Shown piece by piece: positions 1 to 64,000 of a stretch of 64,000 bases of DNA. Under the pieces are notes generated by a model. That model saw nothing but the letters and a program-made list of their open reading frames with translations. It was not told where the DNA came from and made no database searches. The stretch covers positions 1,448,501 to 1,512,500 of the forward strand of contig AP026970.1 in NCBI GenBank assembly GCA_027924025.1, written 5' to 3'. A program made the translations under genes and the position numbers. Position 1 is the first letter of the stretch, and every line of letters begins with the position of its first letter. Source of the stretch: Comamonadaceae bacterium OS-4 (lineage in GTDB: Bacteria; Pseudomonadota; Gammaproteobacteria; Burkholderiales; Burkholderiaceae_C).

Positions 1-545
1 AGCTGGGGCAAGGTGGTGATGTGGCCGCCGAGTGCCACCGCTTTTTTGAGCGCTGCGGACTCCTCGAGTTGCGAGAAGTCGCTGCCGCGGCCCAGGTTTT
101 TCACCACGATGTAATTTGGCCCAGCGCCATAGGTGGCAACCAAGCGGTCCAACAGGTCGACAGAGTCTCTGCCGGCATCCGCCACATGCCAGAAATTCAC
201 CGTGACACCCATGCTGGCCATCAGCGAAACCAGGTCGGAGTCTTTGACCCAGCGGGCCAGCGGGGCGGCTGTTTGCGCAGCCAGATCGACGATCACATTC
301 GGTGGCGGACCTTCGGTGGGCTCTTCCTCGTAGACCGCGGCTACCAGGTCCAGACCCTCGTAGGTGTCCACGACGACCGGCGACGCGAAGTCGCTGTAAA
401 ACCGGGTGAAGGAGGTGTGCGAGCGGTCGGTGTCAAAACCCGTGAAGGCGCGGCCCTTGTCAATAAAGTATTGGGCCAAAACGCGCGCCAGCACCGATTT
501 GCCGACGCCGCCTTTTTCGCCGCCGATGAAGTTGATAGAGGGCAT
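1..545 (-). CDS. ParA/MinD-like P-loop ATPase (partial, runs off left edge)
   Basis: The frame is open to the left edge, so only the first 181 codons are present. The protein begins MPSINFIGGEKGGVGKSVLA, which carries the deviant Walker A motif KGGVGKS of the MinD/ParA/MobD superfamily. A later segment NVIVDLAAQ resembles the Walker A-prime/switch strand of these ATPases. The family consists of dimerising ATPases that position DNA, plasmids or protein complexes, or act as mobilisation-type accessory factors. Nothing here identifies the cargo: no ParB-like gene is in the window. The start at the ATG ending at 545 lies 33 bp downstream of the AbrB-family gene on the same strand, so the two may be co-transcribed. 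Family assignment is firm; specific role is unknown. Confidence 0.8.
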   Translation of the reverse strand, partial: MPSINFIGGEKGGVGKSVLARVLAQYFIDKGRAFTGFDTDRSHTSFTRFYSDFASPVVVDTYEGLDLVAAVYEEEPTEGPPPNVIVDLAAQTAAPLARWVKDSDLVSLMASMGVTVNFWHVADAGRDSVDLLDRLVATYGAGPNYIVVKNLGRGSDFSQLEESAALKKAVALGGHITTLPQ

Positions 546-578
546 AAAAATCCTGGTTGAGTTGAAAAAAGAAACGCG

Positions 579-1676
579 TCAGGCCGCACTGCGGCTTGTG
601 AGTCGTAGCACCAGCCAGCGCGAGAGGCGCGGGCCCAGCAGCAACACCATGAAAAAACGGACCATTTGCATGGCCATGACAAAACCTGCATCGACCGCGC
701 TGCCCACGGCGATTACCGCCACCGAGTCCGCACCGCCGGGGCTGGTGGCCAAGTAGGCAGTGAGTGGGGCAACGCCCGCAAAAAACATGAGGCTGCCTGC
801 AATCAGCAAACCGAGCACGATCAGGGCAAAGATGGCGACCAGCACCCGCGGCAACACCCGCCAAGCGTGCTCCAGAATTTCGCGGTTGAAGCGCAGACCT
901 ATGCCCCAGCCCAGCGCGGTATACGCCAGTGCCAGCAGCGGGCCCGGCAGCTCCAGCTTCCAAGGGCTGAGGTTGTCCATGGCCAGTGCCAACACCATGG
1001 GGATCAACAATGGGCCACCGGGGAATGTGAGGATGCGGCCCAGCCAGGCAGCAAGCAGCACCAGCACAAGCGTCAGCCCGGCATGCAAGGGGTTCTGGAT
1101 GTGCAACCAATGGGCCAGCTGAACATCCCAACCGGGCACGACGTATTCGGGGGAGGCCGCAACGCCTGTTGCAAAGTGAGCCACCAGCGAAGCAATCGCC
1201 GTGACCATGGCAACTCGCAGGTACTGCATGAATGCCACCAAGCGGGTGTCCGCGCCGAAATCGCCCGCCATGAGCACCATGGCGGAAGCCGCGCCCGGTG
1301 CCAGGCCCCAGATCGCAGTGCTGCCCGGCAGTAAACCGCTGCGCATCAGCCAGTAGCCCAGCAGCGCGCTGGCCGCCATGACCGCAAAAGCAATCCCTAG
1401 AAACAGCGGCCATTCGCCGGCCACGCGTTGCAGCACCTCGAAATGCAGGCTGTGCGCCATCAGGCAGGCGATGACCGACTGGCCAATGGCAAACAGCGGG
1501 GCGGGGACCTGCACATTCATGTCCTGCGTGGCAAGCAGGACACCGGCCAGCATGCAACCCAGCAACATGCCCGCTGGCACACCCATGAGCAGAAAAGCTG
1601 CACTGGCCAGCGCGCTGCACAGCAGCAACGCCGGCCCGTGCAGCCGGGGCTGCTGGCTTAGGAATGACATTCGCAT
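579..1676 (-). CDS. AbrB-family (pfam05145-type) integral membrane protein
   Basis: A 365-residue, very hydrophobic protein with about ten predicted membrane helices in two homologous halves. Each half holds a glycine/alanine-rich signature: LAPGAASAMVLMA in the first and TSPGGADSVAVIA in the second. This is the pattern of the AbrB/'putative ammonia monooxygenase' membrane family, which is unrelated to the AbrB DNA-binding regulators. The substrate is unknown; a transport role is inferred from topology only. ATG codons occur at 1676 and two codons later; I kept the longer form. It sits upstream of the ParA-like gene on the same strand, and 36 bp separate it from the end of the transglutaminase gene, so a three-gene transcript is possible. 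Confidence 0.85.
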   Translation of the reverse strand: MRMSFLSQQPRLHGPALLLCSALASAAFLLMGVPAGMLLGCMLAGVLLATQDMNVQVPAPLFAIGQSVIACLMAHSLHFEVLQRVAGEWPLFLGIAFAVMAASALLGYWLMRSGLLPGSTAIWGLAPGAASAMVLMAGDFGADTRLVAFMQYLRVAMVTAIASLVAHFATGVAASPEYVVPGWDVQLAHWLHIQNPLHAGLTLVLVLLAAWLGRILTFPGGPLLIPMVLALAMDNLSPWKLELPGPLLALAYTALGWGIGLRFNREILEHAWRVLPRVLVAIFALIVLGLLIAGSLMFFAGVAPLTAYLATSPGGADSVAVIAVGSAVDAGFVMAMQMVRFFMVLLLGPRLSRWLVLRLTSRSAA

Positions 1677-1712
1677 CTGCTGGATTAGATGCGAGCCGTG
1701 TGACGCTTCAGA

Positions 1713-4700
1713 TCAGTTCCTGCGCATGTCTTTGGTGAACGGGAACTCTTTGCTGCCCGGCACATGGATGGTGGCGGGTGGCACCACCAGCATGCCCGGG
1801 GTGTGGCCCAAGGGACTGAATCGCGAGAGGCGGCGGCTTTCGGCCTCGTAGCTGTTCACCGGGAAGGTGTCGTAATTGCGGCCGCCGGGGTGGGCCACAA
1901 AGTACTGGCAACCGCCCAGCGAGCGCTTCATCCAGGTATCCACAATGTCAAAGGTCAGCGGGGCATGCACACCGATGGTGGGGTGCAGGCTGCTCGGAGG
2001 GTTCCAGGCCTTGTAGCGCACGGCGGCTACAAATTCACCCACGGTGCCGGTGCTGGTCATGGGCAGGGCTTCGCCGTTGCAGGTGACCACGTAGCGGCTC
2101 TCGTTGAGGCCGGTCACCCGCACTTCCAGGCGCTCCAGGCTGGAGTCCACATAGCGGGCGGTGCCGCCGGCAGAGCTTTCTTCGCCCATCACATGCCACG
2201 GCTCCAAGGCGTTGCGCAATGTTAGCTCGACACCCATGCTCTTGACCGAGCCCACCATCGGGAAGCGGAACTCGTAGTGCGGGGCGAACCAGCTGGTGTC
2301 AAACGCGTAGCCTGCCATGTTCATGTCGGCGATCACGTCATCAAAGTCCATTTTGATGAAGGTAGGCAGCATGTAGCGGTCGTGCAGCTCGGTGCCCCAG
2401 CGGGTGACCGGTGCCTTGAATGGCGACTTCCAGAAGCGGGCCACCAGCGCGCGCAGCAAGAGTTGTTGTACGCTGCTCATGTGGGGGTGGGGTGGCATCT
2501 CGAAGGCACGCAACTCCAACAAGCCCAAACGGCCCGTGGATGAGTCCGGCGAGTACATCTTGTCGATGGAGAACTCACTGCGGTGGGTGTTCCCGGTGAC
2601 GTCGATCAGGATGTTACGCAGCGTGCGGTCCACCAACCAGGGCGGCATGCTCTGGCCATACAGTTCGCGGTTTTTATAGATCTGCTCGATGGCAATTTCC
2701 AGTTCGTAGAGCTGGTCGTTGCGGGCTTCGTCCACGCGCGGGGCCTGGCTGGTCGGGCCCACAAACATGCCGCTGAACAGGTAGCTCAAGGAAGGGTGGT
2801 TGTGCCAGTACAGCAGCAGGCTGGCCAGCAGCTCGGGTTTGCGCAGGAAGGGGCTGTCGGCCGGGGTGGCGCCGCCCATTACAAAGTGGTTGCCACCACC
2901 GGTGCCGGTGTGGCGGCCGTCGGTCATGAACTTCTCAGCACTCAGGCGCGACTCGAACGCTGCGTTGTACAAAAACTCGGTGTTGTAGACCAGCTCTTTC
3001 CAGTTGGTGACGGGGTGCACGTTGACCTCGATCACGCCGGGGTCGGGCGTGACCTGCAGGAGCTTCAAGCGTGGATCGCGAGGAGGGGGGTAGCCTTCCA
3101 GCACGACTTGCATCTTCAGCTCGCTGGCAGTCGCCTCGATGGCGGCTAGCAGGTCCAGGTAGTCTTCCAAGCGCTCCAAGGGGGGCATGAAGATGTACAT
3201 CACACCCGATTTGGAGCCCACGGCTTCGGCCTTGGGGCCGCTGGCGCGGCGCGGGTCACGCACTTCCACGCACAGCGCGGTGCGGGTGATCCAATGGGCG
3301 GACTCAAAGCGGTTCGGAGCTTCGGCATACATCGCCGGTTCAGGCTGCGTGGCGCTTTGGGCGTTAGTGGCAATGCTGGCGTCCCCGATGCCCTTGGCGG
3401 TTTGCATCTTGCGGCCGGCTTCGGGTACGGCCAGGTTGCCGGCCAGGTAGGGCACGCCGTTAGCAGCTACAGAGCCTGCATTTGTACCGGTGGCTGCAGT
3501 GGCACCCGCATGACCGGCGGTCGTTGCGGTCGTGGCGTTAGGTGCATAGCGCTGTGCAAAGGCCGCATGCGCAGGCAGCGCGCCGCGGTCCACGGTCGGG
3601 TCGCGCTCAACTAAATACGGGTAGTCACCTTCGCTGACCCAGGGCAGGGAATCCAGCGGCAGGCGCAGGCCCATGGGCGAATCGCCGGGCATGAGGTACA
3701 TGCGCTCGTCGCGGAAGAACCAGGGACCGGTGGTCCACCACGGGCCGGCCAGGCTCGGATTGCTGCCCTTGCCGGTCAGGCGCGGGCCATCGCCCACTTT
3801 GAGCGGCAGCACATAGCCCACCACCGAGTCGAGCTTCTGCTCGAAGACGCGGCGCAGGCGGGCGCGTTCCATCTCGTCGTCGAGTTTGCTGTTGAAGGGG
3901 TCCACATTCACCGGCAAGCGGCGCTCGCGCCACAAGTAGTACCAGGTGTCTTCATAGCCGGCCTGCACGTACTTGTCGGTCAGGCCCAGCTTGCCCGCCA
4001 GGGTGCGGATGAAGTAGCCCGCGTCTTCTGCGGTGTAGTGGGTGGGCTTGCGCTCGTCGGTGAAAAGGGCGGGGTTGTTCCACACCTTTTGTTTGTCGGC
4101 ACGCCAGTAAATGTTGAGGGCCCAGCGCGGCAGCTGCTCGCCGGGGTACCACTTGCCCTGGCCGAAGTGCAGAAAGCCGCCCTGGCCATATTCGTCGCGC
4201 AGTTTGTGCACCAGCTCGGTGGCGAAGCCGCGCTTGGTGGGGCCCAGGGCGTCGGTGTTCCATTCGGGCGCGTCGCGGTCGTTCACCGCCACAAAGGTGG
4301 GCTCGCCACCCATGGTCAGGCGCACGTCGCCGGCCACGAGTTCTGCGTCTACCGCGTCGCCCAGGGTCATGACTTCGGCCCACTGCTCGGGCGTGTAAGG
4401 CTTGGTGACGCGGGGGGATTCGTACATGCGGGTGACTTGCATGTGGTGGGCAAATTCCACCTCGCACTTGTCCACGCCGCCTTCGATCGGGGCTGCGCCG
4501 CTGGGCTGCGGGGTGCAGGCCAGCGGGATGTGGCCCTCGCCGGCCAGCAAGCCGCTGGTCGCGTCCAGCCCGATCCAGCCTGCGCCGGGCAGGTACACCT
4601 CGCACCAGGCGTGCAGGTCGGTGAAGTCCACTTCGGTGCCGCTGGGGCCGTCCAAAGATTTCACATCCGGTGCCAGCTGAATCAGGTAGCCCGACACAAA

Positions 4701-5297
4701 GCGCGCTGCCAGCCCGCAATGGCGCAGCAGTTGTACCAGCAGCCAGCCGGAGTCGCGACACGAACCGCTGGCCAGCGTCAGGGTTTCTTCCGGCGTTTGC
4801 ACACCGGGCTCCATGCGGATGGTGTAGCTGACGGCGTTGTGCACCAGCTGGTTGATGTAGACCAGAAAGTCGATGGTGCGGCGTTCCTTGAGGTCGATAG
4901 CTGCTAGGAATTTTTTAAATTCCGGAGTCAGTGGCTCTGCCACCAGGTAAGGGGCGAGCTCCTGTCCCAATAGCTTGTCGTACTTGAACGGGAAATTCTC
5001 GGCCGTGGGTTCGAGGAAGAAGTCAAAGGGGTTGTACACCGCCATTTCGACCACCAAGTCGACCGTGACTTTGAACTCTTTGGTTTTCTCGGGGAACACT
5101 AGGCGGGCTTGGTAGTTGGCGTACGGGTCTTGCTGCCAGTTGACGAAGTGGGTGCTCGGCTCGACCTTGAGCGAGTAGGAAATGATTTTGCTGCGGCAGT
5201 GCGGGGCAGGGCGCAGGCGGATGACTTGGGGACCGAGGTTGACCAGACGGTCGTACGAGTAGTGGGTAACGTGGTTCAGCGCTGCGTGAATGGACAT
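1713..5297 (-). CDS. Large transglutaminase-like protein with C-terminal DUF2126
   Basis: About 1,194 residues. The N-terminus (MSIHAALNHVTHYSYDRLV) matches the bacterial transglutaminase N-terminal domain. A transglutaminase/protease-like core follows, with its cysteine in GSCRDSGWLLVQLL and its histidine in DLHAWCEVYLPGAGWIGLDA. The remaining two thirds is DUF2126. Inside DUF2126 lies a low-complexity Ala/Thr/Gly/Asn-rich stretch (about 3310-3570) that looks inserted. The reading frame is open up to 5471, but that extension would overlap divergent comEC and lacks family similarity, so I chose the ATG at 5297. Relatives occur with circularly permuted ATP-grasp and alpha-E proteins, both of which lie just beyond comEC. 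These sets are proposed to make or modify peptides, but no product is known. It most likely acts in the cytoplasm, as no signal peptide is seen. Confidence 0.88.
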   Translation of the reverse strand: MSIHAALNHVTHYSYDRLVNLGPQVIRLRPAPHCRSKIISYSLKVEPSTHFVNWQQDPYANYQARLVFPEKTKEFKVTVDLVVEMAVYNPFDFFLEPTAENFPFKYDKLLGQELAPYLVAEPLTPEFKKFLAAIDLKERRTIDFLVYINQLVHNAVSYTIRMEPGVQTPEETLTLASGSCRDSGWLLVQLLRHCGLAARFVSGYLIQLAPDVKSLDGPSGTEVDFTDLHAWCEVYLPGAGWIGLDATSGLLAGEGHIPLACTPQPSGAAPIEGGVDKCEVEFAHHMQVTRMYESPRVTKPYTPEQWAEVMTLGDAVDAELVAGDVRLTMGGEPTFVAVNDRDAPEWNTDALGPTKRGFATELVHKLRDEYGQGGFLHFGQGKWYPGEQLPRWALNIYWRADKQKVWNNPALFTDERKPTHYTAEDAGYFIRTLAGKLGLTDKYVQAGYEDTWYYLWRERRLPVNVDPFNSKLDDEMERARLRRVFEQKLDSVVGYVLPLKVGDGPRLTGKGSNPSLAGPWWTTGPWFFRDERMYLMPGDSPMGLRLPLDSLPWVSEGDYPYLVERDPTVDRGALPAHAAFAQRYAPNATTATTAGHAGATAATGTNAGSVAANGVPYLAGNLAVPEAGRKMQTAKGIGDASIATNAQSATQPEPAMYAEAPNRFESAHWITRTALCVEVRDPRRASGPKAEAVGSKSGVMYIFMPPLERLEDYLDLLAAIEATASELKMQVVLEGYPPPRDPRLKLLQVTPDPGVIEVNVHPVTNWKELVYNTEFLYNAAFESRLSAEKFMTDGRHTGTGGGNHFVMGGATPADSPFLRKPELLASLLLYWHNHPSLSYLFSGMFVGPTSQAPRVDEARNDQLYELEIAIEQIYKNRELYGQSMPPWLVDRTLRNILIDVTGNTHRSEFSIDKMYSPDSSTGRLGLLELRAFEMPPHPHMSSVQQLLLRALVARFWKSPFKAPVTRWGTELHDRYMLPTFIKMDFDDVIADMNMAGYAFDTSWFAPHYEFRFPMVGSVKSMGVELTLRNALEPWHVMGEESSAGGTARYVDSSLERLEVRVTGLNESRYVVTCNGEALPMTSTGTVGEFVAAVRYKAWNPPSSLHPTIGVHAPLTFDIVDTWMKRSLGGCQYFVAHPGGRNYDTFPVNSYEAESRRLSRFSPLGHTPGMLVVPPATIHVPGSKEFPFTKDMRRN
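3310..3570 (-). other. Low-complexity insert within the DUF2126 coding region
   Basis: This part of the transglutaminase/DUF2126 gene encodes mostly Ala, Thr, Gly, Asn and Ser, for example NATTATTAGHAGATAATG. It is flanked by sequence that looks like ordinary DUF2126. The nucleotide sequence around 3460-3480 (gttagcagctacagagcctg) has a weak resemblance to the interspersed repeat seen elsewhere in the window. It is probably a flexible loop with no conserved function. Confidence 0.5.
4893..4930 (+). repeat. Interspersed repeat copy inside the transglutaminase gene
   Basis: The sequence contains GTCGATAGCTGCTAGGAATT followed by an A/T-rich stretch and a GGAGTCAGTGG tail. It matches the GATAGCTGCTAG core of the repeat family. 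On the minus strand it encodes in-frame residues including KKFLAAID. The match is short and moderate. Confidence 0.45.
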
Positions 5298-5455
5298 GGG
5301 CCGGTCTCGGTAGATCTCACAGGGGACGCCGTGCAGCGGATGCCGCACGGGCCCCATACTAACAATCGGGTTTGACAGGCTTTTAAAGCAAGGTCCGCGC
5401 CAGTGCTGCTGTGGCGGATGGTTTGTCGCCCCTTGTGCGCGGTTAGCATGGTTGC

Positions 5456-7966
5456 ATGTACGCCACCGCACTCCGCCTTGCCGTCTGGCCCCGCACTGGC
5501 GGTGCCGTGGGCTTGGGGCTGCTGGCGGGGATGGCGTTGCAGTTGCAGCAAGCCACGTTGTCAGCGCCCGCAGTTTATGCGGCGTTTGTGCTTCTAGCCC
5601 TCGTGGGTTATGCGTGGGTTGCTAGCAAAAAGATAGTAGGGCTGTGGCATCACGGTGTGGCAGGCTTGTCCGCAGTGGCACTGGCTTGGGGCGTGACCGG
5701 CTTGCGCGCCGTGCTGTTCATGAGCCAGGCGCTAGCCCCAGCCCTGGAGGGGCGCGATGTTCTGGTAACCGGCGTCGTTGCAGATATGCCCCAAGCCACC
5801 GAATCGGGGCTCCGTTTCCGGCTACGGGTGGACGCAGGCGAGAGCGGGGCGGGGGCTGCGCTCCTGGATGGCACACCGGTGTCTGTGCCCCGTGTGCTGG
5901 ACGTGGGGTGGTACACCACCAGCTTCAACTCGCAGACCCAAACCCCTGAGCTGCAGCGCACACCGCCTGCTTTGAGAGCCGGCCAGCGCTGGCAGTTGCC
6001 TTTGCGGCTCAAGGCGCCGCACGGCAGTATGAATCCCCATGGTTTTGACTACGAGCTGTACCTGTGGACCCAGGGCGTGCAAGCCACTGGCTATGTCCGT
6101 GCCACGGTGAGCAGCCCGGTGCCAAAGCTGATGGAGCAGACCACGGCCGCGCCTGTGGCACAGCTGCGCCAGTGGGTCCGCGACCGGATACAGACCCGGG
6201 TCAAGGACCCTCGCTCGGCCGGCTTGCTCACCGCGCTGGTAGTGGGTGATCAGCGTGCCATTGAGCGTTCGGACTGGGATGTGTTCCGCGCCACAGGGAT
6301 CAGCCACCTCGTGAGTATTTCGGGTCTGCACATCACCATGTTTGCCTGGGCGGCCACCTGGCTGGTCCGGCGGGGCTGGCGCACATCGGCGCGTTTGTGC
6401 CACTGGGTGCCTGCGTCCCACGCGGCGTGGGGCATGGGCTTGTTGTTGGCTACGGCATATGCGGTGTTTTCCGGTTGGGGTGTGCCGGCACAGCGCACCT
6501 GCCTGATGCTGGCGATGGTGGTGCTTTTGCGATTGCAGGGCGCCAGATGGCCTTGGCCCTGGGTGGCACTGTGGGCTGGTGTCGGCGTGCTGCTGTGGGA
6601 CCCGTGGGCCATGCTGCAGCCGGGGTTCTGGCTCAGCTTTGTGGCCGTCATGCTGCTGTTTGCCGCTGGAGATGCTACCAATTCAGGAGCTACTAGTGGA
6701 ATAGATACGAGGGCTAGAGGGCTAAATGGCTCCACATTGGAGCGCGGCTGGGCCCGGCTCCGCGTGGGCGCGGTGGCGATGTGGCGGGAGCAGTGGCTGA
6801 TTACCTTGGCTTTGGCGCCGCTGGTGCTGCTGTGGTTCGGGCAAGTGTCGCTGGTCGGTTTGCTGGCTAATCTGGTGGCGATTCCGTGGGTCACGCTGGT
6901 GGTGACTCCGTTGGGTTTGTTGGGGGTGGTGTGGCCCGCGTTGTGGACGGCGGCTACCGGTGCGGTCGTGCTGCTTTACGCGGCGATGGATGCGCTTGCT
7001 GCCGTGCCCTACGCCTCGTTGAGCTTGCCCTTGCCGCCGCTGGTGCCTGGCGTTCTGGCGGCCCTGGGCGCTGCGCTTTTGTTGATGCCCTTGCCTCGTG
7101 CCTTGCGGATGATGGGCTTGGTGCCGGTGTTGGCGTTGCTCCTGTGGCGCCCGCCCGTGCCGGAGCCGGGTGAGTTTTCTTTGCTCGCTGCCGATGTGGG
7201 GCAGGGCAACGCGGTGCTGGTGCAGACCGCGCGGCACGCCCTGCTGTTTGATGCGGGCCCACGCTACAGCCTCGAGAGTGACGCGGGCAACCGCGTCTTG
7301 CTACCCCTGCTCAAAGCGCTCGATGTGCAGCTAGACACGGTGGTACTCAGCCACCGTGACATCGACCATGTCGGTGGCGCACCTGCGGTGCTCATGATGC
7401 AGCCGCAGGCCGCCTTACTGAGTTCGCTGGAGCCGCAGCACACCTTGCAACAGCTGCGCACCTCTAAGCGTTGTGAGGCGGGTATGCGCTGGCAATGGGA
7501 CGGTGTGGACTTTGAGGTCTTGCACCCTGACGCAGCGGACTATGAGGCCGAGCCTGCCCCCAAAGCCAATGCGCTGTCGTGTGTGCTGCGCATCAGCAAC
7601 GGGCGCCAAGCCGCGCTGCTAGCCGGTGACATTGAGGCCGCGCAAGAACAGCGCCTGGTGGACGATCTGGCCATGTTGCCGCTGCTGCGGGCGGATGTGC
7701 TTTTGGTGCCCCACCACGGCAGCAAAACTTCCAGCACCGACGCGTTTTTGCGAGCAGTCCAGCCACGCCATGCACTGGTGCAGGCAGGCTACCGCAACCG
7801 ATACGGGCACCCTGCTGCGCCCGTCGTCGCGCGCTATGAGGCCTTGGGCACCCATTTGGTGTTGTCGCCCCGTTGTGGTGCGGCGCGTTGGCACTCTGCA
7901 GAGCCCCAAAATGTGGCGTGTATGCGGGAAGACGAGCGGCATTATTGGGCCCATGATGTGCCATAG
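5456..7966 (+). CDS. comEC: ComEC/Rec2 DNA-uptake channel
   Basis: At 836 residues this is full length for gram-negative ComEC. An N-terminal membrane region with a soluble OB-like/DUF4131 segment is followed by the multi-helix Competence domain (VSISGLHITMFAWAATWLVR, about residues 280-300). A C-terminal metallo-beta-lactamase-like domain carries DVGQGNAVLV, LLFDAGP, the metal-binding LSHRDIDHVGG and later VPHHGS. The protein forms the inner-membrane channel through which transforming single-stranded DNA enters the cytoplasm. The lactamase-like domain is thought to degrade the second strand. It is transcribed divergently from the transglutaminase gene with 158 bp between starts. Two copies of the interspersed repeat lie in frame (around 5592-5640 and 6671-6727). 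The second encodes the odd hydrophilic loop DATNSGATSGIDTRARGLNG between membrane segments. Confidence 0.95.
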   Translation: MYATALRLAVWPRTGGAVGLGLLAGMALQLQQATLSAPAVYAAFVLLALVGYAWVASKKIVGLWHHGVAGLSAVALAWGVTGLRAVLFMSQALAPALEGRDVLVTGVVADMPQATESGLRFRLRVDAGESGAGAALLDGTPVSVPRVLDVGWYTTSFNSQTQTPELQRTPPALRAGQRWQLPLRLKAPHGSMNPHGFDYELYLWTQGVQATGYVRATVSSPVPKLMEQTTAAPVAQLRQWVRDRIQTRVKDPRSAGLLTALVVGDQRAIERSDWDVFRATGISHLVSISGLHITMFAWAATWLVRRGWRTSARLCHWVPASHAAWGMGLLLATAYAVFSGWGVPAQRTCLMLAMVVLLRLQGARWPWPWVALWAGVGVLLWDPWAMLQPGFWLSFVAVMLLFAAGDATNSGATSGIDTRARGLNGSTLERGWARLRVGAVAMWREQWLITLALAPLVLLWFGQVSLVGLLANLVAIPWVTLVVTPLGLLGVVWPALWTAATGAVVLLYAAMDALAAVPYASLSLPLPPLVPGVLAALGAALLLMPLPRALRMMGLVPVLALLLWRPPVPEPGEFSLLAADVGQGNAVLVQTARHALLFDAGPRYSLESDAGNRVLLPLLKALDVQLDTVVLSHRDIDHVGGAPAVLMMQPQAALLSSLEPQHTLQQLRTSKRCEAGMRWQWDGVDFEVLHPDAADYEAEPAPKANALSCVLRISNGRQAALLAGDIEAAQEQRLVDDLAMLPLLRADVLLVPHHGSKTSSTDAFLRAVQPRHALVQAGYRNRYGHPAAPVVARYEALGTHLVLSPRCGAARWHSAEPQNVACMREDERHYWAHDVP
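5592..5640 (-). repeat. Interspersed repeat copy inside comEC (first)
   Basis: The stretch reads CTTCTAGCCCTCGTGGGTTA, then ATGCG, then GTTGCTAGCAAAAAGATAG. This is the reverse orientation of the repeat consensus (CTAGCCCT...ATGCG...TAGC...AAAA). It is read in frame as part of an N-terminal membrane segment and its following loop. Confidence 0.5.
6671..6727 (+). repeat. Interspersed repeat copy inside comEC (second)
   Basis: The stretch begins GATGCTACCAATTCAGGAGC, continues TACTAG, and ends in ACGAGGGCTAGAGGGCTAAA. The head-to-tail order GCTA-AGGAGCTACTAG-GGGCTAGAGG is the same as in the intergenic copies at 41873 and 45063. It is translated in frame as a hydrophilic loop of about 19 residues that interrupts an otherwise hydrophobic region, which suggests a tolerated insertion. 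Confidence 0.7.
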
Positions 7967-8025
7967 TGGTGCATCGGCGCTGTGGCCCGAAGTTTGCATA
8001 AGAGGTAATCAGAGAGGTCTTTTAC

Positions 8026-9552
8026 ATGCAGAAATTTGATGAGATGTACACCCAGCTCCCTTATGAATTTTTCAGCAAGGGCAGCCAGATAAGAGACCAC
8101 TACAAGATTTACGACGAATGGCTCGCTCGCCAGCCCGGCGACATGATGGCCAAACGCCGTGAAGAAGCGGAAATGATCTTCCGCCGCGTGGGCATCACCT
8201 TCGCCGTCTACGGCGAAAAAGACGAGGACGGCTCCGGCACCGAGCGCCTGATCCCGTTTGACCTGATTCCCCGCATCATCCCGGCCCACGAGTGGTCCAG
8301 CATGGAAAAAGGCTTGGTGCAGCGTGTCAATGCGCTCAACCGCTTTATCCACGACATCTACCACGACCAAGAGATTTTGAAAGCCGGCATCGTGCCGCGC
8401 GACCAGATTGAGGGCAACGCCCAGTTCCGCCCCGAGATGGTGGGTGTGGATGTGCCGCACCAGATTTACTCCCATATTTCCGGCATCGACATCGTGCGTG
8501 CACCCGACGCCAAGGGCAACGGAGAGTACTACGTGCTCGAAGACAACCTGCGCGTACCCAGCGGCGTGAGCTACATGCTGGAAGACCGCAAGATGATGAT
8601 GCGGCTCTTCCCCGATCTGTTCAGCGCCCACCGCGTGGCGCCCGTAGCCCATTACCCCGACTTGCTGCTGGAAACCCTTCGACAGAGCAGCCCGGCCACG
8701 ACGGCCGAGCCAACTGTGGTGGTGCTCACCCCCGGCATGTACAACAGCGCTTACTTCGAGCACGCCTTCCTCGCCCAGCAAATGGGTGTGGAGCTGGTCG
8801 AGGGGCAGGACCTTTTTGTCAAAGACAACTTTGTCTACATGCGCACCACCCGCGGCCCACGCCGTGTGGACGTGATTTACCGCCGTGTGGACGATGACTT
8901 CCTGGACCCCACCGTCTTCCGCCCCAGCTCTACGCTGGGTTGCGCCGGCCTCATCAACGCCTACCGTGCTGGTAACGTGACCATCTGCAACGCAGTGGGT
9001 ACCGGTATTGCAGACGACAAGTCCATCTACCCCTACGTGCCCAAGATGATCGAGTTCTATTTGGGTGAAAAGCCCATCCTGAACAACGTGCCCACCTACA
9101 TGTGCCGCAACAAGGACGACTTGGCTTACACCCTGGCCAACTTGAAAGACCTTGTCGTGAAAGAAGTGCACGGTGCCGGCGGCTACGGCATGTTGGTGGG
9201 GCCTGCTGCCACCAAGGCCGAGATTGAAGACTTCCGCAAAGCGGTGCTGGCTAACCCGGCAGGCTATATCGCCCAGCCCACCTTGAGCTTGTCGAGCTGC
9301 CCCACCTTTGTGGAAAGCGGCATCGCACCCCGCCATATCGACCTGCGCCCTTATGTGCTGTCTGGCAAGACCGTGCAGATGGTGCCAGGCGGTTTGACCC
9401 GCGTGGCCCTGAAAGAAGGCTCGTTGGTCGTCAACAGCAGCCAGGGCGGCGGTACCAAAGACACCTGGATTCTGGAAGAAGACGTGCCTGCGGCTCCCGC
9501 CGCAATAGCCGCCACCCAGTCGCAAACACAATCACAAACACAGTCAGCTTAA
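8026..9552 (+). CDS. Circularly permuted type 2 ATP-grasp protein
   Basis: A 508-residue protein of the circularly permuted ATP-grasp family (formerly DUF404/DUF407). Recognisable segments include YHDQEILKAGIVP, the ATP-grasp-like EDNLRVPSGVSYMLEDR, VVVLTPGMYNSAYFEH, KEVHGAGGYGMLVGP and RHIDLRPYVLSG. ATP-grasp enzymes join a carboxylate to an amine or thiol through an acyl-phosphate, so an amide- or peptide-forming reaction is expected, but the substrates are unknown. The tail is Gln/Ser/Thr-rich (TQSQTQSQTQSA), made of a short CAAACACAATCA-type repetition. The alpha-E gene follows 18 bp later, and the transglutaminase of the same functional set lies upstream beyond comEC. Confidence 0.9.
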   Translation: MQKFDEMYTQLPYEFFSKGSQIRDHYKIYDEWLARQPGDMMAKRREEAEMIFRRVGITFAVYGEKDEDGSGTERLIPFDLIPRIIPAHEWSSMEKGLVQRVNALNRFIHDIYHDQEILKAGIVPRDQIEGNAQFRPEMVGVDVPHQIYSHISGIDIVRAPDAKGNGEYYVLEDNLRVPSGVSYMLEDRKMMMRLFPDLFSAHRVAPVAHYPDLLLETLRQSSPATTAEPTVVVLTPGMYNSAYFEHAFLAQQMGVELVEGQDLFVKDNFVYMRTTRGPRRVDVIYRRVDDDFLDPTVFRPSSTLGCAGLINAYRAGNVTICNAVGTGIADDKSIYPYVPKMIEFYLGEKPILNNVPTYMCRNKDDLAYTLANLKDLVVKEVHGAGGYGMLVGPAATKAEIEDFRKAVLANPAGYIAQPTLSLSSCPTFVESGIAPRHIDLRPYVLSGKTVQMVPGGLTRVALKEGSLVVNSSQGGGTKDTWILEEDVPAAPAAIAATQSQTQSQTQSA

Positions 9553-9570
9553 GGACGAGGAAACCTTTTT

Positions 9571-10527
9571 ATGTTGTCACGCACCGCTGACCATCTGTTC
9601 TGGATGTCCCGCTACACCGAACGGGCTGAAAACACCGCACGCATGCTGGATGTGAACTACCAGACATCGCTGCTCCCCCAATCCCAAGCCGTAGCCCAGA
9701 TGGGCTGGCAGGGCCTGCTGTCCATCAGTGAGCTGCTGTATTCCTACAAGGAAAAGTACGGCGAAATCCAGGCTCGCGAGGTCATGGACTTCATGGTCAA
9801 GGACGAGAGCAATCCGTCCTCCATCATGTCCTGCCTGAGTGCTGCCCGCGAAAACGCGCGTGCTGTGCGCGGGGCGCTGACCACCGAGGTGTGGGAAACG
9901 CAAAACACCACCTGGCTCGAAGTCAAGCGCATGATCAAGAGCGGAGACTTTGAGAAAGATCCTTCCCAGTTTTTTGAGTGGGTGAAGTTCCGCTCCCACC
10001 TGTCCCGCGGAGTGACCGTGGGCACCATGCTGATGGACGAGTCTTTGCACTTCATGCGCTTGGGTACCTTCTTGGAGCGTTCCGACAACACCGCGCGTTT
10101 GGTGGATGTGAAGTTTCACGCGGTGGAGAGCGACTTTTTCGGTGCTGCGAGCGAGAAGGATCAGGAGTACGACTTCTACCACTGGAGCGCGATTTTGCGC
10201 AGCGTGTCGGCATTTGAGATCTACCGCAAGGTGTACCGCGACGTCATCAAGCCCGAGCGCGTGGCTGAATTGCTCATCCTCAAGCCCGACATGCCGCGCT
10301 CGCTGCACGCCAGCCTGAACGAAGTAGTGGGTAACCTGGCCCTCGTGGCCAGCAATCCCGACAGCGAAACCCTGCGCCGCGCCGGCAAGCTGCGCTCGGA
10401 GCTGCAATACGGCCGCATCGATGAGATTTTGGCCACTGGCCTGCACGCCTACCTGACCCAGTTCCTGGATCGGGTGAATGATCTGGGTGCGCATATCAGC
10501 CGAGAGTTTCTGGTTCCAGTGACCTGA
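9571..10527 (+). CDS. Alpha-E domain protein (DUF403)
   Basis: 318 residues, largely alpha-helical and rich in Glu and Arg. It begins MLSRTADHLFWMSRYTERAE, the classic start of alpha-E proteins, and contains FLERSDNTARLVDVKFH. The family has no known enzymatic activity. It almost always sits directly beside a circularly permuted ATP-grasp gene and a transglutaminase, as here, so it probably works as their partner or scaffold. A strong terminator follows at 10542, closing the ATP-grasp/alpha-E transcript. Confidence 0.9.
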   Translation: MLSRTADHLFWMSRYTERAENTARMLDVNYQTSLLPQSQAVAQMGWQGLLSISELLYSYKEKYGEIQAREVMDFMVKDESNPSSIMSCLSAARENARAVRGALTTEVWETQNTTWLEVKRMIKSGDFEKDPSQFFEWVKFRSHLSRGVTVGTMLMDESLHFMRLGTFLERSDNTARLVDVKFHAVESDFFGAASEKDQEYDFYHWSAILRSVSAFEIYRKVYRDVIKPERVAELLILKPDMPRSLHASLNEVVGNLALVASNPDSETLRRAGKLRSELQYGRIDEILATGLHAYLTQFLDRVNDLGAHISREFLVPVT

Positions 10528-10541
10528 AGGACTAGTACAAA

Positions 10542-10579
10542 CCCACAAAAAACGGCCCGCGAGGGCCGTTTTTTGTGGG
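10542..10579 (+). terminator. Rho-independent terminator after the alpha-E gene
   Basis: A perfect 17-bp inverted repeat (CCCACAAAAAACGGCCC and its complement) with a GCGA tetraloop. The descending arm contains a run of six T. The A-run in the ascending arm means it could work in both directions, but only the rightward genes need it. Confidence 0.93.
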
Positions 10580-10615
10580 GTGTGCTGAGCATAATGTTCA
10601 GAACAAGGAGCACCT

Positions 10616-11485
10616 ATGCGCGTAGCCGATATTGACCGCGAGATTGAGACAGCGCGGGCCGAAGGGCCCCTGAAAGACATCGTCATTCAGCCCTGCCCGG
10701 CGCTGTTGTCCGACCTGCGGGTCGAGGTGAACCGCGAAGACCCGGAGCCAGCCACGATTGCCCGCATTGCCTCACGCGATGTGGCCATGGCTGCGGCACT
10801 CATCAAAGTCGCCAACAGCCCCATTTACGCCCGCTCGCGTCCGGCGGCCACCGTGGCAGAAGCTGTTGCCCTGCTGGGCATTTCGCAAACCGTGTCGATC
10901 CTCACCGGCTTTTTGTTGCGCGAGACGATTCAGGTCAAGTCACCACTTTTGGAGCACTTCTGGGAAACCTCCACCCGCCGAGCCTATGCCATGGGCTACA
11001 TCGCCCGGCAGATGTATGGCGTGAATGCGGACATAGCGCACACCTGCGGGCTGTTTTGCAACGTGGGCATTCCGGTGATGTTGCAAGGAATCAAGGGCTA
11101 CGAGGCCACCTTATCCCACGCACTGGCCCAAACGGACAAAACGGTGACGGAGATGGAGAACGAAGCCCACCGCACCGACCATGCGGTGGTGGGCGCCATC
11201 GTTGCCAAAACCTGGCGCCTATCCCCCGATGTGGCCCACGCCGTGCGCCTGCACCACGATTTCACGGTGCTCAAAGACCACCATATTCCTGCCCAGGTGC
11301 GCACCTTGGTGGCCATGGCCTTGTTGGCTGAACACCTAGTGGCCTTACATGAAGGGGAGCAGCAGCACCGTGAGTGGGACCTACATGGCGCGGAATGTTT
11401 GGCCCATTTGCACGTGAGCGAAGAAGAAATCGAGCACTGGCTAGACGCGCTGCACGAGCAGTTCACCGGCCCGGCCGGTTTCTAA
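10616..11485 (+). CDS. HDOD-domain protein
   Basis: 289 residues, beginning at an ATG preceded by an AAGGAGCACCT ribosome-binding site. Most of the protein is one HDOD domain, with PCPALLSDLRVEVNREDPEP, ASRDVAMAAALIKVANSPIY and AVALLGISQTVSILTGFLLR as characteristic stretches. HDOD proteins resemble HD phosphohydrolases without the full catalytic set and are linked to signalling, motility and competence control. No second output domain is present. It has its own transcription unit between the alpha-E terminator and the convergent SPOR gene. Confidence 0.88.
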   Translation: MRVADIDREIETARAEGPLKDIVIQPCPALLSDLRVEVNREDPEPATIARIASRDVAMAAALIKVANSPIYARSRPAATVAEAVALLGISQTVSILTGFLLRETIQVKSPLLEHFWETSTRRAYAMGYIARQMYGVNADIAHTCGLFCNVGIPVMLQGIKGYEATLSHALAQTDKTVTEMENEAHRTDHAVVGAIVAKTWRLSPDVAHAVRLHHDFTVLKDHHIPAQVRTLVAMALLAEHLVALHEGEQQHREWDLHGAECLAHLHVSEEEIEHWLDALHEQFTGPAGF

Positions 11486-11509
11486 ACCACCGAGCCTCCG
11501 CCCGGCGGG

Positions 11510-12886
11510 CTAGGGAACGGGGGCGACGCGAGCTTCGAGCTCCAGGGCGCGGACTTTGTCGGCCGCGGCATCGGCCTCTGCCAAGGTGTCGAAGGGGCCG
11601 ACTTGCACACGGGTGCGATTGCCTTTGGGGAAGCGGATTTCTTTGCTCACCACGGGCAGCTCGGCGTCCATCAGCTTGACCAGCGCATTACGTGCGTTGT
11701 TCGCATCGGCAAACAGACCCACATTCACCACGAAACGGTTGGCCTCGGGTGCATCTGCAGGTGCAACGGCAGCAGGGCGCGGCGTGACTGGAGTGGCCGG
11801 CCGTACCGGCGCAGACTGCCCTAGCGATGCGGCCACTTCGCGAGCAGCCAAGTCAGCAGCCGCCGAGCGCAAGGCCACCGGGGCGGGCCGAGGAGGGTTG
11901 GCCGCACTGGCTGCTGCAGCAGGTTTGGCAATGGCCGGCAATGCTGCCGACGCAGCAGGCAACACGCGCGGTGCTGATGCGGGGGCTACCGGCAGTTTGG
12001 CGGACGACGATGCGGCCAGTACCGGTGCGCTCGCGCTTGTCGAAACCGGCTTGCTGGCCACAGCGCTTGCAGTCACAAGGGGCGGAGCTGCGAGTGCAGC
12101 AGCGCTGACGGTAAGGGCAGGGGCCGGAGCCGGAGCAGAAGCGGCAGCGGTCGATGCTGATGCAGATGCAGATGCCGACGCGGGGGCCGACGGGGCAGAT
12201 GTCGCAGACGCCGCCAAGGGTACCGAGGCAGCAGCTTTGCCGCTGTCCGCGGCCGTGGCATCAATCGCGCGGCCGCTAACAACATTGCGGCCTTCAGACA
12301 CCACCCCTACTGCTACAGGTGTTCCCGCAGGCAGGGGCTCAAACCCGGTAAACATGGCATACGACTGGGCTGCGATGGCGGCAACTACCAGGTTGCAGGC
12401 TGCGATGATGATCAGCCCTTTGCGGGTACTGGCCTCTTTACTGAGCTGCTCACAAGCTTCGGATACCGACTGGTTTTTGGTGAGGGCGGCCTGCACCCGC
12501 TGGCGCGTTGCCAGGTAATAGAGCGCATTGCCCCCGAGTCCGGGCGCCAGAAAGGCCAGGGCCACCAACGCGGCGAGTAGGCCCCACTGCGTGCCTTCAG
12601 AAAACTGGAACACCAGCTTGCCGATACCGAACAGCAGCAAGGCCAGCGCGACGACGCTGCCGCTGTAGACCAAGGCTGCTTGCCACAGCCTGCGGAACAT
12701 GAGCCAGTTCAGGGTGTTGAGCGCGGCGGCCCAGTTCCAGCTCAGGCCAGGTCGGTCGGCTGCCTCATAGCGGGTGAAGCGGGGCAGGTAGTAGCCATTG
12801 CTGATGTCCCCGATGGCCGCGCGGTACAGCGCAGTGGTCGAGTGTTCGTCCGTGTTGTCCAGTTCGGTGGTCGGGGCAGTGGCCAT
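11510..12886 (-). CDS. SPOR-domain membrane protein
   Basis: 458 residues. The N-terminal part (NGYYLPRFTRYEAADRPGLS, then NWAAALNTLNWLMFRRLWQA) resembles DUF2628-type membrane proteins with three or four hydrophobic helices. A long Ala/Ser/Pro-rich linker follows (about residues 215-370). The C-terminus, from about NRFVVNVGLFADANNARNAL to the end, is a SPOR domain, which binds denuded peptidoglycan glycan strands at the septum. It starts 3 bp after the stop of the lytic transglycosylase gene on the same strand, so the pair is almost certainly an operon for cell-wall remodelling. The linker contains a small GCA-TCT-type codon microsatellite. Confidence 0.85.
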   Translation of the reverse strand: MATAPTTELDNTDEHSTTALYRAAIGDISNGYYLPRFTRYEAADRPGLSWNWAAALNTLNWLMFRRLWQAALVYSGSVVALALLLFGIGKLVFQFSEGTQWGLLAALVALAFLAPGLGGNALYYLATRQRVQAALTKNQSVSEACEQLSKEASTRKGLIIIAACNLVVAAIAAQSYAMFTGFEPLPAGTPVAVGVVSEGRNVVSGRAIDATAADSGKAAASVPLAASATSAPSAPASASASASASTAAASAPAPAPALTVSAAALAAPPLVTASAVASKPVSTSASAPVLAASSSAKLPVAPASAPRVLPAASAALPAIAKPAAAASAANPPRPAPVALRSAAADLAAREVAASLGQSAPVRPATPVTPRPAAVAPADAPEANRFVVNVGLFADANNARNALVKLMDAELPVVSKEIRFPKGNRTRVQVGPFDTLAEADAAADKVRALELEARVAPVP

Positions 12887-12889
12887 GGC

Positions 12890-13996
12890 TTATTTTGGCA
12901 CGCCTGTCTGCGCCTGCAAGGCTTGGGCCACGGCCTGCCCGAGGTCAATCACCGCCATCGCGTAGTAGCTGCTCCAGTTGTAGCGGGTGATGGCGTAAAA
13001 GTTTTCGGTGCCGGCCACATAGGTGGGGGCGTCTGCGCCATTTTGCAGTTCGACCAGCGCCAGAGGGCCTGGGTGGCTAAGGGCTGCGGCCGGGAGGATG
13101 ACTCCTTTTTCCTGCATGGCGGCAGGGGTGAATGTGGGCAATATGTCGGGCGCCATGAGGGTGGGCATATCGAGGCGGGCCACCTCAAATTGCACGGGGT
13201 AATGGGTGGGCATTCCCGGCTTCCATTTGAACGCCTGGAAATAATTGGCCACCGAGCCTATGACGTCTGCCTGGCTGTGAAACAGGTCAACCCGGCTGTC
13301 ATTGTCAAAGTCGATACCGTATTTCACCCAACTCGAGGGCATGAACTGGGGCCAGCCCATGGCCCCTGCATAGCTGCCACGCAGGGCCGTGGGGTCGGTG
13401 CCGGTGCGTTGGGTGAGGCTGAGGTAGGCCTCCAGCTCACTCAAAAAATACGCTTGCCGGTCTGTTTTGCGGGGGTGTGCGTCTGGAAAGTCCAGGGCCA
13501 GGGTGGTCAGCGCATCGATCACGCGGTAGTTGCCCAGCTGCTGGCCATAAATAGTTTCTACCCCGATGATGCCCACGATGATGCTGGCGGGCACACCGGT
13601 TTGCGCTTCAGCGCGTGCCAGTGTCTCTTGGTTGGCGAGCCAGAACTTGACGCCTGCACGGATACGGATCGGCTCGACAAAGCGGCTGCGGTACAGCGCC
13701 CAGTTTTTCGGAGTGCCCACGGCCGGTGGGGTAATGGCCCGGACCACCGAGGGCAACATGCGCGCCTTGGACAGGGTGCTGCGGACCCACTCTGCATCCA
13801 GGTTGCGGCGCTGTGCAATGTCATCGGCCAGCCGCATGACGTCTGCGCGATCACCGTAGGCGGTGCCTTCGGGCAGTGCGGGCTTCACGGCATTGCGGGC
13901 AGGCTTGCTTTTTGTATGTTTTGGGTTGGAAGCGGCCATGGCGCTTGCGCATGCCGCTATCAAAACGAGAGTGAACAGAGACTTTTTGAGGAACAC
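12890..13996 (-). CDS. mltB: Lytic murein transglycosylase B-type
   Basis: About 368 residues of the MltB family, which cleaves peptidoglycan between MurNAc and GlcNAc with 1,6-anhydro product formation. The catalytic-domain signatures are present: IIGVIGVETIYGQQLGNYRV (catalytic Glu in VETIYG), GSYAGAMGWPQFMPSSW and FDNDSRVDLFHSQADVIGSV. I chose the GTG at 13996 because it gives a normal signal peptide (VFLKKSLFTLVLIAACASAMA). The frame extends upstream to a GTG at 14092, but that adds 32 residues unlike a signal. No lipobox is evident beyond the single Cys in the signal core. The signal core is encoded by a copy of the interspersed repeat. It is followed at once by the SPOR gene. Confidence 0.9.
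   Translation of the reverse strand: MFLKKSLFTLVLIAACASAMAASNPKHTKSKPARNAVKPALPEGTAYGDRADVMRLADDIAQRRNLDAEWVRSTLSKARMLPSVVRAITPPAVGTPKNWALYRSRFVEPIRIRAGVKFWLANQETLARAEAQTGVPASIIVGIIGVETIYGQQLGNYRVIDALTTLALDFPDAHPRKTDRQAYFLSELEAYLSLTQRTGTDPTALRGSYAGAMGWPQFMPSSWVKYGIDFDNDSRVDLFHSQADVIGSVANYFQAFKWKPGMPTHYPVQFEVARLDMPTLMAPDILPTFTPAAMQEKGVILPAAALSHPGPLALVELQNGADAPTYVAGTENFYAITRYNWSSYYAMAVIDLGQAVAQALQAQTGVPK
13931..13972 (-). repeat. Interspersed repeat copy encoding the MltB signal peptide
   Basis: On the minus strand it reads ACTCTCGTTTTGATAGCGGC then ATGCGCAAGCGCCATGG. This matches the copies in livM and livK over the ACTCTC-TTTTGATAGC-TGCGCA core. In frame it encodes TLVLIAACA, the hydrophobic core of the signal peptide. 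Confidence 0.65.
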
Positions 13997-14138
13997 GTGG
14001 GAACTTGGAGGTAAGAGGTTGGGGTCAGTGTAGCGAGTGGCAGGCAGGCCCTGCGTGGCACGGCGACAATCAAATGCTTTTGCGGGTCTCACCGAGGCCC
14101 TGCTACGGGTAAAACAGGGGTTTGGAGCTGCTTAACTG

Positions 14139-15482
14139 ATGCGTTCGTTTATTAAAGTTCAAATGGGGGTGGGCGCGGTGGCATTGGCCGCAACGGCTGC
14201 GTTGGCCGTGCCGTGGTATGCCGGCCTGACCCTGCGTGCCGAATTGCGCAGCTTGGCGGCTGCCCACGCGGAGGGCAATTTCCGGATTGCGCGGCTGGAG
14301 CACGAGGCCGGCTGGCTGCATTCGCGGGGTAGCCTAGATCTGGAGTGGCGCAGCGACTGTGCAACGGACCCCGACCAGCCCGCGGTGGTGCATGTGGAGT
14401 ACACCGCCCGGCACGTGCCGGACCGCGAGAGTCTGACGCGTATGGATTGGTCGGCAGTTGTCGTCTCGGATCTCGGCCCCTCGGGTGAAGGCTTGCGCGC
14501 GGGCCGGTTGAGTGGCACCGGCAGTGCGGGTTACGACGGCGTGTTGCGCTCGGATGTGCGCTTACCGGAGATGCAATTCAAAGGAAAAGGCCAAAGCCTG
14601 GTGGCCGCAGCCTCCAGTGGTACGCTGGTGGTGGGTGGTTCTGCGGTGAAGCTGGGGTGGAGCATGCCGCGCATGGTCTTGCGTGGCAGCGGCGAGGTCT
14701 TGCAGGCGGAGCAGCTGAACCTGCATTTTGATGTGCAGAACCATGCAAGCGGTATGGGAGCGCTTGCGCTGGATGTGGCGACCCTCAAAGGCGCGAGCTT
14801 CAACGCCCGGGGCTTGCACCTCAGCACCGAGACCCGGCAGCGCGCAGACCGCATGGACATGCGACTTACCCAATCGGTGAAAGAGCTGAAGGCAGCCGAC
14901 ATGGCGGTGGAAGACGTGGTGTTGCAAGCGGATGTAACGAACTTGCATGCGCCGAGTGTCAATTCGGCCGGCGAGGTGTTGTCTGCGACCTGCGGCTTGC
15001 GCAGCTTGACGCCCGGTCAACGTGAAAAGATGCGGGATGCTGTTCAAGCCTTGCTGGTGTCTGGCGTCAGTGTCGGTATCACCAAGCTCCAAGCGCGCAC
15101 CCGGGACGGCAGCCTGGACGCCGATGTAGCGCTCACGGTGGCGCCCGCCAAGGCCCGCGAACTGCAGCTTGCCGAGCAGTTGTCATCCCAAGGGAGTATT
15201 CAAATCCGGGGTGGGCTGATGCCACCGGATCAGAAAGAGTTTGCCGTGTCCTCGGGCTATGCGACGGCCCTGCCCGATGGCGTCAAAGCGGGCTTCGACT
15301 ACCGTGACGGCGTACTCAAATTCAACCAAATGACGGCGGACAGCGCGCTACTAAACTTGGGCCTGCAGCGCCTCGATATGTGGCTCAACGCATTTTTTTC
15401 GGGCCAGAACCTGGAGCTACCGCAAGAGGAAGAGCCTGCGGTAGCCCCCTCGGAGTTGCCGATGCCGGCCCCCGCTGTCTAG
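14139..15482 (+). CDS. YdgA-like DUF945 protein
   Basis: 447 residues with one N-terminal hydrophobic segment (VGAVALAATAALAVPWYAGL) that anchors or exports it, followed by a long, mostly beta-rich soluble part. The segment FRIARLEHEAGWLHSRGSLD is typical of the YdgA/DUF945 family, whose members have an inner-membrane anchor and a periplasmic domain of unknown function. The C-terminus (about residues 370-430) contains a LPDGVKAGFDYRDGVLKFNQ-like strand typical of the family end. It is convergent with the TgpA operon (4 bp between the ends). Confidence 0.82.
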   Translation: MRSFIKVQMGVGAVALAATAALAVPWYAGLTLRAELRSLAAAHAEGNFRIARLEHEAGWLHSRGSLDLEWRSDCATDPDQPAVVHVEYTARHVPDRESLTRMDWSAVVVSDLGPSGEGLRAGRLSGTGSAGYDGVLRSDVRLPEMQFKGKGQSLVAAASSGTLVVGGSAVKLGWSMPRMVLRGSGEVLQAEQLNLHFDVQNHASGMGALALDVATLKGASFNARGLHLSTETRQRADRMDMRLTQSVKELKAADMAVEDVVLQADVTNLHAPSVNSAGEVLSATCGLRSLTPGQREKMRDAVQALLVSGVSVGITKLQARTRDGSLDADVALTVAPAKARELQLAEQLSSQGSIQIRGGLMPPDQKEFAVSSGYATALPDGVKAGFDYRDGVLKFNQMTADSALLNLGLQRLDMWLNAFFSGQNLELPQEEEPAVAPSELPMPAPAV

Positions 15483-15485
15483 CCA

Positions 15486-17483
15486 TCAGGGCGAGAGCCA
15501 GCGCATGGTGCGCAATTGCAGGCGTGCAGTGCGCAGCGCGCCCGCTGCATCGGTTTTGCCATAGCGGAGCGCTTCGAGTTGCAGCAACCACTGCACGGCC
15601 AGCGGGTTCGCCCTTGGGTCAGCTTGCAGCAACAGGGCCAATGCGCGGGGTGTACACCCGGGCGCCACCGGCAAGCCAGTAGCCTTGATCTGCTGGCGTG
15701 CGGTCTCCAGCGCCTGCAACCACGGGTCTCGGCGCAGGCGATTCCACCAGTTCCAGCCGGCGCCGGTGAGACTGGCCGCCACGATCAGGCCGATCAACAC
15801 AGTGCTCAAGTCTTGCCAGTCTGGAGCGCTGAAGCCGAGGTTGCGCAGCAAATCCATTTGCTTGGCCTGGCTGTAGTTGAGCACCCACTGGTTCCAGCGG
15901 TTGTTGGTGGCTTCCCACAGGGCCCGGAGGTTGAGGGTGAAGCCCGGGCTCACCGCGTTCAGGGCTTGGGCCAGCACCCCGGGCTGGGGTGCCAGGCGCT
16001 GGAAGGTCCCGGTGCGGCCGGGCGATACGGCAGAGGTGGGGTCCACCCGCACCCAGCCGCGGCCGGCCATCCAGACCTCCGCCCATGCGTGGGCATCGCT
16101 TTGCCGCACGGTCCAGAAGCTGTCGACGTTGTTGACCTGCCCGCCTTGGTAGCCGGTGACGATGCGGGCCGGTACATCGAGTGCGCGCATCAGCAAAACA
16201 AAACTGGACGCAATGTGCTCGCAAAAGCCGGCCTTGCGGTCAAACCAGAACTCATCGGCCGTATGGGTGCCGTAGACCCCGGGCTCCAGCGTGTACTCAT
16301 AGCCTCCGGTGCGCAGTTTGTCCATCACCGTATCGACCAAGGTCTGGGCACCTGCGGTGGCCAGACCCGGCTGGCGGCGCAGGTCGGCCGCGAGCTGCAG
16401 GGTGCGGGGATTGAAGCCGGGCGGCAGATCCAGGTAGTCCTGCAGGCCCACCGCCAAGCGGTTGGGCCCATGGCGGTACTCGGGGTAGCTCGTGGCGCGG
16501 TAGCGCACCAGGTCGGCAATCGGCTGGTTGGCCTGCCATTGCAGATCGGGGCCCATGCTGGCGCTGTAGCCCCGTATTTCCGGCGCTTGGGGTGTGGCGT
16601 CCAGCACCATCAGCCAGGGCCGGTTGTTGGCGGCCAGCGTGACTTGGTAGCTGTAGGCGGGGCCCTGCACCGCCAAATCCGGCTGCAGTTGCATGCGCTG
16701 GGGGAATGCCGAGCGCAAGGGGCGCCATTCTTTGCCGTCAAAGCTGGAGAACACCGGACCGCGGAAATACATGTCGCGCTGGGGCGGTGTGGCGCCCTCA
16801 AAGCGGATGCGCATGGCAATGCTGTCGTCCAAGGCGAGGCTGGCAATCGTGCCCACCTGCATCTGCCCCGACAGGCCGCTGCGTCCGCTCATGGCATCGC
16901 CCGGCAAGCCCCACAGCGGGGCAATCCGCGGAAACAGCATGAAGAGCGCTGCCATGATGGGGGCGCCGGCGAGCGCCATCCAGGCGGCGGTGCGTGCTGC
17001 TTGCATCAAGGGCGGCCGCCCCACGGGCATGTGGCTGTTGACCAGCGCAGTGAGCAGGCCCAGGAGTGCCACGACCATGGCTGCAGCCGTCAACAGGCTT
17101 TGCGAAAAGAAGAAGTTGCTGAGCATGGTGAAAAAGCCCAGAAAGAAGATGACAAACGCATCTCTGCGCGCACGCATTTCCAGGGTTTTCAAGGCCAGCA
17201 ACACGACGATAAAGGTCACCCCGGCATCCCGCCCCAGCAGGGTGCGGTAGCTCATCCAGGTGCCGGCAGTCGCCAGCGCCAACAGCGCTAACAGCCACCA
17301 GCGCGAAGGCAGAGGGCGGCTCCCCCACGCCAGCACTCCGCGCCATAGCAGCACCGCGCCGGCCATCAGACTGCACCAAAGCGGCAGGCGATCGATTTGC
17401 GGCAGGATGACCCAGGCAATCACACCCAGCAAAAACAGGGTGTCGCGCGCGTCGCGGGGCAGGTGGTTCAAACGTTGCAGCAT
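15486..17483 (-). CDS. TgpA-type transmembrane transglutaminase (DUF3488)
   Basis: About 665 residues. Roughly six N-terminal membrane helices (DUF3488; LFLLGVIAWVILPQIDRLPL is the first) precede a periplasmic transglutaminase-like domain. That domain has its Cys in GFCEHIASSF (near residue 422), its His in DAHAWAEVW and its Asp in VRVDPT. A further helix and a DUF4129-like tail end the protein. The homologue in Pseudomonas aeruginosa (TgpA) is an essential periplasmic transglutaminase-like protein of uncertain substrate. The ATG at 17483 lies 7 bp after the DUF58 stop. A longer open frame to 17774 overlaps DUF58 in another frame and is not needed. Third gene of a moxR-DUF58-tgpA operon. Confidence 0.9.
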   Translation of the reverse strand: MLQRLNHLPRDARDTLFLLGVIAWVILPQIDRLPLWCSLMAGAVLLWRGVLAWGSRPLPSRWWLLALLALATAGTWMSYRTLLGRDAGVTFIVVLLALKTLEMRARRDAFVIFFLGFFTMLSNFFFSQSLLTAAAMVVALLGLLTALVNSHMPVGRPPLMQAARTAAWMALAGAPIMAALFMLFPRIAPLWGLPGDAMSGRSGLSGQMQVGTIASLALDDSIAMRIRFEGATPPQRDMYFRGPVFSSFDGKEWRPLRSAFPQRMQLQPDLAVQGPAYSYQVTLAANNRPWLMVLDATPQAPEIRGYSASMGPDLQWQANQPIADLVRYRATSYPEYRHGPNRLAVGLQDYLDLPPGFNPRTLQLAADLRRQPGLATAGAQTLVDTVMDKLRTGGYEYTLEPGVYGTHTADEFWFDRKAGFCEHIASSFVLLMRALDVPARIVTGYQGGQVNNVDSFWTVRQSDAHAWAEVWMAGRGWVRVDPTSAVSPGRTGTFQRLAPQPGVLAQALNAVSPGFTLNLRALWEATNNRWNQWVLNYSQAKQMDLLRNLGFSAPDWQDLSTVLIGLIVAASLTGAGWNWWNRLRRDPWLQALETARQQIKATGLPVAPGCTPRALALLLQADPRANPLAVQWLLQLEALRYGKTDAAGALRTARLQLRTMRWLSP

Positions 17484-17490
17484 GTCGGGC

Positions 17491-18480
17491 TCAGGCGAGT
17501 GCCAGCGCTTGTAGGCAGTTTTTCTGGTGGGCAGGGCCGCTATCAGGCTGCAGTTCGCGGCTGGCCAGGCGCAGGCCGTATCGCAAACCGCGGCTCTCTG
17601 CTTGCAGCACCCAGGCACACAGGCGGGACAGGGCTTGTTCGCGGGCCGCGCCGGCTGCGCGGCTGCGCAAGCTTTGCTCAACGCTGGCAAGGTCCAGCCA
17701 CAACTCGAGGCGCTGGGCCTGCTGGGCATCCCGGCTGACCAAGTCATCACTTTTGGCGGCTTTTTTCCACACAATCAATTTCAGCGGGTCGCCCCGGCGG
17801 TAGGCGCGCACCCCGTCAAATTCGCCGGTAGTGTGGCGCTGGGCGGTGGGTGCGCCTCCGGTGCGGGGCTCCCCGGGGGGCAGGGGGGGCGGATGGGGCT
17901 CCGGCGCCGGGTAAATCAGCACTTGGGCGGCCGGGCGCCATACTGTCCAGACTCGGAAAGTGCCCAGTGGAAAACGGGTTTCGGCGGTTAGGGTCGGGAT
18001 CGGTTGCAGACCCCGGGTGTTGGCGACAAAACTGATATGCACTTTGCTGCTGCCCTGGGGACCGACATCGGCCCAGCTCCAGTGCCCGCTGCCCAGGGTC
18101 GCCAGACCAATGCCATAGCGGGTGCGCTTGGAAGGGTTGTTAAGTTGAATGCCCAATGGCACGCTAGCCCTCGCAAAACATGCGTCTGGCGCTATCAAAT
18201 GCATAGTGAGTCCTGTCAGCGTCCCGTGGCACACATGGATGCCGATGATGGCCGCGCCCGTCAACATGAAGGTCAGCAAATAGCCCAGATTGAGCTGGTA
18301 GTTGATGCTGGCAATCAGCAACACCAGCAGCGTCAGCCCCAGCATCAGCCCCGGGCGGGTGGGCAGGATGTAGACGTTGCGTTGCGTCAGCACCGCGCTG
18401 TCCTGGCGCGGCATGCGCGACTCGAACCACGCCTGAAAGCGTCGCCGCACGCGCGTGACCGGGTTCCGGGTGGGGGTCAT
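17491..18480 (-). CDS. DUF58 protein (MoxR partner)
   Basis: 329 residues. Two N-terminal hydrophobic helices (RPGLMLGLTLLVLLIASINY and the following LLTFMLTGAAIIGIHV) are followed by a von Willebrand-A-like DUF58 region with the hallmark EFDGVRAYRRGDPLKLIVWK. DUF58 proteins are usually encoded with MoxR ATPases and transglutaminases and are thought to be assembly or maturation partners. Its start overlaps the moxR stop by one base (TGATG), showing translational coupling. A repeat copy at 18161-18204 encodes HLIAPDACFARASVPLG in the extracytoplasmic part. Confidence 0.88.
   Translation of the reverse strand: MTPTRNPVTRVRRRFQAWFESRMPRQDSAVLTQRNVYILPTRPGLMLGLTLLVLLIASINYQLNLGYLLTFMLTGAAIIGIHVCHGTLTGLTMHLIAPDACFARASVPLGIQLNNPSKRTRYGIGLATLGSGHWSWADVGPQGSSKVHISFVANTRGLQPIPTLTAETRFPLGTFRVWTVWRPAAQVLIYPAPEPHPPPLPPGEPRTGGAPTAQRHTTGEFDGVRAYRRGDPLKLIVWKKAAKSDDLVSRDAQQAQRLELWLDLASVEQSLRSRAAGAAREQALSRLCAWVLQAESRGLRYGLRLASRELQPDSGPAHQKNCLQALALA
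18161..18204 (-). repeat. Interspersed repeat copy inside the DUF58 gene
   Basis: On the minus strand it contains ATTTGATAGCGCCAGACGCA followed by TGTTTTGCGAGGGCTAGCGT. It has both halves of the family consensus (TTGATAGC...CGCA and GGGCTAG). It is read in the same frame (L-I-A) as the signal-peptide copies. Confidence 0.7.
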
Positions 18481-19400
18481 CAGGGCAGCGGCACCGCTTG
18501 CATCATGGCGCGCACCTGCTCTTCGGCGCCCCGGCCGGCATCGCCCACCGGAACCATGCGGTGGGCCACGGTTTGAGGCAGCACGGCCTGCACGTCGTCC
18601 GGCGCCACATAGTCGCGCCCGCTAAGCAGGGCCTGCGCCTTGGCTGCGCGCAGCAAGGCAATGCCTGCGCGGGGCGACAGGCCTTGCAAAAACCAGCGCC
18701 CGCTGCGGGTGGCGGTGATCAGGTCTTGCACATAATCCAGCAGCGGGTCTGCGGTGTGCACCGCCATCACGGCTTGCTGCAGTGTGGCGAGTTCATCGCC
18801 GGCCAGTAAGCTGGGCAAATGGTCGACCATGTTGCGGCGGTCTGAGCCTGCCAACAGTGCGCGCTCGGCCGCCCTGTCGGGGTAGCCCAGGGAAATCCGC
18901 ATCAAAAACCGGTCCAGCTGCGACTCGGGCAAAGCGTAGGTGCCCAGCTGATCCAAGGGGTTTTGGGTGGCGATTACAAAGAAGGGGCGGGGCAGGGCCC
19001 GGGTTTCTCCTTCGATCGTGACCTGTTTTTCTTCCATGGCCTCGAGCAAGGCGCTTTGGGTTTTGGGGCTGGCGCGGTTGATCTCGTCAGCCAACAGCAC
19101 CTGGGCAAACAAGGGGCCCGGATGGAAAACAAAGGCCTCCTTGGCGCGCTCGTAGACCGAGACGCCACTCAGGTCACTGGGCATCAAGTCCGAGGTGAAT
19201 TGCACCCGGGAGAACTGCAGGCCGAAGGTGCGTGACAGTGCGTGCGCCAGCGTGGTTTTGCCGACGCCGGGCACATCATCAATCAGCAGGTGGCCACCGG
19301 CCAAAAGACAGGCTACGCAGTCACGGATCTGGTCGGGTTTGCCCACAATCACCGTGTTAAGCTGGTTGAGCAGGGATCTGAGTTTGTCTTGGATGTCCAT
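18480..19400 (-). CDS. MoxR-family AAA+ ATPase
   Basis: 306 residues with Walker A GVGKTTLA (from DDVPGVGKTTLAHALSRTFG), Walker B LLADEINRA, and the MoxR-typical stretches MEEKQVTIEGETRALPRPFF and TQNPLDQLGTYALPESQLDR. MoxR ATPases act as chaperone-like remodelling enzymes and are commonly co-encoded with DUF58 and transglutaminase proteins, exactly as here. First gene of the operon, with only 41 bp to the divergent deacetylase-like gene, so the promoters must be very compact or overlap. Confidence 0.93.
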   Translation of the reverse strand: MDIQDKLRSLLNQLNTVIVGKPDQIRDCVACLLAGGHLLIDDVPGVGKTTLAHALSRTFGLQFSRVQFTSDLMPSDLSGVSVYERAKEAFVFHPGPLFAQVLLADEINRASPKTQSALLEAMEEKQVTIEGETRALPRPFFVIATQNPLDQLGTYALPESQLDRFLMRISLGYPDRAAERALLAGSDRRNMVDHLPSLLAGDELATLQQAVMAVHTADPLLDYVQDLITATRSGRWFLQGLSPRAGIALLRAAKAQALLSGRDYVAPDDVQAVLPQTVAHRMVPVGDAGRGAEEQVRAMMQAVPLP

Positions 19401-19441
19401 GGCAAGACGTTACCCGAAAACACCAAGAGACGAGAACGCAG

Positions 19442-20395
19442 GTGAAGAAGACCGGATACTTTACCCACCCAGATTGCCACTTGCATGAGATGGGTGCAGG
19501 GCACCCGGAATGCCCTGAAAGGCTGATTGCCATCCACGAGCAGTTGATGCACTCCGGATTGGCGCACACCCTGGATGCGCGGGAGGCGCCGCAAGCCCAA
19601 CTCACCGACCTGACCCTGGCACACACCCCGCGCTACATTGCCCGGCTTCAGGCTTTGGCCGACGGTCTGCGCAGCAAGCCGGCAGGCGCCGGTGCAACGC
19701 ATGCCTGGCTAGACCCCGACACCTCCTTGAATGTACACACTTGGAATGCCGCGCTGCGTGCGGCCGGGGCCGCGTTGGCGGCTACGGATGCGGTGATGGC
19801 CGGTGACATGGACAACGCTTTTTGCGCAGTGCGCCCGCCCGGACACCATGCCGGCAAAAACGAAGGCATGGGCTTTTGTTTTTTCAATAGCGTGGCTTTG
19901 GCCGCCCGACATGTGCTGGAGCGGCATGGTTTACGCAGGGTGGCGATTGTGGATTTTGATGTGCACCACGGAAACGGCACCGAAGACATCATCGACGGGG
20001 ACCAACGCATCCTCATGCTGGGCTTTTACCAGCACCCTTTTTACCCCGAGGGCGGAGCCCGCTCCAACGCCAGTAACTTGCTCAATCTGCCGGTCCCGGC
20101 CCACACCCGCGGTGGCGCGGTCCGGGAATTGGTGATGCAGCATTGGTTGCCCCGATTGCATGCCTACCGGCCAGAGATGGTGTTTATCAGCGCCGGCTTT
20201 GATGCGCACCGCGACGACGAGCTCGGCCAATTGGGCTTGCTGGAAGACGACTACCACTGGTTGACCGGACAAATCCGCTCCGTGGCCGACCAATATGCGC
20301 AGGGCCGGATCGTTTCCTGCCTCGAGGGGGGATACGACCTGGGTGCTTTGGCCCGCAGCGTCGAGGCCCATCTGCGGGCACTTTCTGACGCGTAA
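19442..20395 (+). CDS. Histone deacetylase-like amidohydrolase
   Basis: 317 residues of the zinc-dependent class II HDAC/acetylpolyamine amidohydrolase superfamily. The active-site elements are intact: RPPGHHAGK (two catalytic His), DFDVHHGNGT (zinc Asp and His) and SAGFDAHRDD (zinc Asp). The C-terminal EGGYDLGAL glycine loop is also present. The bacterial members deacetylate small amines or protein lysines; the substrate cannot be told from sequence. The start is GTG (MKKTGYFTHPDCHLHEMGAG). It is divergent from moxR and followed by a probable terminator at 20421. Confidence 0.9.
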   Translation: MKKTGYFTHPDCHLHEMGAGHPECPERLIAIHEQLMHSGLAHTLDAREAPQAQLTDLTLAHTPRYIARLQALADGLRSKPAGAGATHAWLDPDTSLNVHTWNAALRAAGAALAATDAVMAGDMDNAFCAVRPPGHHAGKNEGMGFCFFNSVALAARHVLERHGLRRVAIVDFDVHHGNGTEDIIDGDQRILMLGFYQHPFYPEGGARSNASNLLNLPVPAHTRGGAVRELVMQHWLPRLHAYRPEMVFISAGFDAHRDDELGQLGLLEDDYHWLTGQIRSVADQYAQGRIVSCLEGGYDLGALARSVEAHLRALSDA

Positions 20396-20420
20396 CGTTT
20401 CTTTTGTATCCTCCACAGCC

Positions 20421-20449
20421 CTGCCCGATGAGGGCAGCGGTATTTTTTT
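20421..20449 (+). terminator. Probable terminator between the deacetylase-like gene and mscS
   Basis: A 6-bp stem CTGCCC/GGGCAG with a GATGA loop, followed after CGGTA by seven T. The stem is short, so termination is likely to be partial and some read-through into mscS is possible. Confidence 0.55.
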
Positions 20450-20463
20450 GGATGGACGACTTT

Positions 20464-21735
20464 ATGAAACAGACCCCAGCGCCCCAGCCTATTGATGACT
20501 TTGCCGGCTGGCTACAGGCATTCACCCAGCCCACAGTGCTTCTAGAGCTGGCCGCCTTGGGCCTCAGTGTGGCCTTTGCGTGGGGCTTGGTGGCTGCATT
20601 GCGCCGTGCCTTGGGGGATGACAGCGGCAAATCGATCTGGTTTGGCAAAAAGGTGGTGGACGGGGTGTTCTTTCCGCTGGTCCTGCTGGTATTGGGTTAC
20701 GCCATGCTGGAGCTGCTCAGTCATTTCGTGAACATTGCGGTGTTCCGCCTGGTGATTCCGGTGCTGATGTCTTTGGTGGTGATCCGGGTCGGGGTCAAAG
20801 TGTTGCAGGCGACTTTTGCCGAGGCGCGCTGGATCAAGCCCCTGGAACAGACGATCTCCTGGGTCGCATGGATGGCCATGGTCTTGTGGGTGAGCGGCTT
20901 GTTGCCGGTCATCTTGAATGAACTGGACCAGATTACATGGAAAGTCGGTGGCACCACGCTATCGGTGCGCAACATCCTGGAGGGCATGGTGACGGCGGGT
21001 GCGGTGCTGATCATCACCCTGTGGATCTCTGCCGGCATTGAGTCGCGCTTGTTGCGCTCGGCAACCGGGGGGGAGTTGTCCCTGCGCAAAGCGGCCAGCA
21101 ATGCCGTGCGGGCTTTGTTGATGTTTGTCGGCCTGATGATGGCCTTGTCGGCAGTGGGCATTGATTTGACGGCCCTGTCAGTGTTGGGCGGTGCGGTGGG
21201 CGTGGGTATTGGCTTAGGCCTGCAGAAACTGGCGGCCAATTACGTGTCTGGTTTTGTAATCCTCACCGAGCGCAGCATGCGCATTGGCGATGTGGTCCGG
21301 GTGGATGGCTTTGAGGGGCTGATCACCCAGATCAATGCCCGCTACACCGTGGTACGGAGTTTGTCAGGGCGCGAGTCGATTGTTCCCAACGAGATGTTGA
21401 TCACCCAACGGGTTGAAAACCTGTCGCTGGCAGATCCCCGGGTCAACCAAACCTTGACGGTGTCTGTGGGCTACGAGAGCGATGTCGATCAGGTCATGCA
21501 ACTCTTGACGAATGCCGCCCTCACACAGCCCCGTGTGTTGCATGAGCCCGGCCCGGCGGCGCAGTTGGCGAACTTTGGGGCAGACGGGCTGGAGTTCACG
21601 CTCACCTATTGGATTAACGACATCGAGAATGGGCAGGGCAATCTCCGGTCGGAGATCAACTTGGCCATCCTCAAAGCCCTACGCGATAACGGGATCGATA
21701 TTCCATACCCTCAGCGGGTGGTCCATAGCCGCTAG
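20464..21735 (+). CDS. Small-conductance mechanosensitive channel (MscS family)
   Basis: About 423 residues. Several N-terminal membrane helices precede the MscS pore helix and beta domain: LGGAVGVGIGLGLQKLAANY (pore-lining Gly/Ala-rich TM3), then SGFVILTERSMRIGDVVRV and SIVPNEMLITQRVENLSL. The family releases solutes during hypo-osmotic shock. The open frame extends up to a TTG at 20404. I prefer the ATG at 20464 (MKQTPAPQ) because the T-run of the preceding terminator-like hairpin lies just upstream; the ATG at 20452 is the alternative. No neighbour suggests co-transcription. Confidence 0.9.
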   Translation: MKQTPAPQPIDDFAGWLQAFTQPTVLLELAALGLSVAFAWGLVAALRRALGDDSGKSIWFGKKVVDGVFFPLVLLVLGYAMLELLSHFVNIAVFRLVIPVLMSLVVIRVGVKVLQATFAEARWIKPLEQTISWVAWMAMVLWVSGLLPVILNELDQITWKVGGTTLSVRNILEGMVTAGAVLIITLWISAGIESRLLRSATGGELSLRKAASNAVRALLMFVGLMMALSAVGIDLTALSVLGGAVGVGIGLGLQKLAANYVSGFVILTERSMRIGDVVRVDGFEGLITQINARYTVVRSLSGRESIVPNEMLITQRVENLSLADPRVNQTLTVSVGYESDVDQVMQLLTNAALTQPRVLHEPGPAAQLANFGADGLEFTLTYWINDIENGQGNLRSEINLAILKALRDNGIDIPYPQRVVHSR

Positions 21736-21754
21736 GCGGCCATTTCTGATACAC

Positions 21755-21771
21755 CCCCCTAAAAGAGGGGG
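21755..21771. other. Small stem-loop downstream of mscS
   Basis: CCCCCT/AGGGGG with an AAAAG loop. No T-run follows on the plus strand. It may protect the mscS transcript end. About 30 bp further on a TATAAT hexamer occurs at 21804-21809, without a convincing -35 box. Confidence 0.4.
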
Positions 21772-21902
21772 CATCGAGCGGGCACTCCCCCGTTGGGCCC
21801 CGCTATAATTCCAAAAAAGCACGATCGTTCTATTTTGTGATAATCTGTCGGGGATCCTTGAGAAAAGTCTTGGGGAGCTTGGTACGGCATAGAATCCAAT
21901 GA

Positions 21903-21918
21903 TTGACGTGCACGTCAA
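21903..21918. promoter_or_regulatory. Perfect 16-bp palindrome upstream of etfBA
   Basis: TTGACGTGCACGTCAA lies 40 bp before the etfB ATG. Its form (TTGACGT-N2-ACGTCAA) resembles operators of LiuR-like MerR regulators that control branched-chain amino acid and fatty acid oxidation genes, including etfBA, in proteobacteria. The palindrome is seen directly; the regulator assignment is inference, and no such regulator gene is in the window. Confidence 0.65.
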
Positions 21919-21957
21919 CTAAAACGACCAAATTTCTAACTATCTGGAGTCGCAGCA

Positions 21958-22707
21958 ATGAAAGTCCTGGTACCCGTCAAACGTGTGGTGGACTACAACG
22001 TGAAGGTTCGCGTCAAGTCGGACAACACGGGTGTAGACATCGCCAACGTCAAGATGAGCATGAACCCCTTTGACGAGATCGCCGTGGAAGAAGCCGTGCG
22101 CCTCAAGGAAAAGGGCGTGGTCACGGAAGTGATCGCGGTGTCCTGCGGCGTGGCCCAGTGCCAGGAAACCCTGCGTACTGCCATGGCCATTGGTGCCGAC
22201 CGCGGCATTCTGGTCGAGACAACAGAGGAGCTGCAGCCCTTGGCTGTGGCCAAACTGCTCAAAGCGCTGGTCGACAAAGAGCAGCCCGGCCTGGTGATCC
22301 TGGGCAAGCAAGCGATTGACGACGATTGCAACCAGACCGGCCAGATGCTGGCAGCCCTGGCTGATTTGCCCCAAGCGACGTTTGCCTCCAAGGTGGAAGT
22401 GGTGGATGGCAAGGCCCATGTGACCCGTGAAGTGGACGGCGGCTTGGAGACTCTGGCGGTCACCCTGCCGGCCATCATCACCACTGACCTGCGCCTGAAC
22501 GAACCCCGCTACGTCACCTTGCCCAACATCATGAAGGCCAAGAAGAAGCAACTCGATACCTTCAAGCCTGAAGACCTCGGCGTGAATGTGGCTCCCCGTA
22601 TCAAGACTCTGAGCGTGGCTGAACCTGCCAAGCGCAGCGCCGGTATCAAGGTGCCCGATGTGGCGACCCTGGTGGACAAACTGAAGAATGTTGCAAAGGT
22701 AATCTGA
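21958..22707 (+). CDS. etfB: Electron transfer flavoprotein beta subunit
   Basis: 249 residues, the usual length. It starts [20 protein letters not shown] and contains the AMP-binding-type [20 protein letters not shown] and the [18 protein letters not shown] segment, all diagnostic for EtfB. With EtfA it forms the soluble FAD/AMP heterodimer that takes electrons from acyl-CoA dehydrogenases and passes them to ETF:ubiquinone oxidoreductase. etfA follows after 2 bp. A GGAG ribosome-binding site precedes the ATG. Confidence 0.97.
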
Positions 22708-22709
22708 TC

Positions 22710-23642
22710 ATGACCGCTCTTGTTATCGCCGAACACGACAACGCATCCATCAAGGGTGCCACCCTGAACACCGTGACTGCTGCCGCCCAAGCGGGTGGTG
22801 ATGTGCACGTGCTGGTTGCTGGCAGCAATGCGGGTGCCGCCGCTGCCGCTGCTGCGCAAATCGCCGGTGTGTCCAAAGTGATCCATGCCGACAGCGCTGC
22901 TTTCGAGCATGGCTTGGCTGAAAACGTGGCAGCCCAGGTGTTGGCTATCGCCGGTGCTTACAGCCACATCGTTTTTCCTGCGACTGCTTCCGGCAAGAAC
23001 ATCGCCCCCCGCGTAGCTGCCAAGCTGGACGTGGGCCAAGTGTCTGACATCACCAAAGTGGTGAGCGCCGACACCTTCGAGCGTCCCATTTATGCCGGCA
23101 ACGCCATCGCCACCGTGCAAGCCACTGACGCCGTGAAAGTGCTGACCGTGCGCACCACCGGTTTCGACCCCGCAGCTGCCACGGGCGGCAGTGCAGCGGT
23201 AGAGACCGTGACAGCTGCAGCCACCAGCGCTGCCGTGACTTTTGTGGGTTCCGAGATCGCTAAAAACGACCGCCCTGAACTGACAGCCGCCAAGATCATT
23301 GTGTCCGGCGGACGCGCTTTGGGTTCTTCCGAGAAGTTCTCCGAAGTCATGACCCCGCTGGCCGACAAGCTCGGCGCTGCATTGGGTGCATCCCGTGCCG
23401 CTGTGGATGCGGGTTACGCGCCCAACGACTGGCAAGTGGGCCAGACCGGCAAGATCGTGGCACCCCAGCTGTATGTCGCTTGCGGCATCAGCGGCGCCAT
23501 CCAGCACTTGGCCGGCATGAAGGATTCCAAGGTCATCGTGGCCATCAACAAAGATCCGGAAGCTCCCATTTTCAGCGTGGCAGATTTCGGCTTGGAGGCC
23601 GACCTCTTCGCCGCTGTGCCGGAACTGATCGCGGCACTCTGA
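22710..23642 (+). CDS. etfA: Electron transfer flavoprotein alpha subunit
   Basis: 310 residues. The C-terminal FAD-binding domain is recognisable from [60 protein letters not shown] and [20 protein letters not shown]. It binds the FAD cofactor of the ETF heterodimer. It is directly downstream of etfB and followed by a strong terminator, so etfBA form a two-gene unit separate from the acyl-CoA dehydrogenase behind it. Confidence 0.97.
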
Positions 23643-23658
23643 TGCCGGTCTGACAAAG

Positions 23659-23686
23659 GGGCATCGCGCGCGGTGCCCTTTTTTTT
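23659..23686 (+). terminator. Rho-independent terminator after etfA
   Basis: A 7-bp stem GGGCATC/GGTGCCC (one G-U pair) with a GCGCGC loop, followed by eight T. Confidence 0.88.
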
Positions 23687-23741
23687 GGTCTAGCCCGTTA
23701 CCTACCCTGTCTGTAACCCCCACAATAACTGGAGACTCACC

Positions 23742-25532
23742 ATGAGTTACGTCGCCCCCGTCAAGGACATGCTGTTCAACATCCAGCACCTGGCTAACCT
23801 CGAACAGATCGCCCAATTGCCCGGCTTTGAAGACGCCGGCCTCGATACGGCCCAAGCCGTGCTGGAAGAGTCCGCCAAATTCACCGAAGGCGTGCTGGCC
23901 CCCCTGAACTGGGAAGGCGACAAAAACCCCTCCAGCCTGAAAGACGGCGTGGTCACCGCCACCCCCGGTTTCAAAGAGGCGTTCAAGCAGTTCACCGATG
24001 GTGGCTGGCAAGGTCTGCAGCACCCCACCGATTTCGGCGGCCAAGGGTTGCCCAAGACGATTGGCGCGGCCTGCGGCGAAATGGTCAACAGTGCCAACAT
24101 GAGCTTCGCCCTGTGCCCCTTGCTGTCGGACGGTGCCATTGAGGCTTTGCTGACTGCCGGCTCTGACGAGCTCAAGGCCACCTACCTGGAAAACCTGGTG
24201 AGCGGCAAATGGACCGGCACCATGAACCTGACCGAGCCCCAGGCAGGCTCCGACCTGGCTTTGGTGCGCAGCCGCGCGGAGCCCCAGGCGGACGGCACCT
24301 ACAAGGTGTTCGGTACCAAGATTTACATCACCTGGGGTGAGCACGATATGGCCGAGAACATCGTCCATTTGGTGCTGGCCCGCGTGAGCGGCGCGCCTGA
24401 AGGCGTCAAAGGTATCAGCCTGTTTGTGGTGCCCAAATTCATGGTGAACAAAGACGGGTCTTTGGGCGCTCGCAACGACGTGCATTGCGTCTCCATCGAG
24501 CACAAGATGGGCATCAAAGCCAGCCCGACTGCAGTGCTGCAGTACGGCGACAACGGTGGTGCCATCGGGTACCTCGTGGGGCAGGAAAACCGGGGGCTGG
24601 AGTACATGTTCATCATGATGAACGCGGCCCGCTATGGCGTGGGTGTGCAGGGCATTGCGATTGCCGAGCGCGCTTACCAAAAGGCGGTGCAATTCTCCAA
24701 AGACCGCGTGCAAAGCCGTCCGGTGGATGGCTCTACACCCGGCAGCGCCCCCATCATTCACCACCCTGATGTGCGCCGCATGTTGATGACCATGCGCGCT
24801 TACACCGAAGGTTGCCGTGCGTTGGCCAGTGTGGCTGCCAGCGCCTACGACGCAGCGCACCACCACACCGACGCTGAAGCCCGCAAGCAGAACCAGGCTT
24901 TCTATGAGTTCATGGTGCCGCTGGTCAAAGGCTACAGCACCGAAATGAGCCTGGAAGTCACCTCGCTGGGGGTACAGGTGCACGGTGGCATGGGTTTCAT
25001 CGAAGAAACCGGCGCGGCCCAGTACTACCGCGACGCCAAGATCCTCACCATTTACGAGGGCACCACTGCCATTCAGGCCAATGACCTCGTGGGGCGCAAG
25101 ACCTCCCGCGACGGTGGCCAGATTGCCAAGGGTATCGCCGGCCAAGTGGAAGCGACCGAAGCCGATTTGCTGGCCAGTGGCTCCGCGCATGCGCTGGCGG
25201 TAGCCAAGCGCCTGAAGGCAGCACGTTTGGCGTTCATCGACGTGGTCGAATTCGTGGCTGGTAACACCAAGGCCAGTCCGAACGCGGTGTTCGCCGGCAG
25301 CGTGCCTTACCTCATGCTTGCAGGCAACTTGATGGCCGGCTGGCAACTGGCCCGTTCACTGCTGGTGGCTGAAAAGGCGATTGCTGCCGGAGATGATGTG
25401 GCGTTCATGCAGGCCAAGATAACCACCGCACGCTTCTATGCCGACCACTTGTTGAGCAAGGCCGGTGGTCTGCGCGACAGCATTGTGGAAGGTGCCGACA
25501 GCGTCACCTCATTGCCACTCGACGCGTTCTAA
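23742..25532 (+). CDS. Acyl-CoA dehydrogenase (long, with C-terminal extra domain)
   Basis: 596 residues, longer than the 380-residue single-domain enzymes and typical of the FadE-like group with an extra C-terminal dehydrogenase domain. Motifs include MNLTEPQAGSDLALVRSRAE (flavin contact), KIYITWGEHDM, MNAARYGVGVQGIAIAERAY, EVTSLGVQVHGGMGFIEETG and the catalytic-Glu region ILTIYEGTTAIQANDLVGRK. It oxidises an acyl-CoA to the trans-2-enoyl-CoA and hands electrons to the ETF encoded just upstream. Chain-length specificity cannot be read from the sequence. The nitronate monooxygenase gene follows 10 bp later. Confidence 0.93.
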   Translation: MSYVAPVKDMLFNIQHLANLEQIAQLPGFEDAGLDTAQAVLEESAKFTEGVLAPLNWEGDKNPSSLKDGVVTATPGFKEAFKQFTDGGWQGLQHPTDFGGQGLPKTIGAACGEMVNSANMSFALCPLLSDGAIEALLTAGSDELKATYLENLVSGKWTGTMNLTEPQAGSDLALVRSRAEPQADGTYKVFGTKIYITWGEHDMAENIVHLVLARVSGAPEGVKGISLFVVPKFMVNKDGSLGARNDVHCVSIEHKMGIKASPTAVLQYGDNGGAIGYLVGQENRGLEYMFIMMNAARYGVGVQGIAIAERAYQKAVQFSKDRVQSRPVDGSTPGSAPIIHHPDVRRMLMTMRAYTEGCRALASVAASAYDAAHHHTDAEARKQNQAFYEFMVPLVKGYSTEMSLEVTSLGVQVHGGMGFIEETGAAQYYRDAKILTIYEGTTAIQANDLVGRKTSRDGGQIAKGIAGQVEATEADLLASGSAHALAVAKRLKAARLAFIDVVEFVAGNTKASPNAVFAGSVPYLMLAGNLMAGWQLARSLLVAEKAIAAGDDVAFMQAKITTARFYADHLLSKAGGLRDSIVEGADSVTSLPLDAF

Positions 25533-25542
25533 GGAGCTCCCC

Positions 25543-26508
25543 ATGTCCACACTGCCTGCGCCACTGGATAGGCTGCCATTTCCGGTGATTGGCTCGCCGC
25601 TGTTCATCATCAGCAACCCGAAGCTGGTGATTGCCCAGTGCATTGCGGGTGTGGTGGGTTCCATGCCGGCGCTCAATGCGCGTCCTGCTGAGTTGCTGGA
25701 AGACTGGCTGAAGGAAATCACCGAGGCGCTGGCGGCCCACAACGCGGCGCATCCTGACAAGCCCGCCGCGCCTTTTGCCATCAACCAGATCGTGCACAAG
25801 AGCAACGACCGCCTGGAGCACGACATGGCCCTTTGCGTGAAGTACAAGGTGCCGATCATCATTACCTCGCTGGGCGCGCGCGAAGACATCAATGCCGCCG
25901 CCCATTCGTATGGCGGTGTGGTGTTGCACGACATCATCAACAACAAGCACGCCCACAAAGCCATTGAAAAAGGCGCAGACGGTCTGATCGCCGTGGCCGC
26001 AGGTGCGGGTGGCCATGCAGGTGTGAAGAGCCCGTTTGCCCTGGTGCAGGAAATCCGCCAGTGGTTTGATGGCCCATTGGCCTTGTCCGGCTCCATTGCC
26101 ACTGGTGCATCGGTGCTGGCAGCGCAAGCCATGGGGGCAGACTTTGCCTATATCGGTTCGGCTTTTATTGCGACCGAAGAAGCCCGCGCCGCGCAGGAAT
26201 ACAAGCAGGCCATCGTGGACAACAACTCGGACGAGATTGTTTACAGCAACCTCTTCACCGGTGTGCACGGCAACTACCTGGCGCCCAGCATCCGCGCGGC
26301 CGGCCTGGATCCGGCTAACCTGCCGGAGAGCGACCCGAGCAAGATGAACTTTGGCGGCGCATCGGCCAAAGCCTGGAAAGACATCTGGGGCTGCGGACAG
26401 GGCATTGGTGCTGTCGACAAGATTCAGCCCGCGGGCGAGTTTGTGGCCCAGCTCAAGCGGGAATACGCCGCAGCCAAGGCCGAATTGCTGGCGCGCAGTT
26501 ACGCCTGA
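25543..26508 (+). CDS. Nitronate monooxygenase family (FMN-dependent)
   Basis: About 321 residues of the 2-nitropropane dioxygenase/nitronate monooxygenase TIM-barrel family. The phosphate-binding ADGLIAVAAGAGGHAG segment (FMN site) and LSGSIATGASVLAAQAMGAD are typical. The family oxidises alkyl nitronates; some relatives act on unsaturated acyl groups instead. The ATG at 25543 is preceded by AAGGAGCTCCCC. The frame extends further upstream into the dehydrogenase gene but is not needed. Tight coupling to the acyl-CoA dehydrogenase suggests either nitronate detoxification or a role in acyl oxidation. It overlaps the end of the convergent DUF1631 gene by 10 bp. Confidence 0.88.
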   Translation: MSTLPAPLDRLPFPVIGSPLFIISNPKLVIAQCIAGVVGSMPALNARPAELLEDWLKEITEALAAHNAAHPDKPAAPFAINQIVHKSNDRLEHDMALCVKYKVPIIITSLGAREDINAAAHSYGGVVLHDIINNKHAHKAIEKGADGLIAVAAGAGGHAGVKSPFALVQEIRQWFDGPLALSGSIATGASVLAAQAMGADFAYIGSAFIATEEARAAQEYKQAIVDNNSDEIVYSNLFTGVHGNYLAPSIRAAGLDPANLPESDPSKMNFGGASAKAWKDIWGCGQGIGAVDKIQPAGEFVAQLKREYAAAKAELLARSYA

Positions 26509-28880
26509 AGGCGCAGCTCCGGCGCGTTGTCGGCCATCAGACGGTTCAAGGCGCGCTCTACGATAGGCGCCTGATCGAGCATCTGTAGCTCGTGACGGCG
26601 CAGCATGGCGGCGACTTCCCGCTCGGACAGCACGAAGGCGTCAAAGCCTTCGCGGTTGGTGAACAAAAAGCGGGTGCGCATCGGGCTGACCCAGCTCAGG
26701 CGGCAGCGGAAGGGAGGTGTCTCCGGTGACACCTTTTCAAACCAGACACCGCGGGTCAGCAGTTGCGCACTGGCATCAAAGTCATCCATCTGTTCGGCAT
26801 CTTGCTCGGCCAGTTTGCCGGCTCTACGCTCGTCCAGTGCCTGCATCGCCTCATCGGCGGCATGTGCCTCGAGGGCCGCACCTTGGGTGTCGAGCGGGGG
26901 CGCAGCCTTCATCCGTATCGCGAGCATGTGGGTGGCAATCAGTCTGCGGGTGAAGTTCGCCCTGTCTTCGCCGTCCCAGCCAATGCTGTCGAGCTCGGTA
27001 TTGAGTGTGCGAACCAGCTCGGGCAGCACGCCGACCAATTCTTGGCGCTCTTCAGGCTTTGTCTTGGGCTGTGTGCTCCAGATGAGCTGGTCCATCGTGG
27101 CCAGTGTGCGGTTCCAATGGCCTGCATGGGTGTCTTCGGTCATCCAGACCAACGCAATCACCTGCCGCCATTGGGTGGTGAGGAAGGGTTTGAGAAACGG
27201 CGCAAGCGGCAGGTGCTCGGGCAAGGCGCTGATGCGCGCGTGCACCGCCTCATCGGCCTGTGCCAGCGCGGCCGCCAACTGCTCCTCGTCGTTTTCTCGT
27301 GAGGCAAATGGCTCGATGTGTTGATCAGCCTGCCGCTCTGACTCAAACAAAAATTCGGTGAAATCGGCCAGGAGCGCCGCAAACAGCGTGAGGTCGTCAT
27401 GGAACTCGTGCAACACCCGCTGGACGGTGGATTCGATCCGTTGGTACAGGGGGTCTTGTTCGCCTTTGTCTGGCGTCCATGCGACCGAGGCGGATGCCAG
27501 GGTGTCCACCAGTTTGCGGGCGGGATGCTCCGCACTCAAGAAGAAATCGCGGTCCACCATGGCTGCGCGCAAAACAGGGATTTGCAATCGCCCGATGACT
27601 ACCTTCAGCTCGGCCGGGATCGCGCCATCGGTGAACACATAGTCGAACACTTCGGCGAGTGCGTTGACCGTGCCGCGGTCCAGGTCTTGGGCCTGTTGGA
27701 ACGCCGGCTGATCCCCCAATCTGCGCAACACATTGTGCGGGGATCCGGTAGGTTCCATGTCGTCGTCAGACACCAGGAACTGGTAGCGGGAGCCGCGTCC
27801 AGTGCCGGCTTGCATCGCACTCAGGTACTGCAACAAGGCGGGGTCCGCGGGAATGGACAGGCTGTTGTGTGCTCCTGGAGTACCGCCGGAGTCAGCATCC
27901 GAGAGTTCAAAGCCACCGGCCTGCTCGACGGAGGTGCGTCCGACACCCAAGCGACGCAGGAAGTGACGGGCTTGTTGCACCCACTCCTGACGCGCAGGCC
28001 CCCACTGGGACCACACAGAGCGGTCCGCCGCGGGTGCTGACGGTGGTATGTCCCGTTGGGTGAAGCTGCTGCTTTCGGTGGTTGCGCCAAGTGGTGCGCC
28101 GGCGCTGCGCGGACCTAGGTCGGCTGCGCCGGTCAGCGGCGCAAACTGCGAGGATCCATTGGGGGATTTCCGGATGCGATGCACGGTGGTGGCATGCACC
28201 CCCGCCTGCGATAGCGTGGCAATCAGCTCTGTGTACAGCGGGCCCAAATCCACAAAGTGCGCAGGCTCCAGCGCATCCACCAGGTGCTCCGTGACCTGTG
28301 GGTCGAGTTCGCCTTTTTCCCAACCCAGCATGAAACCTTTGAGCAACACGAGCGGGCGGAAGGGGTTTTGCGACAACGACGCAGATTCTTCCCCCATCAA
28401 GGCGGCCAGTTGGGTCGACAAGGTGGTGAGCAAAGGCTCGAAATGCAGATTGAACCGCTGAGCTACCCGGTCCAGCAACAGGATGCGGTGCACCTCATCC
28501 AGGTCAATCAGGCTGAACGACATGCCTTCAAGGGTGTCTGCGGTGGGCTTTGGTGAGGCGGACAGCTGGGTGAGGGCGGGCCACACGGCAGCCACCTCTT
28601 CCTGCAATGCCAACTGGAGTTGGTGTCGGTAAGACTTCAAGAACCGCTCCGGCTGCCGGTCCATCAAGACCGAGGCGGCCCGCAAGTTCTGCCCTTGTAT
28701 CACCGGTAGCTTCCCATCCGCGAGGTCCAGCAGATGGCCGCGCAGGTGCTTCAGGTTGGCGGTATCGCGCTCTTCGAAAAAACCCAAGGTTCTTCCCACC
28801 ATGGCACGCACCAGGCGCTGAGCCCTGGCCCGTGATTCAGGCGTGCTGTTGCCGGCAGTTAATGACTGAAAAGCGCTCAT
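26499..28880 (-). CDS. DUF1631 protein
   Basis: About 793 residues, mainly alpha-helical, with no membrane segment or signal peptide. The beginning (RARAQRLVRAMVGRTLGFFE) and the C-terminal block (FRCRLSWVSPMRTRFLFTNR, then EGFDAFVLSEREVAAMLRRH) are characteristic of the DUF1631 family found in beta- and gammaproteobacteria. The C-terminal block resembles a PilZ-like barrel in character, but I cannot confirm that. Function is unknown. I preferred the ATG at 28880 (MSAFQSLTAGNSTPESRARA) over the upstream GTG at 28958; neither has a clear ribosome-binding site. Confidence 0.8.
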   Translation of the reverse strand: MSAFQSLTAGNSTPESRARAQRLVRAMVGRTLGFFEERDTANLKHLRGHLLDLADGKLPVIQGQNLRAASVLMDRQPERFLKSYRHQLQLALQEEVAAVWPALTQLSASPKPTADTLEGMSFSLIDLDEVHRILLLDRVAQRFNLHFEPLLTTLSTQLAALMGEESASLSQNPFRPLVLLKGFMLGWEKGELDPQVTEHLVDALEPAHFVDLGPLYTELIATLSQAGVHATTVHRIRKSPNGSSQFAPLTGAADLGPRSAGAPLGATTESSSFTQRDIPPSAPAADRSVWSQWGPARQEWVQQARHFLRRLGVGRTSVEQAGGFELSDADSGGTPGAHNSLSIPADPALLQYLSAMQAGTGRGSRYQFLVSDDDMEPTGSPHNVLRRLGDQPAFQQAQDLDRGTVNALAEVFDYVFTDGAIPAELKVVIGRLQIPVLRAAMVDRDFFLSAEHPARKLVDTLASASVAWTPDKGEQDPLYQRIESTVQRVLHEFHDDLTLFAALLADFTEFLFESERQADQHIEPFASRENDEEQLAAALAQADEAVHARISALPEHLPLAPFLKPFLTTQWRQVIALVWMTEDTHAGHWNRTLATMDQLIWSTQPKTKPEERQELVGVLPELVRTLNTELDSIGWDGEDRANFTRRLIATHMLAIRMKAAPPLDTQGAALEAHAADEAMQALDERRAGKLAEQDAEQMDDFDASAQLLTRGVWFEKVSPETPPFRCRLSWVSPMRTRFLFTNREGFDAFVLSEREVAAMLRRHELQMLDQAPIVERALNRLMADNAPELRLQA

Positions 28881-29068
28881 GAGCCAACGTTGGCACGGGG
28901 CTGGCAGTTTGCCCGCATGCACTTTTATAAGGTTGTAACCAAGACGGAATGATCGCACGGACGTGCGACTTGTTGCAGGGGGTGAAGGGCACTTTGCCCC
29001 TCTGAACGCTTGGGATCAGCGGGTTTCTGGTAAGGAGTTGTAACCCCGTGCCATCAGGCGGAAAACAC

Positions 29069-29719
29069 TCAGGCGACGGGGTAAAAAACCGCAGTGTCCC
29101 CCGGCTGCCAGGGCGGAAAAACGGCCATGCAAACCTGGAAGAAATCCGACCCCTCAAACGAAGTCAGCCAGTGCACTAGGGCCTGCCAGTCTTGTGCCGC
29201 GAACCAGGTGGGGTCGGTGTGGGCAAACTGCCGGACAAACGGTGCAATCGCCGCATCAGCCCAACCCCAGGCCGGCCCCTGCAAGAAAGGTTGAGCTTGC
29301 AAGTGGTGGTCAAGCGCTCTCAGAAAGGCGGCTCCTTCTGCGCGGTTGGCTTGCCCGTCAGCCAGGTGGTACCGGTTGGGGTATTTGTAGCGATCGAGAT
29401 GCGGTTTGAACTCCACATCACACCGGTGAACCAGCGCCTTCGCTTCTGATTCCGCGCTCCCTGAGGCGGGAAGCCATCCCATGGGGTCGTGCTGCTGCAG
29501 GGCCCATTGCATGATGTCCAGGCTTTGCTCGATCACACGGCCATCCGGCAGCACCAAAACCGGAACGGTCCCTTTGGGCGACGCCTCTAAAAGGGCTACC
29601 GGTTTGCTGCGCAGCACGACTTCCCGCAATTGCACCCGCATCTCACTGGCCCCAATCGCAATGCGGGCGCGCATGGCATAGGGGCACCGGCGGAAGGAGT
29701 ACAAAATTGGCAGGCTCAT
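29069..29719 (-). CDS. Glutathione S-transferase family protein
   Basis: 216 residues. The N-terminal thioredoxin-like half has SFRRCPYAMRARIAIGASEM, with a CPYA motif supplying the likely active-site cysteine (as in Omega/Lambda-type and glutaredoxin-like GSTs), followed by SPKGTVPVLVLPDGRVIEQS, which carries the cis-Pro and glutathione-binding Glu-Ser. The C-terminal half is the helical GST domain. It lies 19 bp downstream of the trhO frame on the same strand. The substrate is unknown; thiol transfer or de-glutathionylation fits the cysteine-type active site. Confidence 0.88.
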   Translation of the reverse strand: MSLPILYSFRRCPYAMRARIAIGASEMRVQLREVVLRSKPVALLEASPKGTVPVLVLPDGRVIEQSLDIMQWALQQHDPMGWLPASGSAESEAKALVHRCDVEFKPHLDRYKYPNRYHLADGQANRAEGAAFLRALDHHLQAQPFLQGPAWGWADAAIAPFVRQFAHTDPTWFAAQDWQALVHWLTSFEGSDFFQVCMAVFPPWQPGDTAVFYPVA

Positions 29720-29738
29720 GGCGCAAAAAGCAGGGTTT

Positions 29739-30686
29739 TCAGGGGTGTTCGGGCTTGGGCAGGGTGGCGCCTATGTGCACCTGCTGGCGCTGTTTGGCCA
29801 GCTCCCATTGGCGCTGGCGCTCGCGAGCGCTGGCTTTTTGGGTATCGCTGGTGTGCGCGTGGCAGCGAGGGCAGCTCACACCCGCTTCAAAGAACGGCGA
29901 CTCGGTGGCACCTGCCTCCAAAGGGTGACGGCAGGCACGGCACAGCCCGTGATTCCCCGGCTTGAGGCCATGGCCCACCGAGACGCGTTCATCAAAGACA
30001 AAGCATTCGCCTTGCCACAGGCTTTGTTCGGGGGGAACCGTTTCGAGGTACTTGAGAATGCCGCCTTCGAGGTGGTAGACCTCGTCAAAGCCTTGTTCGC
30101 GCATATAGGCGGTCGACTTTTCGCACCGGATGCCGCCGGTGCAGAACATGGCGACTTTGGGCTTTTTTCCTGATCCCGCCAATACCGGGGCTTGCGCGAC
30201 CCATGCGGGCAACTCGGCAAAACTTTTGATATGCGGGTCAATCGCACCGGCAAAGGTGCCGATTTCCACTTCGTAGTCGTTGCGGGTATCGACAACCACT
30301 ACATCAGGGTCAGAAATCAGGGCATTCCAGTCCTGCGGTTTGACGTAGGTTCCCGCCATTTTGGTGGGGCTGATGCCCGGCACTTGCATGGTCACGATCT
30401 CTTTTTTCAGGCGCACCTTCATGCGATAGAAGGGCGCTTTTTCCGAGAAAGATTCTTTGTGCTGCAGGTCCGCCAGCAAAGGGTCTGCACGCAAATAGGC
30501 CAGTACCGCATGCACATCATCAGGCAAGCCAGCAATCGTGCTGTTGATGCCTTCTTCGGCCAGCAAGATCATGCCTTTGACCCGGCGACTTTCGCAAAAT
30601 GCCAGCAGAGGGGCCTTGCGCTCGGCGTAGTCGGGCAGTTCAACAAACTTGTAAAAAGCAGCGGTCAGATATACAGGATTCGACAT
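29739..30686 (-). CDS. trhO: tRNA uridine(34) hydroxylase, rhodanese type
   Basis: About 315 residues of the YceA/TrhO family, which hydroxylates the wobble uridine of certain tRNAs without oxygenase cofactors. The N-terminal UPF0176-type domain (YLTAAFYKFVELPDYAERKA, LLAEEGINSTIAGLP) is followed by a rhodanese domain whose catalytic Cys lies in FCTGGIRCEKSTAYM. A Cys-rich C-terminus (CRACRHPLEAGAT, CPRCH) suggests a bound zinc. I used the ATG at 30686 (MSNPVYLTAAFYK); the open frame extends upstream without similarity. A dnaJ terminator separates it from dnaJ. Confidence 0.9.
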   Translation of the reverse strand: MSNPVYLTAAFYKFVELPDYAERKAPLLAFCESRRVKGMILLAEEGINSTIAGLPDDVHAVLAYLRADPLLADLQHKESFSEKAPFYRMKVRLKKEIVTMQVPGISPTKMAGTYVKPQDWNALISDPDVVVVDTRNDYEVEIGTFAGAIDPHIKSFAELPAWVAQAPVLAGSGKKPKVAMFCTGGIRCEKSTAYMREQGFDEVYHLEGGILKYLETVPPEQSLWQGECFVFDERVSVGHGLKPGNHGLCRACRHPLEAGATESPFFEAGVSCPRCHAHTSDTQKASARERQRQWELAKQRQQVHIGATLPKPEHP

Positions 30687-30765
30687 CCCCCGATTGTGCC
30701 TGCCCAGCCGCGCTTGTCGGCGGTTTGGCAGGCTACGGCGGTGCCGGCATAGCACCAACATGCGT

Positions 30766-30803
30766 AAAAAAGCCGCCGGATCGCGGGGCGATCGTGGCGG
30801 CTT
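30766..30803 (-). terminator. Rho-independent terminator after dnaJ
   Basis: On the minus strand an AAGCCGCC...GGCGGCTT stem with an inner CGATC/GATCG helix is followed by TTTTT. It lies 40 bp beyond the dnaJ stop. Confidence 0.85.
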
Positions 30804-30839
30804 GGTCGGGCCGGTGGCAGCCCCTTAGGGCATGGCCGA

Positions 30840-31970
30840 TCAGCTAAAGAAGCTCTTCAGGCGATCTGTCCAACTGTCGCCTGTCGGCGAATGTTTGCTG
30901 CCGCCTTTTTTGAACGACTCATCCAGCTCCTTGAGCAGCTTGCGCTGGTGCTCGGTGAGCTTGACCGGTGTTTCCACCGTGATGTGGCAATACAGGTCAC
31001 CGGGGTAGCTGGAGCGCACGCCCTTGATGCCCTTACCGCGCAGGCGGAACTGCTTGCCGGTCTGGGTACCTTCGGGAATGTCGATCGCCGCTTTGCCAGC
31101 CAGCGTAGGCACATCAATCTCGCCACCCAGTGCCGCAGTGATGAAGCTGATGGGTACAGAGCAATGGATGTCATCGCCATCACGCTCAAAGATGTCGTGC
31201 TTCTTGAGACGGATTTCGATGTACAGGTCGCCGGGTGGGCCGCCATTGGTGCCGGGCTCACCGTTGCCGGCGCTGCGGATGCGCATGCCGCCGTCGATAC
31301 CCGCCGGGATTTTGACTTCCAGGGTTTTCTGGCGCTTGATCTTGCCTTGGCCGCTGCAGGCATTGCAGGGGTCGGGGATGACCTTGCCATTGCCGCGGCA
31401 GGTGGGGCAAGTCTGCTGGACGCTGAAGAAGCCCTGGCGCATCTGCACCGTACCCGCTCCATTACAGGTGCCGCAGGTTTTGACTTGGGTGCCGGGTTTG
31501 GCGCCGCTGCCTTTGCAGGTGTCGCAGTTGTCCCAGCTGGGGATACGGATCTGCGCGTCTTTGCCGCGTGCCGCTTCTTCCAGAGTGACTTCCATGGCAT
31601 AGCTCAAATCGCTGCCACGGTAGACCTGGCGTCCGCCGCGTGCACCGCCGCGCTGTTGGCCGAACATGTCGCCAAAGATATCGCCGAAGGCTTCGGCAAA
31701 GCCGCCATAGCCCTCGCCACCGCCGCCACCCCGGTTGGGGTCCACGCCGGCGTGACCGTACTGGTCATAGGCCGCACGCTTTTGGGCATCGGAAAGCATC
31801 TCGTAGGCTTCTTTGCCTTCTTTGAACTTTTCCTCCGCCGCTTTGGCAGCATCACCCTGATTGCGGTCAGGGTGGTGCTTCATCGCCAATTTGCGATAGG
31901 CCTTTTTGATCTCTTCTTCCGTAGCGGTCTTGCTGACGCCCAGAACTTCGTAATAGTCGCGTTTGGCCAT
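30840..31970 (-). CDS. dnaJ: Chaperone DnaJ (Hsp40)
   Basis: 376 residues, full type-I DnaJ. The J domain begins [20 protein letters not shown] and has HHPDRNQ with the HPD tripeptide. A Gly-rich linker ([20 protein letters not shown]) follows, then four CxxCxGxG zinc repeats ([32 protein letters not shown]) and the C-terminal substrate-binding domains. It delivers substrates to DnaK and stimulates its ATPase. It lies 91 bp behind dnaK, with a terminator hairpin between them, so dnaJ expression is probably reduced relative to dnaK. Confidence 0.98.
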
Positions 31971-32000
31971 GTGTCTCTTTTGCCTGTAAACAACAGAAAA

Positions 32001-32034
32001 GCCGCGTTGAACCCCCAGTGGCGTTCAACGCGGC
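32001..32034 (-). terminator. Hairpin terminator between dnaK and dnaJ
   Basis: A perfect 12-bp stem (GCCGCGTTGAAC and complement) with a 10-nt loop. On the minus strand it is followed by TTTTCTGTT. It should give partial termination after dnaK and so set the dnaK:dnaJ ratio. Confidence 0.85.
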
Positions 32035-32061
32035 ATCTTTGTGCTGCGCTAGTGTGCCAGC

Positions 32062-34008
32062 TTAGCCTTTTTTGACTTCTTTGACTTCAGCGTCCACGAT
32101 GTTGTCATCGTCCGCTGGCTTGGCGCCCTGTGCGCTTTGCTCTGCACCAGCAGGCTGCTCGCCGCCTTCAGCGGCTTGCTTGGCTTGCATGTCGGCGTAC
32201 ATCTTCTCACCCAGCTTCTGGCTGGCAGCCATCAATGCTTCGCTCTTGGCCTTGATCGCGTCCTTGTCGTCAGACTTCAGGCTGTCTTCCACGTCCTTGA
32301 TGGCCGCTTCGATCTTTTCCTTCTCGCCAGCGTCCAGCTTATCGCCGTACTCGGTCAGGCTCTTCTTGACGCTGTGGGCGTTGGCTTCGGCTTCGTTGCG
32401 AGCTTGCACCAGTTCCAGCTTCTTCTTGTCGTCGGCAGCGTTCAGCTCGGCGTCTTTCACCATTTGCTGGATTTCGTCTTCCGACAAGCCGGAGTTGGCC
32501 TTGATGGTGATCTTGTTTTCCTTGCCAGTGCCCTTGTCTTTGGCGCCCACGTGCAAGATGCCGTTGGCGTCAATGTCAAAAGACACTTCGATCTGGGGTG
32601 TGCCGCGCGCTGCGGGTGGAATGCCTTCGAGGTTGAACTCGCCCAGCATCTTGTTCACCGCTGCGATTTCGCGTTCACCCTGGAACACCTTGATGGTCAC
32701 GGCAGGCTGGTTGTCTTCTGCGGTCGAGAAGGTCTGCGCGAACTTGGTAGGAATCGTGGTGTTCTTGGTGATCATCTTGGTCATGACACCGCCCAGGGTT
32801 TCAATACCCAGGGACAGGGGGGTCACGTCCAACAACAACACGTCCTTGCGGTCGCCCGACAAAACTTGACCTTGAATCGCGGCGCCCACGGCCACGGCTT
32901 CGTCAGGGTTCACGTCCTTGCGTGGCTCTTTGCCGAACAATTCCTTGACCTTCTCTTGCACCTTAGGCATGCGAGTCATACCGCCAACCAGAATCACGTC
33001 GTGGATGTCGGAGGCCGACACGCCGGCATCTTTCAGGGCGGTACGGATAGGGGCAATGGTGCGCTCGATCAACTCATCCACCAGCGACTCCAACTTGGCG
33101 CGGGTCAGCTTGATGTTCAAGTGCTTGGGACCGGACGCATCTGCGGTGATGTAAGGCAGGTTGATGTCGGTTTGCGAGCTGCTGGACAGCTCGATCTTGG
33201 CCTTTTCAGCAGCTTCCTTCAAGCGTTGCAGGGCCAGCACGTCCTTGGACAGGTCGACGCCTTGTTCTTTCTTGAACTCGGTGATGATGAAATCGATCAC
33301 GCGTTGGTCGAAGTCTTCACCGCCCAGGAAAGTGTCGCCGTTGGTGGACAACACTTCGAACTGCTTTTCGCCATCGACGTCAGCGATTTCGATGATGGAC
33401 ACGTCAAAGGTACCGCCACCCAAGTCGTACACGGCGATCTTGCGGTCGCCCTTTTCGTTCTTATCCATACCGAATGCCAAGGCAGCAGCGGTAGGTTCGT
33501 TGATGATGCGCTTGACGTCCAAACCGGCAATGCGGCCAGCGTCTTTGGTGGCTTGGCGCTGAGCATCGTTGAAGTAGGCGGGCACGGTGATCACGGCCTC
33601 GGTCACTTCTTCGCCGAGGTAGTCTTCGGCGGTCTTCTTCATCTTGCGCAGAATGTCGGCGCTGACCTGCTGCGGAGCCATGCGGTTGCCGCGCACTTCC
33701 ACCCATGCATCGCCGTTGTCGGCAGCAGCGATGGTGTAGGGCATCAGGTCGATGTCTTTCTGGACTTCCTTTTCAGTGAACTTGCGGCCGATCAGGCGCT
33801 TCACCGCGTACAGCGTGTTCTTGGGGTTGGTCACCGATTGGCGCTTGGCGGATGCGCCCACCAACACTTCGCCGTCTTCCTGGTACGCAATGATGGACGG
33901 GGTGGTGCGTGCGCCTTCCGCGTTTTCGATCACTTTGGGCGTGTTGCCTTCCATCACAGCAACGCAGCTGTTGGTGGTTCCCAAGTCAATGCCGATGATT
34001 CTTCCCAT
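32062..34008 (-). CDS. dnaK: Chaperone DnaK (Hsp70)
   Basis: 648 residues. The ATPase domain begins [20 protein letters not shown] and contains [20 protein letters not shown], the phosphate loop [18 protein letters not shown], and [12 protein letters not shown]. The linker VLLLDVTPL leads into the substrate-binding domain, and the tail ends in an acidic EVKEVKKG. It is preceded by a TTTTAGGAGTACACC ribosome-binding site. It lies 123 bp downstream of grpE, with its own sigma-32-like promoter candidate at 34048-34074. Confidence 0.99.
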
Positions 34009-34047
34009 GGTGTACTCCTAAAACTCTAAAAATTCAGATGTGGATAA

Positions 34048-34074
34048 GGTGTGGGCTACCCAAAACGTTTCAAG
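34048..34074 (-). promoter_or_regulatory. Possible sigma-32-like promoter of dnaK
   Basis: On the minus strand CTTGAA is followed after 13 nt by CCCACACC, compared with the heat-shock consensus CTTGAAA / CCCCATnT. The -35 element is perfect and the -10 element is partial. It lies about 40 bp before the dnaK ATG. Confidence 0.5.
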
Positions 34075-34131
34075 TGCCCAACCGCTCAAAAAATACGATT
34101 AATCCGGTCGGCTGGTTGTGCGCTGTCGCAC

Positions 34132-34695
34132 TTACTTGGGGGCAGACACGGTGACCAAGGCCGGACGCAGCACGCGGTCTGCAATGGAATAGCCTTTTTG
34201 CAGCACATTGACCACGGTGTTGGCTTCCTGCTCGGAAGGCACCACGCTGATGGCCTGGTGATGGTGCGGATCGAATTTGGTGCCGGCAGTCGGTGCGATG
34301 GCGATCACCTTGTTGCGCTCCAGTGCAGCTGTCAATTGGCGCAGGGTGGCTTGGGCGCCTTCGCGGATCTGCTCGGGGGTGGCGTCTTTGATCACCAGAC
34401 CGGCTTCCAGGCTGTCTGCCACGGGCAGCATGCTCTCGGCAAAGCTCTCCACCGCAAACTTGCGGGCCTTGGAGATTTCGTCATCAGCGCGGCGACGGGC
34501 GTTTTCGGCTTCGGCTTTGGCGCGCAAGAACTGGTCAGCCAATTCACTGCTTTTGGCTTTCAGCGTGGCAAGCTCTGCTTGGGCTTGGGCCAAGGCGTCG
34601 CCCTCGTTCGCAGCGGCCGCTGCGAGAATTTCTTCGGGGCTTTGTGCCGCGTCAGCGGCCGGGTTGGGGCTGGATGGGCTTGGGGTATCAGACAT
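34132..34695 (-). CDS. grpE: Nucleotide exchange factor GrpE
   Basis: 187 residues. An N-terminal acidic, Ala-rich disordered stretch precedes the long coiled-coil (from about [20 protein letters not shown]) and the beta domain with [40 protein letters not shown] and [20 protein letters not shown]. It releases ADP from DnaK. First gene of grpE-dnaK-dnaJ, under a well-matched sigma-32-type promoter. Confidence 0.97.
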
Positions 34696-34728
34696 GCTGT
34701 TCTATCCGGTTGAATGCGATTGCGCCTT

Positions 34729-34756
34729 ACATGGCGACGCATAACCTTGTTTCAAG
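34729..34756 (-). promoter_or_regulatory. Sigma-32-type heat-shock promoter of grpE
   Basis: On the minus strand CTTGAAA is followed after 13 nt by CGCCATGT, close to the consensus CTTGAAA / CCCCATnT. The -10 ends 33 bp before the grpE ATG, giving a short leader. No CIRCE palindrome was seen near it, so RpoH control is more likely than HrcA control. Confidence 0.75.
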
Positions 34757-34815
34757 AGGGAGTTTCCGGATGCCGTGCGGTCATCCGGAAGGTGTATCAC
34801 GAAGAGGCTACGGAC

Positions 34816-35169
34816 TTAGCCGCGCACACCCAGCAATTCCACATCGAACTTCAGGGTCGCATTGGGGGGGATCACGCCACCCGCACCGCGGGAGCCGTAG
34901 CCCAGTGCTGCAGGGATGATCAGGGTGCGGGCACCGCCGACCTTCATGCCGGCCACACCTTCGTCCCAACCGCGGATCACCATGCCGGCGCCCAGATGGA
35001 ACACAAACGGATCGTTGCGGTCTTTGCTGGAATCGAACTTGGCGCCTTGTACGCCATCGTTGTAGAGCCAGCCTGTGTAATGCACGGTGACGCTTTGGCC
35101 TTTTTTGGCTTCGTCGCCGGTGCCTTCAATCGTGTCTTCAAACTGGAGTCCGCTGGCGGTGGTAGGCAT
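34816..35169 (-). CDS. FKBP-type peptidyl-prolyl cis-trans isomerase
   Basis: About 117 residues: a single FKBP domain with VTVHYTGWLYNDGVQGAKFD, DPFVFHLGAGMVIRGWDEGV and IIPAALGYGSRGAGGVIPPN, all typical active-site stretches. It accelerates proline cis-trans isomerisation in protein folding. No signal peptide, so cytoplasmic. I used the ATG at 35169, which has an AAAGGAT site 8 nt upstream, over the TTG two codons earlier. It lies upstream of grpE on the same strand. Confidence 0.93.
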   Translation of the reverse strand: MPTTASGLQFEDTIEGTGDEAKKGQSVTVHYTGWLYNDGVQGAKFDSSKDRNDPFVFHLGAGMVIRGWDEGVAGMKVGGARTLIIPAALGYGSRGAGGVIPPNATLKFDVELLGVRG

Positions 35170-35179
35170 ATTCAAATCC

Positions 35180-35227
35180 TTTTGCTATAAAAACAGGAGC
35201 GGGTCGCGCAAACGTGCTGGGTCTTGG
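35180..35227 (+). repeat. Interspersed repeat copy upstream of the FKBP gene
   Basis: TTTGCTATAAAAACAGGAGC then GGGTCGCGCAAACGTGCTGG. It matches the copy at 41873 position by position in its first 30 bases, with decay after that. It lies in the FKBP leader/promoter region. Confidence 0.55.
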
Positions 35228-35259
35228 CGGCCGGAAAAACCATAAATTATGCCCCAGCC

Positions 35260-35286
35260 AAAAAAAAGACAGGCCAAGGCCTGTCT
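35260..35286 (-). terminator. Rho-independent terminator after the HxlR-type regulator
   Basis: On the minus strand a near-perfect palindrome AGACAGGCC/GGCCTGTCT is followed by TTTTTT. It lies 33 bp beyond the stop of the regulator gene. Confidence 0.85.
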
Positions 35287-35318
35287 GCAGGGTTCAGGCC
35301 GCTAGGGCCGGCAGCGAT

Positions 35319-35630
35319 TTACTTCGCTTTTTTTGCCTGAGCAGTAGACCACTTCACCGCAAACGCCTGCAAATCACCCAAGCGCTTGAGCAAATCTGCA
35401 CCTGCGGATGTCACTACATAGCCGTCGGTACCGTGGGTCAGGAGGCCGGCTTCGCGCAATTCTTTGATCCGGGTATTCAGGGTGTTGGGGGTAATTCCAC
35501 CGACGCTGTCTTGCAGCAAGCGGAAGGTTTGTGCGTGGCCGTCGCGAAGGGCCCACAAAACGCGTATCGCATAACGGGATTCCAAGAGTTCCAACAACTG
35601 GCCCACTGCGACCGTTTCTTTTGCACTCAT
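35319..35630 (-). CDS. HxlR-like winged-helix transcriptional regulator
   Basis: 103 residues. The core (LLELLESRYAIRVLWALRDG, then FRLLQDSVGGITPNTLNTRI and KELREAGLLTHG) is a winged helix of the HxlR/MarR-like type. It has no cysteine-based sensor, so the signal is unknown. It stands alone with its own terminator. Confidence 0.78.
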   Translation of the reverse strand: MSAKETVAVGQLLELLESRYAIRVLWALRDGHAQTFRLLQDSVGGITPNTLNTRIKELREAGLLTHGTDGYVVTSAGADLLKRLGDLQAFAVKWSTAQAKKAK

Positions 35631-35717
35631 TACCTTGCCCTTTTTATGTATCTTGATGGTGGGCCGGCCATGAGGCCGGATTCCTAAAACGAGCGGAAAC
35701 TATAGCGCAGTTTTCTG

Positions 35718-35768
35718 CTTGCTACAAGTTTCATAGCTGTTGGCGCAGGTAAACAGGGCGCCAGACTT
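35718..35768 (+). repeat. Interspersed repeat copy, intergenic
   Basis: TTGCTACAAGTTTCATAGCT then GTTGGCGCAGG and CAGGGCGCCAGA. The order GCTA-CATAGCTG-GCGCA-GGGCGCCAGA matches the family consensus. It lies between the HxlR-type gene and the ComFB gene. Confidence 0.7.
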
Positions 35769-35852
35769 ACAAACGCATACTTATGTGTCCGGCTTGCCAC
35801 TGCGTGCCCGCGATGCTAAGGTGCTGTGATTCATGATCCGGAGGTTTTTCAC

Positions 35853-36134
35853 ATGGCTTTCAACTTTGAGCTGGTCCACAACTACTACGAGCGCCTGGTT
35901 TTTGAGGAGGTCGTTCGCCGGGCTGCCGAGTTTCCGGCATTTAACAACGATATGTTGGGCGATGTGGCATGTGTCGCGCTGAACCGCTTGCCGGCGCGCT
36001 ATGTGCGCCACGACGTGGATTTGATGTTTTATTTGACGGAACAAGAGCGCCAGGCGATTGACCTGTCCCTCGAAGAGGCTTTGCTGTTTGCGTTCCGTTT
36101 TGTGGGCGAACGAAGCGCCAAGGCAGGCGGCTAA
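35853..36134 (+). CDS. ComFB-family protein
   Basis: About 93 residues and consisting only of a late-competence ComFB domain (MAFNFELVHNYYERLVFEEV, then VACVALNRLPARYVRHDVDL). The ATG at 35853 has a strong GGAGG site 8 nt upstream; an upstream in-frame GTG at 35826 is less likely. ComFB proteins were named from the Bacillus com operon. Cyanobacterial relatives are reported to bind cyclic di-GMP, so a small signalling adaptor is plausible here. It has no operon partner: aroE is convergent. Confidence 0.8.
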   Translation: MAFNFELVHNYYERLVFEEVVRRAAEFPAFNNDMLGDVACVALNRLPARYVRHDVDLMFYLTEQERQAIDLSLEEALLFAFRFVGERSAKAGG

Positions 36135-36164
36135 AAGCCGCCCCTGTTCGGATGCCTGCAACCT

Positions 36165-37007
36165 TCAGAAGGTCGCCTTGATCTTTTGCAGCAGTTCCGG
36201 ACTGATGGACGGCATGGTTCCAAACCATGCCTCGAACGCCGGGCGGGCCTGATGCAGCAGCATGCCGAGCCCATTGACGGTGGGGTTCCCCCGTGCCGCC
36301 GCGGCGGTCAGCAAGGGCGTTTCCATCGGGACGTACACAATGTCCGACACCAGTGCTGTGACGGGGAGTGCGTCCAATCGCAAGTCGAGTGCCGGTTGGC
36401 CGTGCATGCCTTGGTTGGTGGTGTTGACCAGTAGCGCACAGCCCTCCAGGCAGGCGTGCCTTTCTGACCAGGCGACGGCCTTGACCTTGTCACCAAACTC
36501 ACCGGCCATCTCGGTGGCTTTGCCATCGCTGCGGTTGGTGAGCCGGATTTCCGGGACACCTGCATCCAGCAGACCCACCACGACGGCGCGCGCCGCCCCG
36601 CCTGCTCCGACCACGCAAACCGGCCCGTTGGCGGGCTGCCATGAGCTACCTGCTTCGTAAAGACTCTGGATAAAGCCGAAGGCATCGGTGTTGCGGCCGC
36701 TTAAGCTGCCATCGGCATTCACCACAATCGTGTTCACCGCGCCGATACGCTGACCGAGGGCATCCACATGATTCACGATGGACATCGCATCGACTTTGTG
36801 CGGAATCGTCAGGTTGCAGCCGGCAATGCCGAGAACGGGCAGGGCGCGCAGCGCTTGCTCCAGGCGTGCGGGCTGCACCGGCAGCAACACATAGGCGCCG
36901 CGCAGGCCATGTTCGGCAATCCAGTGGTTATGGATGACCGGGGAGCGCGAGTGCGCGACGGGCCAGCCCATCACGCCGGCGAGTTGATAGGGGATGTCGT
37001 GAGCCAT
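36165..37007 (-). CDS. aroE: Shikimate dehydrogenase
   Basis: 280 residues. The shikimate-binding N-terminus has MGWPVAHSRSPVIHNHWIAE and LTIPHKVDA (catalytic Lys), followed by GRNTDAFGF. The NADP-binding domain has VVGAGGAARAVVVGLLDAGV and LTNRSDGKA. It reduces 3-dehydroshikimate to shikimate in aromatic amino acid biosynthesis, the opposite use of the compound handled by the dehydratase-like gene at 49.1 kb. The ATG at 37007 is accepted. Confidence 0.96.
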   Translation of the reverse strand: MAHDIPYQLAGVMGWPVAHSRSPVIHNHWIAEHGLRGAYVLLPVQPARLEQALRALPVLGIAGCNLTIPHKVDAMSIVNHVDALGQRIGAVNTIVVNADGSLSGRNTDAFGFIQSLYEAGSSWQPANGPVCVVGAGGAARAVVVGLLDAGVPEIRLTNRSDGKATEMAGEFGDKVKAVAWSERHACLEGCALLVNTTNQGMHGQPALDLRLDALPVTALVSDIVYVPMETPLLTAAAARGNPTVNGLGMLLHQARPAFEAWFGTMPSISPELLQKIKATF

Positions 37008-37048
37008 ATGAATGACAAAGCGATCTTCTTGATCGGTTGTTGAGAAAT

Positions 37049-37105
37049 GATGCTATCAAAAAAATAGCGCCCCGCGCACATTGCATGTGGGCTGGGGCGC
37101 TAAAT
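37049..37105 (+). repeat. Interspersed repeat copy, also forming the rpoD terminator
   Basis: GATGCTATCAAAAAAATAGC then GCCCCGCGCACATTGCATGT and GGGCTGGGGCGCTAAAT. The layout GCTATCAAAAA-ATAGC-GCGCA-GGGCTGG is the repeat consensus. Compensating bases give it a 9-bp outer stem. Confidence 0.75.
37058..37102 (-). terminator. Rho-independent terminator of rpoD
   Basis: On the minus strand TAGCGCCCC pairs with GGGGCGCTA across an inner CACATGCAATGTG-like helix, followed by seven T. It starts 28 bp after the rpoD stop and coincides with an interspersed repeat copy. Confidence 0.88.
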
Positions 37106-37129
37106 GGCTTGTAGTGAAGCCGGCGGGCT

Positions 37130-39442
<2,313 letters not shown>

Positions 39443-39782
39443 GCAGAAACCTCGGGACAACAAAAAACTAACAAACGACAGAACAGATGCCGGCTACGCT
39501 GCGCTCAAAACGCGATGTAGTGGCTAGGCAGGGAATCAGATTCCCCATTGGCAAGATGGGAGGGCGATCATTTGGAATGCAGTCCTTGCGGTAAGGTGGC
39601 CTGTTGTGATGAACTATTCACGGTGGCCTGACCCGGAGGTGCTGCTGTCGCTCTTGCCGAACTAATCGGACATTATAGTTGCTATTGACAAGCCCAAGAG
39701 TTGTCGCATGAACTTAGCCTGAAAACGGCAGGGGGTTGCGCAGGCTTGTGTGCCACCGCGGTCCGGGGTCAGGCGTCAGGCT
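39443..39782 (-). promoter_or_regulatory. dnaG-rpoD intergenic region with rpoD promoter candidate
   Basis: No gene, tRNA or long hairpin is recognisable in these 340 bp. On the minus strand a perfect TATAAT occurs at 39678-39673, about 230 bp before the rpoD start. No good -35 hexamer is visible at 16-18 bp, so an activator or leader-dependent start is possible. Short fragments such as TTGCTATTGACAAGCCCAAG resemble eroded interspersed repeat. Confidence 0.45.
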
Positions 39783-41810
39783 TTAGGCGTCAATGGAGCT
39801 GGCTGCCAGCAGTTTGCCCAGTTCTTTTTTACGGTCCATCAGGACCCGCAGTTCGGCCAAGTTGGCAGAGTCGGTCGCCAGCACGCGCATCTGGGCGTCG
39901 ATACGGTCCAGCAGCATCCGGTTGAGCAAATCGCGCAACTCGGGGCCGGATTCGCGCAAGGGCTCGCTCGCCAGCACCGGGCCGGCCGTTAGCCGCTGCA
40001 CCAAATCTTCCGCCGGGTGGCCCACAATTTCTTCTTTCAAGGTGCCCCGGGAGACCGGGCCATGCTCATGCAACTGGCTTTCCAGCCAGGTAAACAGCTC
40101 GCCGTGGGGGGCAGGCAGTTCGCACAACAGGCCGTGGTCTTCGCTAGAGAGAATGTCCCAGAGCTCACTGTGGTTGAGCAAAATGCGGGCGGCAAGGTCC
40201 GGCCGGCTATCGAGTTTGGCCAGCGGGCCGGTGGGGCGGGCCTCACGGTTGCCGAACTTGCCGCCTTTGCCCTGCCATTTACCCTCCCACTTGCCGTCGC
40301 CTTTGCCGCGCGGCGTCCAGCCCTCTTTCTTCCATTCGGTCTTCTTTTTCCACTCCTCTTGCGGCACCCACGGTTCCGAAAATCCGGCAGGCTCGTCGTC
40401 ATCAAAAAAAGGAATGTCGCCCATTCCGTCATCGAAGCCCGGCGCAGAGGCCGGCGCCGCTTCGCGCTTGCGGCGCGGTGCTTCGGCGGCAGGTTTGGTG
40501 CCGGCGCCTGACCACAGGCTGCCGAGTTCGGCTGAGGGCAGCTGCACCAACTGGGCTATTTCGCTCAGCAGTTGCAGCTTGAGTGCGCCGTCGGGCAACT
40601 GGCTCCACAAGGGCTTGGCTTGGCTGGACATGCGGGCCCGCCCCTCGGCGGAGCTGAGGTCGCAACCGTCTTGCGCCGCTTCGATCAAAAACCGGCTCAG
40701 TGGCGTGGCCTTGCTGACGTAGTCGGCAAAGGCGTCTTTGCCATAAGCACGGATAAAGCTGTCGGGGTCGTGCTCAGCGGGCAGGAACAAAAACTTGATG
40801 CTGCGCACATCAGTGGCAAAGGGCAGGGCGCCATCCAGCGCCTTACGGGCGGCGCGGCGGCCGGCGGCATCGCCGTCAAAGCTGAAGACCACCGCATCGG
40901 TGAAGCGGAACAGCTTTTGCACATGCTCGTTGGTGCAGGCCGTGCCGAGCGTGGCCACCGCGTTGGGGAAGCCCAGCTGGGCCAGCGCCACCACGTCCAT
41001 ATAGCCCTCAGTGACCAGCGCATAGCCATGCTCACGCAGGGAGCTGCGGGCTTCAAACAGGCCGTAGAGCTCACGGCCCTTACTAAACACCGGGGTTTCC
41101 GGCGAGTTGAGGTACTTGGGCTTTTCATCGCCCAGCACCCGCCCGCCAAAGCCGATGCATTCGCCCTTGATATTGCGAATCGGAAACATCACCCGGTCGC
41201 GGAACCGGTCGTAGCGCTTTTCTTCGCCCCCGTTTTCGGCCTCGTGCAGGATGACCAAGCCGCTCTCGACGAGCAAGGGGTCGTCGTACTGCGGGAATAT
41301 GCTGGCCAGGCTGCGCCAGCCTTCCGGGGCATAGCCCAGGCCGAACTGCTTGGCAATCTCGCCCGACAGACCGCGGCCTTTGAAATATTGAATGGCGCGT
41401 TGCGACTCCTTGAGTCCGCGCTTATAAGCCTCGCCGGCTTTTTCCAGCACGCTGGTGAGGGTGTTTTGCTTCTCGCGCTGGGCTTGGGCGCGGGCTTTGT
41501 CCTGGGGGCTGCCTTCTTCCTCGGGGATGACCATGCCATATTGGCCGGCGAGGTCTTTGACGGCCTCGATGAAGGTCATGCCGGCGTGGTCCATCAAAAA
41601 GCTGATGGCATTGCCGTTTTTGCCGCAGCCGAAGCAGTGGTAGAACTGTTTGGCGGGGCTCACCGAGAACGAGGGCGACTTTTCCCCGTGAAACGGACAC
41701 AAGCCCATGAAGTTGGCGCCGCCCTTTTTGAGTTGCACATAGCGGCCCACGATCTCCACCACATCGGTGCGCGCGATGAGTTCTTGGATGAAGCTTTGGG
41801 GGATGGCCAT
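39783..41810 (-). CDS. dnaG: DNA primase DnaG
   Basis: 675 residues. The N-terminal CHC2 zinc finger is LCPFHGEKSPSFSVSPAKQF followed by HCFGCGKNG. The TOPRIM core has GRVLGDEKPKYLNSPETPVF, VTEGYMDVVALAQLGFPNAV and VFSFDGDAAGRRAARKALDG. The C-terminal third is the DnaB-interacting region. Between them (about residues 460-540) is an unusual linker rich in Lys, Trp and Gly (KKKTEWKKEGWTPRGKGDGK), longer and more basic than usual. rpsU, which often precedes dnaG, is not present. It makes RNA primers for replication. Confidence 0.97.
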   Translation of the reverse strand: MAIPQSFIQELIARTDVVEIVGRYVQLKKGGANFMGLCPFHGEKSPSFSVSPAKQFYHCFGCGKNGNAISFLMDHAGMTFIEAVKDLAGQYGMVIPEEEGSPQDKARAQAQREKQNTLTSVLEKAGEAYKRGLKESQRAIQYFKGRGLSGEIAKQFGLGYAPEGWRSLASIFPQYDDPLLVESGLVILHEAENGGEEKRYDRFRDRVMFPIRNIKGECIGFGGRVLGDEKPKYLNSPETPVFSKGRELYGLFEARSSLREHGYALVTEGYMDVVALAQLGFPNAVATLGTACTNEHVQKLFRFTDAVVFSFDGDAAGRRAARKALDGALPFATDVRSIKFLFLPAEHDPDSFIRAYGKDAFADYVSKATPLSRFLIEAAQDGCDLSSAEGRARMSSQAKPLWSQLPDGALKLQLLSEIAQLVQLPSAELGSLWSGAGTKPAAEAPRRKREAAPASAPGFDDGMGDIPFFDDDEPAGFSEPWVPQEEWKKKTEWKKEGWTPRGKGDGKWEGKWQGKGGKFGNREARPTGPLAKLDSRPDLAARILLNHSELWDILSSEDHGLLCELPAPHGELFTWLESQLHEHGPVSRGTLKEEIVGHPAEDLVQRLTAGPVLASEPLRESGPELRDLLNRMLLDRIDAQMRVLATDSANLAELRVLMDRKKELGKLLAASSIDA

Positions 41811-41872
41811 AGGGCGATTGTAGGCAGCCTGCGCCGATCGCCGGATCAGTCCGGCTGTGCTAGCGCAAGGTA

Positions 41873-41928
41873 TTTGCTATCAAATAAGGAGCTGCTTGCG
41901 CAGGTTCTAAGAGGGCTGGAGGCCGATT
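41873..41928 (+). repeat. Interspersed repeat copy between ggt and dnaG
   Basis: TTTGCTATCAAATAAGGAGC then TGCTTGCGCAGG and AAGAGGGCTGGAGGCCGATT. This is the best-preserved intergenic copy and a good working consensus. Confidence 0.85.
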
Positions 41929-41946
41929 TGGTGCCTGAATAAAAAT

Positions 41947-43785
41947 TCAATCACCCAGCACCACACCTTCTCGCCGCGGATCCGCACCCCCGAAGAAACC
42001 TGTGGGGGTGCGCGCGATGGCTTGCAGGCCGCTCGCCATCGGAACCTCCACAACGGTGTGGCCCCTGCTTTTCAGTGCCTGCACCACCGCCGGGCTGAAG
42101 CGCCCCGCTTCCAACAAGGTAGGGCCATTCAAGGAGCCGAAGTTGGGCAGGTCGATCGCTTGTTGTGCGTTCAGGCCCCAGTGCAACATGCCGTAGAGGG
42201 TTTTGGCGGTGAAGTGAATGATGAGTGCGCCGCCCGGGCTGCCGCCACTGATGAGCAGCTGGCCGGTAGCCTTGTCAAAGACCAGCGTGGGCGACATGCT
42301 GGAGCGCGGGCGCTTGCCCGGCTCTACGCGGTTGGCCACCGACCTGCCGTCGCCCCCCGTTGGGCTGAAGCTGAAATCGGTGAGCTGGTTATTGAGCAAA
42401 AAGCCGCCCGCGAGACCGGCCCCCCGGTTCACCATCTGGCGTGAGCCCCAGGCATCTTCAATCGTAGTGGTCATGGCAACCGCATTGCCATAGGTATCCA
42501 CCACCGAGATATGCGAGGTGCCGTACTCCAACTGGTCAGGCATGGGCGCGTAGCTCAGCGGCGTGCCGCCGGGCTGCCCCGGCAAGGCAAACTGAATGCT
42601 CTGCCCGGTGGGGCTACTGTCGATCTGCGCGGCGCGGCTGCGCAAGTAGCCCGGTGCCAACAAGCTGGCCCAGTTGCCCGCTGGAGCTAGCACAAAAGCC
42701 GGATCACCGAGGTACTGGCCCCGGTCGGCAAATGCCAGGCGCGAAGCCTCGGTGTACAGGTGCAACCAGTCGGCACCGGGTTGGCCTTGCACCAGGGGCA
42801 GGCTGCGGGCGGGGGTGTGGTCCAGCATGCGCAGAATTTGACCAATGGCAATCGCCCCCGAGCTTGGCGGCGGCATGCCGCAAATGCGTACCGGGCGGGG
42901 TGCCGTGTCGTAGTCAAAACACAGCGGTTCGCGCACCAGCGGACGGTAGGTTGCCAAGTCGCGGGTGCTTAGGCTGCCCGGGTTGGTAGGGTGGCCTTGC
43001 ACTTTGCGGGCGATGGCTTCACCGACCTCGCCCCGCAGTAGGGCAGAGGGGCCGCGGGTGGCTATGCCTTGCAACACCGCTGCCAATTCGGGGTTGCGCA
43101 GCACATGGCCGGCTGGCCATGGCTTGCCTGCAGCGTCGTAAAAGTAAGCTGCCGCTACCGGGTCTTTTTTCAGGTGCGGGTCTGCCGCCAGCAGTGCGGC
43201 CATACGCGGGCTGATGGCAAAACCTTGGTTGGCCAGGTTGATAGCGGGTTGAAACAACTGAGCCCACGGCAGTTTGCCGTGCAAGGCATGTGCCTGCGCC
43301 AACATGGCGACCGCGCCCGGCACACCGACCGAGCGGCCGCCCACTACCGCATCGGCAAACTTCATGGCTTGGCCTGATGCATCCAGAAACAGGGCTGGCG
43401 TGGCAGCGGCGGGCGCGGTTTCGCGGCCGTCAAACGCTTGCGTGGTCGTGCCATTGAAGTGCAGTAAAAAAGCACCCCCGCCGATGCCGCTGCTCTGCGG
43501 CTCCACCAGGCTCAGCACCATTTGCACCGCAATCGCTGCATCGACGGCGCTGCCGCCCGCTGCGAGCACCTGGCGCCCAGCATCGGTGGCTAGCGGGTTG
43601 GCCGCGGCCACCGCATAGCGGCGGGTCGCCCAACCGGGTTTGACGGTGCTGCCGCTTGCGGCTTCGGGCTGGGGTGGTGGCGCGGACGGTGCCGGTGGTG
43701 GTGGCGACACGGCACACGCCGACAGCAGCGCTGCACAAAGCACCGTCACGGCAATGCTGAGAGTGCGGTGGGGGGGGAATGTCAT
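41947..43785 (-). CDS. ggt: Gamma-glutamyltransferase (lipoprotein-type)
   Basis: 612 residues. The N-terminus is a lipoprotein signal with the lipobox LLSAC (SIAVTVLCAALLSACAVS), followed by a Pro-rich spacer. The large-subunit region has ATDAGRQVLAAGGSAVDAAI and LVEPQSSGIGGGAFLLHFNG. The autocleavage Thr should be that of EYGTSHISVVDTYGNAVAMT, and the small subunit has LISGGSPGGALIIHF. The enzyme cleaves or transfers the gamma-glutamyl group of glutathione and other gamma-glutamyl compounds in the periplasm. It is a standalone gene. Confidence 0.95.
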   Translation of the reverse strand: MTFPPHRTLSIAVTVLCAALLSACAVSPPPPAPSAPPPQPEAASGSTVKPGWATRRYAVAAANPLATDAGRQVLAAGGSAVDAAIAVQMVLSLVEPQSSGIGGGAFLLHFNGTTTQAFDGRETAPAAATPALFLDASGQAMKFADAVVGGRSVGVPGAVAMLAQAHALHGKLPWAQLFQPAINLANQGFAISPRMAALLAADPHLKKDPVAAAYFYDAAGKPWPAGHVLRNPELAAVLQGIATRGPSALLRGEVGEAIARKVQGHPTNPGSLSTRDLATYRPLVREPLCFDYDTAPRPVRICGMPPPSSGAIAIGQILRMLDHTPARSLPLVQGQPGADWLHLYTEASRLAFADRGQYLGDPAFVLAPAGNWASLLAPGYLRSRAAQIDSSPTGQSIQFALPGQPGGTPLSYAPMPDQLEYGTSHISVVDTYGNAVAMTTTIEDAWGSRQMVNRGAGLAGGFLLNNQLTDFSFSPTGGDGRSVANRVEPGKRPRSSMSPTLVFDKATGQLLISGGSPGGALIIHFTAKTLYGMLHWGLNAQQAIDLPNFGSLNGPTLLEAGRFSPAVVQALKSRGHTVVEVPMASGLQAIARTPTGFFGGADPRREGVVLGD

Positions 43786-43803
43786 GGCGGGTGTGGCGAG
43801 TGG

Positions 43804-44385
43804 CTATTTGGTTTTGGGGACCCGGCCCAGCAGGTAGAACTCGGGGTTGGGCAGCATGCCGGTCACATTGGCCATGCGGTTGGAGAGGCCGAAGAAAGCG
43901 GTAATGCCGGCAATGTCCCAGATGTCTTCGTCGTCAAAACCGTGGGCGTGCAGGGCGGCAAAGTCGGCGTCTTCCACGGTGTGGCTCTGCAGGCAGACCT
44001 GCATCGCAAAGTCGAGCATGGCGCGCTGGCGGGGGGTGATGTCGGCCTTGCGGTAGTTGACGGCTACCTGGTCTGCCACCAGCGGCTTTTTCTCGTAAAT
44101 CCGCAAAATGGCGCCGTGTGCCACCACGCAGTACAGGCACTGGTTGGCGGCACTGGTGGTGGTGATGATCATCTCGCGCTCGCCCTTGGTCAGGCTGGAG
44201 CCCTCGCGCAGCATGAGTGCATCGTGATAGGCGAAAAAAGCGCGCCATTCGGCAGGCCGGCGGGCGAAGGCCAGAAACACATTCGGCACAAAGCCGGACT
44301 TTTCCTGGACCTCGAGGATCTTGGCTTTCAGGTCCTCGGGCAGGGTGTTGAGGTCGGGCAGGGGGTAGCGCGGGGTGGGATGCAT
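43804..44385 (-). CDS. Peroxidase-related AhpD/CMD-family enzyme
   Basis: 193 residues of the uncharacterised peroxidase-related group within the carboxymuconolactone decarboxylase fold. The AhpD-like redox motif is NQCLYCVVAHGAILR (CxxC with a downstream His), preceded by LTKGEREMIITTTSAA. The CxxC pair suggests peroxide or disulfide chemistry rather than decarboxylation. It starts 19 bp upstream of ggt on the same strand (18 bp between end and start), so they may be co-transcribed, fitting a glutathione or redox link. Confidence 0.85.
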   Translation of the reverse strand: MHPTPRYPLPDLNTLPEDLKAKILEVQEKSGFVPNVFLAFARRPAEWRAFFAYHDALMLREGSSLTKGEREMIITTTSAANQCLYCVVAHGAILRIYEKKPLVADQVAVNYRKADITPRQRAMLDFAMQVCLQSHTVEDADFAALHAHGFDDEDIWDIAGITAFFGLSNRMANVTGMLPNPEFYLLGRVPKTK

Positions 44386-44529
44386 GGGGTCTCCGTCGGG
44401 TCGCTGATCAGCGCATTTTTAAAAACTATCGATGTGATTCAGTTAATTGAATTTACATAAACGTCGGTGCTTTTTAGTATTCATCCTACTGCGAACCCCG
44501 TCGCAGCCCACTACCCGGAGACTTGCACC

Positions 44530-44622
44530 ATGAAAGAAATCAAAACCACCATCGGCATCGTCATCAATGGCATGGGTCTGGTGGCCTTGTTGTCCCAGCT
44601 TGGGCAATGGCACGCGGGCTAA
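44530..44622 (+). CDS. Possible 30-residue membrane peptide
   Basis: ATG at 44530 opens MKEIKTTIGIVINGMGLVAL and runs for 30 residues to TAA. A CCGGAG site lies about 10 nt upstream. The middle is hydrophobic enough for one membrane pass. It lies 28 bp ahead of the pcaC-like gene and could be a leader or a small membrane protein. Evidence is only the start context and composition. Confidence 0.3.
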   Translation: MKEIKTTIGIVINGMGLVALLSQLGQWHAG

Positions 44623-44650
44623 CATGGCGGCTTTGCCCTGAAGGCCTCTG

Positions 44651-45058
44651 ATGACAGACTCCAACACCCCCTTGCCCGCCCGTCCGGACCCGGACGCTTA
44701 CACCCAAGGCTTGGCTACCCGCCGTCAGGTGATGGGAGATGCATTTGTGGACGCGGCGCTGGCCAAAACCACGCCGTTTACCGCACCGATGCAGGCACAC
44801 ATCAGCCGTGCGGCGTGGGGCGATGTGTGGCAGCGCCCGGGCCTTGATTTGAAAACCCGCAGTTTGATCACGGTGGCCATGCTCACCGCCTTTGGCAAGC
44901 AAAACGAACTCAAAGGCCATGTGCGGGGCGCCCTGAACAATGGCGCGACTGCCGAAGAAATCCAGGAGGTGCTGTTGCACGCCGCGGTGTACTGCGGGGT
45001 GCCCACCGCGGTAGAGGCGTTTCGCAGTGCCGATGAGGTGGTCAGCAGCCGCGATTGA
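44651..45058 (+). CDS. pcaC: 4-carboxymuconolactone decarboxylase-like (PcaC)
   Basis: 135 residues, the usual length of single-domain PcaC. It has TRRQVMGDAFVDAALAKTTP, LDLKTRSLITVAMLTAFGKQ and NELKGHVRGALNNGATAEEI, and the VLLHAAVYCGVPTAVEAFR end typical of the family. PcaC converts 4-carboxymuconolactone to 3-oxoadipate enol-lactone in protocatechuate degradation. CMD paralogues with other roles are common, so the exact reaction is likely but not proven. No other pca gene adjoins it; the PcaB-like lyase is 3 kb away on the other strand. Confidence 0.75.
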   Translation: MTDSNTPLPARPDPDAYTQGLATRRQVMGDAFVDAALAKTTPFTAPMQAHISRAAWGDVWQRPGLDLKTRSLITVAMLTAFGKQNELKGHVRGALNNGATAEEIQEVLLHAAVYCGVPTAVEAFRSADEVVSSRD

Positions 45059-45062
45059 ATGT

Positions 45063-45120
45063 CAAAAGAGCATCCAGCCCCTATTTTGATTGGGCTAGCT
45101 GCTCCTTATTTAATAGCAAT
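45063..45120 (-). repeat. Interspersed repeat copy downstream of pcaC
   Basis: Read on the minus strand: TTGCTATTAAATAAGGAGCT then AGCTAGCCC and ATAGGGGCTGGATGCTCTTT. It matches the 41873 copy in order and spacing. It lies between two convergent genes. Confidence 0.8.
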
Positions 45121-45131
45121 CGGCAGGTTGA

Positions 45132-46151
45132 TCAGGCCCAGCCCTCTAGCACCACTTTGCCCCGGGCGGTGCCCGACTCTACGAAGGCGTGCGCGCGCTG
45201 CAGGTTGACTGCGTTGATAGTGCCGTAGTGCTCGGCCAGGGTGGTGCGCAGCAAGCCGGCATCGACCAGTTGGGCCACTTCATTGAGCAAGTGGTGCTGG
45301 GCCACCATGTCGGGTGTGGCAAACAAGGGGCGGGTGAACATCAGCTCCCAGTGCACGGAGATGGCTTTGCGCTTGAAGGGCATCACGTCCAGAACCGGCA
45401 AATCGTCAATCAGGCCGAACTGACCTTGAGGTGCGATCACCTCCAAAATCTCCGGCAAATGCTGCTCGGTGTGGGTCAGGCTCAGCACGATATCTACCTG
45501 CGGCAGCCCGATAGCGGCCAACTGCGGTGCCATGGGCTGGCTGTGGTCGATCACATGGTGAGCGCCCAAGGACTGCACCCACTCGCGGGTTTCAGGGCGC
45601 GAGGCGGTGCCGACGATGGTCAGGCTGGTCAAGCGCCGCGCCAGCTGCACCAGCACCGAGCCCACCCCGCCTGCCGCGCCGATCACCAGCAGGGTTTTGC
45701 CGGTGGGTTTTTTGCCGGGCTGCACGCCAATGCGGTCGAACAGCAGCTCCCAGGCGGTAATGCTGGTGAGTGGCAGCGCGGCGGCTTGGCCAAAGTCGAG
45801 GCTTGTGGGCATGTGGCCCACGATGCGCTCATCCACCAGGTGGAGCGCACTGTTGGTGCCGGGCCGCTGGATGGCGCCTGCGTAAAACACCCGGTCACCC
45901 GGTTTGAACAGACTCACCTCCGGGCCCACCGCACGCACGATGCCACTGGCATCAAAACCCAGCACCTTGTAGGCGTCTCCCTCAGCAGGGCGGGCGCTTT
46001 TGCGCAGCTTGGTGTCGACCGGGTTGACGGACACTGCGTGCACCTCCACTAGCAGGTCGTGGCCCAGGGCAACCGGGGCCGGCAGGGTGATGTCTTGTAG
46101 CCCCGGGGTGGCGGCAATAGGGTGGGGCTGGGTGTAACCGATAGCTTTCAT
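45132..46151 (-). CDS. Zinc-type alcohol dehydrogenase/quinone oxidoreductase
   Basis: 339 residues of the medium-chain dehydrogenase/reductase superfamily, zinc-binding alcohol dehydrogenase family subgroup. It has VLGFDASGIVRAVGPEVSLF, PLTSITAWELLFDRIGV and the nucleotide-binding LLVIGAAGGVGSVLVQLARR. The structural-zinc cysteine cluster of classical ADHs is missing, so an NADPH-dependent quinone or enone reduction is more likely than alcohol oxidation. It is divergent from a LysR-type regulator, 103 bp apart, which is probably its regulator. Confidence 0.88.
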   Translation of the reverse strand: MKAIGYTQPHPIAATPGLQDITLPAPVALGHDLLVEVHAVSVNPVDTKLRKSARPAEGDAYKVLGFDASGIVRAVGPEVSLFKPGDRVFYAGAIQRPGTNSALHLVDERIVGHMPTSLDFGQAAALPLTSITAWELLFDRIGVQPGKKPTGKTLLVIGAAGGVGSVLVQLARRLTSLTIVGTASRPETREWVQSLGAHHVIDHSQPMAPQLAAIGLPQVDIVLSLTHTEQHLPEILEVIAPQGQFGLIDDLPVLDVMPFKRKAISVHWELMFTRPLFATPDMVAQHHLLNEVAQLVDAGLLRTTLAEHYGTINAVNLQRAHAFVESGTARGKVVLEGWA

Positions 46152-46236
46152 GGCGGGCTCTCAAAGTAATAACGACAAGGCCTGCATCATCTTTCTATTG
46201 CTTGAAAAGAAAAATAGGCCTTGGATTGAATTCAGC

Positions 46237-46253
46237 TTCAAATAAAATTTGAA
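46237..46253. promoter_or_regulatory. Palindromic operator overlapping the lysR start
   Basis: TTCAAAT-AAA-ATTTGAA is a perfect 7-bp inverted repeat and ends 1 bp before the lysR ATG. It fits a T-N11-A LysR-type site. Binding there would block the regulator's own translation-initiation region, so autorepression is the likely role; it lies about 90 bp from the ADH start. Confidence 0.6.
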
Positions 46254-46254
46254 A

Positions 46255-47181
46255 ATGAAAGCCCTGCAAGACCTCGCTATCTTGGTGCGCACAGTGGATG
46301 CTGGCAGCCTGTCTGCCGCCGCCCGTGCGCTGGACATGACCCCGGCTGCGGCCAGTGCCGCCCTCAAGCGGCTGGAGGCCGAGCTGCAGGTGCCGCTCTT
46401 GGTGCGCTCGACCCGCAGCCTGCGGCTGACCCCGGAGGGCGCTGCTTTTCTGGAACATGCGCGGCTGGCCCTCAGCACCCTGAGCGAAGGGGTGCGGTCA
46501 CTCGGCACCGGCCTCCACGAGGTGCAAGGCGTGTTGCGCCTGGCGGCTTCGTCCGACATGGGCCGCAACCTCCTGCTGCCGTGGCTGGATGACTTTCAGT
46601 CGCTGCACCCGCAGCTGCGCTACCGGCTCACCCTGTCAGACCGCATGGCCAATATGTTCAGCGAACCGGTGGATGCCGCTTTCCGCTACGGCAAGCCGCA
46701 AGACTCGAATCTGGTGGCCCTGCCGGTGGCGCCCCACAACCGGCGGGTGCTGGTGGCTTCCCCCGCGTATCTGGCACAGCACCCCACGCCCCTTACGCCC
46801 CACGACTTGGCCGGGCACGACTGCCTGTGTTTCATGCTGGGGGAAGATGTGAATGACCGTTGGACTTTTCGCCGGGCGGGTGAGGCCCTGACCGTGCGGG
46901 TGCAAGGTGGGCATGTCGGCAACGATGGGGATGTGGTGCGCCGCTGGGCAGTGGCCGGCCGGGGCGTGGCCTACAAAGCCTGGCTGGATGTAGCCCACGA
47001 TGTGACCGAAGGCCGTTTGGTGATGCTGTGCACCGAATGGGACACCGAGCCGGTGCCGGTTTATATGGTGCTGCCCGACCGGCGCCAGCTCACCCCGGGT
47101 TTGCGATTGTTAAGGGAGTTTGTGGCCACCGCTTGCGCCGCCATGCCACCACTGCCGGCCGCTGCAGGCTCCGCCCGCTAG
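46255..47181 (+). CDS. LysR-family transcriptional regulator
   Basis: About 308 residues. The N-terminal winged HTH is LAILVRTVDAGSLSAAARAL with KRLEAELQVPLLVRSTRSLR, and the rest is the substrate-binding domain (LRLAASSDMGRNLLLPWLDD and so on), of the CrgA/DsdC-like group that often controls neighbouring oxidoreductases. The ATG at 46255 is preferred to an in-frame TTG two codons earlier. It probably controls the divergent dehydrogenase and itself. Confidence 0.92.
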   Translation: MKALQDLAILVRTVDAGSLSAAARALDMTPAAASAALKRLEAELQVPLLVRSTRSLRLTPEGAAFLEHARLALSTLSEGVRSLGTGLHEVQGVLRLAASSDMGRNLLLPWLDDFQSLHPQLRYRLTLSDRMANMFSEPVDAAFRYGKPQDSNLVALPVAPHNRRVLVASPAYLAQHPTPLTPHDLAGHDCLCFMLGEDVNDRWTFRRAGEALTVRVQGGHVGNDGDVVRRWAVAGRGVAYKAWLDVAHDVTEGRLVMLCTEWDTEPVPVYMVLPDRRQLTPGLRLLREFVATACAAMPPLPAAAGSAR

Positions 47182-47196
47182 GGCCTGAGCCCTGGT

Positions 47197-47415
47197 TCAA
47201 TCTTTGGTTAACAGCTCTGAGGGCGGTACACCCAAAGAGTCTGCGAGGGCGACCAATACCAGCAATGTGGGATTGGCAGCGCCGGACTCGATCCGGCTCA
47301 AGTAGGTGCGGAATATTCCGCATCGTTCCGACAAAACTTCCTGAGACAGTTCGGCGTTTTGCCGTAATCCCCTGACGCGCTTCCCGACGATTTGTTTGTA
47401 ATTGATCTTGTTCAT
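47197..47415 (-). CDS. Small XRE-family (HTH) regulator
   Basis: About 72 residues: a single lambda-repressor-type HTH (KRVRGLRQNAELSQEVLSER, then YLSRIESGAANPTLLVLVAL). I used the Met at 47415 (MNKINYKQIV) because the frame upstream of it (to 47499) has no similarity. Such small Cro-like proteins act as stand-alone regulators or antitoxins; no toxin is adjacent. It converges on the LysR gene end. Confidence 0.8.
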   Translation of the reverse strand: MNKINYKQIVGKRVRGLRQNAELSQEVLSERCGIFRTYLSRIESGAANPTLLVLVALADSLGVPPSELLTKD

Positions 47416-47583
47416 TTCCACCGGCGCAGTGTCCGGCGAATGTGTTTTTTTTAAAACACATTCATTCGTACAAGCTGTTGAGCGCGTGCTGCTTGGCATG
47501 GGATTGAGCGTGAGCCCCCAAAAATCCGATGCTGCGGGCCTTTGGCGGGCGGGTCTGTGCGCTGACGCGCCGGGTGGCGAGCG

Positions 47584-47994
47584 TTAAGCGAATCCAAGCA
47601 AAAGATCGCGCGCTTTACCGGGGGGCATGCGTTGGCAAATCTCGTCGGCACACAAGCTGAACACTTGTACATGGCCGGGCAGGTGTTTGGCAATTTCGTC
47701 TTTGAAGCGGTGCAGTCCGACCGATACGCTCTCGGTACTCGGCCCATCCGTAGGCTCTTGCAACAAGCGCTCGATGCCAAAAATTTTGCTTTGGTCTTGC
47801 AAGTTGCGCACGGCAGATTGCAAGGCAGCAACTTCGCCTTCGAGCAGCTGCATCACATGGCCATTCGAAAAAAGGGTGATCCCGTAGAGGCTGCGCCCGA
47901 CCACCGAGCCATAGGCGGCTTGCAGAACCGGGGGAAGTGCTTTTCCGTAAGCGTCGACCAAAGTACCCTTCAAAACCCAGCGGGTGTGTGCCAT
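47584..47994 (-). CDS. BLUF-like protein lacking flavin-binding residues
   Basis: 136 residues. SLYGITLFSNGHVMQLLEGE corresponds to the core of BLUF blue-light sensors (GITG-x-LLYxxGxFxQLLEG), and the Gln and LEG are kept. However, the N-terminal Tyr needed for the photocycle and the flavin-contacting Asn are not at the expected places (the segment is RWVLKGTLVDAY, and VVGRS before GIT). It is therefore probably a degenerate, light-insensitive member, perhaps a protein-interaction domain. Its C-terminal helices are present (FKDEIAKHLPGHVQVFSLCA). Confidence 0.6.
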   Translation of the reverse strand: MAHTRWVLKGTLVDAYGKALPPVLQAAYGSVVGRSLYGITLFSNGHVMQLLEGEVAALQSAVRNLQDQSKIFGIERLLQEPTDGPSTESVSVGLHRFKDEIAKHLPGHVQVFSLCADEICQRMPPGKARDLLLGFA

Positions 47995-48135
47995 TCCGAG
48001 AACCTTGTGCGCTTAGTGAAAGACTGTGAGCCACAACTGTAAGAAGGCAGTGGCCTCAGTAGAACACACTCATTCACACAGATCGAGCTTTCATGCGCCG
48101 CGAGTGCTTGGGGGTCTTTTGTTGCTAAGTGGGTC

Positions 48136-48188
48136 GTTTGCCCACGATCTATTTGCGCGGGATGCTATGTATTTTGTAGCGATTTGGC
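48136..48188 (-). repeat. Interspersed repeat copy at the 3' end of the PcaB-like gene
   Basis: On the minus strand CGCTACAAAATACATAGCAT then CCCGCGCAAATAGATCGTGG. It aligns with the rpoD-terminator copy (TGCTATCAAAAAAATAGCGC then CCCGCGCACATTGCATGTGG). The gene's stop codon (TAG) lies inside it. Confidence 0.6.
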
Positions 48189-49064
48189 CAAGCCCCAGGC
48201 GCTGGCGTGCGCCGACATCAGCAACTGGGTCCAGTCGCTTTGATCGGATTGCCAGAAGCCCAGGGTGCGCTCGAACGCATGGGGCATAGAGCTCAGCAAG
48301 CCCGCCACCCGCTGCGGGCTGCGGCGCGCCATAGCCAGAGCGGTCAAGCTCCCAGCGCAGGGCTCTGTGCCGGGCGAGCGCTGCACCATGGCGCTGGCCA
48401 AGGTGCCCAAGCTGCCGATCAGCAGAGCCACATCGCACCCCAACGCTACCCAGGCGTCACGCTGGGTATCCCAGGGCGCATCGGGGATAGACAATTTGAG
48501 GTGCCGGGCCAATGCCGCTTGTACCGCGGGGCCGTGCGCGGGTCGGGCGCTCAGGGTGCCGCCCAGCTGCACCGCCAGCGCCGCGGCTGAGCTGGCATCC
48601 AGGCGTTGGAGTGCGCGGCGCAAGGGCGCTACTGTCACGGCCAGTTCAGGCTGTTGCGCCAGCGCCGCCATGCAGGTATCGACATAGCCACGGGTGACGG
48701 CCAACACCTGCTGAGTGATCAGCGCCATGGTGGTGTCGATCAGGTCTTGCTTGGTGCACCCGTAGTGCACAAACGGAACTGCCGCCGGGTTGAAGAGCCC
48801 CACCGTATCGCGCAGGCTCTTGATCAAAGGAACCGCCAAACTGCCGCAGCTGGCGCTGTCGCGCACGATGCGGGCGGCGTCAAACAGCTCGACCTTGCAG
48901 GTGTCGACGATGGATACCGCCGCATCCGCAGGTATTACGCCGTGCTCGGCCTGGGCCTGCGCGAGCGCGGCTTCCACCCGCAGCATGGCGGCCACAAAAC
49001 GCTGGGCTCCGAAGGACTCCAGCACCTCGGGCGCATACAAAAAATCGTCCAGCACACTGCTCAT
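48165..49064 (-). CDS. Degenerate PcaB-like lyase (3-carboxymuconate cycloisomerase family)
   Basis: 299 residues, against about 450 for normal PcaB. The beginning resembles the family ([60 protein letters not shown]). However, the GRTxxQQA segment is reduced and the catalytic SSxMPxKxNP signature is replaced by VQRSPGTEPCAG. The end (LGFWQSDQSDWTQLLMSAHA) matches a point well before the usual C-terminus, and the last codons come from an interspersed repeat. I infer loss of lyase activity or a changed role. It is the last gene of the livKHMGF operon, 33 bp after the TIM-barrel gene. Confidence 0.7.
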   Translation of the reverse strand: MSSVLDDFLYAPEVLESFGAQRFVAAMLRVEAALAQAQAEHGVIPADAAVSIVDTCKVELFDAARIVRDSASCGSLAVPLIKSLRDTVGLFNPAAVPFVHYGCTKQDLIDTTMALITQQVLAVTRGYVDTCMAALAQQPELAVTVAPLRRALQRLDASSAAALAVQLGGTLSARPAHGPAVQAALARHLKLSIPDAPWDTQRDAWVALGCDVALLIGSLGTLASAMVQRSPGTEPCAGSLTALAMARRSPQRVAGLLSSMPHAFERTLGFWQSDQSDWTQLLMSAHASAWGLAKSLQNT

Positions 49065-49097
49065 GGCAATTGTTTGGTTGAGGTCGGGTCGGGTGGG

Positions 49098-50000
49098 TCA
49101 GGCCAGCGCCTGGCGCAGGCGCATCTGGTTGGGCAGCGGCACCGAGCGGCGCAGCACATCTTCGCCCAGCCACAGGGCAGCGCGACGCGCGCGGGCAGCC
49201 ACGATTTCCAGCGGCATTTGCTGGTAGTCGTCGTTGAATACCTCAAAGCTGTAGTCACCGCGGTAGCCCAGCTGGTGCAGCTTGAGCACGAGTTCCGCGA
49301 GAGCCTCGCTGTGCACGCCTTCGCCGGGGAACACGCGGAAGGTGCGCGCCGTGGTGATGCGCTCCTCGACCGTTTTGATTTCGTTCCACATGAAGTCGGC
49401 CAGTTGCACCAGAAAGATCTTGCTGGGGTCCAGGATCTCCAGCTCGTCCAACGGGGTCTTGGTGGCAAACAGGTGGAAGGAGTCAAAGCCCAGACCCAAA
49501 TTGGGCATGTCGGCTTGGCTAATGAGGTCCCACGCTTGGGGAAACTCATTCACGTTGCGGCCCCAGGACAGGGCCTCGAACGCGATTTTGATGTTCATCG
49601 GAATTGCCAGCATGGCCAGCTTGCGCAGGTCCTGCACGAGCTTGTCTGTGTCACCGGTGGCGTGGGTGGAGGTACTGGAGCAGGCCAGCATGACGCGGCA
49701 GTCCAGGGCCGCGCACATCTCCATCATGCTCTTGGCGATGTCGACCTTGTAGTCGTGCAGGTGGCCGGAGAGGCCCTCAAAATCGCGCAGCACCTGAAAG
49801 CCGGTCACGCGCAGGCCACTGTCCTTGACTTCTTGCACCGCGGCGCGCCAGCCCTCGGGGTGGCTCACCAGATCACGGGCCAGCAGCATCACCTGGGTAA
49901 AGCCGGCCGCCTTCATGGCGTCCAGCTTGGCCTTCAGGGGCCCGGCCAGCGTGATGGTGTCCATCCCGAAGTCGTCGAATTTGCCTTCAAATTGGCTCAT
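49098..50000 (-). CDS. 3-dehydroshikimate dehydratase-like TIM barrel (QuiC N-half)
   Basis: 300 residues of the sugar-phosphate isomerase/epimerase TIM-barrel superfamily, closest in pattern to the N-terminal half of bifunctional QuiC1-type enzymes. Candidate metal ligands are the Glu in IAFEALSWGR, the Asp in LGLGFDSFHL, the Gln in FLVQLADFMW and the Glu in YSFEVFNDDY. The known reaction is dehydration of 3-dehydroshikimate to protocatechuate in quinate/shikimate catabolism. Here it is a free-standing protein, with the HPPD-like half encoded by the gene 5 bp upstream. The assignment rests on pattern recognition and the genomic pairing. Confidence 0.72.
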   Translation of the reverse strand: MSQFEGKFDDFGMDTITLAGPLKAKLDAMKAAGFTQVMLLARDLVSHPEGWRAAVQEVKDSGLRVTGFQVLRDFEGLSGHLHDYKVDIAKSMMEMCAALDCRVMLACSSTSTHATGDTDKLVQDLRKLAMLAIPMNIKIAFEALSWGRNVNEFPQAWDLISQADMPNLGLGFDSFHLFATKTPLDELEILDPSKIFLVQLADFMWNEIKTVEERITTARTFRVFPGEGVHSEALAELVLKLHQLGYRGDYSFEVFNDDYQQMPLEIVAARARRAALWLGEDVLRRSVPLPNQMRLRQALA

Positions 50001-50005
50001 GGTGT

Positions 50006-50890
50006 TCAGCCCCGGACTTGGTGAACCAGCTCAAACATGGCGTTGCCCATGGTGGGGCGGGTGAGAGCACCCTTGCTGTCTTGCGCCGGGTCTTTGCTGG
50101 GCACAAAGTCCACACCGCGCTGGCGCAAGGCTGCCACGGTGGCTTGCACATCCGGTGTGCCAAGGCCCACGCGCTGGAAGCACTCGTCGTCTTCCACATC
50201 CAACACACCGGGCTCGGGCTCAATGAGCTGCAGGTAAAAGGTTTTGCACGGGCTTTGCAGAATGCGCCCCTTGGGCAGGATGCCGAAGCGCGTCTCGGGC
50301 TCCAGCGCGGTAAAGCCGAAGAGGGCGCTATAAAACTCGGTCCAGTCATCGCTGCGGTCATTTCCGATGTACTGCACCACACCGAAGAAGTGCAGGCCGG
50401 TGATGGCCGGCGGGTTCTTGTCGACTGCAGGTACGGGTGTGAAGTCCACGTCGTAAATCGAGAACTCGCGGTGGCGGTCTACAAAGTAAATGCGGCTGTT
50501 GCCCACGCCATGCACCGCGGGAATATGCAGCTCCATCACTTCGACCTGCACTGGCACGGCCCAGGCACCGCGGGCCAAGGCCCGCTTGTAGGCGGCTGAG
50601 GCGTCCTGCACCCGCAGGGCGATGGCGGCGATCACCGGCTTTTCGGTCAGCGCGGCGCCCCGGCCGTGGGCGTTGACGATGACGTTGATATCGCCCTGGC
50701 GGTAGAGCAGCACTTCGCGCGAGCGGTGGCGGGCGATGGGGCGGAATCCCATGGCCTCCAGCACCTGGCCCAGCGCCTGTGGCTTGGAGGTGGCGTACTC
50801 GATGAACTCAATGCCTTCCAGACCCAGCGGGTTGGGGCCTTCGTCGATGTGTTCGCGGTCTGCGCCGCTAGGGCGTGGGGTGTTGGCCAT
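50006..50890 (-). CDS. 4-hydroxyphenylpyruvate-dioxygenase-like protein (QuiC C-half type)
   Basis: 294 residues with two vicinal-oxygen-chelate modules, as in HPPD (LEGIEFIEYATSKPQALGQV and ITGLHFFGVVQYIGNDRSDD). Of the three iron ligands of true HPPD, the first His (LHFF) and the Glu (AMFELVHQ) appear, but the middle His is an Arg (FQRVGL instead of QHVAF). Classical HPPD activity is therefore unlikely. In bifunctional QuiC1 proteins an HPPD-like domain is fused to the dehydratase; here the two are separate genes 5 bp apart. It lies 33 bp after livF. Confidence 0.75.
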   Translation of the reverse strand: MANTPRPSGADREHIDEGPNPLGLEGIEFIEYATSKPQALGQVLEAMGFRPIARHRSREVLLYRQGDINVIVNAHGRGAALTEKPVIAAIALRVQDASAAYKRALARGAWAVPVQVEVMELHIPAVHGVGNSRIYFVDRHREFSIYDVDFTPVPAVDKNPPAITGLHFFGVVQYIGNDRSDDWTEFYSALFGFTALEPETRFGILPKGRILQSPCKTFYLQLIEPEPGVLDVEDDECFQRVGLGTPDVQATVAALRQRGVDFVPSKDPAQDSKGALTRPTMGNAMFELVHQVRG

Positions 50891-50923
50891 GGGTTCTCCG
50901 GGTCGTCAAATGGTGAAGTAAAG

Positions 50924-51676
50924 CTAAACGGTGGCAGTTGTCGGCGCGGCACTGGTATGCGCACCGCCCAAAAACAGGCGCTCAATGTTCGGGTCCGCCA
51001 GCAACTCCGATGCTGGCTTTTGCAGCACCAGGCGGCCGGATTCGAGGGCAATGGCTTCGTCCGAAATCTTGAGCGCGCTCTTCACGTTTTGTTCCACCAT
51101 CAGCACTGTGGTGCCCTGGTCGGCCAGTTTGCGCAGGAGCTTGAACACATCGGCCACCACCATGGGCGAGAGGCCGATGGAGGGCTCATCAATCAAAATC
51201 ACCTTGGGGCGCAAGAGCAAAGCGCGGCCAATTTCCAGCTGCTTCTGCTCGCCGCCGGACAGGGCTGCCGCCGGTGAGTGCAGGCGCTGCTTCACGCGGG
51301 GGAAGAACTCCAGCACCTCCGGAATGCGCTCGTGCGTGGTCTTCATGCCCAGGGTGATGCCGCCCAGCTCCAAGTTCTCAAATACGCTGAGCTGGCCGAA
51401 CAGGTTGCGGCCTTGCGGCACGAAGGCAATGCCTTGGGCCAGCAAGACCTTTTGGCTGGCACCGGCCACGCTCACACCGTCCAGCAAGATGTCGCCCTGG
51501 CGCGGCTTGAGCAAGCCAAACAAGGCCTTGAGCACGGTGGATTTGCCCGCGCCATTCGGCCCAAGCAGCAAGGTGATGGTGCCGCGCTTGGCCTTGAAGG
51601 ACAGGTTGTTCAGGATCATGAAATCCTTGTAACCCGCCACCACGTCTTTGAATTCAATGCAGGTATCTGTGGTCAT
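50924..51676 (-). CDS. livF: ABC transporter ATP-binding protein LivF-type
   Basis: 250 residues. Walker A is LLLGPNGAGKSTVLKALFGL, the signature is LSGGEQKQLEIGRALLLRPK, and Walker B is VILIDEPSIGLSPMV. This is the LivF subgroup that energises HAAT-type transporters for branched-chain amino acids, aromatic acids, urea and others. The partner LivG gene ends 3 bp upstream. The substrate here is suggested by the downstream catabolic genes rather than by LivF itself. Confidence 0.93.
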   Translation of the reverse strand: MTTDTCIEFKDVVAGYKDFMILNNLSFKAKRGTITLLLGPNGAGKSTVLKALFGLLKPRQGDILLDGVSVAGASQKVLLAQGIAFVPQGRNLFGQLSVFENLELGGITLGMKTTHERIPEVLEFFPRVKQRLHSPAAALSGGEQKQLEIGRALLLRPKVILIDEPSIGLSPMVVADVFKLLRKLADQGTTVLMVEQNVKSALKISDEAIALESGRLVLQKPASELLADPNIERLFLGGAHTSAAPTTATV

Positions 51677-51679
51677 GCG

Positions 51680-52441
51680 TCAGCTCCCCAGGTAAGCGTC
51701 AAGGACTTGCTTGTTATTGCGGATTTCATCCGGCGTGCCGATGGCCAGCACCTGGCCTTCGACCATCACCATGATGCGGTGGCACAGGTCCATCACAAAG
51801 TCCATGTTGTGTTCAATCACTACAAAGGAGCTCTTTTTGCCGAACTTGGGGTTGCGGTTCAGTTCCTTCAGCAGGGTGCTGATGCCGCCCACCAGACTGG
51901 GGTTCACCCCTGCACACGGTTCATCGAGCAGCACCAGGTCGGGCTCGCTCATGAAGGCCATAGCAATGTCCACCAGCTTCTGCTGGCCGTAGGACAGTTC
52001 GCCGGCCTTTTTGTCGGCCACATGGCGGATGCGGAACTGGTCGATCAGCGCATCGGCTTTGGCCCCCAAACCGGAGTCGGACGGAGCGAACATGCGACTC
52101 AGCATCGAGCCTTGGTGCTCCTGGGCCGCGACGATCAGGTTGTCGCGCACGGTCATCTTGCCGAAGACCTGCAGGGTCTGGAAGGTGCGGCCCACACCGC
52201 GACGGCTCAGCTCCAGCGGACCGGCTTGGGTGACGTCCTGGCCGTTGAGTTCGATCTTGCCTGCATCGGGGGTGATCTGGCCCAGCATGCTGTTGAACAG
52301 GGTGGTCTTGCCTGAACCGTTAGGACCGATGACACCGAAGATCTCGCCGGGCATGACCTCGAAGGACACACCGCCAACGGCCTGAATGGCGCCGTAGGCC
52401 TTTTTGATGTTGGTAACTTTAAGCACGGGTTGGCTCATCAT
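51680..52441 (-). CDS. livG: ABC transporter ATP-binding protein LivG-type
   Basis: 253 residues. Walker A is GVIGPNGSGKTTLFNSMLGQ, the LivG-type signature region is ELSYGQQKLVDIAMAFMSEP, and Walker B is LVLLDEPCAGVNPSLVGGIS. The longer stretch before the signature (GRTFQTLQVFGKMTVRDNLI) is typical of LivG. Its start overlaps the end of livM (4 bp), indicating translational coupling within the operon. Confidence 0.94.
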   Translation of the reverse strand: MMSQPVLKVTNIKKAYGAIQAVGGVSFEVMPGEIFGVIGPNGSGKTTLFNSMLGQITPDAGKIELNGQDVTQAGPLELSRRGVGRTFQTLQVFGKMTVRDNLIVAAQEHQGSMLSRMFAPSDSGLGAKADALIDQFRIRHVADKKAGELSYGQQKLVDIAMAFMSEPDLVLLDEPCAGVNPSLVGGISTLLKELNRNPKFGKKSSFVVIEHNMDFVMDLCHRIMVMVEGQVLAIGTPDEIRNNKQVLDAYLGS

Positions 52442-53421
52442 CGGGCTCCCTGTTGTTGGGCGGCAGCGGCACGGGCGGCGCTGGCTTCACGGGCCTGGCG
52501 TTTGGCCTTGATGCGGTCAGGAATGCTCAGCAGGCCATCCGGCAACCAGATCATCAGCAACACCACCGCAGAGCCAAACACAAAGAGGTACCAGGCCTGC
52601 GCAAAGCGCAGCCATTCGGGCAGGATGACGCCTACGGCAGAACCCAGCAGCGGGCCCAGGAAGTAGCCGGGACCACCGACCACCACCATCAGGTACATCA
52701 TGATGGAGGCGCCCACGGTGAAAGGCGCCGGTTCAATGAACTGCACCAGGGACGCAAACAAAGCGCCTGCCACACCGGCGTAAACGGCGCCTATGGCAAA
52801 GCTCAGCAGCGTGTAGCTGCGGGTGTTGATACCCAGGCTTTCGGCGCGTATGGGGTTGTCCCGCAACGCGGTAAATGCCTTGCCCCAGGGGCTGCGCAGC
52901 AGGCCCCATTGCAGGGCACCCAGAACGACGGCGGTGCCCAGCACAAAGTAGTAGTACGCGAGGTTGCCCTCCAGGGAATAGCCGAATAGTGAAGGGCGCG
53001 CAATATTGTTGATGCCAAAGGTGCCGCCGGTCAGCCACTCCTCATTGCGCATCACCAGCCAGACGGCCGTGTTGAAGCCCAGCGTGGCAAAGGCGAGGTA
53101 AATCGTCTGCACCCGCAATGCCGGAAAGCCCAGTGCGATGCCCACAAAAAAGCAAATCAGCGCGGCAGCAGGCAAGCCCAGCCAGAAGCTGAAGCCCGCT
53201 TTCATCAGAATGGCGACGGTGTAGGCGCCTATGCCGAAGAAAGCCGCATGCCCCAGTGACTTCTGGCCCGCGTAACCGACTGTGAGGTTCAGGCCCATGG
53301 TGGCGATGACAAACACCAGCCAGTAAGAGAGCAGGTACACGCCGTAATTTTTTAGAAAAGGCGGCGCAGCGAGCAGCAGGATTGCGCAAGCAGCTATCAA
53401 AATGAGAGTAATTTTTTTCAT
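52438..53421 (-). CDS. livM: ABC transporter permease LivM-type
   Basis: 327 residues with about nine membrane helices. It has the LivM-type signature VGYAGQKSLGHAAFFGIGAY and later GGTFGINNIARPSL and RDNPIRAESLGINTRSYTLL. The Arg/Ala/Gln-rich C-terminus is cytoplasmic. The first helix is encoded by an interspersed repeat copy (MKKITLILIAACAILLLAAP). It forms the membrane pore with LivH. Confidence 0.94.
   Translation of the reverse strand: MKKITLILIAACAILLLAAPPFLKNYGVYLLSYWLVFVIATMGLNLTVGYAGQKSLGHAAFFGIGAYTVAILMKAGFSFWLGLPAAALICFFVGIALGFPALRVQTIYLAFATLGFNTAVWLVMRNEEWLTGGTFGINNIARPSLFGYSLEGNLAYYYFVLGTAVVLGALQWGLLRSPWGKAFTALRDNPIRAESLGINTRSYTLLSFAIGAVYAGVAGALFASLVQFIEPAPFTVGASIMMYLMVVVGGPGYFLGPLLGSAVGVILPEWLRFAQAWYLFVFGSAVVLLMIWLPDGLLSIPDRIKAKRQAREASAARAAAAQQQGAR
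53366..53408 (-). repeat. Interspersed repeat copy encoding the first LivM helix
   Basis: On the minus strand ACTCTCATTTTGATAGCTGC then TTGCGCAATCCTGCTGCTCG. It encodes TLILIAACAILLL in frame and shares ACTCTC-TTTTGATAGCTGC-TGCGCA with the livK and mltB copies. Confidence 0.75.
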
Positions 53422-53440
53422 GAGGGTGTTCCGGTGGTAC

Positions 53441-54316
53441 TCAGACTTTGCGTTCCACTTTTTTGCCCAGCAGCCCTTGCGGCTTGAACAGAATCACGAC
53501 CATGAAGATCACCAACGCCACCGCGTCTTTGTAGGCGGGGGAGATGTAGGCGGCGGCCAGGTTCTCGCACACGCCGACGATGAGCCCGCCCAACAGCGCG
53601 CCCCGTGAGTTGTTGAAGCCGCCGATGATGGCTGCGAAAAAAGCCTTGTTGCCCAGGGACTCACCCATGTCGAATTTGGCGAGGTAGGTGGGCGTGACTA
53701 AGAGCGCGGCCGCGACAGCCAGCACGGCATTGATGGCAAAGGCGTAAAAAATCATGCGGGGCACGTTGATGCCCAGCACCGACGCGCTTTCGGTGTTTTG
53801 CGCCACCGCCTGCATGGCCCGGCCGGTGACCGTCTTGGTCATGAAGGCTTGCACCACAAAGACGAGGATCAGCGCTACCGCAAAGGTGCCCACATCCGCC
53901 AAGGTAATGGTCACACCGGCGATGTTGAAGAGCTTGTCTGCAAACAGGCTGGGGAAGGGGTGGGCTTCGGCGCTGTAGCCGGCGCGCAGCCCGTTGCGCA
54001 TGGCAATGGACAGGCCGATGGTGGCCACGACGATGGGCATCATGCCGAACTTGAACAGGGGGTCGACCAAGCCGCGTTTGAACACCCAGCCCAGCAGGAA
54101 CACGGCCAACACGACCGTCATGGCGAAGCTCACCGCCAGGGGTGCGCCAATGCTCATGAAGCCCAGCATCATGAAAGCGGGCAGCATCACGAACTCGCCC
54201 TGGGCGAAGTTGATGGTGCCGCTGGCCTGCCACAACAGCGTAAAGCCGAGGGCTGCCAGTGAGTAGATGGCGCCGGTGGCCATTCCACTGAAGAAGAGTT
54301 GGAGAAAGTCGGTCAT
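53441..54316 (-). CDS. livH: ABC transporter permease LivH-type
   Basis: 291 residues with about eight membrane helices. It begins MTDFLQLFFSGMATGAIYSL with FTLLWQASGTINFAQGEFVM, the LivH signature. The loop region RAMQAVAQNTESASVLGINV is the EAA-like coupling stretch, and NNSRGALLGGLIVGVCENLA is also typical. It is 119 bp downstream of livK with a hairpin between, and 19 bp upstream of livM. Confidence 0.94.
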   Translation of the reverse strand: MTDFLQLFFSGMATGAIYSLAALGFTLLWQASGTINFAQGEFVMLPAFMMLGFMSIGAPLAVSFAMTVVLAVFLLGWVFKRGLVDPLFKFGMMPIVVATIGLSIAMRNGLRAGYSAEAHPFPSLFADKLFNIAGVTITLADVGTFAVALILVFVVQAFMTKTVTGRAMQAVAQNTESASVLGINVPRMIFYAFAINAVLAVAAALLVTPTYLAKFDMGESLGNKAFFAAIIGGFNNSRGALLGGLIVGVCENLAAAYISPAYKDAVALVIFMVVILFKPQGLLGKKVERKV

Positions 54317-54363
54317 TCGGAGTCCTTGGGGCGCGGTGCCAGCCGGGGAACTGGTGGTTCGCC

Positions 54364-54427
54364 AGCCCCCTGAAGAGAAAGCCCGCCTGGTCCGCTCGGG
54401 TGTCTGTGCCAGAGCGAGCAGGGGGCT
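54364..54427 (-). other. Stem-loop between livK and livH
   Basis: AGCCCCCTG and CAGGGGGCT form a perfect 9-bp stem enclosing about 46 nt. It lies right after the livK stop on the minus strand. No T-run follows. Such structures commonly stabilise the binding-protein transcript and reduce expression of the downstream permease genes. Confidence 0.5.
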
Positions 54428-54435
54428 TCAGGCCA

Positions 54436-55635
54436 TTACTTCTTGGCCGGTGCAGCGGGCTTGGCAGCGGCTGCGGGTTTGTTGACAACGATGGGGTTCA
54501 GCGGGGGCAGGGTCGCCACTACCACTTGCTGGCCGTTTTTCACCTCCACCAAAAAGCTTTCGCGGTCCAGATCGCCGTTCTGGTCAAAGGCCACGTTCAT
54601 CAGGATGCCGGGTTCTTTGTCGGTGGTCACCACCAGGCTGTGCAGCGCATTGGCAACTGCCTTGCGGTCCAGCTTGCCGACCTTCTCGATAGCGGCCTTC
54701 AGGGTGTAAATGCCGGAGTAGCCCTTCATGCCGTTGTGGTCGGAGATGTATTTGTACTCACGCTCAAACTTGGCGCGGAAGGCACGCACCGCGGGGATGG
54801 GGGCATCCACCGTCAGGCCCACGTGAGCGACGGCGCCGTTGGCGGCTTCGCCGGCCAGTTCAATGACCTTCTGGCCGGTGAGGGTGGTCTCGCCGACGAT
54901 GGGCTTGTTCCAGCCTTGCTTGCGCAGTTCGCGCAGGGCGCGGGCGGACTCTTCTTCGTTGGTGTAGACAAACACGCCGTCGGCATTGCTTTGCTTGGCT
55001 TTGAGCACGGCGGCAGAGAAGTCCACTTGGCCGGCATCGGTCGAGATTTCAGCAGCGATCTTGGTTGCAGAGGTGGCTAGCGCCTTTTTGATCATGTCCA
55101 GGCCGCCTTTGCCGAAATCGTTGTTCACGTAAATGATGGCGATGTTCTTGAGCTTGGCCTGCTCGCTCATGTAGCGGGCCACTTTGGGCATGGCGGTCGC
55201 TTGGGTGAAGCTGGTGCGGAAGATATAGGGGTTGCCCTGCATGGTGATGCTGGCTGCCTCACCGCCGGTGAAGTTGGGGATCTCGGCTTTGCGGCTCTCG
55301 GCCATCGACACCATGATGGAGCCCGAGAACACCGGGCCGAAGATGGCAAACACCTCGTCGTCTACCGCTTTTTGGGTCAGACCCTTGGCCACGCCGGGGT
55401 TGGACTGGGTGTCGGAGGTGATGGTCTGGATCTTTTTGCCCAGCACACCGCCTGCGGCGTTGATTTCCTTGACTGCCAATTCCACCCCGTTTTTGAAGTT
55501 GGTGCCGGCCGAGGCGCCACCGCCGGAGAGCTCCACAATATTGGCGATCTTGATGACTTCCTGGCTAAAAGCGCTGCTAGCGCCCATTAGCATTGCGCAG
55601 GCAGCTATCAATTTGAGAGTGTTCCGTTTTTGCAT
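54436..55635 (-). CDS. livK: Periplasmic substrate-binding protein, LivK type
   Basis: 399 residues. A normal signal peptide (MQKRNTLKLIAACAMLMGAS, cleaved near SSAFS-Q) precedes a Peripla_BP_6-type domain, with VIKIANIVELSGGGASAGTN, ELAVKEINAAGGVLGKKIQT and a long middle region ending near ELAGEAANGAVAHVGLTVDA. The tail is Ala/Lys/Pro-rich. It has an AGGAG ribosome-binding site. It is the first gene of the liv operon and diverges from the IclR gene. Downstream genes suggest an aromatic or quinate-type ligand instead of an amino acid. Confidence 0.92.
   Translation of the reverse strand: MQKRNTLKLIAACAMLMGASSAFSQEVIKIANIVELSGGGASAGTNFKNGVELAVKEINAAGGVLGKKIQTITSDTQSNPGVAKGLTQKAVDDEVFAIFGPVFSGSIMVSMAESRKAEIPNFTGGEAASITMQGNPYIFRTSFTQATAMPKVARYMSEQAKLKNIAIIYVNNDFGKGGLDMIKKALATSATKIAAEISTDAGQVDFSAAVLKAKQSNADGVFVYTNEEESARALRELRKQGWNKPIVGETTLTGQKVIELAGEAANGAVAHVGLTVDAPIPAVRAFRAKFEREYKYISDHNGMKGYSGIYTLKAAIEKVGKLDRKAVANALHSLVVTTDKEPGILMNVAFDQNGDLDRESFLVEVKNGQQVVVATLPPLNPIVVNKPAAAAKPAAPAKK
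55566..55615 (-). repeat. Interspersed repeat copy encoding the LivK signal peptide
   Basis: On the minus strand ACTCTCAAATTGATAGCTGC then CTGCGCAATGCTAATGGGCG and CTAGCAGCGCTTTT. It carries both ends of the family consensus (GATAGCTGC...GCGCA and GGGCGCTAG). It encodes TLKLIAACAMLMGASS in frame. Confidence 0.8.
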
Positions 55636-55856
55636 ATTGTCTGTCTCCTGTTATGGCGTTCGGGTGGGGGTAGACCGTCTGTTCGCTAGTCGTACGAATG
55701 GTGCGGTTCGAAGCGGACTTTAGCGACTCACCTGTGCGAATGAAAGTGAATGTTGGTCGAAATGAGCGTTTATTGAACTTAAATGATCGATGATCGTTCG
55801 TATTGCGGGTAAGCACTAGGCTTTCCCGGTTTTCCGGCCCGCCAAAATCAGCGCCC
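55636..55856. promoter_or_regulatory. Divergent livK/iclR control region
   Basis: Candidate operators are seen directly: TTCG-N9-CGAA at 55682-55698, the palindrome TTCGAA at 55707-55712, and GATCGATGATCGTTCGTATT near 55785-55804. IclR regulators of the PcaR/PobR group bind TTCG-containing repeats, so these are plausible sites. No promoter hexamers were convincing. Confidence 0.4.
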
Positions 55857-56663
55857 ATGACTACTGAACTCGCCTTGCGCCCGCCCATTGCCGGCATTGA
55901 CGCGCCCGCTCTAGAAAAGAAAGACTGGATTGCCGGTCTGGAAAAGGGCTTGGGGCTGATCGAGGCTTTTGACGACGCGCACCAGCGCATGACGGCCAGC
56001 CAGGCCGGCGAGCGCTGTGGCATGACGCGCACCGCCGCCCGCCGCTACCTGCTGACCTTGCAGTACCTGGGCTATGTGGCGAGCGATGGCAAGCTGTTTT
56101 GGCTCACGCCGCGTGTGCTGCGCATCGGGCAGTCGTACCTCGAGTCAGCGCGCTTGCCCCGGGTGGTGCAGCCGTTTTTGCAGCGGGTCACTGCCGGCAC
56201 CCAAGAGATTGCCTATGTGAGTGTGTTGGACGGCGACGAGATCGTCTACATCGCCCGCAATGGCAGCAACCGGCCCATGAGCACCGGCTATGTGCTGGGC
56301 TCGCGGGTGCAGGCGCAGGTCACGTCGGCGGGCATGTTGATTTTGGCCATGCGCGACCCGGCGTGGCTCGAAGACTGGCTGCAGCAGCAAACCTTCAAGG
56401 CCTATACCTCGCACACGATTGCCAGCAAAGACCGGATGCGTGTTGAGTTGGCCCGCATTCGACAGCAAGGCTGGGCGGTGTCAGAGCAGCAGTTGGAAAT
56501 GAACTACCGCGGCGTGGCGGTGCCGTTGATTGATCGCCACGGGGCGCTGATGGGTGCGCTCAACGTCACCATGCCCATGGGCAACGAGAGCACCGATGAT
56601 GCAGTGCGCCGTGTGCTGCCGGTGTTGCAGGAAACCGCGCGCGCGATGCGCAACCTGATTTAG
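55857..56663 (+). CDS. IclR-family regulator (PcaR/PobR-like)
   Basis: About 268 residues. The N-terminal HTH is GERCGMTRTAARRYLLTLQY, followed by GYVASDGKLFWLTPRVLRIG. The effector domain has EIAYVSVLDGDEIVYIARNG and MSTGYVLGSRVQAQVTSAGM. The pattern (GLIEAFDDAHQRMTASQAG, TRTAARRYLLTLQYLGYV) is that of the Pca/Pob subgroup that responds to aromatic catabolites. The ATG at 55857 is used; the frame opens upstream. It probably controls the liv-qui operon from the shared intergenic region. Confidence 0.92.
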   Translation: MTTELALRPPIAGIDAPALEKKDWIAGLEKGLGLIEAFDDAHQRMTASQAGERCGMTRTAARRYLLTLQYLGYVASDGKLFWLTPRVLRIGQSYLESARLPRVVQPFLQRVTAGTQEIAYVSVLDGDEIVYIARNGSNRPMSTGYVLGSRVQAQVTSAGMLILAMRDPAWLEDWLQQQTFKAYTSHTIASKDRMRVELARIRQQGWAVSEQQLEMNYRGVAVPLIDRHGALMGALNVTMPMGNESTDDAVRRVLPVLQETARAMRNLI

Positions 56664-56672
56664 GCCTCGCCC

Positions 56673-56939
56673 TTAAGCCTCGCCGCTTCCTTGCAACTGG
56701 GCCTGCATGTCAGGCACGTACTGGGTGCTGACCCATTCAGAAATGACTTGGGTGGTCATGGAGTCCGGGTGGCCGGCTTCTTCGCTCACCCGTGCTACCT
56801 CTTCCGCCGAGGTCACGACGCTGATAAACATTTGAAGCAGAGCCTGCAAGCCGCCGGTGGATACCGCGGTATCGCCCAGTTGTTTGAGGGCAGCCCAGGC
56901 TTCGGTTTCATGGGGGGCGGGGGTGAATGGGGTTGTCAT
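56673..56939 (-). CDS. Uncharacterised 88-residue protein
   Basis: MTTPFTPAPHETEAWAALKQ starts a small, soluble, probably helical protein with no cysteine and no family motif that I recognise. It is acidic and has no membrane segment. Its start is 71 bp from the start of the coiled-coil gene on the opposite strand. Coding status is supported by length, composition and position, not by homology. Confidence 0.55.
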   Translation of the reverse strand: MTTPFTPAPHETEAWAALKQLGDTAVSTGGLQALLQMFISVVTSAEEVARVSEEAGHPDSMTTQVISEWVSTQYVPDMQAQLQGSGEA

Positions 56940-57010
56940 GGTTGTCCTTTGGGAGGATGGTGAGTCTAGCTTCAGTACACTGCGCCGGCTGCCTCCCTAG
57001 AGATCCTTTC

Positions 57011-57463
57011 ATGTCCGAACGTCCTATGCTTCCTGTCACTGAAAACGCCAATCCCCGCACTGAAGCCGCACTGGCGCGCCTGCGCAAAGCCATGGCGGAG
57101 ATCGAAGCAGACATTGCAGCGCACCACGGGGTCTACCCCTTTAACCACGGGCGGGTGACCCAATCCGAGTTGTGCCGCCGGGCCGATGTGAAAAAAGCGA
57201 CGCTGCAAACCCCGCTGCACAAAGACACCACCCGGGTGCAGATCCTCGCGTGGCTGGACACGGTGACTGCCGGCCTGACCATCACACGCGACGCCACCCG
57301 CGAAAAGGTAACCGCTGTGGCGGACACCCTGACGGAGGAAGTGGCCCGCCTGGAGACCGAGCTGCAGGCGGCGCTGCTGAGCCTGGGGCTGGCCGAGCAG
57401 CGGATTGCGGCGTTGGAGAGTGAGCTCGCAAAGCGCCTGCCACCTGCCGCGTTGCCCCAATAG
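57011..57463 (+). CDS. Uncharacterised protein with possible HTH and coiled coil
   Basis: About 150 residues. The middle (FNHGRVTQSELCRRADVKKA then TLQTPLHKDTTRVQILAWLD) reads like a helix-turn-helix, similar in style to proteins found near integrases. The C-terminal part (TLTEEVARLETELQAALLSL and on) is a heptad-like coiled coil. I used the ATG at 57011; the open frame starts further upstream. No recognised family and no mobile-element gene next to it. Confidence 0.6.
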   Translation: MSERPMLPVTENANPRTEAALARLRKAMAEIEADIAAHHGVYPFNHGRVTQSELCRRADVKKATLQTPLHKDTTRVQILAWLDTVTAGLTITRDATREKVTAVADTLTEEVARLETELQAALLSLGLAEQRIAALESELAKRLPPAALPQ

Positions 57464-57474
57464 GGGCGCTCACC

Positions 57475-59073
57475 CTACACAGCGTTTTCCAGCAGCGCCT
57501 GCCCGATGTTTGAACCCGCAGTTTTTTGGAGCCGGAATGCGGCGACGCATTGAACGAGCTCATGCGCCCGGGCCCGCAGGCTGGCGGCCGCCGCGGACAT
57601 TTCTTCCACCAATGCCGCGTTCTGCTGGGTGGTCTGGTCCATGTGACCCACGGCCTCACCGATCTGGGACACCCCTGACGCCTGTTCCGAGCTGGCGGCG
57701 CTGATCGAGTCCATCAGGTCTGCGACCTGCTGAATCGCCTCTACCACCTCTTGCATGGTGCCGCCTGCCTCGGACACTTGGTCGCTTCCGAGGGCGACCC
57801 GCTCCACGCTGGCCGAAATCAGCGACTTGATTTCTTTGGCCGCCTCCGCGCTGCGCCCTGCCAAGGAGCGGACTTCGCTGGCGACCACCGCAAAGCCTCG
57901 CCCCTGTTCGCCGGCGCGTGCGGCTTCTACGGCTGCATTCAGGGCGAGGATGTTGGTCTGGAAGGCGATACCGTCAATCACCCCGATGATGTCGGCGATG
58001 CGCTTAGAGGATTGATCGATGCCTTGCATGGTTTGCACCACTTGTGCCACCACGTCGCCACCTTTGCGGGCAACGCCGGAGGCCACATGGGCCAGCCGAT
58101 AGGCCTCACGCGCACTGTCTGCGTTCTGGCGCACGGTTGCGCTGAGTTGCTCCATGGAGGCGGCAGTTTGCTCCAGGGCGCTGGCCTGGCGCTCGGTGCG
58201 CGAAGACAGGTCGCCGCTGCCACTGGCGATTTGTGTGCTGCCGCTGGCGACGCTTTCAGAGCCGTCTCGCACCATGCCCACCATCACTTGCAAGGCGCGC
58301 TGCATATGGGCCATGCCGGCCATCACACTCTGCGGCGCAAAGTGCGGCACCTGGATGGCACTGGTGAGGTCGCCCTCTGCGATCGAGTTGGTGATGGCCA
58401 GCACGTCTGCGGGTTCCCCGCCTAGTTGCCGGTACAAAGACCGGATCATGAAAAAGCCCAACGCGATGGCGACGACCAGACCGCCAACGATGGCAGAGAT
58501 GCATATTGCACGGATCCACTCGAAGTAGGCCACGCCGGTGGTGTATTCCGTCCTGGAAACGTCATACTGAATCTGGTCCAGGCGTTCCAAGGTGTCCATG
58601 GCGGGGCGCATGAGTCCCACGACCTGCTCGTTGTAAATCTTCACGGCTTGTTCCATGTCGCCACGTGCGCAGGCCTCGCGCAAGGGTTTCAGGCCCAGGG
58701 TCGACAAATCGCGGTAAGCCGTTGCAAAACTTTTGGCCAATAGAGACTCCTCCGGGGTGAGGTAGGTCGCCTCATAGGCTTGCCAGGTCTTGGTGATGTG
58801 GTCCGAATTACTGTCGAATTCTTCGATCATTTTCCGCACGTGATGGGCGTCCCGGTTGATCAGGCTGTCTTGTAAAACAATGCGGTTTCGCTGGAGCAGA
58901 CGGGACACCTCACCGAGTTGGCCCAAGGCAATGACGCGGTCTTCGTAGACGGTTTTCAAGGAGGCATTGGATGCCGCCAGGCCTTGCAGGCTCAAGGCGC
59001 CGATGCCGACCAACAGAGCGCCCAAGAGGCCGATGATCCACTGCAGGCGGGTTGAGATCTTCCAGGCTTTCAT
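57475..59073 (-). CDS. Methyl-accepting chemotaxis protein
   Basis: About 532 residues. TM1 is near LQWIIGLLGALLVGIGALSL, then a 4HB_MCP-type periplasmic sensor, TM2 (ICISAIVGGLVVAIALGFFM) and a HAMP domain. The signalling tip is GIAFQTNILALNAAVEAARA with GRGFAVVASEVRSLAGRSAE. Ligand unknown. The C-terminus (ending ALLENAV) has no NWETF-type tether for CheR/CheB. The ATG at 59073 is preferred; the frame extends 16 codons upstream. Confidence 0.93.
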   Translation of the reverse strand: MKAWKISTRLQWIIGLLGALLVGIGALSLQGLAASNASLKTVYEDRVIALGQLGEVSRLLQRNRIVLQDSLINRDAHHVRKMIEEFDSNSDHITKTWQAYEATYLTPEESLLAKSFATAYRDLSTLGLKPLREACARGDMEQAVKIYNEQVVGLMRPAMDTLERLDQIQYDVSRTEYTTGVAYFEWIRAICISAIVGGLVVAIALGFFMIRSLYRQLGGEPADVLAITNSIAEGDLTSAIQVPHFAPQSVMAGMAHMQRALQVMVGMVRDGSESVASGSTQIASGSGDLSSRTERQASALEQTAASMEQLSATVRQNADSAREAYRLAHVASGVARKGGDVVAQVVQTMQGIDQSSKRIADIIGVIDGIAFQTNILALNAAVEAARAGEQGRGFAVVASEVRSLAGRSAEAAKEIKSLISASVERVALGSDQVSEAGGTMQEVVEAIQQVADLMDSISAASSEQASGVSQIGEAVGHMDQTTQQNAALVEEMSAAAASLRARAHELVQCVAAFRLQKTAGSNIGQALLENAV

Positions 59074-59266
59074 ACGCACGTTCTCCCTACAAACAAAGGA
59101 GTGGCGCGTCCGATGGTCCAACGGATGTCCGTCGGTCGCCGCCTCCCGTCAGCAATAGGTGCACAGCTCCGCCTTGGTGGTCTATGAGCTGCATGTGCGC
59201 TGCATTTTGGTGCATTGATATGAAAAGTGCACCAAACCGATACAAATTTAGGGTCTTTTCAGGTTT

Positions 59267-59821
59267 TTAGCCGGCCATCAACTTGTGCACCAGGTCTGCG
59301 GTGGTCGACGCCTTGTATTTGCGCATCAGGCGTGCGCGGTAGATTTCGACAGTGCGGTGGCTGATCTCCAGCGTTTTGCCGATCTGTTTGGAGGTCTGGC
59401 CCTGCATCAGGTAGGCCGCGACTTCGCGCTCGCGCGGGGTGAGTTCTGCGCGCACCGGACGCAGGGCGCTCAGGTCTTCAAAGGTCCAGATGCCGGCCTC
59501 GTGCGGGGCGCTGGGGTTCAGGGCGCGGCCGCTCACATGGCACCAGAAGGTTTCGCCTTTGAAGCGGCCGTCGAGTCGTTTCATGATGCGGTCATCTGCA
59601 TAGGTTCCATTGCGGTTGAGCAAGGGGGCCATGCGGGCGCCGAGGCGTTCAAACTCGTCGGCGCTGGGGTACAGCACCTGGAAGGACTGGCTCACCAGTT
59701 GGTCTTTGGTGGCCCCGAACATGTCGCACAGTTGCTGGTTGCAATCGATCATGGTGCGGTTGCGCGAAAGCGCCAGCCCGACGGGCGCAAGGTCAAAAGC
59801 TTGGCGGTAGTCAATGTCCAT
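59267..59821 (-). CDS. PAS-LuxR transcriptional regulator
   Basis: 184 residues. The N-terminal PAS domain (YRQAFDLAPVGLALSRNRTM, LCDMFGATKDQLVSQSFQVL) is followed by a LuxR/NarL-type HTH (LTPREREVAAYLMQGQTSKQ, then SHRTVEIYRARLMRKYKA). There is no receiver domain, so it senses its ligand through PAS. It is divergent from scoAB with 100 bp between starts and an 8-bp inverted repeat in the gap, so it probably regulates the CoA-transferase. Confidence 0.9.
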   Translation of the reverse strand: MDIDYRQAFDLAPVGLALSRNRTMIDCNQQLCDMFGATKDQLVSQSFQVLYPSADEFERLGARMAPLLNRNGTYADDRIMKRLDGRFKGETFWCHVSGRALNPSAPHEAGIWTFEDLSALRPVRAELTPREREVAAYLMQGQTSKQIGKTLEISHRTVEIYRARLMRKYKASTTADLVHKLMAG

Positions 59822-59854
59822 GCAGATAGCGGTGAGGGAAAGGCTTTACGGAGA

Positions 59855-59876
59855 ACTACGTATGTAGTTACGTAGT
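59855..59876. promoter_or_regulatory. Inverted repeat between the PAS-LuxR gene and scoAB
   Basis: ACTACGTA-TGTAGT-TACGTAGT is a perfect 8-bp inverted repeat lying 45 bp before scoA and 33 bp before the regulator start. Its symmetry and position fit a binding site for the adjacent LuxR-type protein acting on both promoters. Confidence 0.7.
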
Positions 59877-59921
59877 ATCGTAGCGGCCATGTTGTTTCTA
59901 TCTACTTAGGAGATACGCGCA

Positions 59922-60629
59922 GTGAACAAGATTTACCCCAGCGCCGCGCAGGCGCTTGAAGGCATTATTCAGGACGGTCAGTTACTGGCCGTTGGTGGCT
60001 TTGGTTTGTGCGGCATCCCCGAGGCGCTGATTGATGCCTTGCGCGATTCGGGTGCCAAAAACCTGACCGCTATCTCCAACAACGCGGGCGTGGACGGCTT
60101 TGGCCTCGGCAAGCTGCTTGAGACGCGTCAGATCAAAAAAATGATCAGCTCTTATGTGGGCGAGAACAAAGAGTTCGAGCGCCAATACCTGGCCGGCGAG
60201 CTGGAGCTGGAGTTCACCCCCCAAGGCACACTGGCTGAAAAGCTGCGTGCCGGCGGCGCCGGTATTCCGGCCTTCTTCACCAAAACCGGTGTGGGCACTA
60301 TCGTGGCCGAGGGCAAAGAGCTGCGTGAGTTTGATGGAGAGACCTATGTCATGGAGCGCTCGCTGGTGCCGGATGTATCTCTGGTCAAAGCCCACCGCGC
60401 CGACAAGTCGGGCAACCTGCAGTTCCGCTTTACCGCGCGCAACTTCAACCCGGCTGTGGCCATGGCCGGCAAGATCACAGTGGTGGAAGTAGAAGAAATT
60501 GTGGAGACCGGCGACATCGCCCCTGATCAGGTCCACTTGCCCGGTATTTATGTGCACCGCATTGTGCTGAACACCCGGCCCGAAAAACGGATCGAAAAAC
60601 GCACCATCACTGAAAAAGCAGGAGTCTGA
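59922..60629 (+). CDS. scoA: 3-oxoacid CoA-transferase subunit A
   Basis: 235 residues. The family signatures are [40 protein letters not shown] and [20 protein letters not shown]. It forms the heteromeric enzyme with ScoB that moves CoA from succinyl-CoA to acetoacetate or, in PcaIJ variants, to 3-oxoadipate. Sequence pattern fits ScoA better, but 3-oxoadipate cannot be excluded given the aromatic catabolic genes nearby. scoB follows after 2 bp. Confidence 0.93.
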
Positions 60630-60631
60630 CC

Positions 60632-61270
60632 ATGAGCTGGAACCAAGACCAAATGGCTGCCCGAGCAGCCCACGAACTCGAAGACGGTTTTTATGTGAAC
60701 CTGGGGATCGGCATTCCCACCCTGGTGGCCAACCATGTGCCCGCCGACAAAGAAGTGTGGCTGCAAAGCGAGAACGGCATGCTGGGCATCGGCCCCTTTC
60801 CGACGGAAGACGAGGTGGATGCCGACCTGATCAACGCCGGCAAGCAAACCGTGACCACCATCAAGGGCAGCAGCATTTTCGGCTCAGACCAGAGCTTTGC
60901 CATGATCCGCGGCGGCAAGATCAACCTGTCCATCCTGGGTGCGATGCAAGTGTCCGAGAAGGGCGATCTGGCCAACTGGATGATCCCCGGCAAGATGGTC
61001 AAGGGCATGGGCGGCGCGATGGACCTAGTGGCCGGCGTGAAACGCGTAATCGTGCTGATGGAACATGTAGCCAAGAAGAAAGACGGCACCGAAGACCTGA
61101 AGATCCTGCCCAGCTGCACCTTGCCATTGACCGGCGTGGGCGTGGTGGACCGCATCATCACCGACCTGGCGGTGATGGATGTCACCCCCGAAGGCCTGAA
61201 GCTGGTGGAGTTGGCGCCGGGTGTCACCCGTGAGGCAGTGCAGGCCAAAACCGGCGTGACCTTGCTCTGA
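60632..61270 (+). CDS. scoB: 3-oxoacid CoA-transferase subunit B
   Basis: 212 residues, with the catalytic Glu in [13 protein letters not shown] (thioester-forming), [20 protein letters not shown] and [20 protein letters not shown]. It completes the CoA-transferase with ScoA. The gene is followed by a small membrane-protein gene 53 bp later and a shared terminator at 61827. Confidence 0.94.
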
Positions 61271-61323
61271 GGTGGGAGGGCCTGCGGGTAAGATGGCGCG
61301 CACCATTTCACCCTAGGGAAACT

Positions 61324-61812
61324 ATGTCCAGAGCGCTCAAGTTGATGATGTTCATTTACGCCGTGGTCTTCGCTGCGACCGGGGTGCTGATTGTGTTCGT
61401 CATGAATGCCGACGAGGGCTCACAACCCTGGGTGCTGATGCTGGCGCGCAACCACGCCATCGTGTACGCATGGCACTTGGGCTGCTGGATGGTGCTGGGC
61501 ATGTTTACCAATTACTACTGGGACCTCTTCAACCTCGGCAAGGGGCTGGAGTCCATGCACGCGCTGCGCATTGGCCTGCCTTTGCTGGTGTCGCCGTTTG
61601 TGTTCATGCCGGTGTACAACCTGTGGTTGGCATCCAGCTCGCAAAGCTACATGCTGTTTGCGGTGATCGCAATTCAAAGTGGCTTTTTCTGGCAGGCTTT
61701 GTTGACCAAAGTGGCACCCCTGGACCGGGCTGCGTCTATTCCCTGGTCGGTGAACAACGGTGTGAACCGCAGTGCACGCGCCACCAACCCGCAAGGGCCG
61801 GAGCTGAGCTGA
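61324..61812 (+). CDS. Four-helix membrane protein of unknown function
   Basis: 162 residues. Hydrophobic stretches are LMMFIYAVVFAATGVLIVFV, a second around YAWHLGCWMVLGMF, a third (LLVSPFVFMPVYNLWL) and a fourth (YMLFAVIAIQSGFFWQALL), so about four membrane helices. I recognise no family. It is probably co-transcribed with scoAB and precedes a strong terminator. Confidence 0.7.
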   Translation: MSRALKLMMFIYAVVFAATGVLIVFVMNADEGSQPWVLMLARNHAIVYAWHLGCWMVLGMFTNYYWDLFNLGKGLESMHALRIGLPLLVSPFVFMPVYNLWLASSSQSYMLFAVIAIQSGFFWQALLTKVAPLDRAASIPWSVNNGVNRSARATNPQGPELS

Positions 61813-61826
61813 TCAGAGCGCTGCAT

Positions 61827-61855
61827 AAAAAACGGGGCCAAAGCCCCGTTTTTTT
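61827..61855 (+). terminator. Rho-independent terminator after the scoAB unit
   Basis: AAAAAACGGGGC pairs with GCCCCGTTTTTT across a CAAA loop, with one further T following. The symmetrical A/T ends also suit the convergent emrB gene, so it is likely bidirectional. Confidence 0.92.
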
Positions 61856-61875
61856 CGTCTGCAGATTACGCGTGG

Positions 61876-63438
61876 TCAGTGCGCGCCGGCCGCTGCCTCC
61901 GAGGCGCCTGCGCCCCCCTTGGCCGGACGGGAGAGCCACACCAGCGGTATCAACAGCACGAAGATAACGGCCGAGGCGTAGAACACATCATTGGCCGCCA
62001 GGGTGGCGGCTTGCTGGTCGATCATGCGGTTGATCTGGCTCAAGGCCTGTTCGGTGCTCAGGCCGGATGCGTTCAAACCCGCCAATGCGCTATTCGATGC
62101 CGTGCTGCCACGGTTGATCATCTCGGTGAGCTGGGCGTGGTGCAAGGTGGTGCGGTCTTGCCACACCGTGACGGAGATCGAGGTGCCAAAGGAGCCGAAC
62201 AGCACCCGGCAGAAGCTGCTCAGGCCCGAGGCCGACGCAATCTTGTCGCCCGGTAACCCCCCCAGAATGATGCTGGTGAGCGGAATGAAGAACAGTGCCA
62301 ACGCAATACCCTGAATCAGCGTCGGAATCATCATGGTGTTGAAGTCCGACAGCGTGCTGAAGTGCGAACGCATCCAGAGCACCAGCGCAAACACCAGGAA
62401 GGCCAGCGTCGCCAAGCGGCGGGTGTCGAACTTGGTGATGTTCTTGCCGATGATGGGCGACAGAATGATCGCAAACAAGCCCACTGGTGCCATCAACATG
62501 CCGGCCTGGGTGGCGGTGTAGCCCATGAAGCTTTGCAGCCACAGCGGCAGCAGCACGATGTTGCCCATGAAGAGGCCATAGGCAATCGACATGGCCACCG
62601 TGCCGGTCAAGAAGTTGCGGACCTTGAAAAGCTTCAAGTCGACCACCGGGTGGTCATCGGTCAGCTCCCAGGCGATCAAGAACGCGAAGGCCACTACCGA
62701 GAGTACGGTAAGCGCAATGATCTCGTTGGAGTGGAACCAGTCGAGCTCTTTGCCCAGGTCCAACATCATCTGAATCGCGGTCACCGCAATCACCAGCAAG
62801 GCCAGGCCCACGGTGTCGATGGGCAGTTTGCGCGTTTGCGTTTCCCGCTTGTGGAAGATGCTCCAGGTGATGAACCCCGCCACGATGCCGATGGGCACGT
62901 TGATAAAGAAGATCCATCCCCAGTGCGCGTTGTCGGTGATCCAGCCGCCCAGGAGCGGGCCCATCACGGGGGCGACCAGCGTGGTCATGGCCCAAAGCGC
63001 CATCGCCAAGCCCGCAAGGGCCGGTGGATAGCTGGAGAGCAACAGGGTTTGCGCCAGCGGCATCATCGGGCCGGCCACAAAGCCTTGCAGGGCGCGGGCA
63101 CCAATCAGGAAGGGCATGTTGGGCGCAATGCCGCACAACCAGCTGGAGAACACAAACAACAACACGCTGGTGACAAACAGCCGCACCTGCCCGAAGCGCT
63201 GGGACAACCAGCCGGTCAGGGGCAAAGCAATCGCGTTGGCCACGCCAAAGCTGGTGATGACCCAAGTGCCCTGGCTTGAGCTGACCCCGAGGTCACCGGC
63301 AATGGCCGGCAAAGACACGTTGGCAATGGACGAATCCAGCACGTTCATGAACGTGGCGGCCGACAGCGCAATCGTGCCCCACAGGCGCGCCGACCCCTCC
63401 AGGGGCGCGGGCGCAGAGTAAGCGGCGGGTGAGCTCAT
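61876..63438 (-). CDS. emrB: DHA2-family multidrug efflux permease (EmrB/QacA)
   Basis: About 520 residues with 14 predicted helices. It has FMNVLDSSIANVSLPAIAGD (motif D1), WVITSFGVANAIALPLTGWL and GARALQGFVAGPMMPLAQTL (motif A/C regions), all typical of EmrB. It forms a tripartite pump with EmrA and an outer-membrane channel. I chose the ATG at 63438 (MSSPAAYSAPAPLEGSARLW); the open frame extends upstream toward emrA, whose stop is at 63446, so start and stop are only 7 bp apart. Confidence 0.94.
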   Translation of the reverse strand: MSSPAAYSAPAPLEGSARLWGTIALSAATFMNVLDSSIANVSLPAIAGDLGVSSSQGTWVITSFGVANAIALPLTGWLSQRFGQVRLFVTSVLLFVFSSWLCGIAPNMPFLIGARALQGFVAGPMMPLAQTLLLSSYPPALAGLAMALWAMTTLVAPVMGPLLGGWITDNAHWGWIFFINVPIGIVAGFITWSIFHKRETQTRKLPIDTVGLALLVIAVTAIQMMLDLGKELDWFHSNEIIALTVLSVVAFAFLIAWELTDDHPVVDLKLFKVRNFLTGTVAMSIAYGLFMGNIVLLPLWLQSFMGYTATQAGMLMAPVGLFAIILSPIIGKNITKFDTRRLATLAFLVFALVLWMRSHFSTLSDFNTMMIPTLIQGIALALFFIPLTSIILGGLPGDKIASASGLSSFCRVLFGSFGTSISVTVWQDRTTLHHAQLTEMINRGSTASNSALAGLNASGLSTEQALSQINRMIDQQAATLAANDVFYASAVIFVLLIPLVWLSRPAKGGAGASEAAAGAH

Positions 63439-63445
63439 GGATGGC

Positions 63446-64000
63446 TCACACGCCTTGGCCGGCCTTGGCGGCGGCATGAGCGTTGGTTTTGGCGCCGCGG
63501 CCGAGGTTGGCGGCAATCACTTTGCGCACTTCGTCGTTGGCTTGCTGGTCCAGCACGGTGTACACATCGGTCTGGGTCACCGAGGCGGAGCGGGGCGCAT
63601 CGGCCAGGGACTTGCCACTCTGGTCGGTCACGTCCACCGTGGCTTCCATCGAGAGGCCTACGCGCAACGGGTTCTGGGCCAGTTGCTCGGCATCCAGCGC
63701 CACCCGCACCGGCACGCGCTGTACCACCTTGATCCAGTTGCCAGTGGCGTTCTGGGCCGGCAGCAGCGAGAAGGCCGCACCGGTGCCGGCACCCAAACCG
63801 GCGACCGTGCCTTTGTACTCCATCTTTTTGCCGTACAGGTCGGCGGTGAGTTTGACCGGTTGGCCGATGCGGATGTTGCGCAACTGCACTTCCTTGAAGT
63901 TGGCATCTACCCACAACTGGTTGAGGGGAATGATGGCCATCAAGGGGGCACCAGCGGCCACGCGTTGGCCCAGCTGCACAGTGCGTTTGGCCACATAGCC
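63446..64000 (-). CDS. emrA: EmrA-type membrane fusion protein (partial, runs off right edge)
   Basis: Only the C-terminal 184 residues are inside the window; the frame is open at the right edge. LGQRVAAGAPLMAIIPLNQL and WVDANFKEVQLRNIRIGQPV are the C-terminal lipoyl/beta-barrel region of HlyD/EmrA adaptor proteins, followed by VQRVPVRVALDAEQLAQNPL and GLSMEATVDVTDQSGKSLAD. It connects EmrB to an outer-membrane channel. Upstream gene of emrB in the same operon. Confidence 0.92.
   Translation of the reverse strand, partial: GYVAKRTVQLGQRVAAGAPLMAIIPLNQLWVDANFKEVQLRNIRIGQPVKLTADLYGKKMEYKGTVAGLGAGTGAAFSLLPAQNATGNWIKVVQRVPVRVALDAEQLAQNPLRVGLSMEATVDVTDQSGKSLADAPRSASVTQTDVYTVLDQQANDEVRKVIAANLGRGAKTNAHAAAKAGQGV

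What the first reader, a model, noticed from the sequence alone, without database searches (positions are those of the whole stretch)
13931..55615. Interspersed repeat encodes the same peptide in three unrelated signal/membrane segments
MltB, LivM and LivK are unrelated, yet their N-terminal hydrophobic segments read TLVLIAACA, TLILIAACA and TLKLIAACA. The DNA behind them (13931-13972, 53366-53408, 55566-55615) matches over ACTCTC-nnnTTGATAGC-GC-TGCGCA and continues into a family seen between genes elsewhere in the window. A mobile or templated repeat therefore seems to supply or overwrite signal-peptide cores in a fixed frame. Only the matches are seen here; the mechanism is inference.
Basis: partly seen in the sequence, partly recalled or inferred. 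Interest (0 to 1): 0.85.

Follow-up and report, generated by a model that had tools for sequence, protein, structure and literature searches.

The report
Genome-wide DNA motif rewriting proteins in place
A roughly 60-letter DNA signal occurs hundreds of times in this bacterium and in many relatives, and at the genes examined closely it was written in place rather than inserted, so that unrelated proteins ended up sharing a short stretch of amino acids.

Summary
In detail: MltB-, LivM- and LivK-type genes read TLVLIAACA, TLILIAACA and TLKLIAACA through near-identical DNA. The stretch is one frame of a ~58-67 bp motif. An unselected 864-kb sample of this genome holds 94 copies against 0 in the reversed control, so about 400-450 per genome (extrapolated). 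About half touch coding DNA, in both orientations. At coding sites examined it is not an insertion: orthologues in motif-poor genomes mostly align without gaps, with ordinary codons (protein 17491-18480, ManC antisense, LivM, LivK). Between species, high-information positions diverge 6.1%, low-information ones 24.6%, flanks 14.4%. Motif number differs sharply between congeners (16 rich, 4 low, 17 zero of 37), with more intermediate values across the family (82 of 250 genomes and 53 of 141 genera have at least one match). I read it as a long recognition signal kept by an unknown trans-acting factor; biased DNA exchange, uptake-signal-like, is my leading guess and is not shown.

The parts
55564..55620 (-). 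motif copy in frame in the signal peptide of the LivK-type gene (TLKLIAACA)
   Evidence: 35.4 bits with a model that does not contain it; copies at the same place, same flank spacing, in G006 and G033
53364..53413 (-). motif copy in frame in the first hydrophobic segment of the LivM-type gene (TLILIAACA)
   Evidence: 30.9 bits; among 38 relatives a score of 25 or more only in four close relatives of the window and in L144 and L148
13911..13975 (-). motif copy in frame in the signal peptide of the MltB-type gene (TLVLIAACA)
   Evidence: 27.5 bits; best in-frame score within 25 codons is 10 or more in 12 of 13 motif-rich congeners and in 1 of 16 with three or fewer matches
18145..18209 (-). motif copy in frame inside a conserved protein (MHLIAPDACFARAS)
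   Evidence: 20.4 bits; ungapped in 30 of 30 orthologues compared, score 10 or more in 14 of 15 motif-rich and 0 of 14 motif-poor genomes
41872..41934 (+). intergenic motif copy, best in the window
   Evidence: 40.0 bits; copies at the same place in G006 and G033
37050..37112 (+). intergenic motif copy
   Evidence: 27.2 bits
35719..35765 (+). intergenic motif copy
   Evidence: 19.1 bits
48118..48184 (-). weak motif copy at a gene end
   Evidence: 16.5 bits; G006 has 34.6 bits at the corresponding place
45055..45119 (-). very weak motif-like stretch
   Evidence: 8.8 bits, E 0.086
6706..6734 (+). partial motif inside the ComEC-type gene
   Evidence: 11.9 bits; corresponding region of G006 scores 23.0 bits
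5586..5614 (-). partial motif inside the ComEC-type gene
   Evidence: 10.9 bits; corresponding region of G006 scores 16.5 bits
54436..55635 (-). LivK-type periplasmic binding protein gene
   Evidence: Peripla_BP_6, E 9e-65
52438..53421 (-). LivM-type permease gene
   Evidence: BPD_transp_2, E 3.1e-38
12890..13996 (-). MltB-type lytic transglycosylase gene, likely GTG start at 13996 (start is inference)
   Evidence: SLT_2, E 2.5e-86
17491..18480 (-). conserved gene of no Pfam family at E 1e-5 that carries an in-frame copy at codons 91-112

Best explanation
The three peptides are readings of one long DNA recognition motif (about 58-67 bp, roughly TTTGCTAYn-W5-rATAGCTGCTTGCGCAnnTTCnACGgGsGCTAGaGgCcnATTTgrC) that exists in an estimated 400-450 copies in this genome. 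Shown: at the coding sites tested it comes and goes by substitution, with no length change at protein 17491-18480, the close ManC group and LivM, and in most LivK; its informative positions are conserved between species while its uninformative ones are not; related genomes differ sharply in how many copies they hold, and the tested sites mostly follow the genome's number. Inferred: a trans-acting factor in motif-rich genomes recognises the motif and keeps it. The LIAACA frame is usually free of stops and is hydrophobic and alanine-rich, so signal peptides and membrane starts tolerate it; there the motif draws unrelated proteins to the same peptide. Which process recognises it is open. My leading guess is biased DNA exchange of the uptake-signal kind (molecular drive), because sites persist even where they alter protein sequence. 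My odds: about 0.93 for in-place origin at the tested coding sites, 0.75 for a trans-acting recogniser, 0.35 for DNA exchange as the process.
For: 94 copies at E<=0.01 in 864 kb, 0 in the reversed control at E<=1. Protein 17491-18480: 30 of 30 orthologues ungapped, score 10 or more in 14 of 15 motif-rich and 0 of 14 motif-poor genomes, four other families among the latter. ManC-type gene, antisense over EPLGRNTAPALTIAA: of the 15 rows with at least 58% identity, all ungapped, 8 of 9 motif-rich score 18-49, four motif-poor congeners -44 to 6, two outgroups -28 and -12. LivK in 40 genomes: Spearman 0.76 between site score and genome match number. LivM in 38: 0.53, with intermediate scores, 25 of 25 alignments that span the site ungapped. 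Sulfite/nitrite reductase-type gene, antisense: 14 of 14 rich (23 to 69), 0 of 15 poor (all below -24). Divergence 50/826 at high-, 115/751 at mid-, 124/504 at low-information positions and 868/6021 in flanks. Both orientations inside genes (19 sense, 17 antisense) point to recognition of DNA rather than RNA. Second replicon depleted: 1 of 150 best hits against 11.3 expected.
Against: The score spectrum is bimodal (13 sites above control at PSSM 0-20, 108 above 20), which a purely gradual drive would not favour. ComEC and ComP-like families occur in motif-rich and motif-poor congeners alike; ComEC was not found in 4 and ComP_DUS in 5 of the 16 motif-rich ones, most of them drafts. Motif-richness changes only about 3-4 times on the tree, so the many-genome correlations are not independent. 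No recogniser was found. Occupancy is imperfect: Variovorax PCZ-1 (124 matches) LivK -48; Polaromonas A23 and jejuensis LivM about -45; ManC of G012 -27; protein 17491-18480 of G008 -8; three motif-rich genomes carry only the more divergent ManC form without the motif; one motif-zero genome keeps a motif-like MltB site (G007, 28.6). Three motif-poor LivK signal peptides differ in length, and the reductase linker has small indels in 9 of 30 rows. Across the family many genomes have intermediate numbers.
Confidence: 0.6

Rival explanations
1. The motif is the binding site of a chromosome-organising or nucleoid protein (or another intracellular complex), kept by ordinary selection at each site rather than by exchange bias.
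For: Information over about 60 bp (55 bits summed, inflated by end columns), with A/T tracts that tend to switch together and mainly adjacent-position dependence; counts per 20 kb slightly more even than Poisson (index 0.79 over 39 stretches); a bimodal score spectrum fits cooperative binding; sharp differences between genomes fit loss of one protein.
Against: Sites sit antisense over a conserved ManC segment and alter residues in other proteins, which weak per-site selection should avoid; no polarity along the chromosome (68 plus, 81 minus of 149 hits).
Confidence: 0.3
2. Copies overwrite each other by templated gene conversion, so that partly similar sites are converted to the motif.
For: Bimodal scores; some orthologous copies differ in blocks of uninformative positions while the motif stays (G000 site 146135).
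Against: No pair of 94 copies exceeds 83% identity; 17 pairs have identical runs of 20 or more against 13.25 (up to 25) in a short-range Markov null, though the spread of pairwise identity is somewhat wider than in that null (sd 0.081 against at most 0.073); no strong long-range linkage between variants; intermediate scores at LivM.
Confidence: 0.1
3. It is a mobile element (MITE, REP or an in-frame palindromic element) that inserted into genes and spacers and is now decaying.
For: Many copies of one consensus in spacers, mostly beyond gene ends (15 of 39 in convergent, 2 of 39 in divergent spacers); two motif-bearing spacers of about 100 bp are absent here but present in G006 and G033.
Against: Ungapped coding orthologues; slow evolution at informative positions; the Y1 transposase family is found in motif-rich and motif-poor congeners, one weak hit here; no base-pair covariation among the strongest column pairs.
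Confidence: 0.05
4. The shared peptide is ordinary signal-peptide convergence and the DNA match follows from it.
For: KLIAACA-like cores are common in LivK of motif-poor relatives.
Against: The DNA match uses a rare codon (ATA, 0.19% of codons), extends over about 60 bp, and is found in spacers and antisense; codon choice in LivK tracks the genome's motif number.
Confidence: 0.02

Closest known systems
DNA uptake sequences of Neisseriaceae (DUS) and Pasteurellaceae (USS)
   Same: Genome-wide over-representation, present in coding and intergenic DNA, more in non-coding DNA than expected, no orientation bias, proposed to accumulate by point mutation, found in some members of a family and not in others (passages of PMC3630211 and PMC1939737).
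   Different: DUS are 10-12 bp with thousands of copies (the short USS core is recalled); this is about 58-67 bp with an estimated 400-450 copies and a bimodal score spectrum; no uptake preference is known.
Rickettsia palindromic elements (RPE)
   Same: A repeat read in frame inside unrelated proteins (passages of the review PMC10969869).
   Different: RPEs are about 150 bp and described as insertions; here the tested coding sites show no insertion.
Betaproteobacterial repeat element BRE
   Same: Dispersed repeat in Comamonadaceae and Bordetella, some copies within coding sequences (passages of PMC3110155).
   Different: About 90 bp and 69% GC in Bordetella, most copies (29) in Polaromonas JS666, where this motif has 2 matches; the eight best window copies are 45-52% GC. 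The BRE sequence itself was not compared.
HIP1 of cyanobacteria
   Same: Iterated genome-wide motif, frequent in many genomes and low in some (start of the PMC4390886 abstract in a listing).
   Different: 8-bp palindrome linked to methyltransferases (same listing).
MITE, REP and BIME repeats
   Same: Interspersed short repeats in spacers (recalled).
   Different: No family-wide hairpin, no insertion at the coding copies tested, no link to Y1 transposase genes.

Membership tests
DNA uptake sequence (DUS/USS) | strong genome-wide over-representation of one sequence | tested here: met
   94 copies against 0 in control in 864 kb
DNA uptake sequence (DUS/USS) | evolves in place in coding DNA, no insertion | tested here: met
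   ungapped orthologues: protein 17491-18480 30 of 30, ManC 15 of 15 in the close group, LivM 25 of 25 that span the site, LivK 36 of 39
DNA uptake sequence (DUS/USS) | short signal of about 10-12 bp | tested here: not met
   information spread over about 60 bp
DNA uptake sequence (DUS/USS) | graded excess of mismatched forms | tested here: inconclusive
   mismatched cores are in excess, but against a control of different composition; full-motif scores are bimodal
DNA uptake sequence (DUS/USS) | competence genes or a ComP-type receptor go with the motif | tested here: inconclusive
   PF03772 and PF16732 found in motif-rich and motif-poor congeners, and missing from some of each
DNA uptake sequence (DUS/USS) | raises DNA uptake or transformation | not testable with these tools
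   needs an experiment
MITE or RPE-type mobile repeat | coding copies are insertions that change length relative to empty orthologues | tested here: not met
   three motif-poor LivK and the reductase linker do differ in length
MITE or RPE-type mobile repeat | spacer copies show clean empty sites | tested here: inconclusive
   two spacers lack the motif here, but G025 also has the first one, which suggests deletion here
MITE or RPE-type mobile repeat | copies share recent descent (long identical runs) | tested here: not met
REP/RAYT | conserved palindromic hairpin and a Y1 transposase partner | tested here: not met
   a typed consensus folds no better than shuffles (z -0.06); strongest covariation is between neighbours; PF01797 does not follow motif number
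Known structured RNA family (Rfam) | match to a covariance model | tested here: not met
   0 matches in the window at gathering cut-offs; in six other loci one sub-threshold U7 hit outside the motif
BRE | same sequence and same taxonomic abundance | tested here: inconclusive
   abundance differs (JS666 29 BRE against 2 matches here); BRE sequence not in the passages seen

The most novel reading that the evidence does not exclude
A new class of genome-wide signal: a composite motif of about 60 bp, some five times longer than known uptake sequences, that spreads in place by a drive acting through DNA exchange, in a third large bacterial lineage (Comamonadaceae-type genera), is gained and lost with one unknown recogniser, and reshapes proteins as it does so, producing the same peptide in unrelated proteins and overlaying a conserved enzyme segment on the opposite strand.
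Probability: 0.35. Interest if true: 0.95.

Novelty: new variant of a known kind. Interest (0 to 1): 0.85.

Why it matters
In-place motifs that reshape proteins are known to me mainly from uptake sequences in two bacterial families. It also warns that identical short peptides in unrelated proteins can reflect DNA-level pressure rather than protein function, and that rare codons in a signal peptide may be part of a DNA motif.

Tried and rejected
Insertion or mobile element: rejected for the tested coding copies. Hairpin or RNA element: a typed consensus folds no better than shuffles, the strongest mutual information among 97 unselected copies is between neighbouring columns, Rfam gave nothing relevant. 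Some single spacer copies look like perfect hairpins, but that is not a family property. Polarity along the chromosome: none seen (68 plus, 81 minus of 149 chromosomal hits; the 150th is on C2). REP/RAYT link: Y1_Tnp in motif-rich and motif-poor genomes. Competence link: ComEC and ComP_DUS in both; ComEC not found in motif-rich G011, G019, G025, G029, nor ComP_DUS in motif-rich G011, G012, G029, G030, G032, all draft genomes. Templated copying: not seen.

Limits. Gene calls are from a home-made caller that trims starts, so 'upstream' copies (18 of 94) may be in genes. The signal-peptide enrichment uses a crude hydrophobicity rule and four cases classed by eye; four other N-terminal copies (L053, two in L057, L070) I classed as not signal peptides. 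Match numbers per genome are capped (83, 20, 127, 150). Orthologue comparisons used the 30 loci that the tool returned, of 51 matches (MltB), 43 (protein 17491-18480), 52 (ManC) and 56 (reductase). Fifteen of 30 ManC rows have under 58% identity and I set them aside as a more divergent form (3 motif-rich, 1 low, 11 motif-poor, five of these from other families); with all 30 rows the motif-rich mean is 11.7 (n 12) and the motif-poor mean -30.4 (n 17). LivK and LivM correlations used 40 and 38 of the 80 loci, which I chose. The MltB score is the best in-frame one within 25 codons. P-values across genomes ignore shared descent. In one search the window's labels 99 and 999 are placeholders, not measurements. 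The 36 pair alignments reuse loci between three species pairs. The score bin 0-10 is swollen in both columns, probably by stretches read as N. In one search I used 52 coding copies outside the window; the right number is 50. Paper searches for novelty; the library lacks most subscription journals.
Full report
1. The observation. They encode TLVLIAACA, TLILIAACA and TLKLIAACA in unrelated Pfam families (SLT_2, BPD_transp_2, Peripla_BP_6). ATAGCNGCNTGCGC occurs 40 times in the whole genome (4.07 Mb, two contigs) against once for the reversed pattern. Aligning the 40 sites shows conservation from about -16 to +50 around the core, far beyond the 18 bases.

2. The family. I built a sequence-only model from 27 of the 40 copies, leaving out the three window copies, other copies that looked like coding sequence, and two that looked like chance. 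It returned 150 matches in the genome, all that the tool scored of 2438 candidates, the weakest at E 5.9e-7. For unselected copies I took 40 evenly spread 20-kb stretches plus the window (864 kb). A profile from the same 27 copies found 94 matches at E<=0.01 and none in the reversed sequence at E<=1 (5 at E<=10). This extrapolates to about 400-450 copies per genome (inference). One of the 150 best hits is on the second contig, where 11.3 would be expected.

3. Where copies lie. With a home-made gene caller (761 genes, 83.6% coding), 40 of the 94 are intergenic, 36 inside called genes and 18 in the 5' extension of a called gene. Intergenic DNA is about 16% of the sample, so it is enriched. Of 39 intergenic copies with two neighbours, 15 lie between convergent and 2 between divergent genes. 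Inside genes orientation is balanced (19 sense, 17 antisense). Of 30 interior copies, 13 are in the LIAACA sense frame and 13 in one antisense frame. Over 57 nt these two frames are stop-free in 75 and 78 of 94 copies; the next most open frames (49 and 38 of 94) hold 0 and 1 interior copies, so stops explain part of the 'fixed frame' and amino-acid content presumably the rest. Outside the window 4 of 50 coding copies encode a signal-peptide-like start by eye (L041, L042, L072, and L048 in antisense), against 0.8 expected by a crude rule. The L042 gene is of DsbD type.

4. Not insertion at the coding sites tested. (a) The protein at 17491-18480 has the motif at codons 91-112. All 30 orthologues compared are ungapped over residues 85-122, four of them from other families. 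The motif score is 10 or more in 14 of 15 motif-rich genomes and in 0 of 14 with three or fewer matches; residues differ too (LIAPDAHFAGAS against, for example, LTPPEPGFAGSA). (b) In a ManC-type enzyme (PF00483, PF01050) the motif lies on the opposite strand of EPLGRNTAPALTIAAHAAIKNG. Among the 15 rows with at least 58% identity, all ungapped, 8 of 9 motif-rich genomes score 18-49 and the ninth -27; four motif-poor congeners score -44 to 6, two outgroups -28 and -12. Fifteen more divergent rows lack the motif whatever the genome. That this is the catalytic segment is recalled, not tested. (c) LivK: in 40 genomes the site score follows the genome's match number (Spearman 0.76); Polaromonas JS666 and CF318 (2 and 3 matches) keep LIAACALA with other codons. 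Of 39 alignments that span the signal peptide 36 are ungapped; the 3 others are motif-poor. (d) LivM: 25 of 25 alignments that span the site are ungapped, 13 start inside it. A score of 25 or more is found only in four close relatives of the window and in L144 and L148; lower positive scores occur elsewhere (TLISIAVAA in L108 and L115, 16 and 19), and several motif-rich genomes have none. (e) MltB: best in-frame score 10 or more in 12 of 13 motif-rich and 1 of 16 motif-poor genomes; motif-poor near relatives have cores such as AAVLLATCALQAG. (f) A sulfite/nitrite reductase-type gene (NIR_SIR), antisense in what looks like a linker: 14 of 14 rich, 0 of 15 poor, with small indels in 9 of 30 rows. 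Points (e) and (f) alone would not exclude insertion.

5. Maintained, not decaying. Of the seven window copies called, five have a called copy at the same place in both G006 and G033, one is confirmed there in G033 only, and one (35719) in neither; flank spacing is identical in both for three. Over 36 orthologous pair alignments (10 of 24, 12 of 24 and 14 of 35 copies per species pair could be aligned), divergence is 6.1% at 23 high-information positions, 15.3% at mid, 24.6% at 14 low-information positions and 14.4% in flanks. A dead repeat should not show this.

6. Genome by genome. Of 37 genomes of the genus 16 have 63-83 matches (83 is the cap), 4 have 2-15 and 17 have none; 24 genomes of other families have none. 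On a tree of 33 congeners motif-richness needs 3-4 changes, and no one of 200 bootstrap trees makes the motif-rich ones a single group, which favours losses in the lineage of G005, G013, G017, G031 and G036 and in G007; strongly supported branches alone do not force this. Motif-rich named ones include Rhodoferax sp. TH121, R. ferrireducens OTU1, Polaromonas sp. A23, P. jejuensis and Variovorax sp. PCZ-1; with none: Variovorax paradoxus ISL-79, Hydrogenophaga sp. A37, Rhodoferax lacus, Comamonas sp. BIGb0124 (names). The 14 LivK loci of genomes with three or fewer matches (154 kb) gave 0 hits. So presence is sharply uneven but not strictly all or nothing.

7. How it may work. Sites that mostly follow the genome's number point to one trans-acting recogniser (inference). 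Copies in both orientations in genes point to recognition of DNA (inference). No strong long-range covariation, no sign of recent copying and no Y1 transposase link argue against a transposon or templated copying. I favour a drive through DNA exchange because sites persist where they touch protein sequence, as described for uptake sequences (passages). Against it: ComEC and ComP-like families do not separate motif-rich from motif-poor genomes, the motif is some five times longer, and the score spectrum is bimodal where a graded excess of mismatched forms is reported for uptake sequences. A nucleoid-type binding site is nearly as likely.

8. Known or new. I found no description of it: searches for Comamonadaceae with interspersed repeat, DNA uptake sequence with Comamonadaceae, the core string and related terms gave nothing on it. 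The nearest, BRE (PMC3110155, passages), is 69% GC in Bordetella and most abundant in JS666, where this motif is almost absent. I file it as a new variant of a known kind (in-place genome-wide DNA signals), not as a member of the uptake-sequence family: length was tested and not met, and uptake could not be tested.

Noticed in passing
window 25538/25539 and about 26503-26509: G006 and G033 have spacers of about 100 bp with a motif copy at these two gene junctions; this genome has none there, while more distant G025 has the first one, so this genome probably lost it by deletion.
   Followed up: partly
window 5456-7966: The ComEC-type competence gene itself carries two degenerate motif copies that score higher in the corresponding region of G006.
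   Followed up: partly
L038 about 5180, L044 about 4374, L048 about 7891: Some single spacer copies look like perfect or near-perfect hairpins, L044 followed by a T run, as if the motif had been combined with a terminator (by eye).
   Followed up: no
second contig C2 (305 kb) of the genome: The motif is nearly absent from the second contig (1 of 150 best hits), which may be a recent acquisition.
   Followed up: partly
window 17491-18480: Conserved protein with orthologues in many families of the order but no Pfam family at E 1e-5; I recall DUF58-like proteins but did not confirm it.
   Followed up: no
alignment A2, columns 12-15 and 57-60: A/T tracts tend to switch as blocks (AAA or TTT), which suggests that DNA shape matters.
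   Followed up: partly
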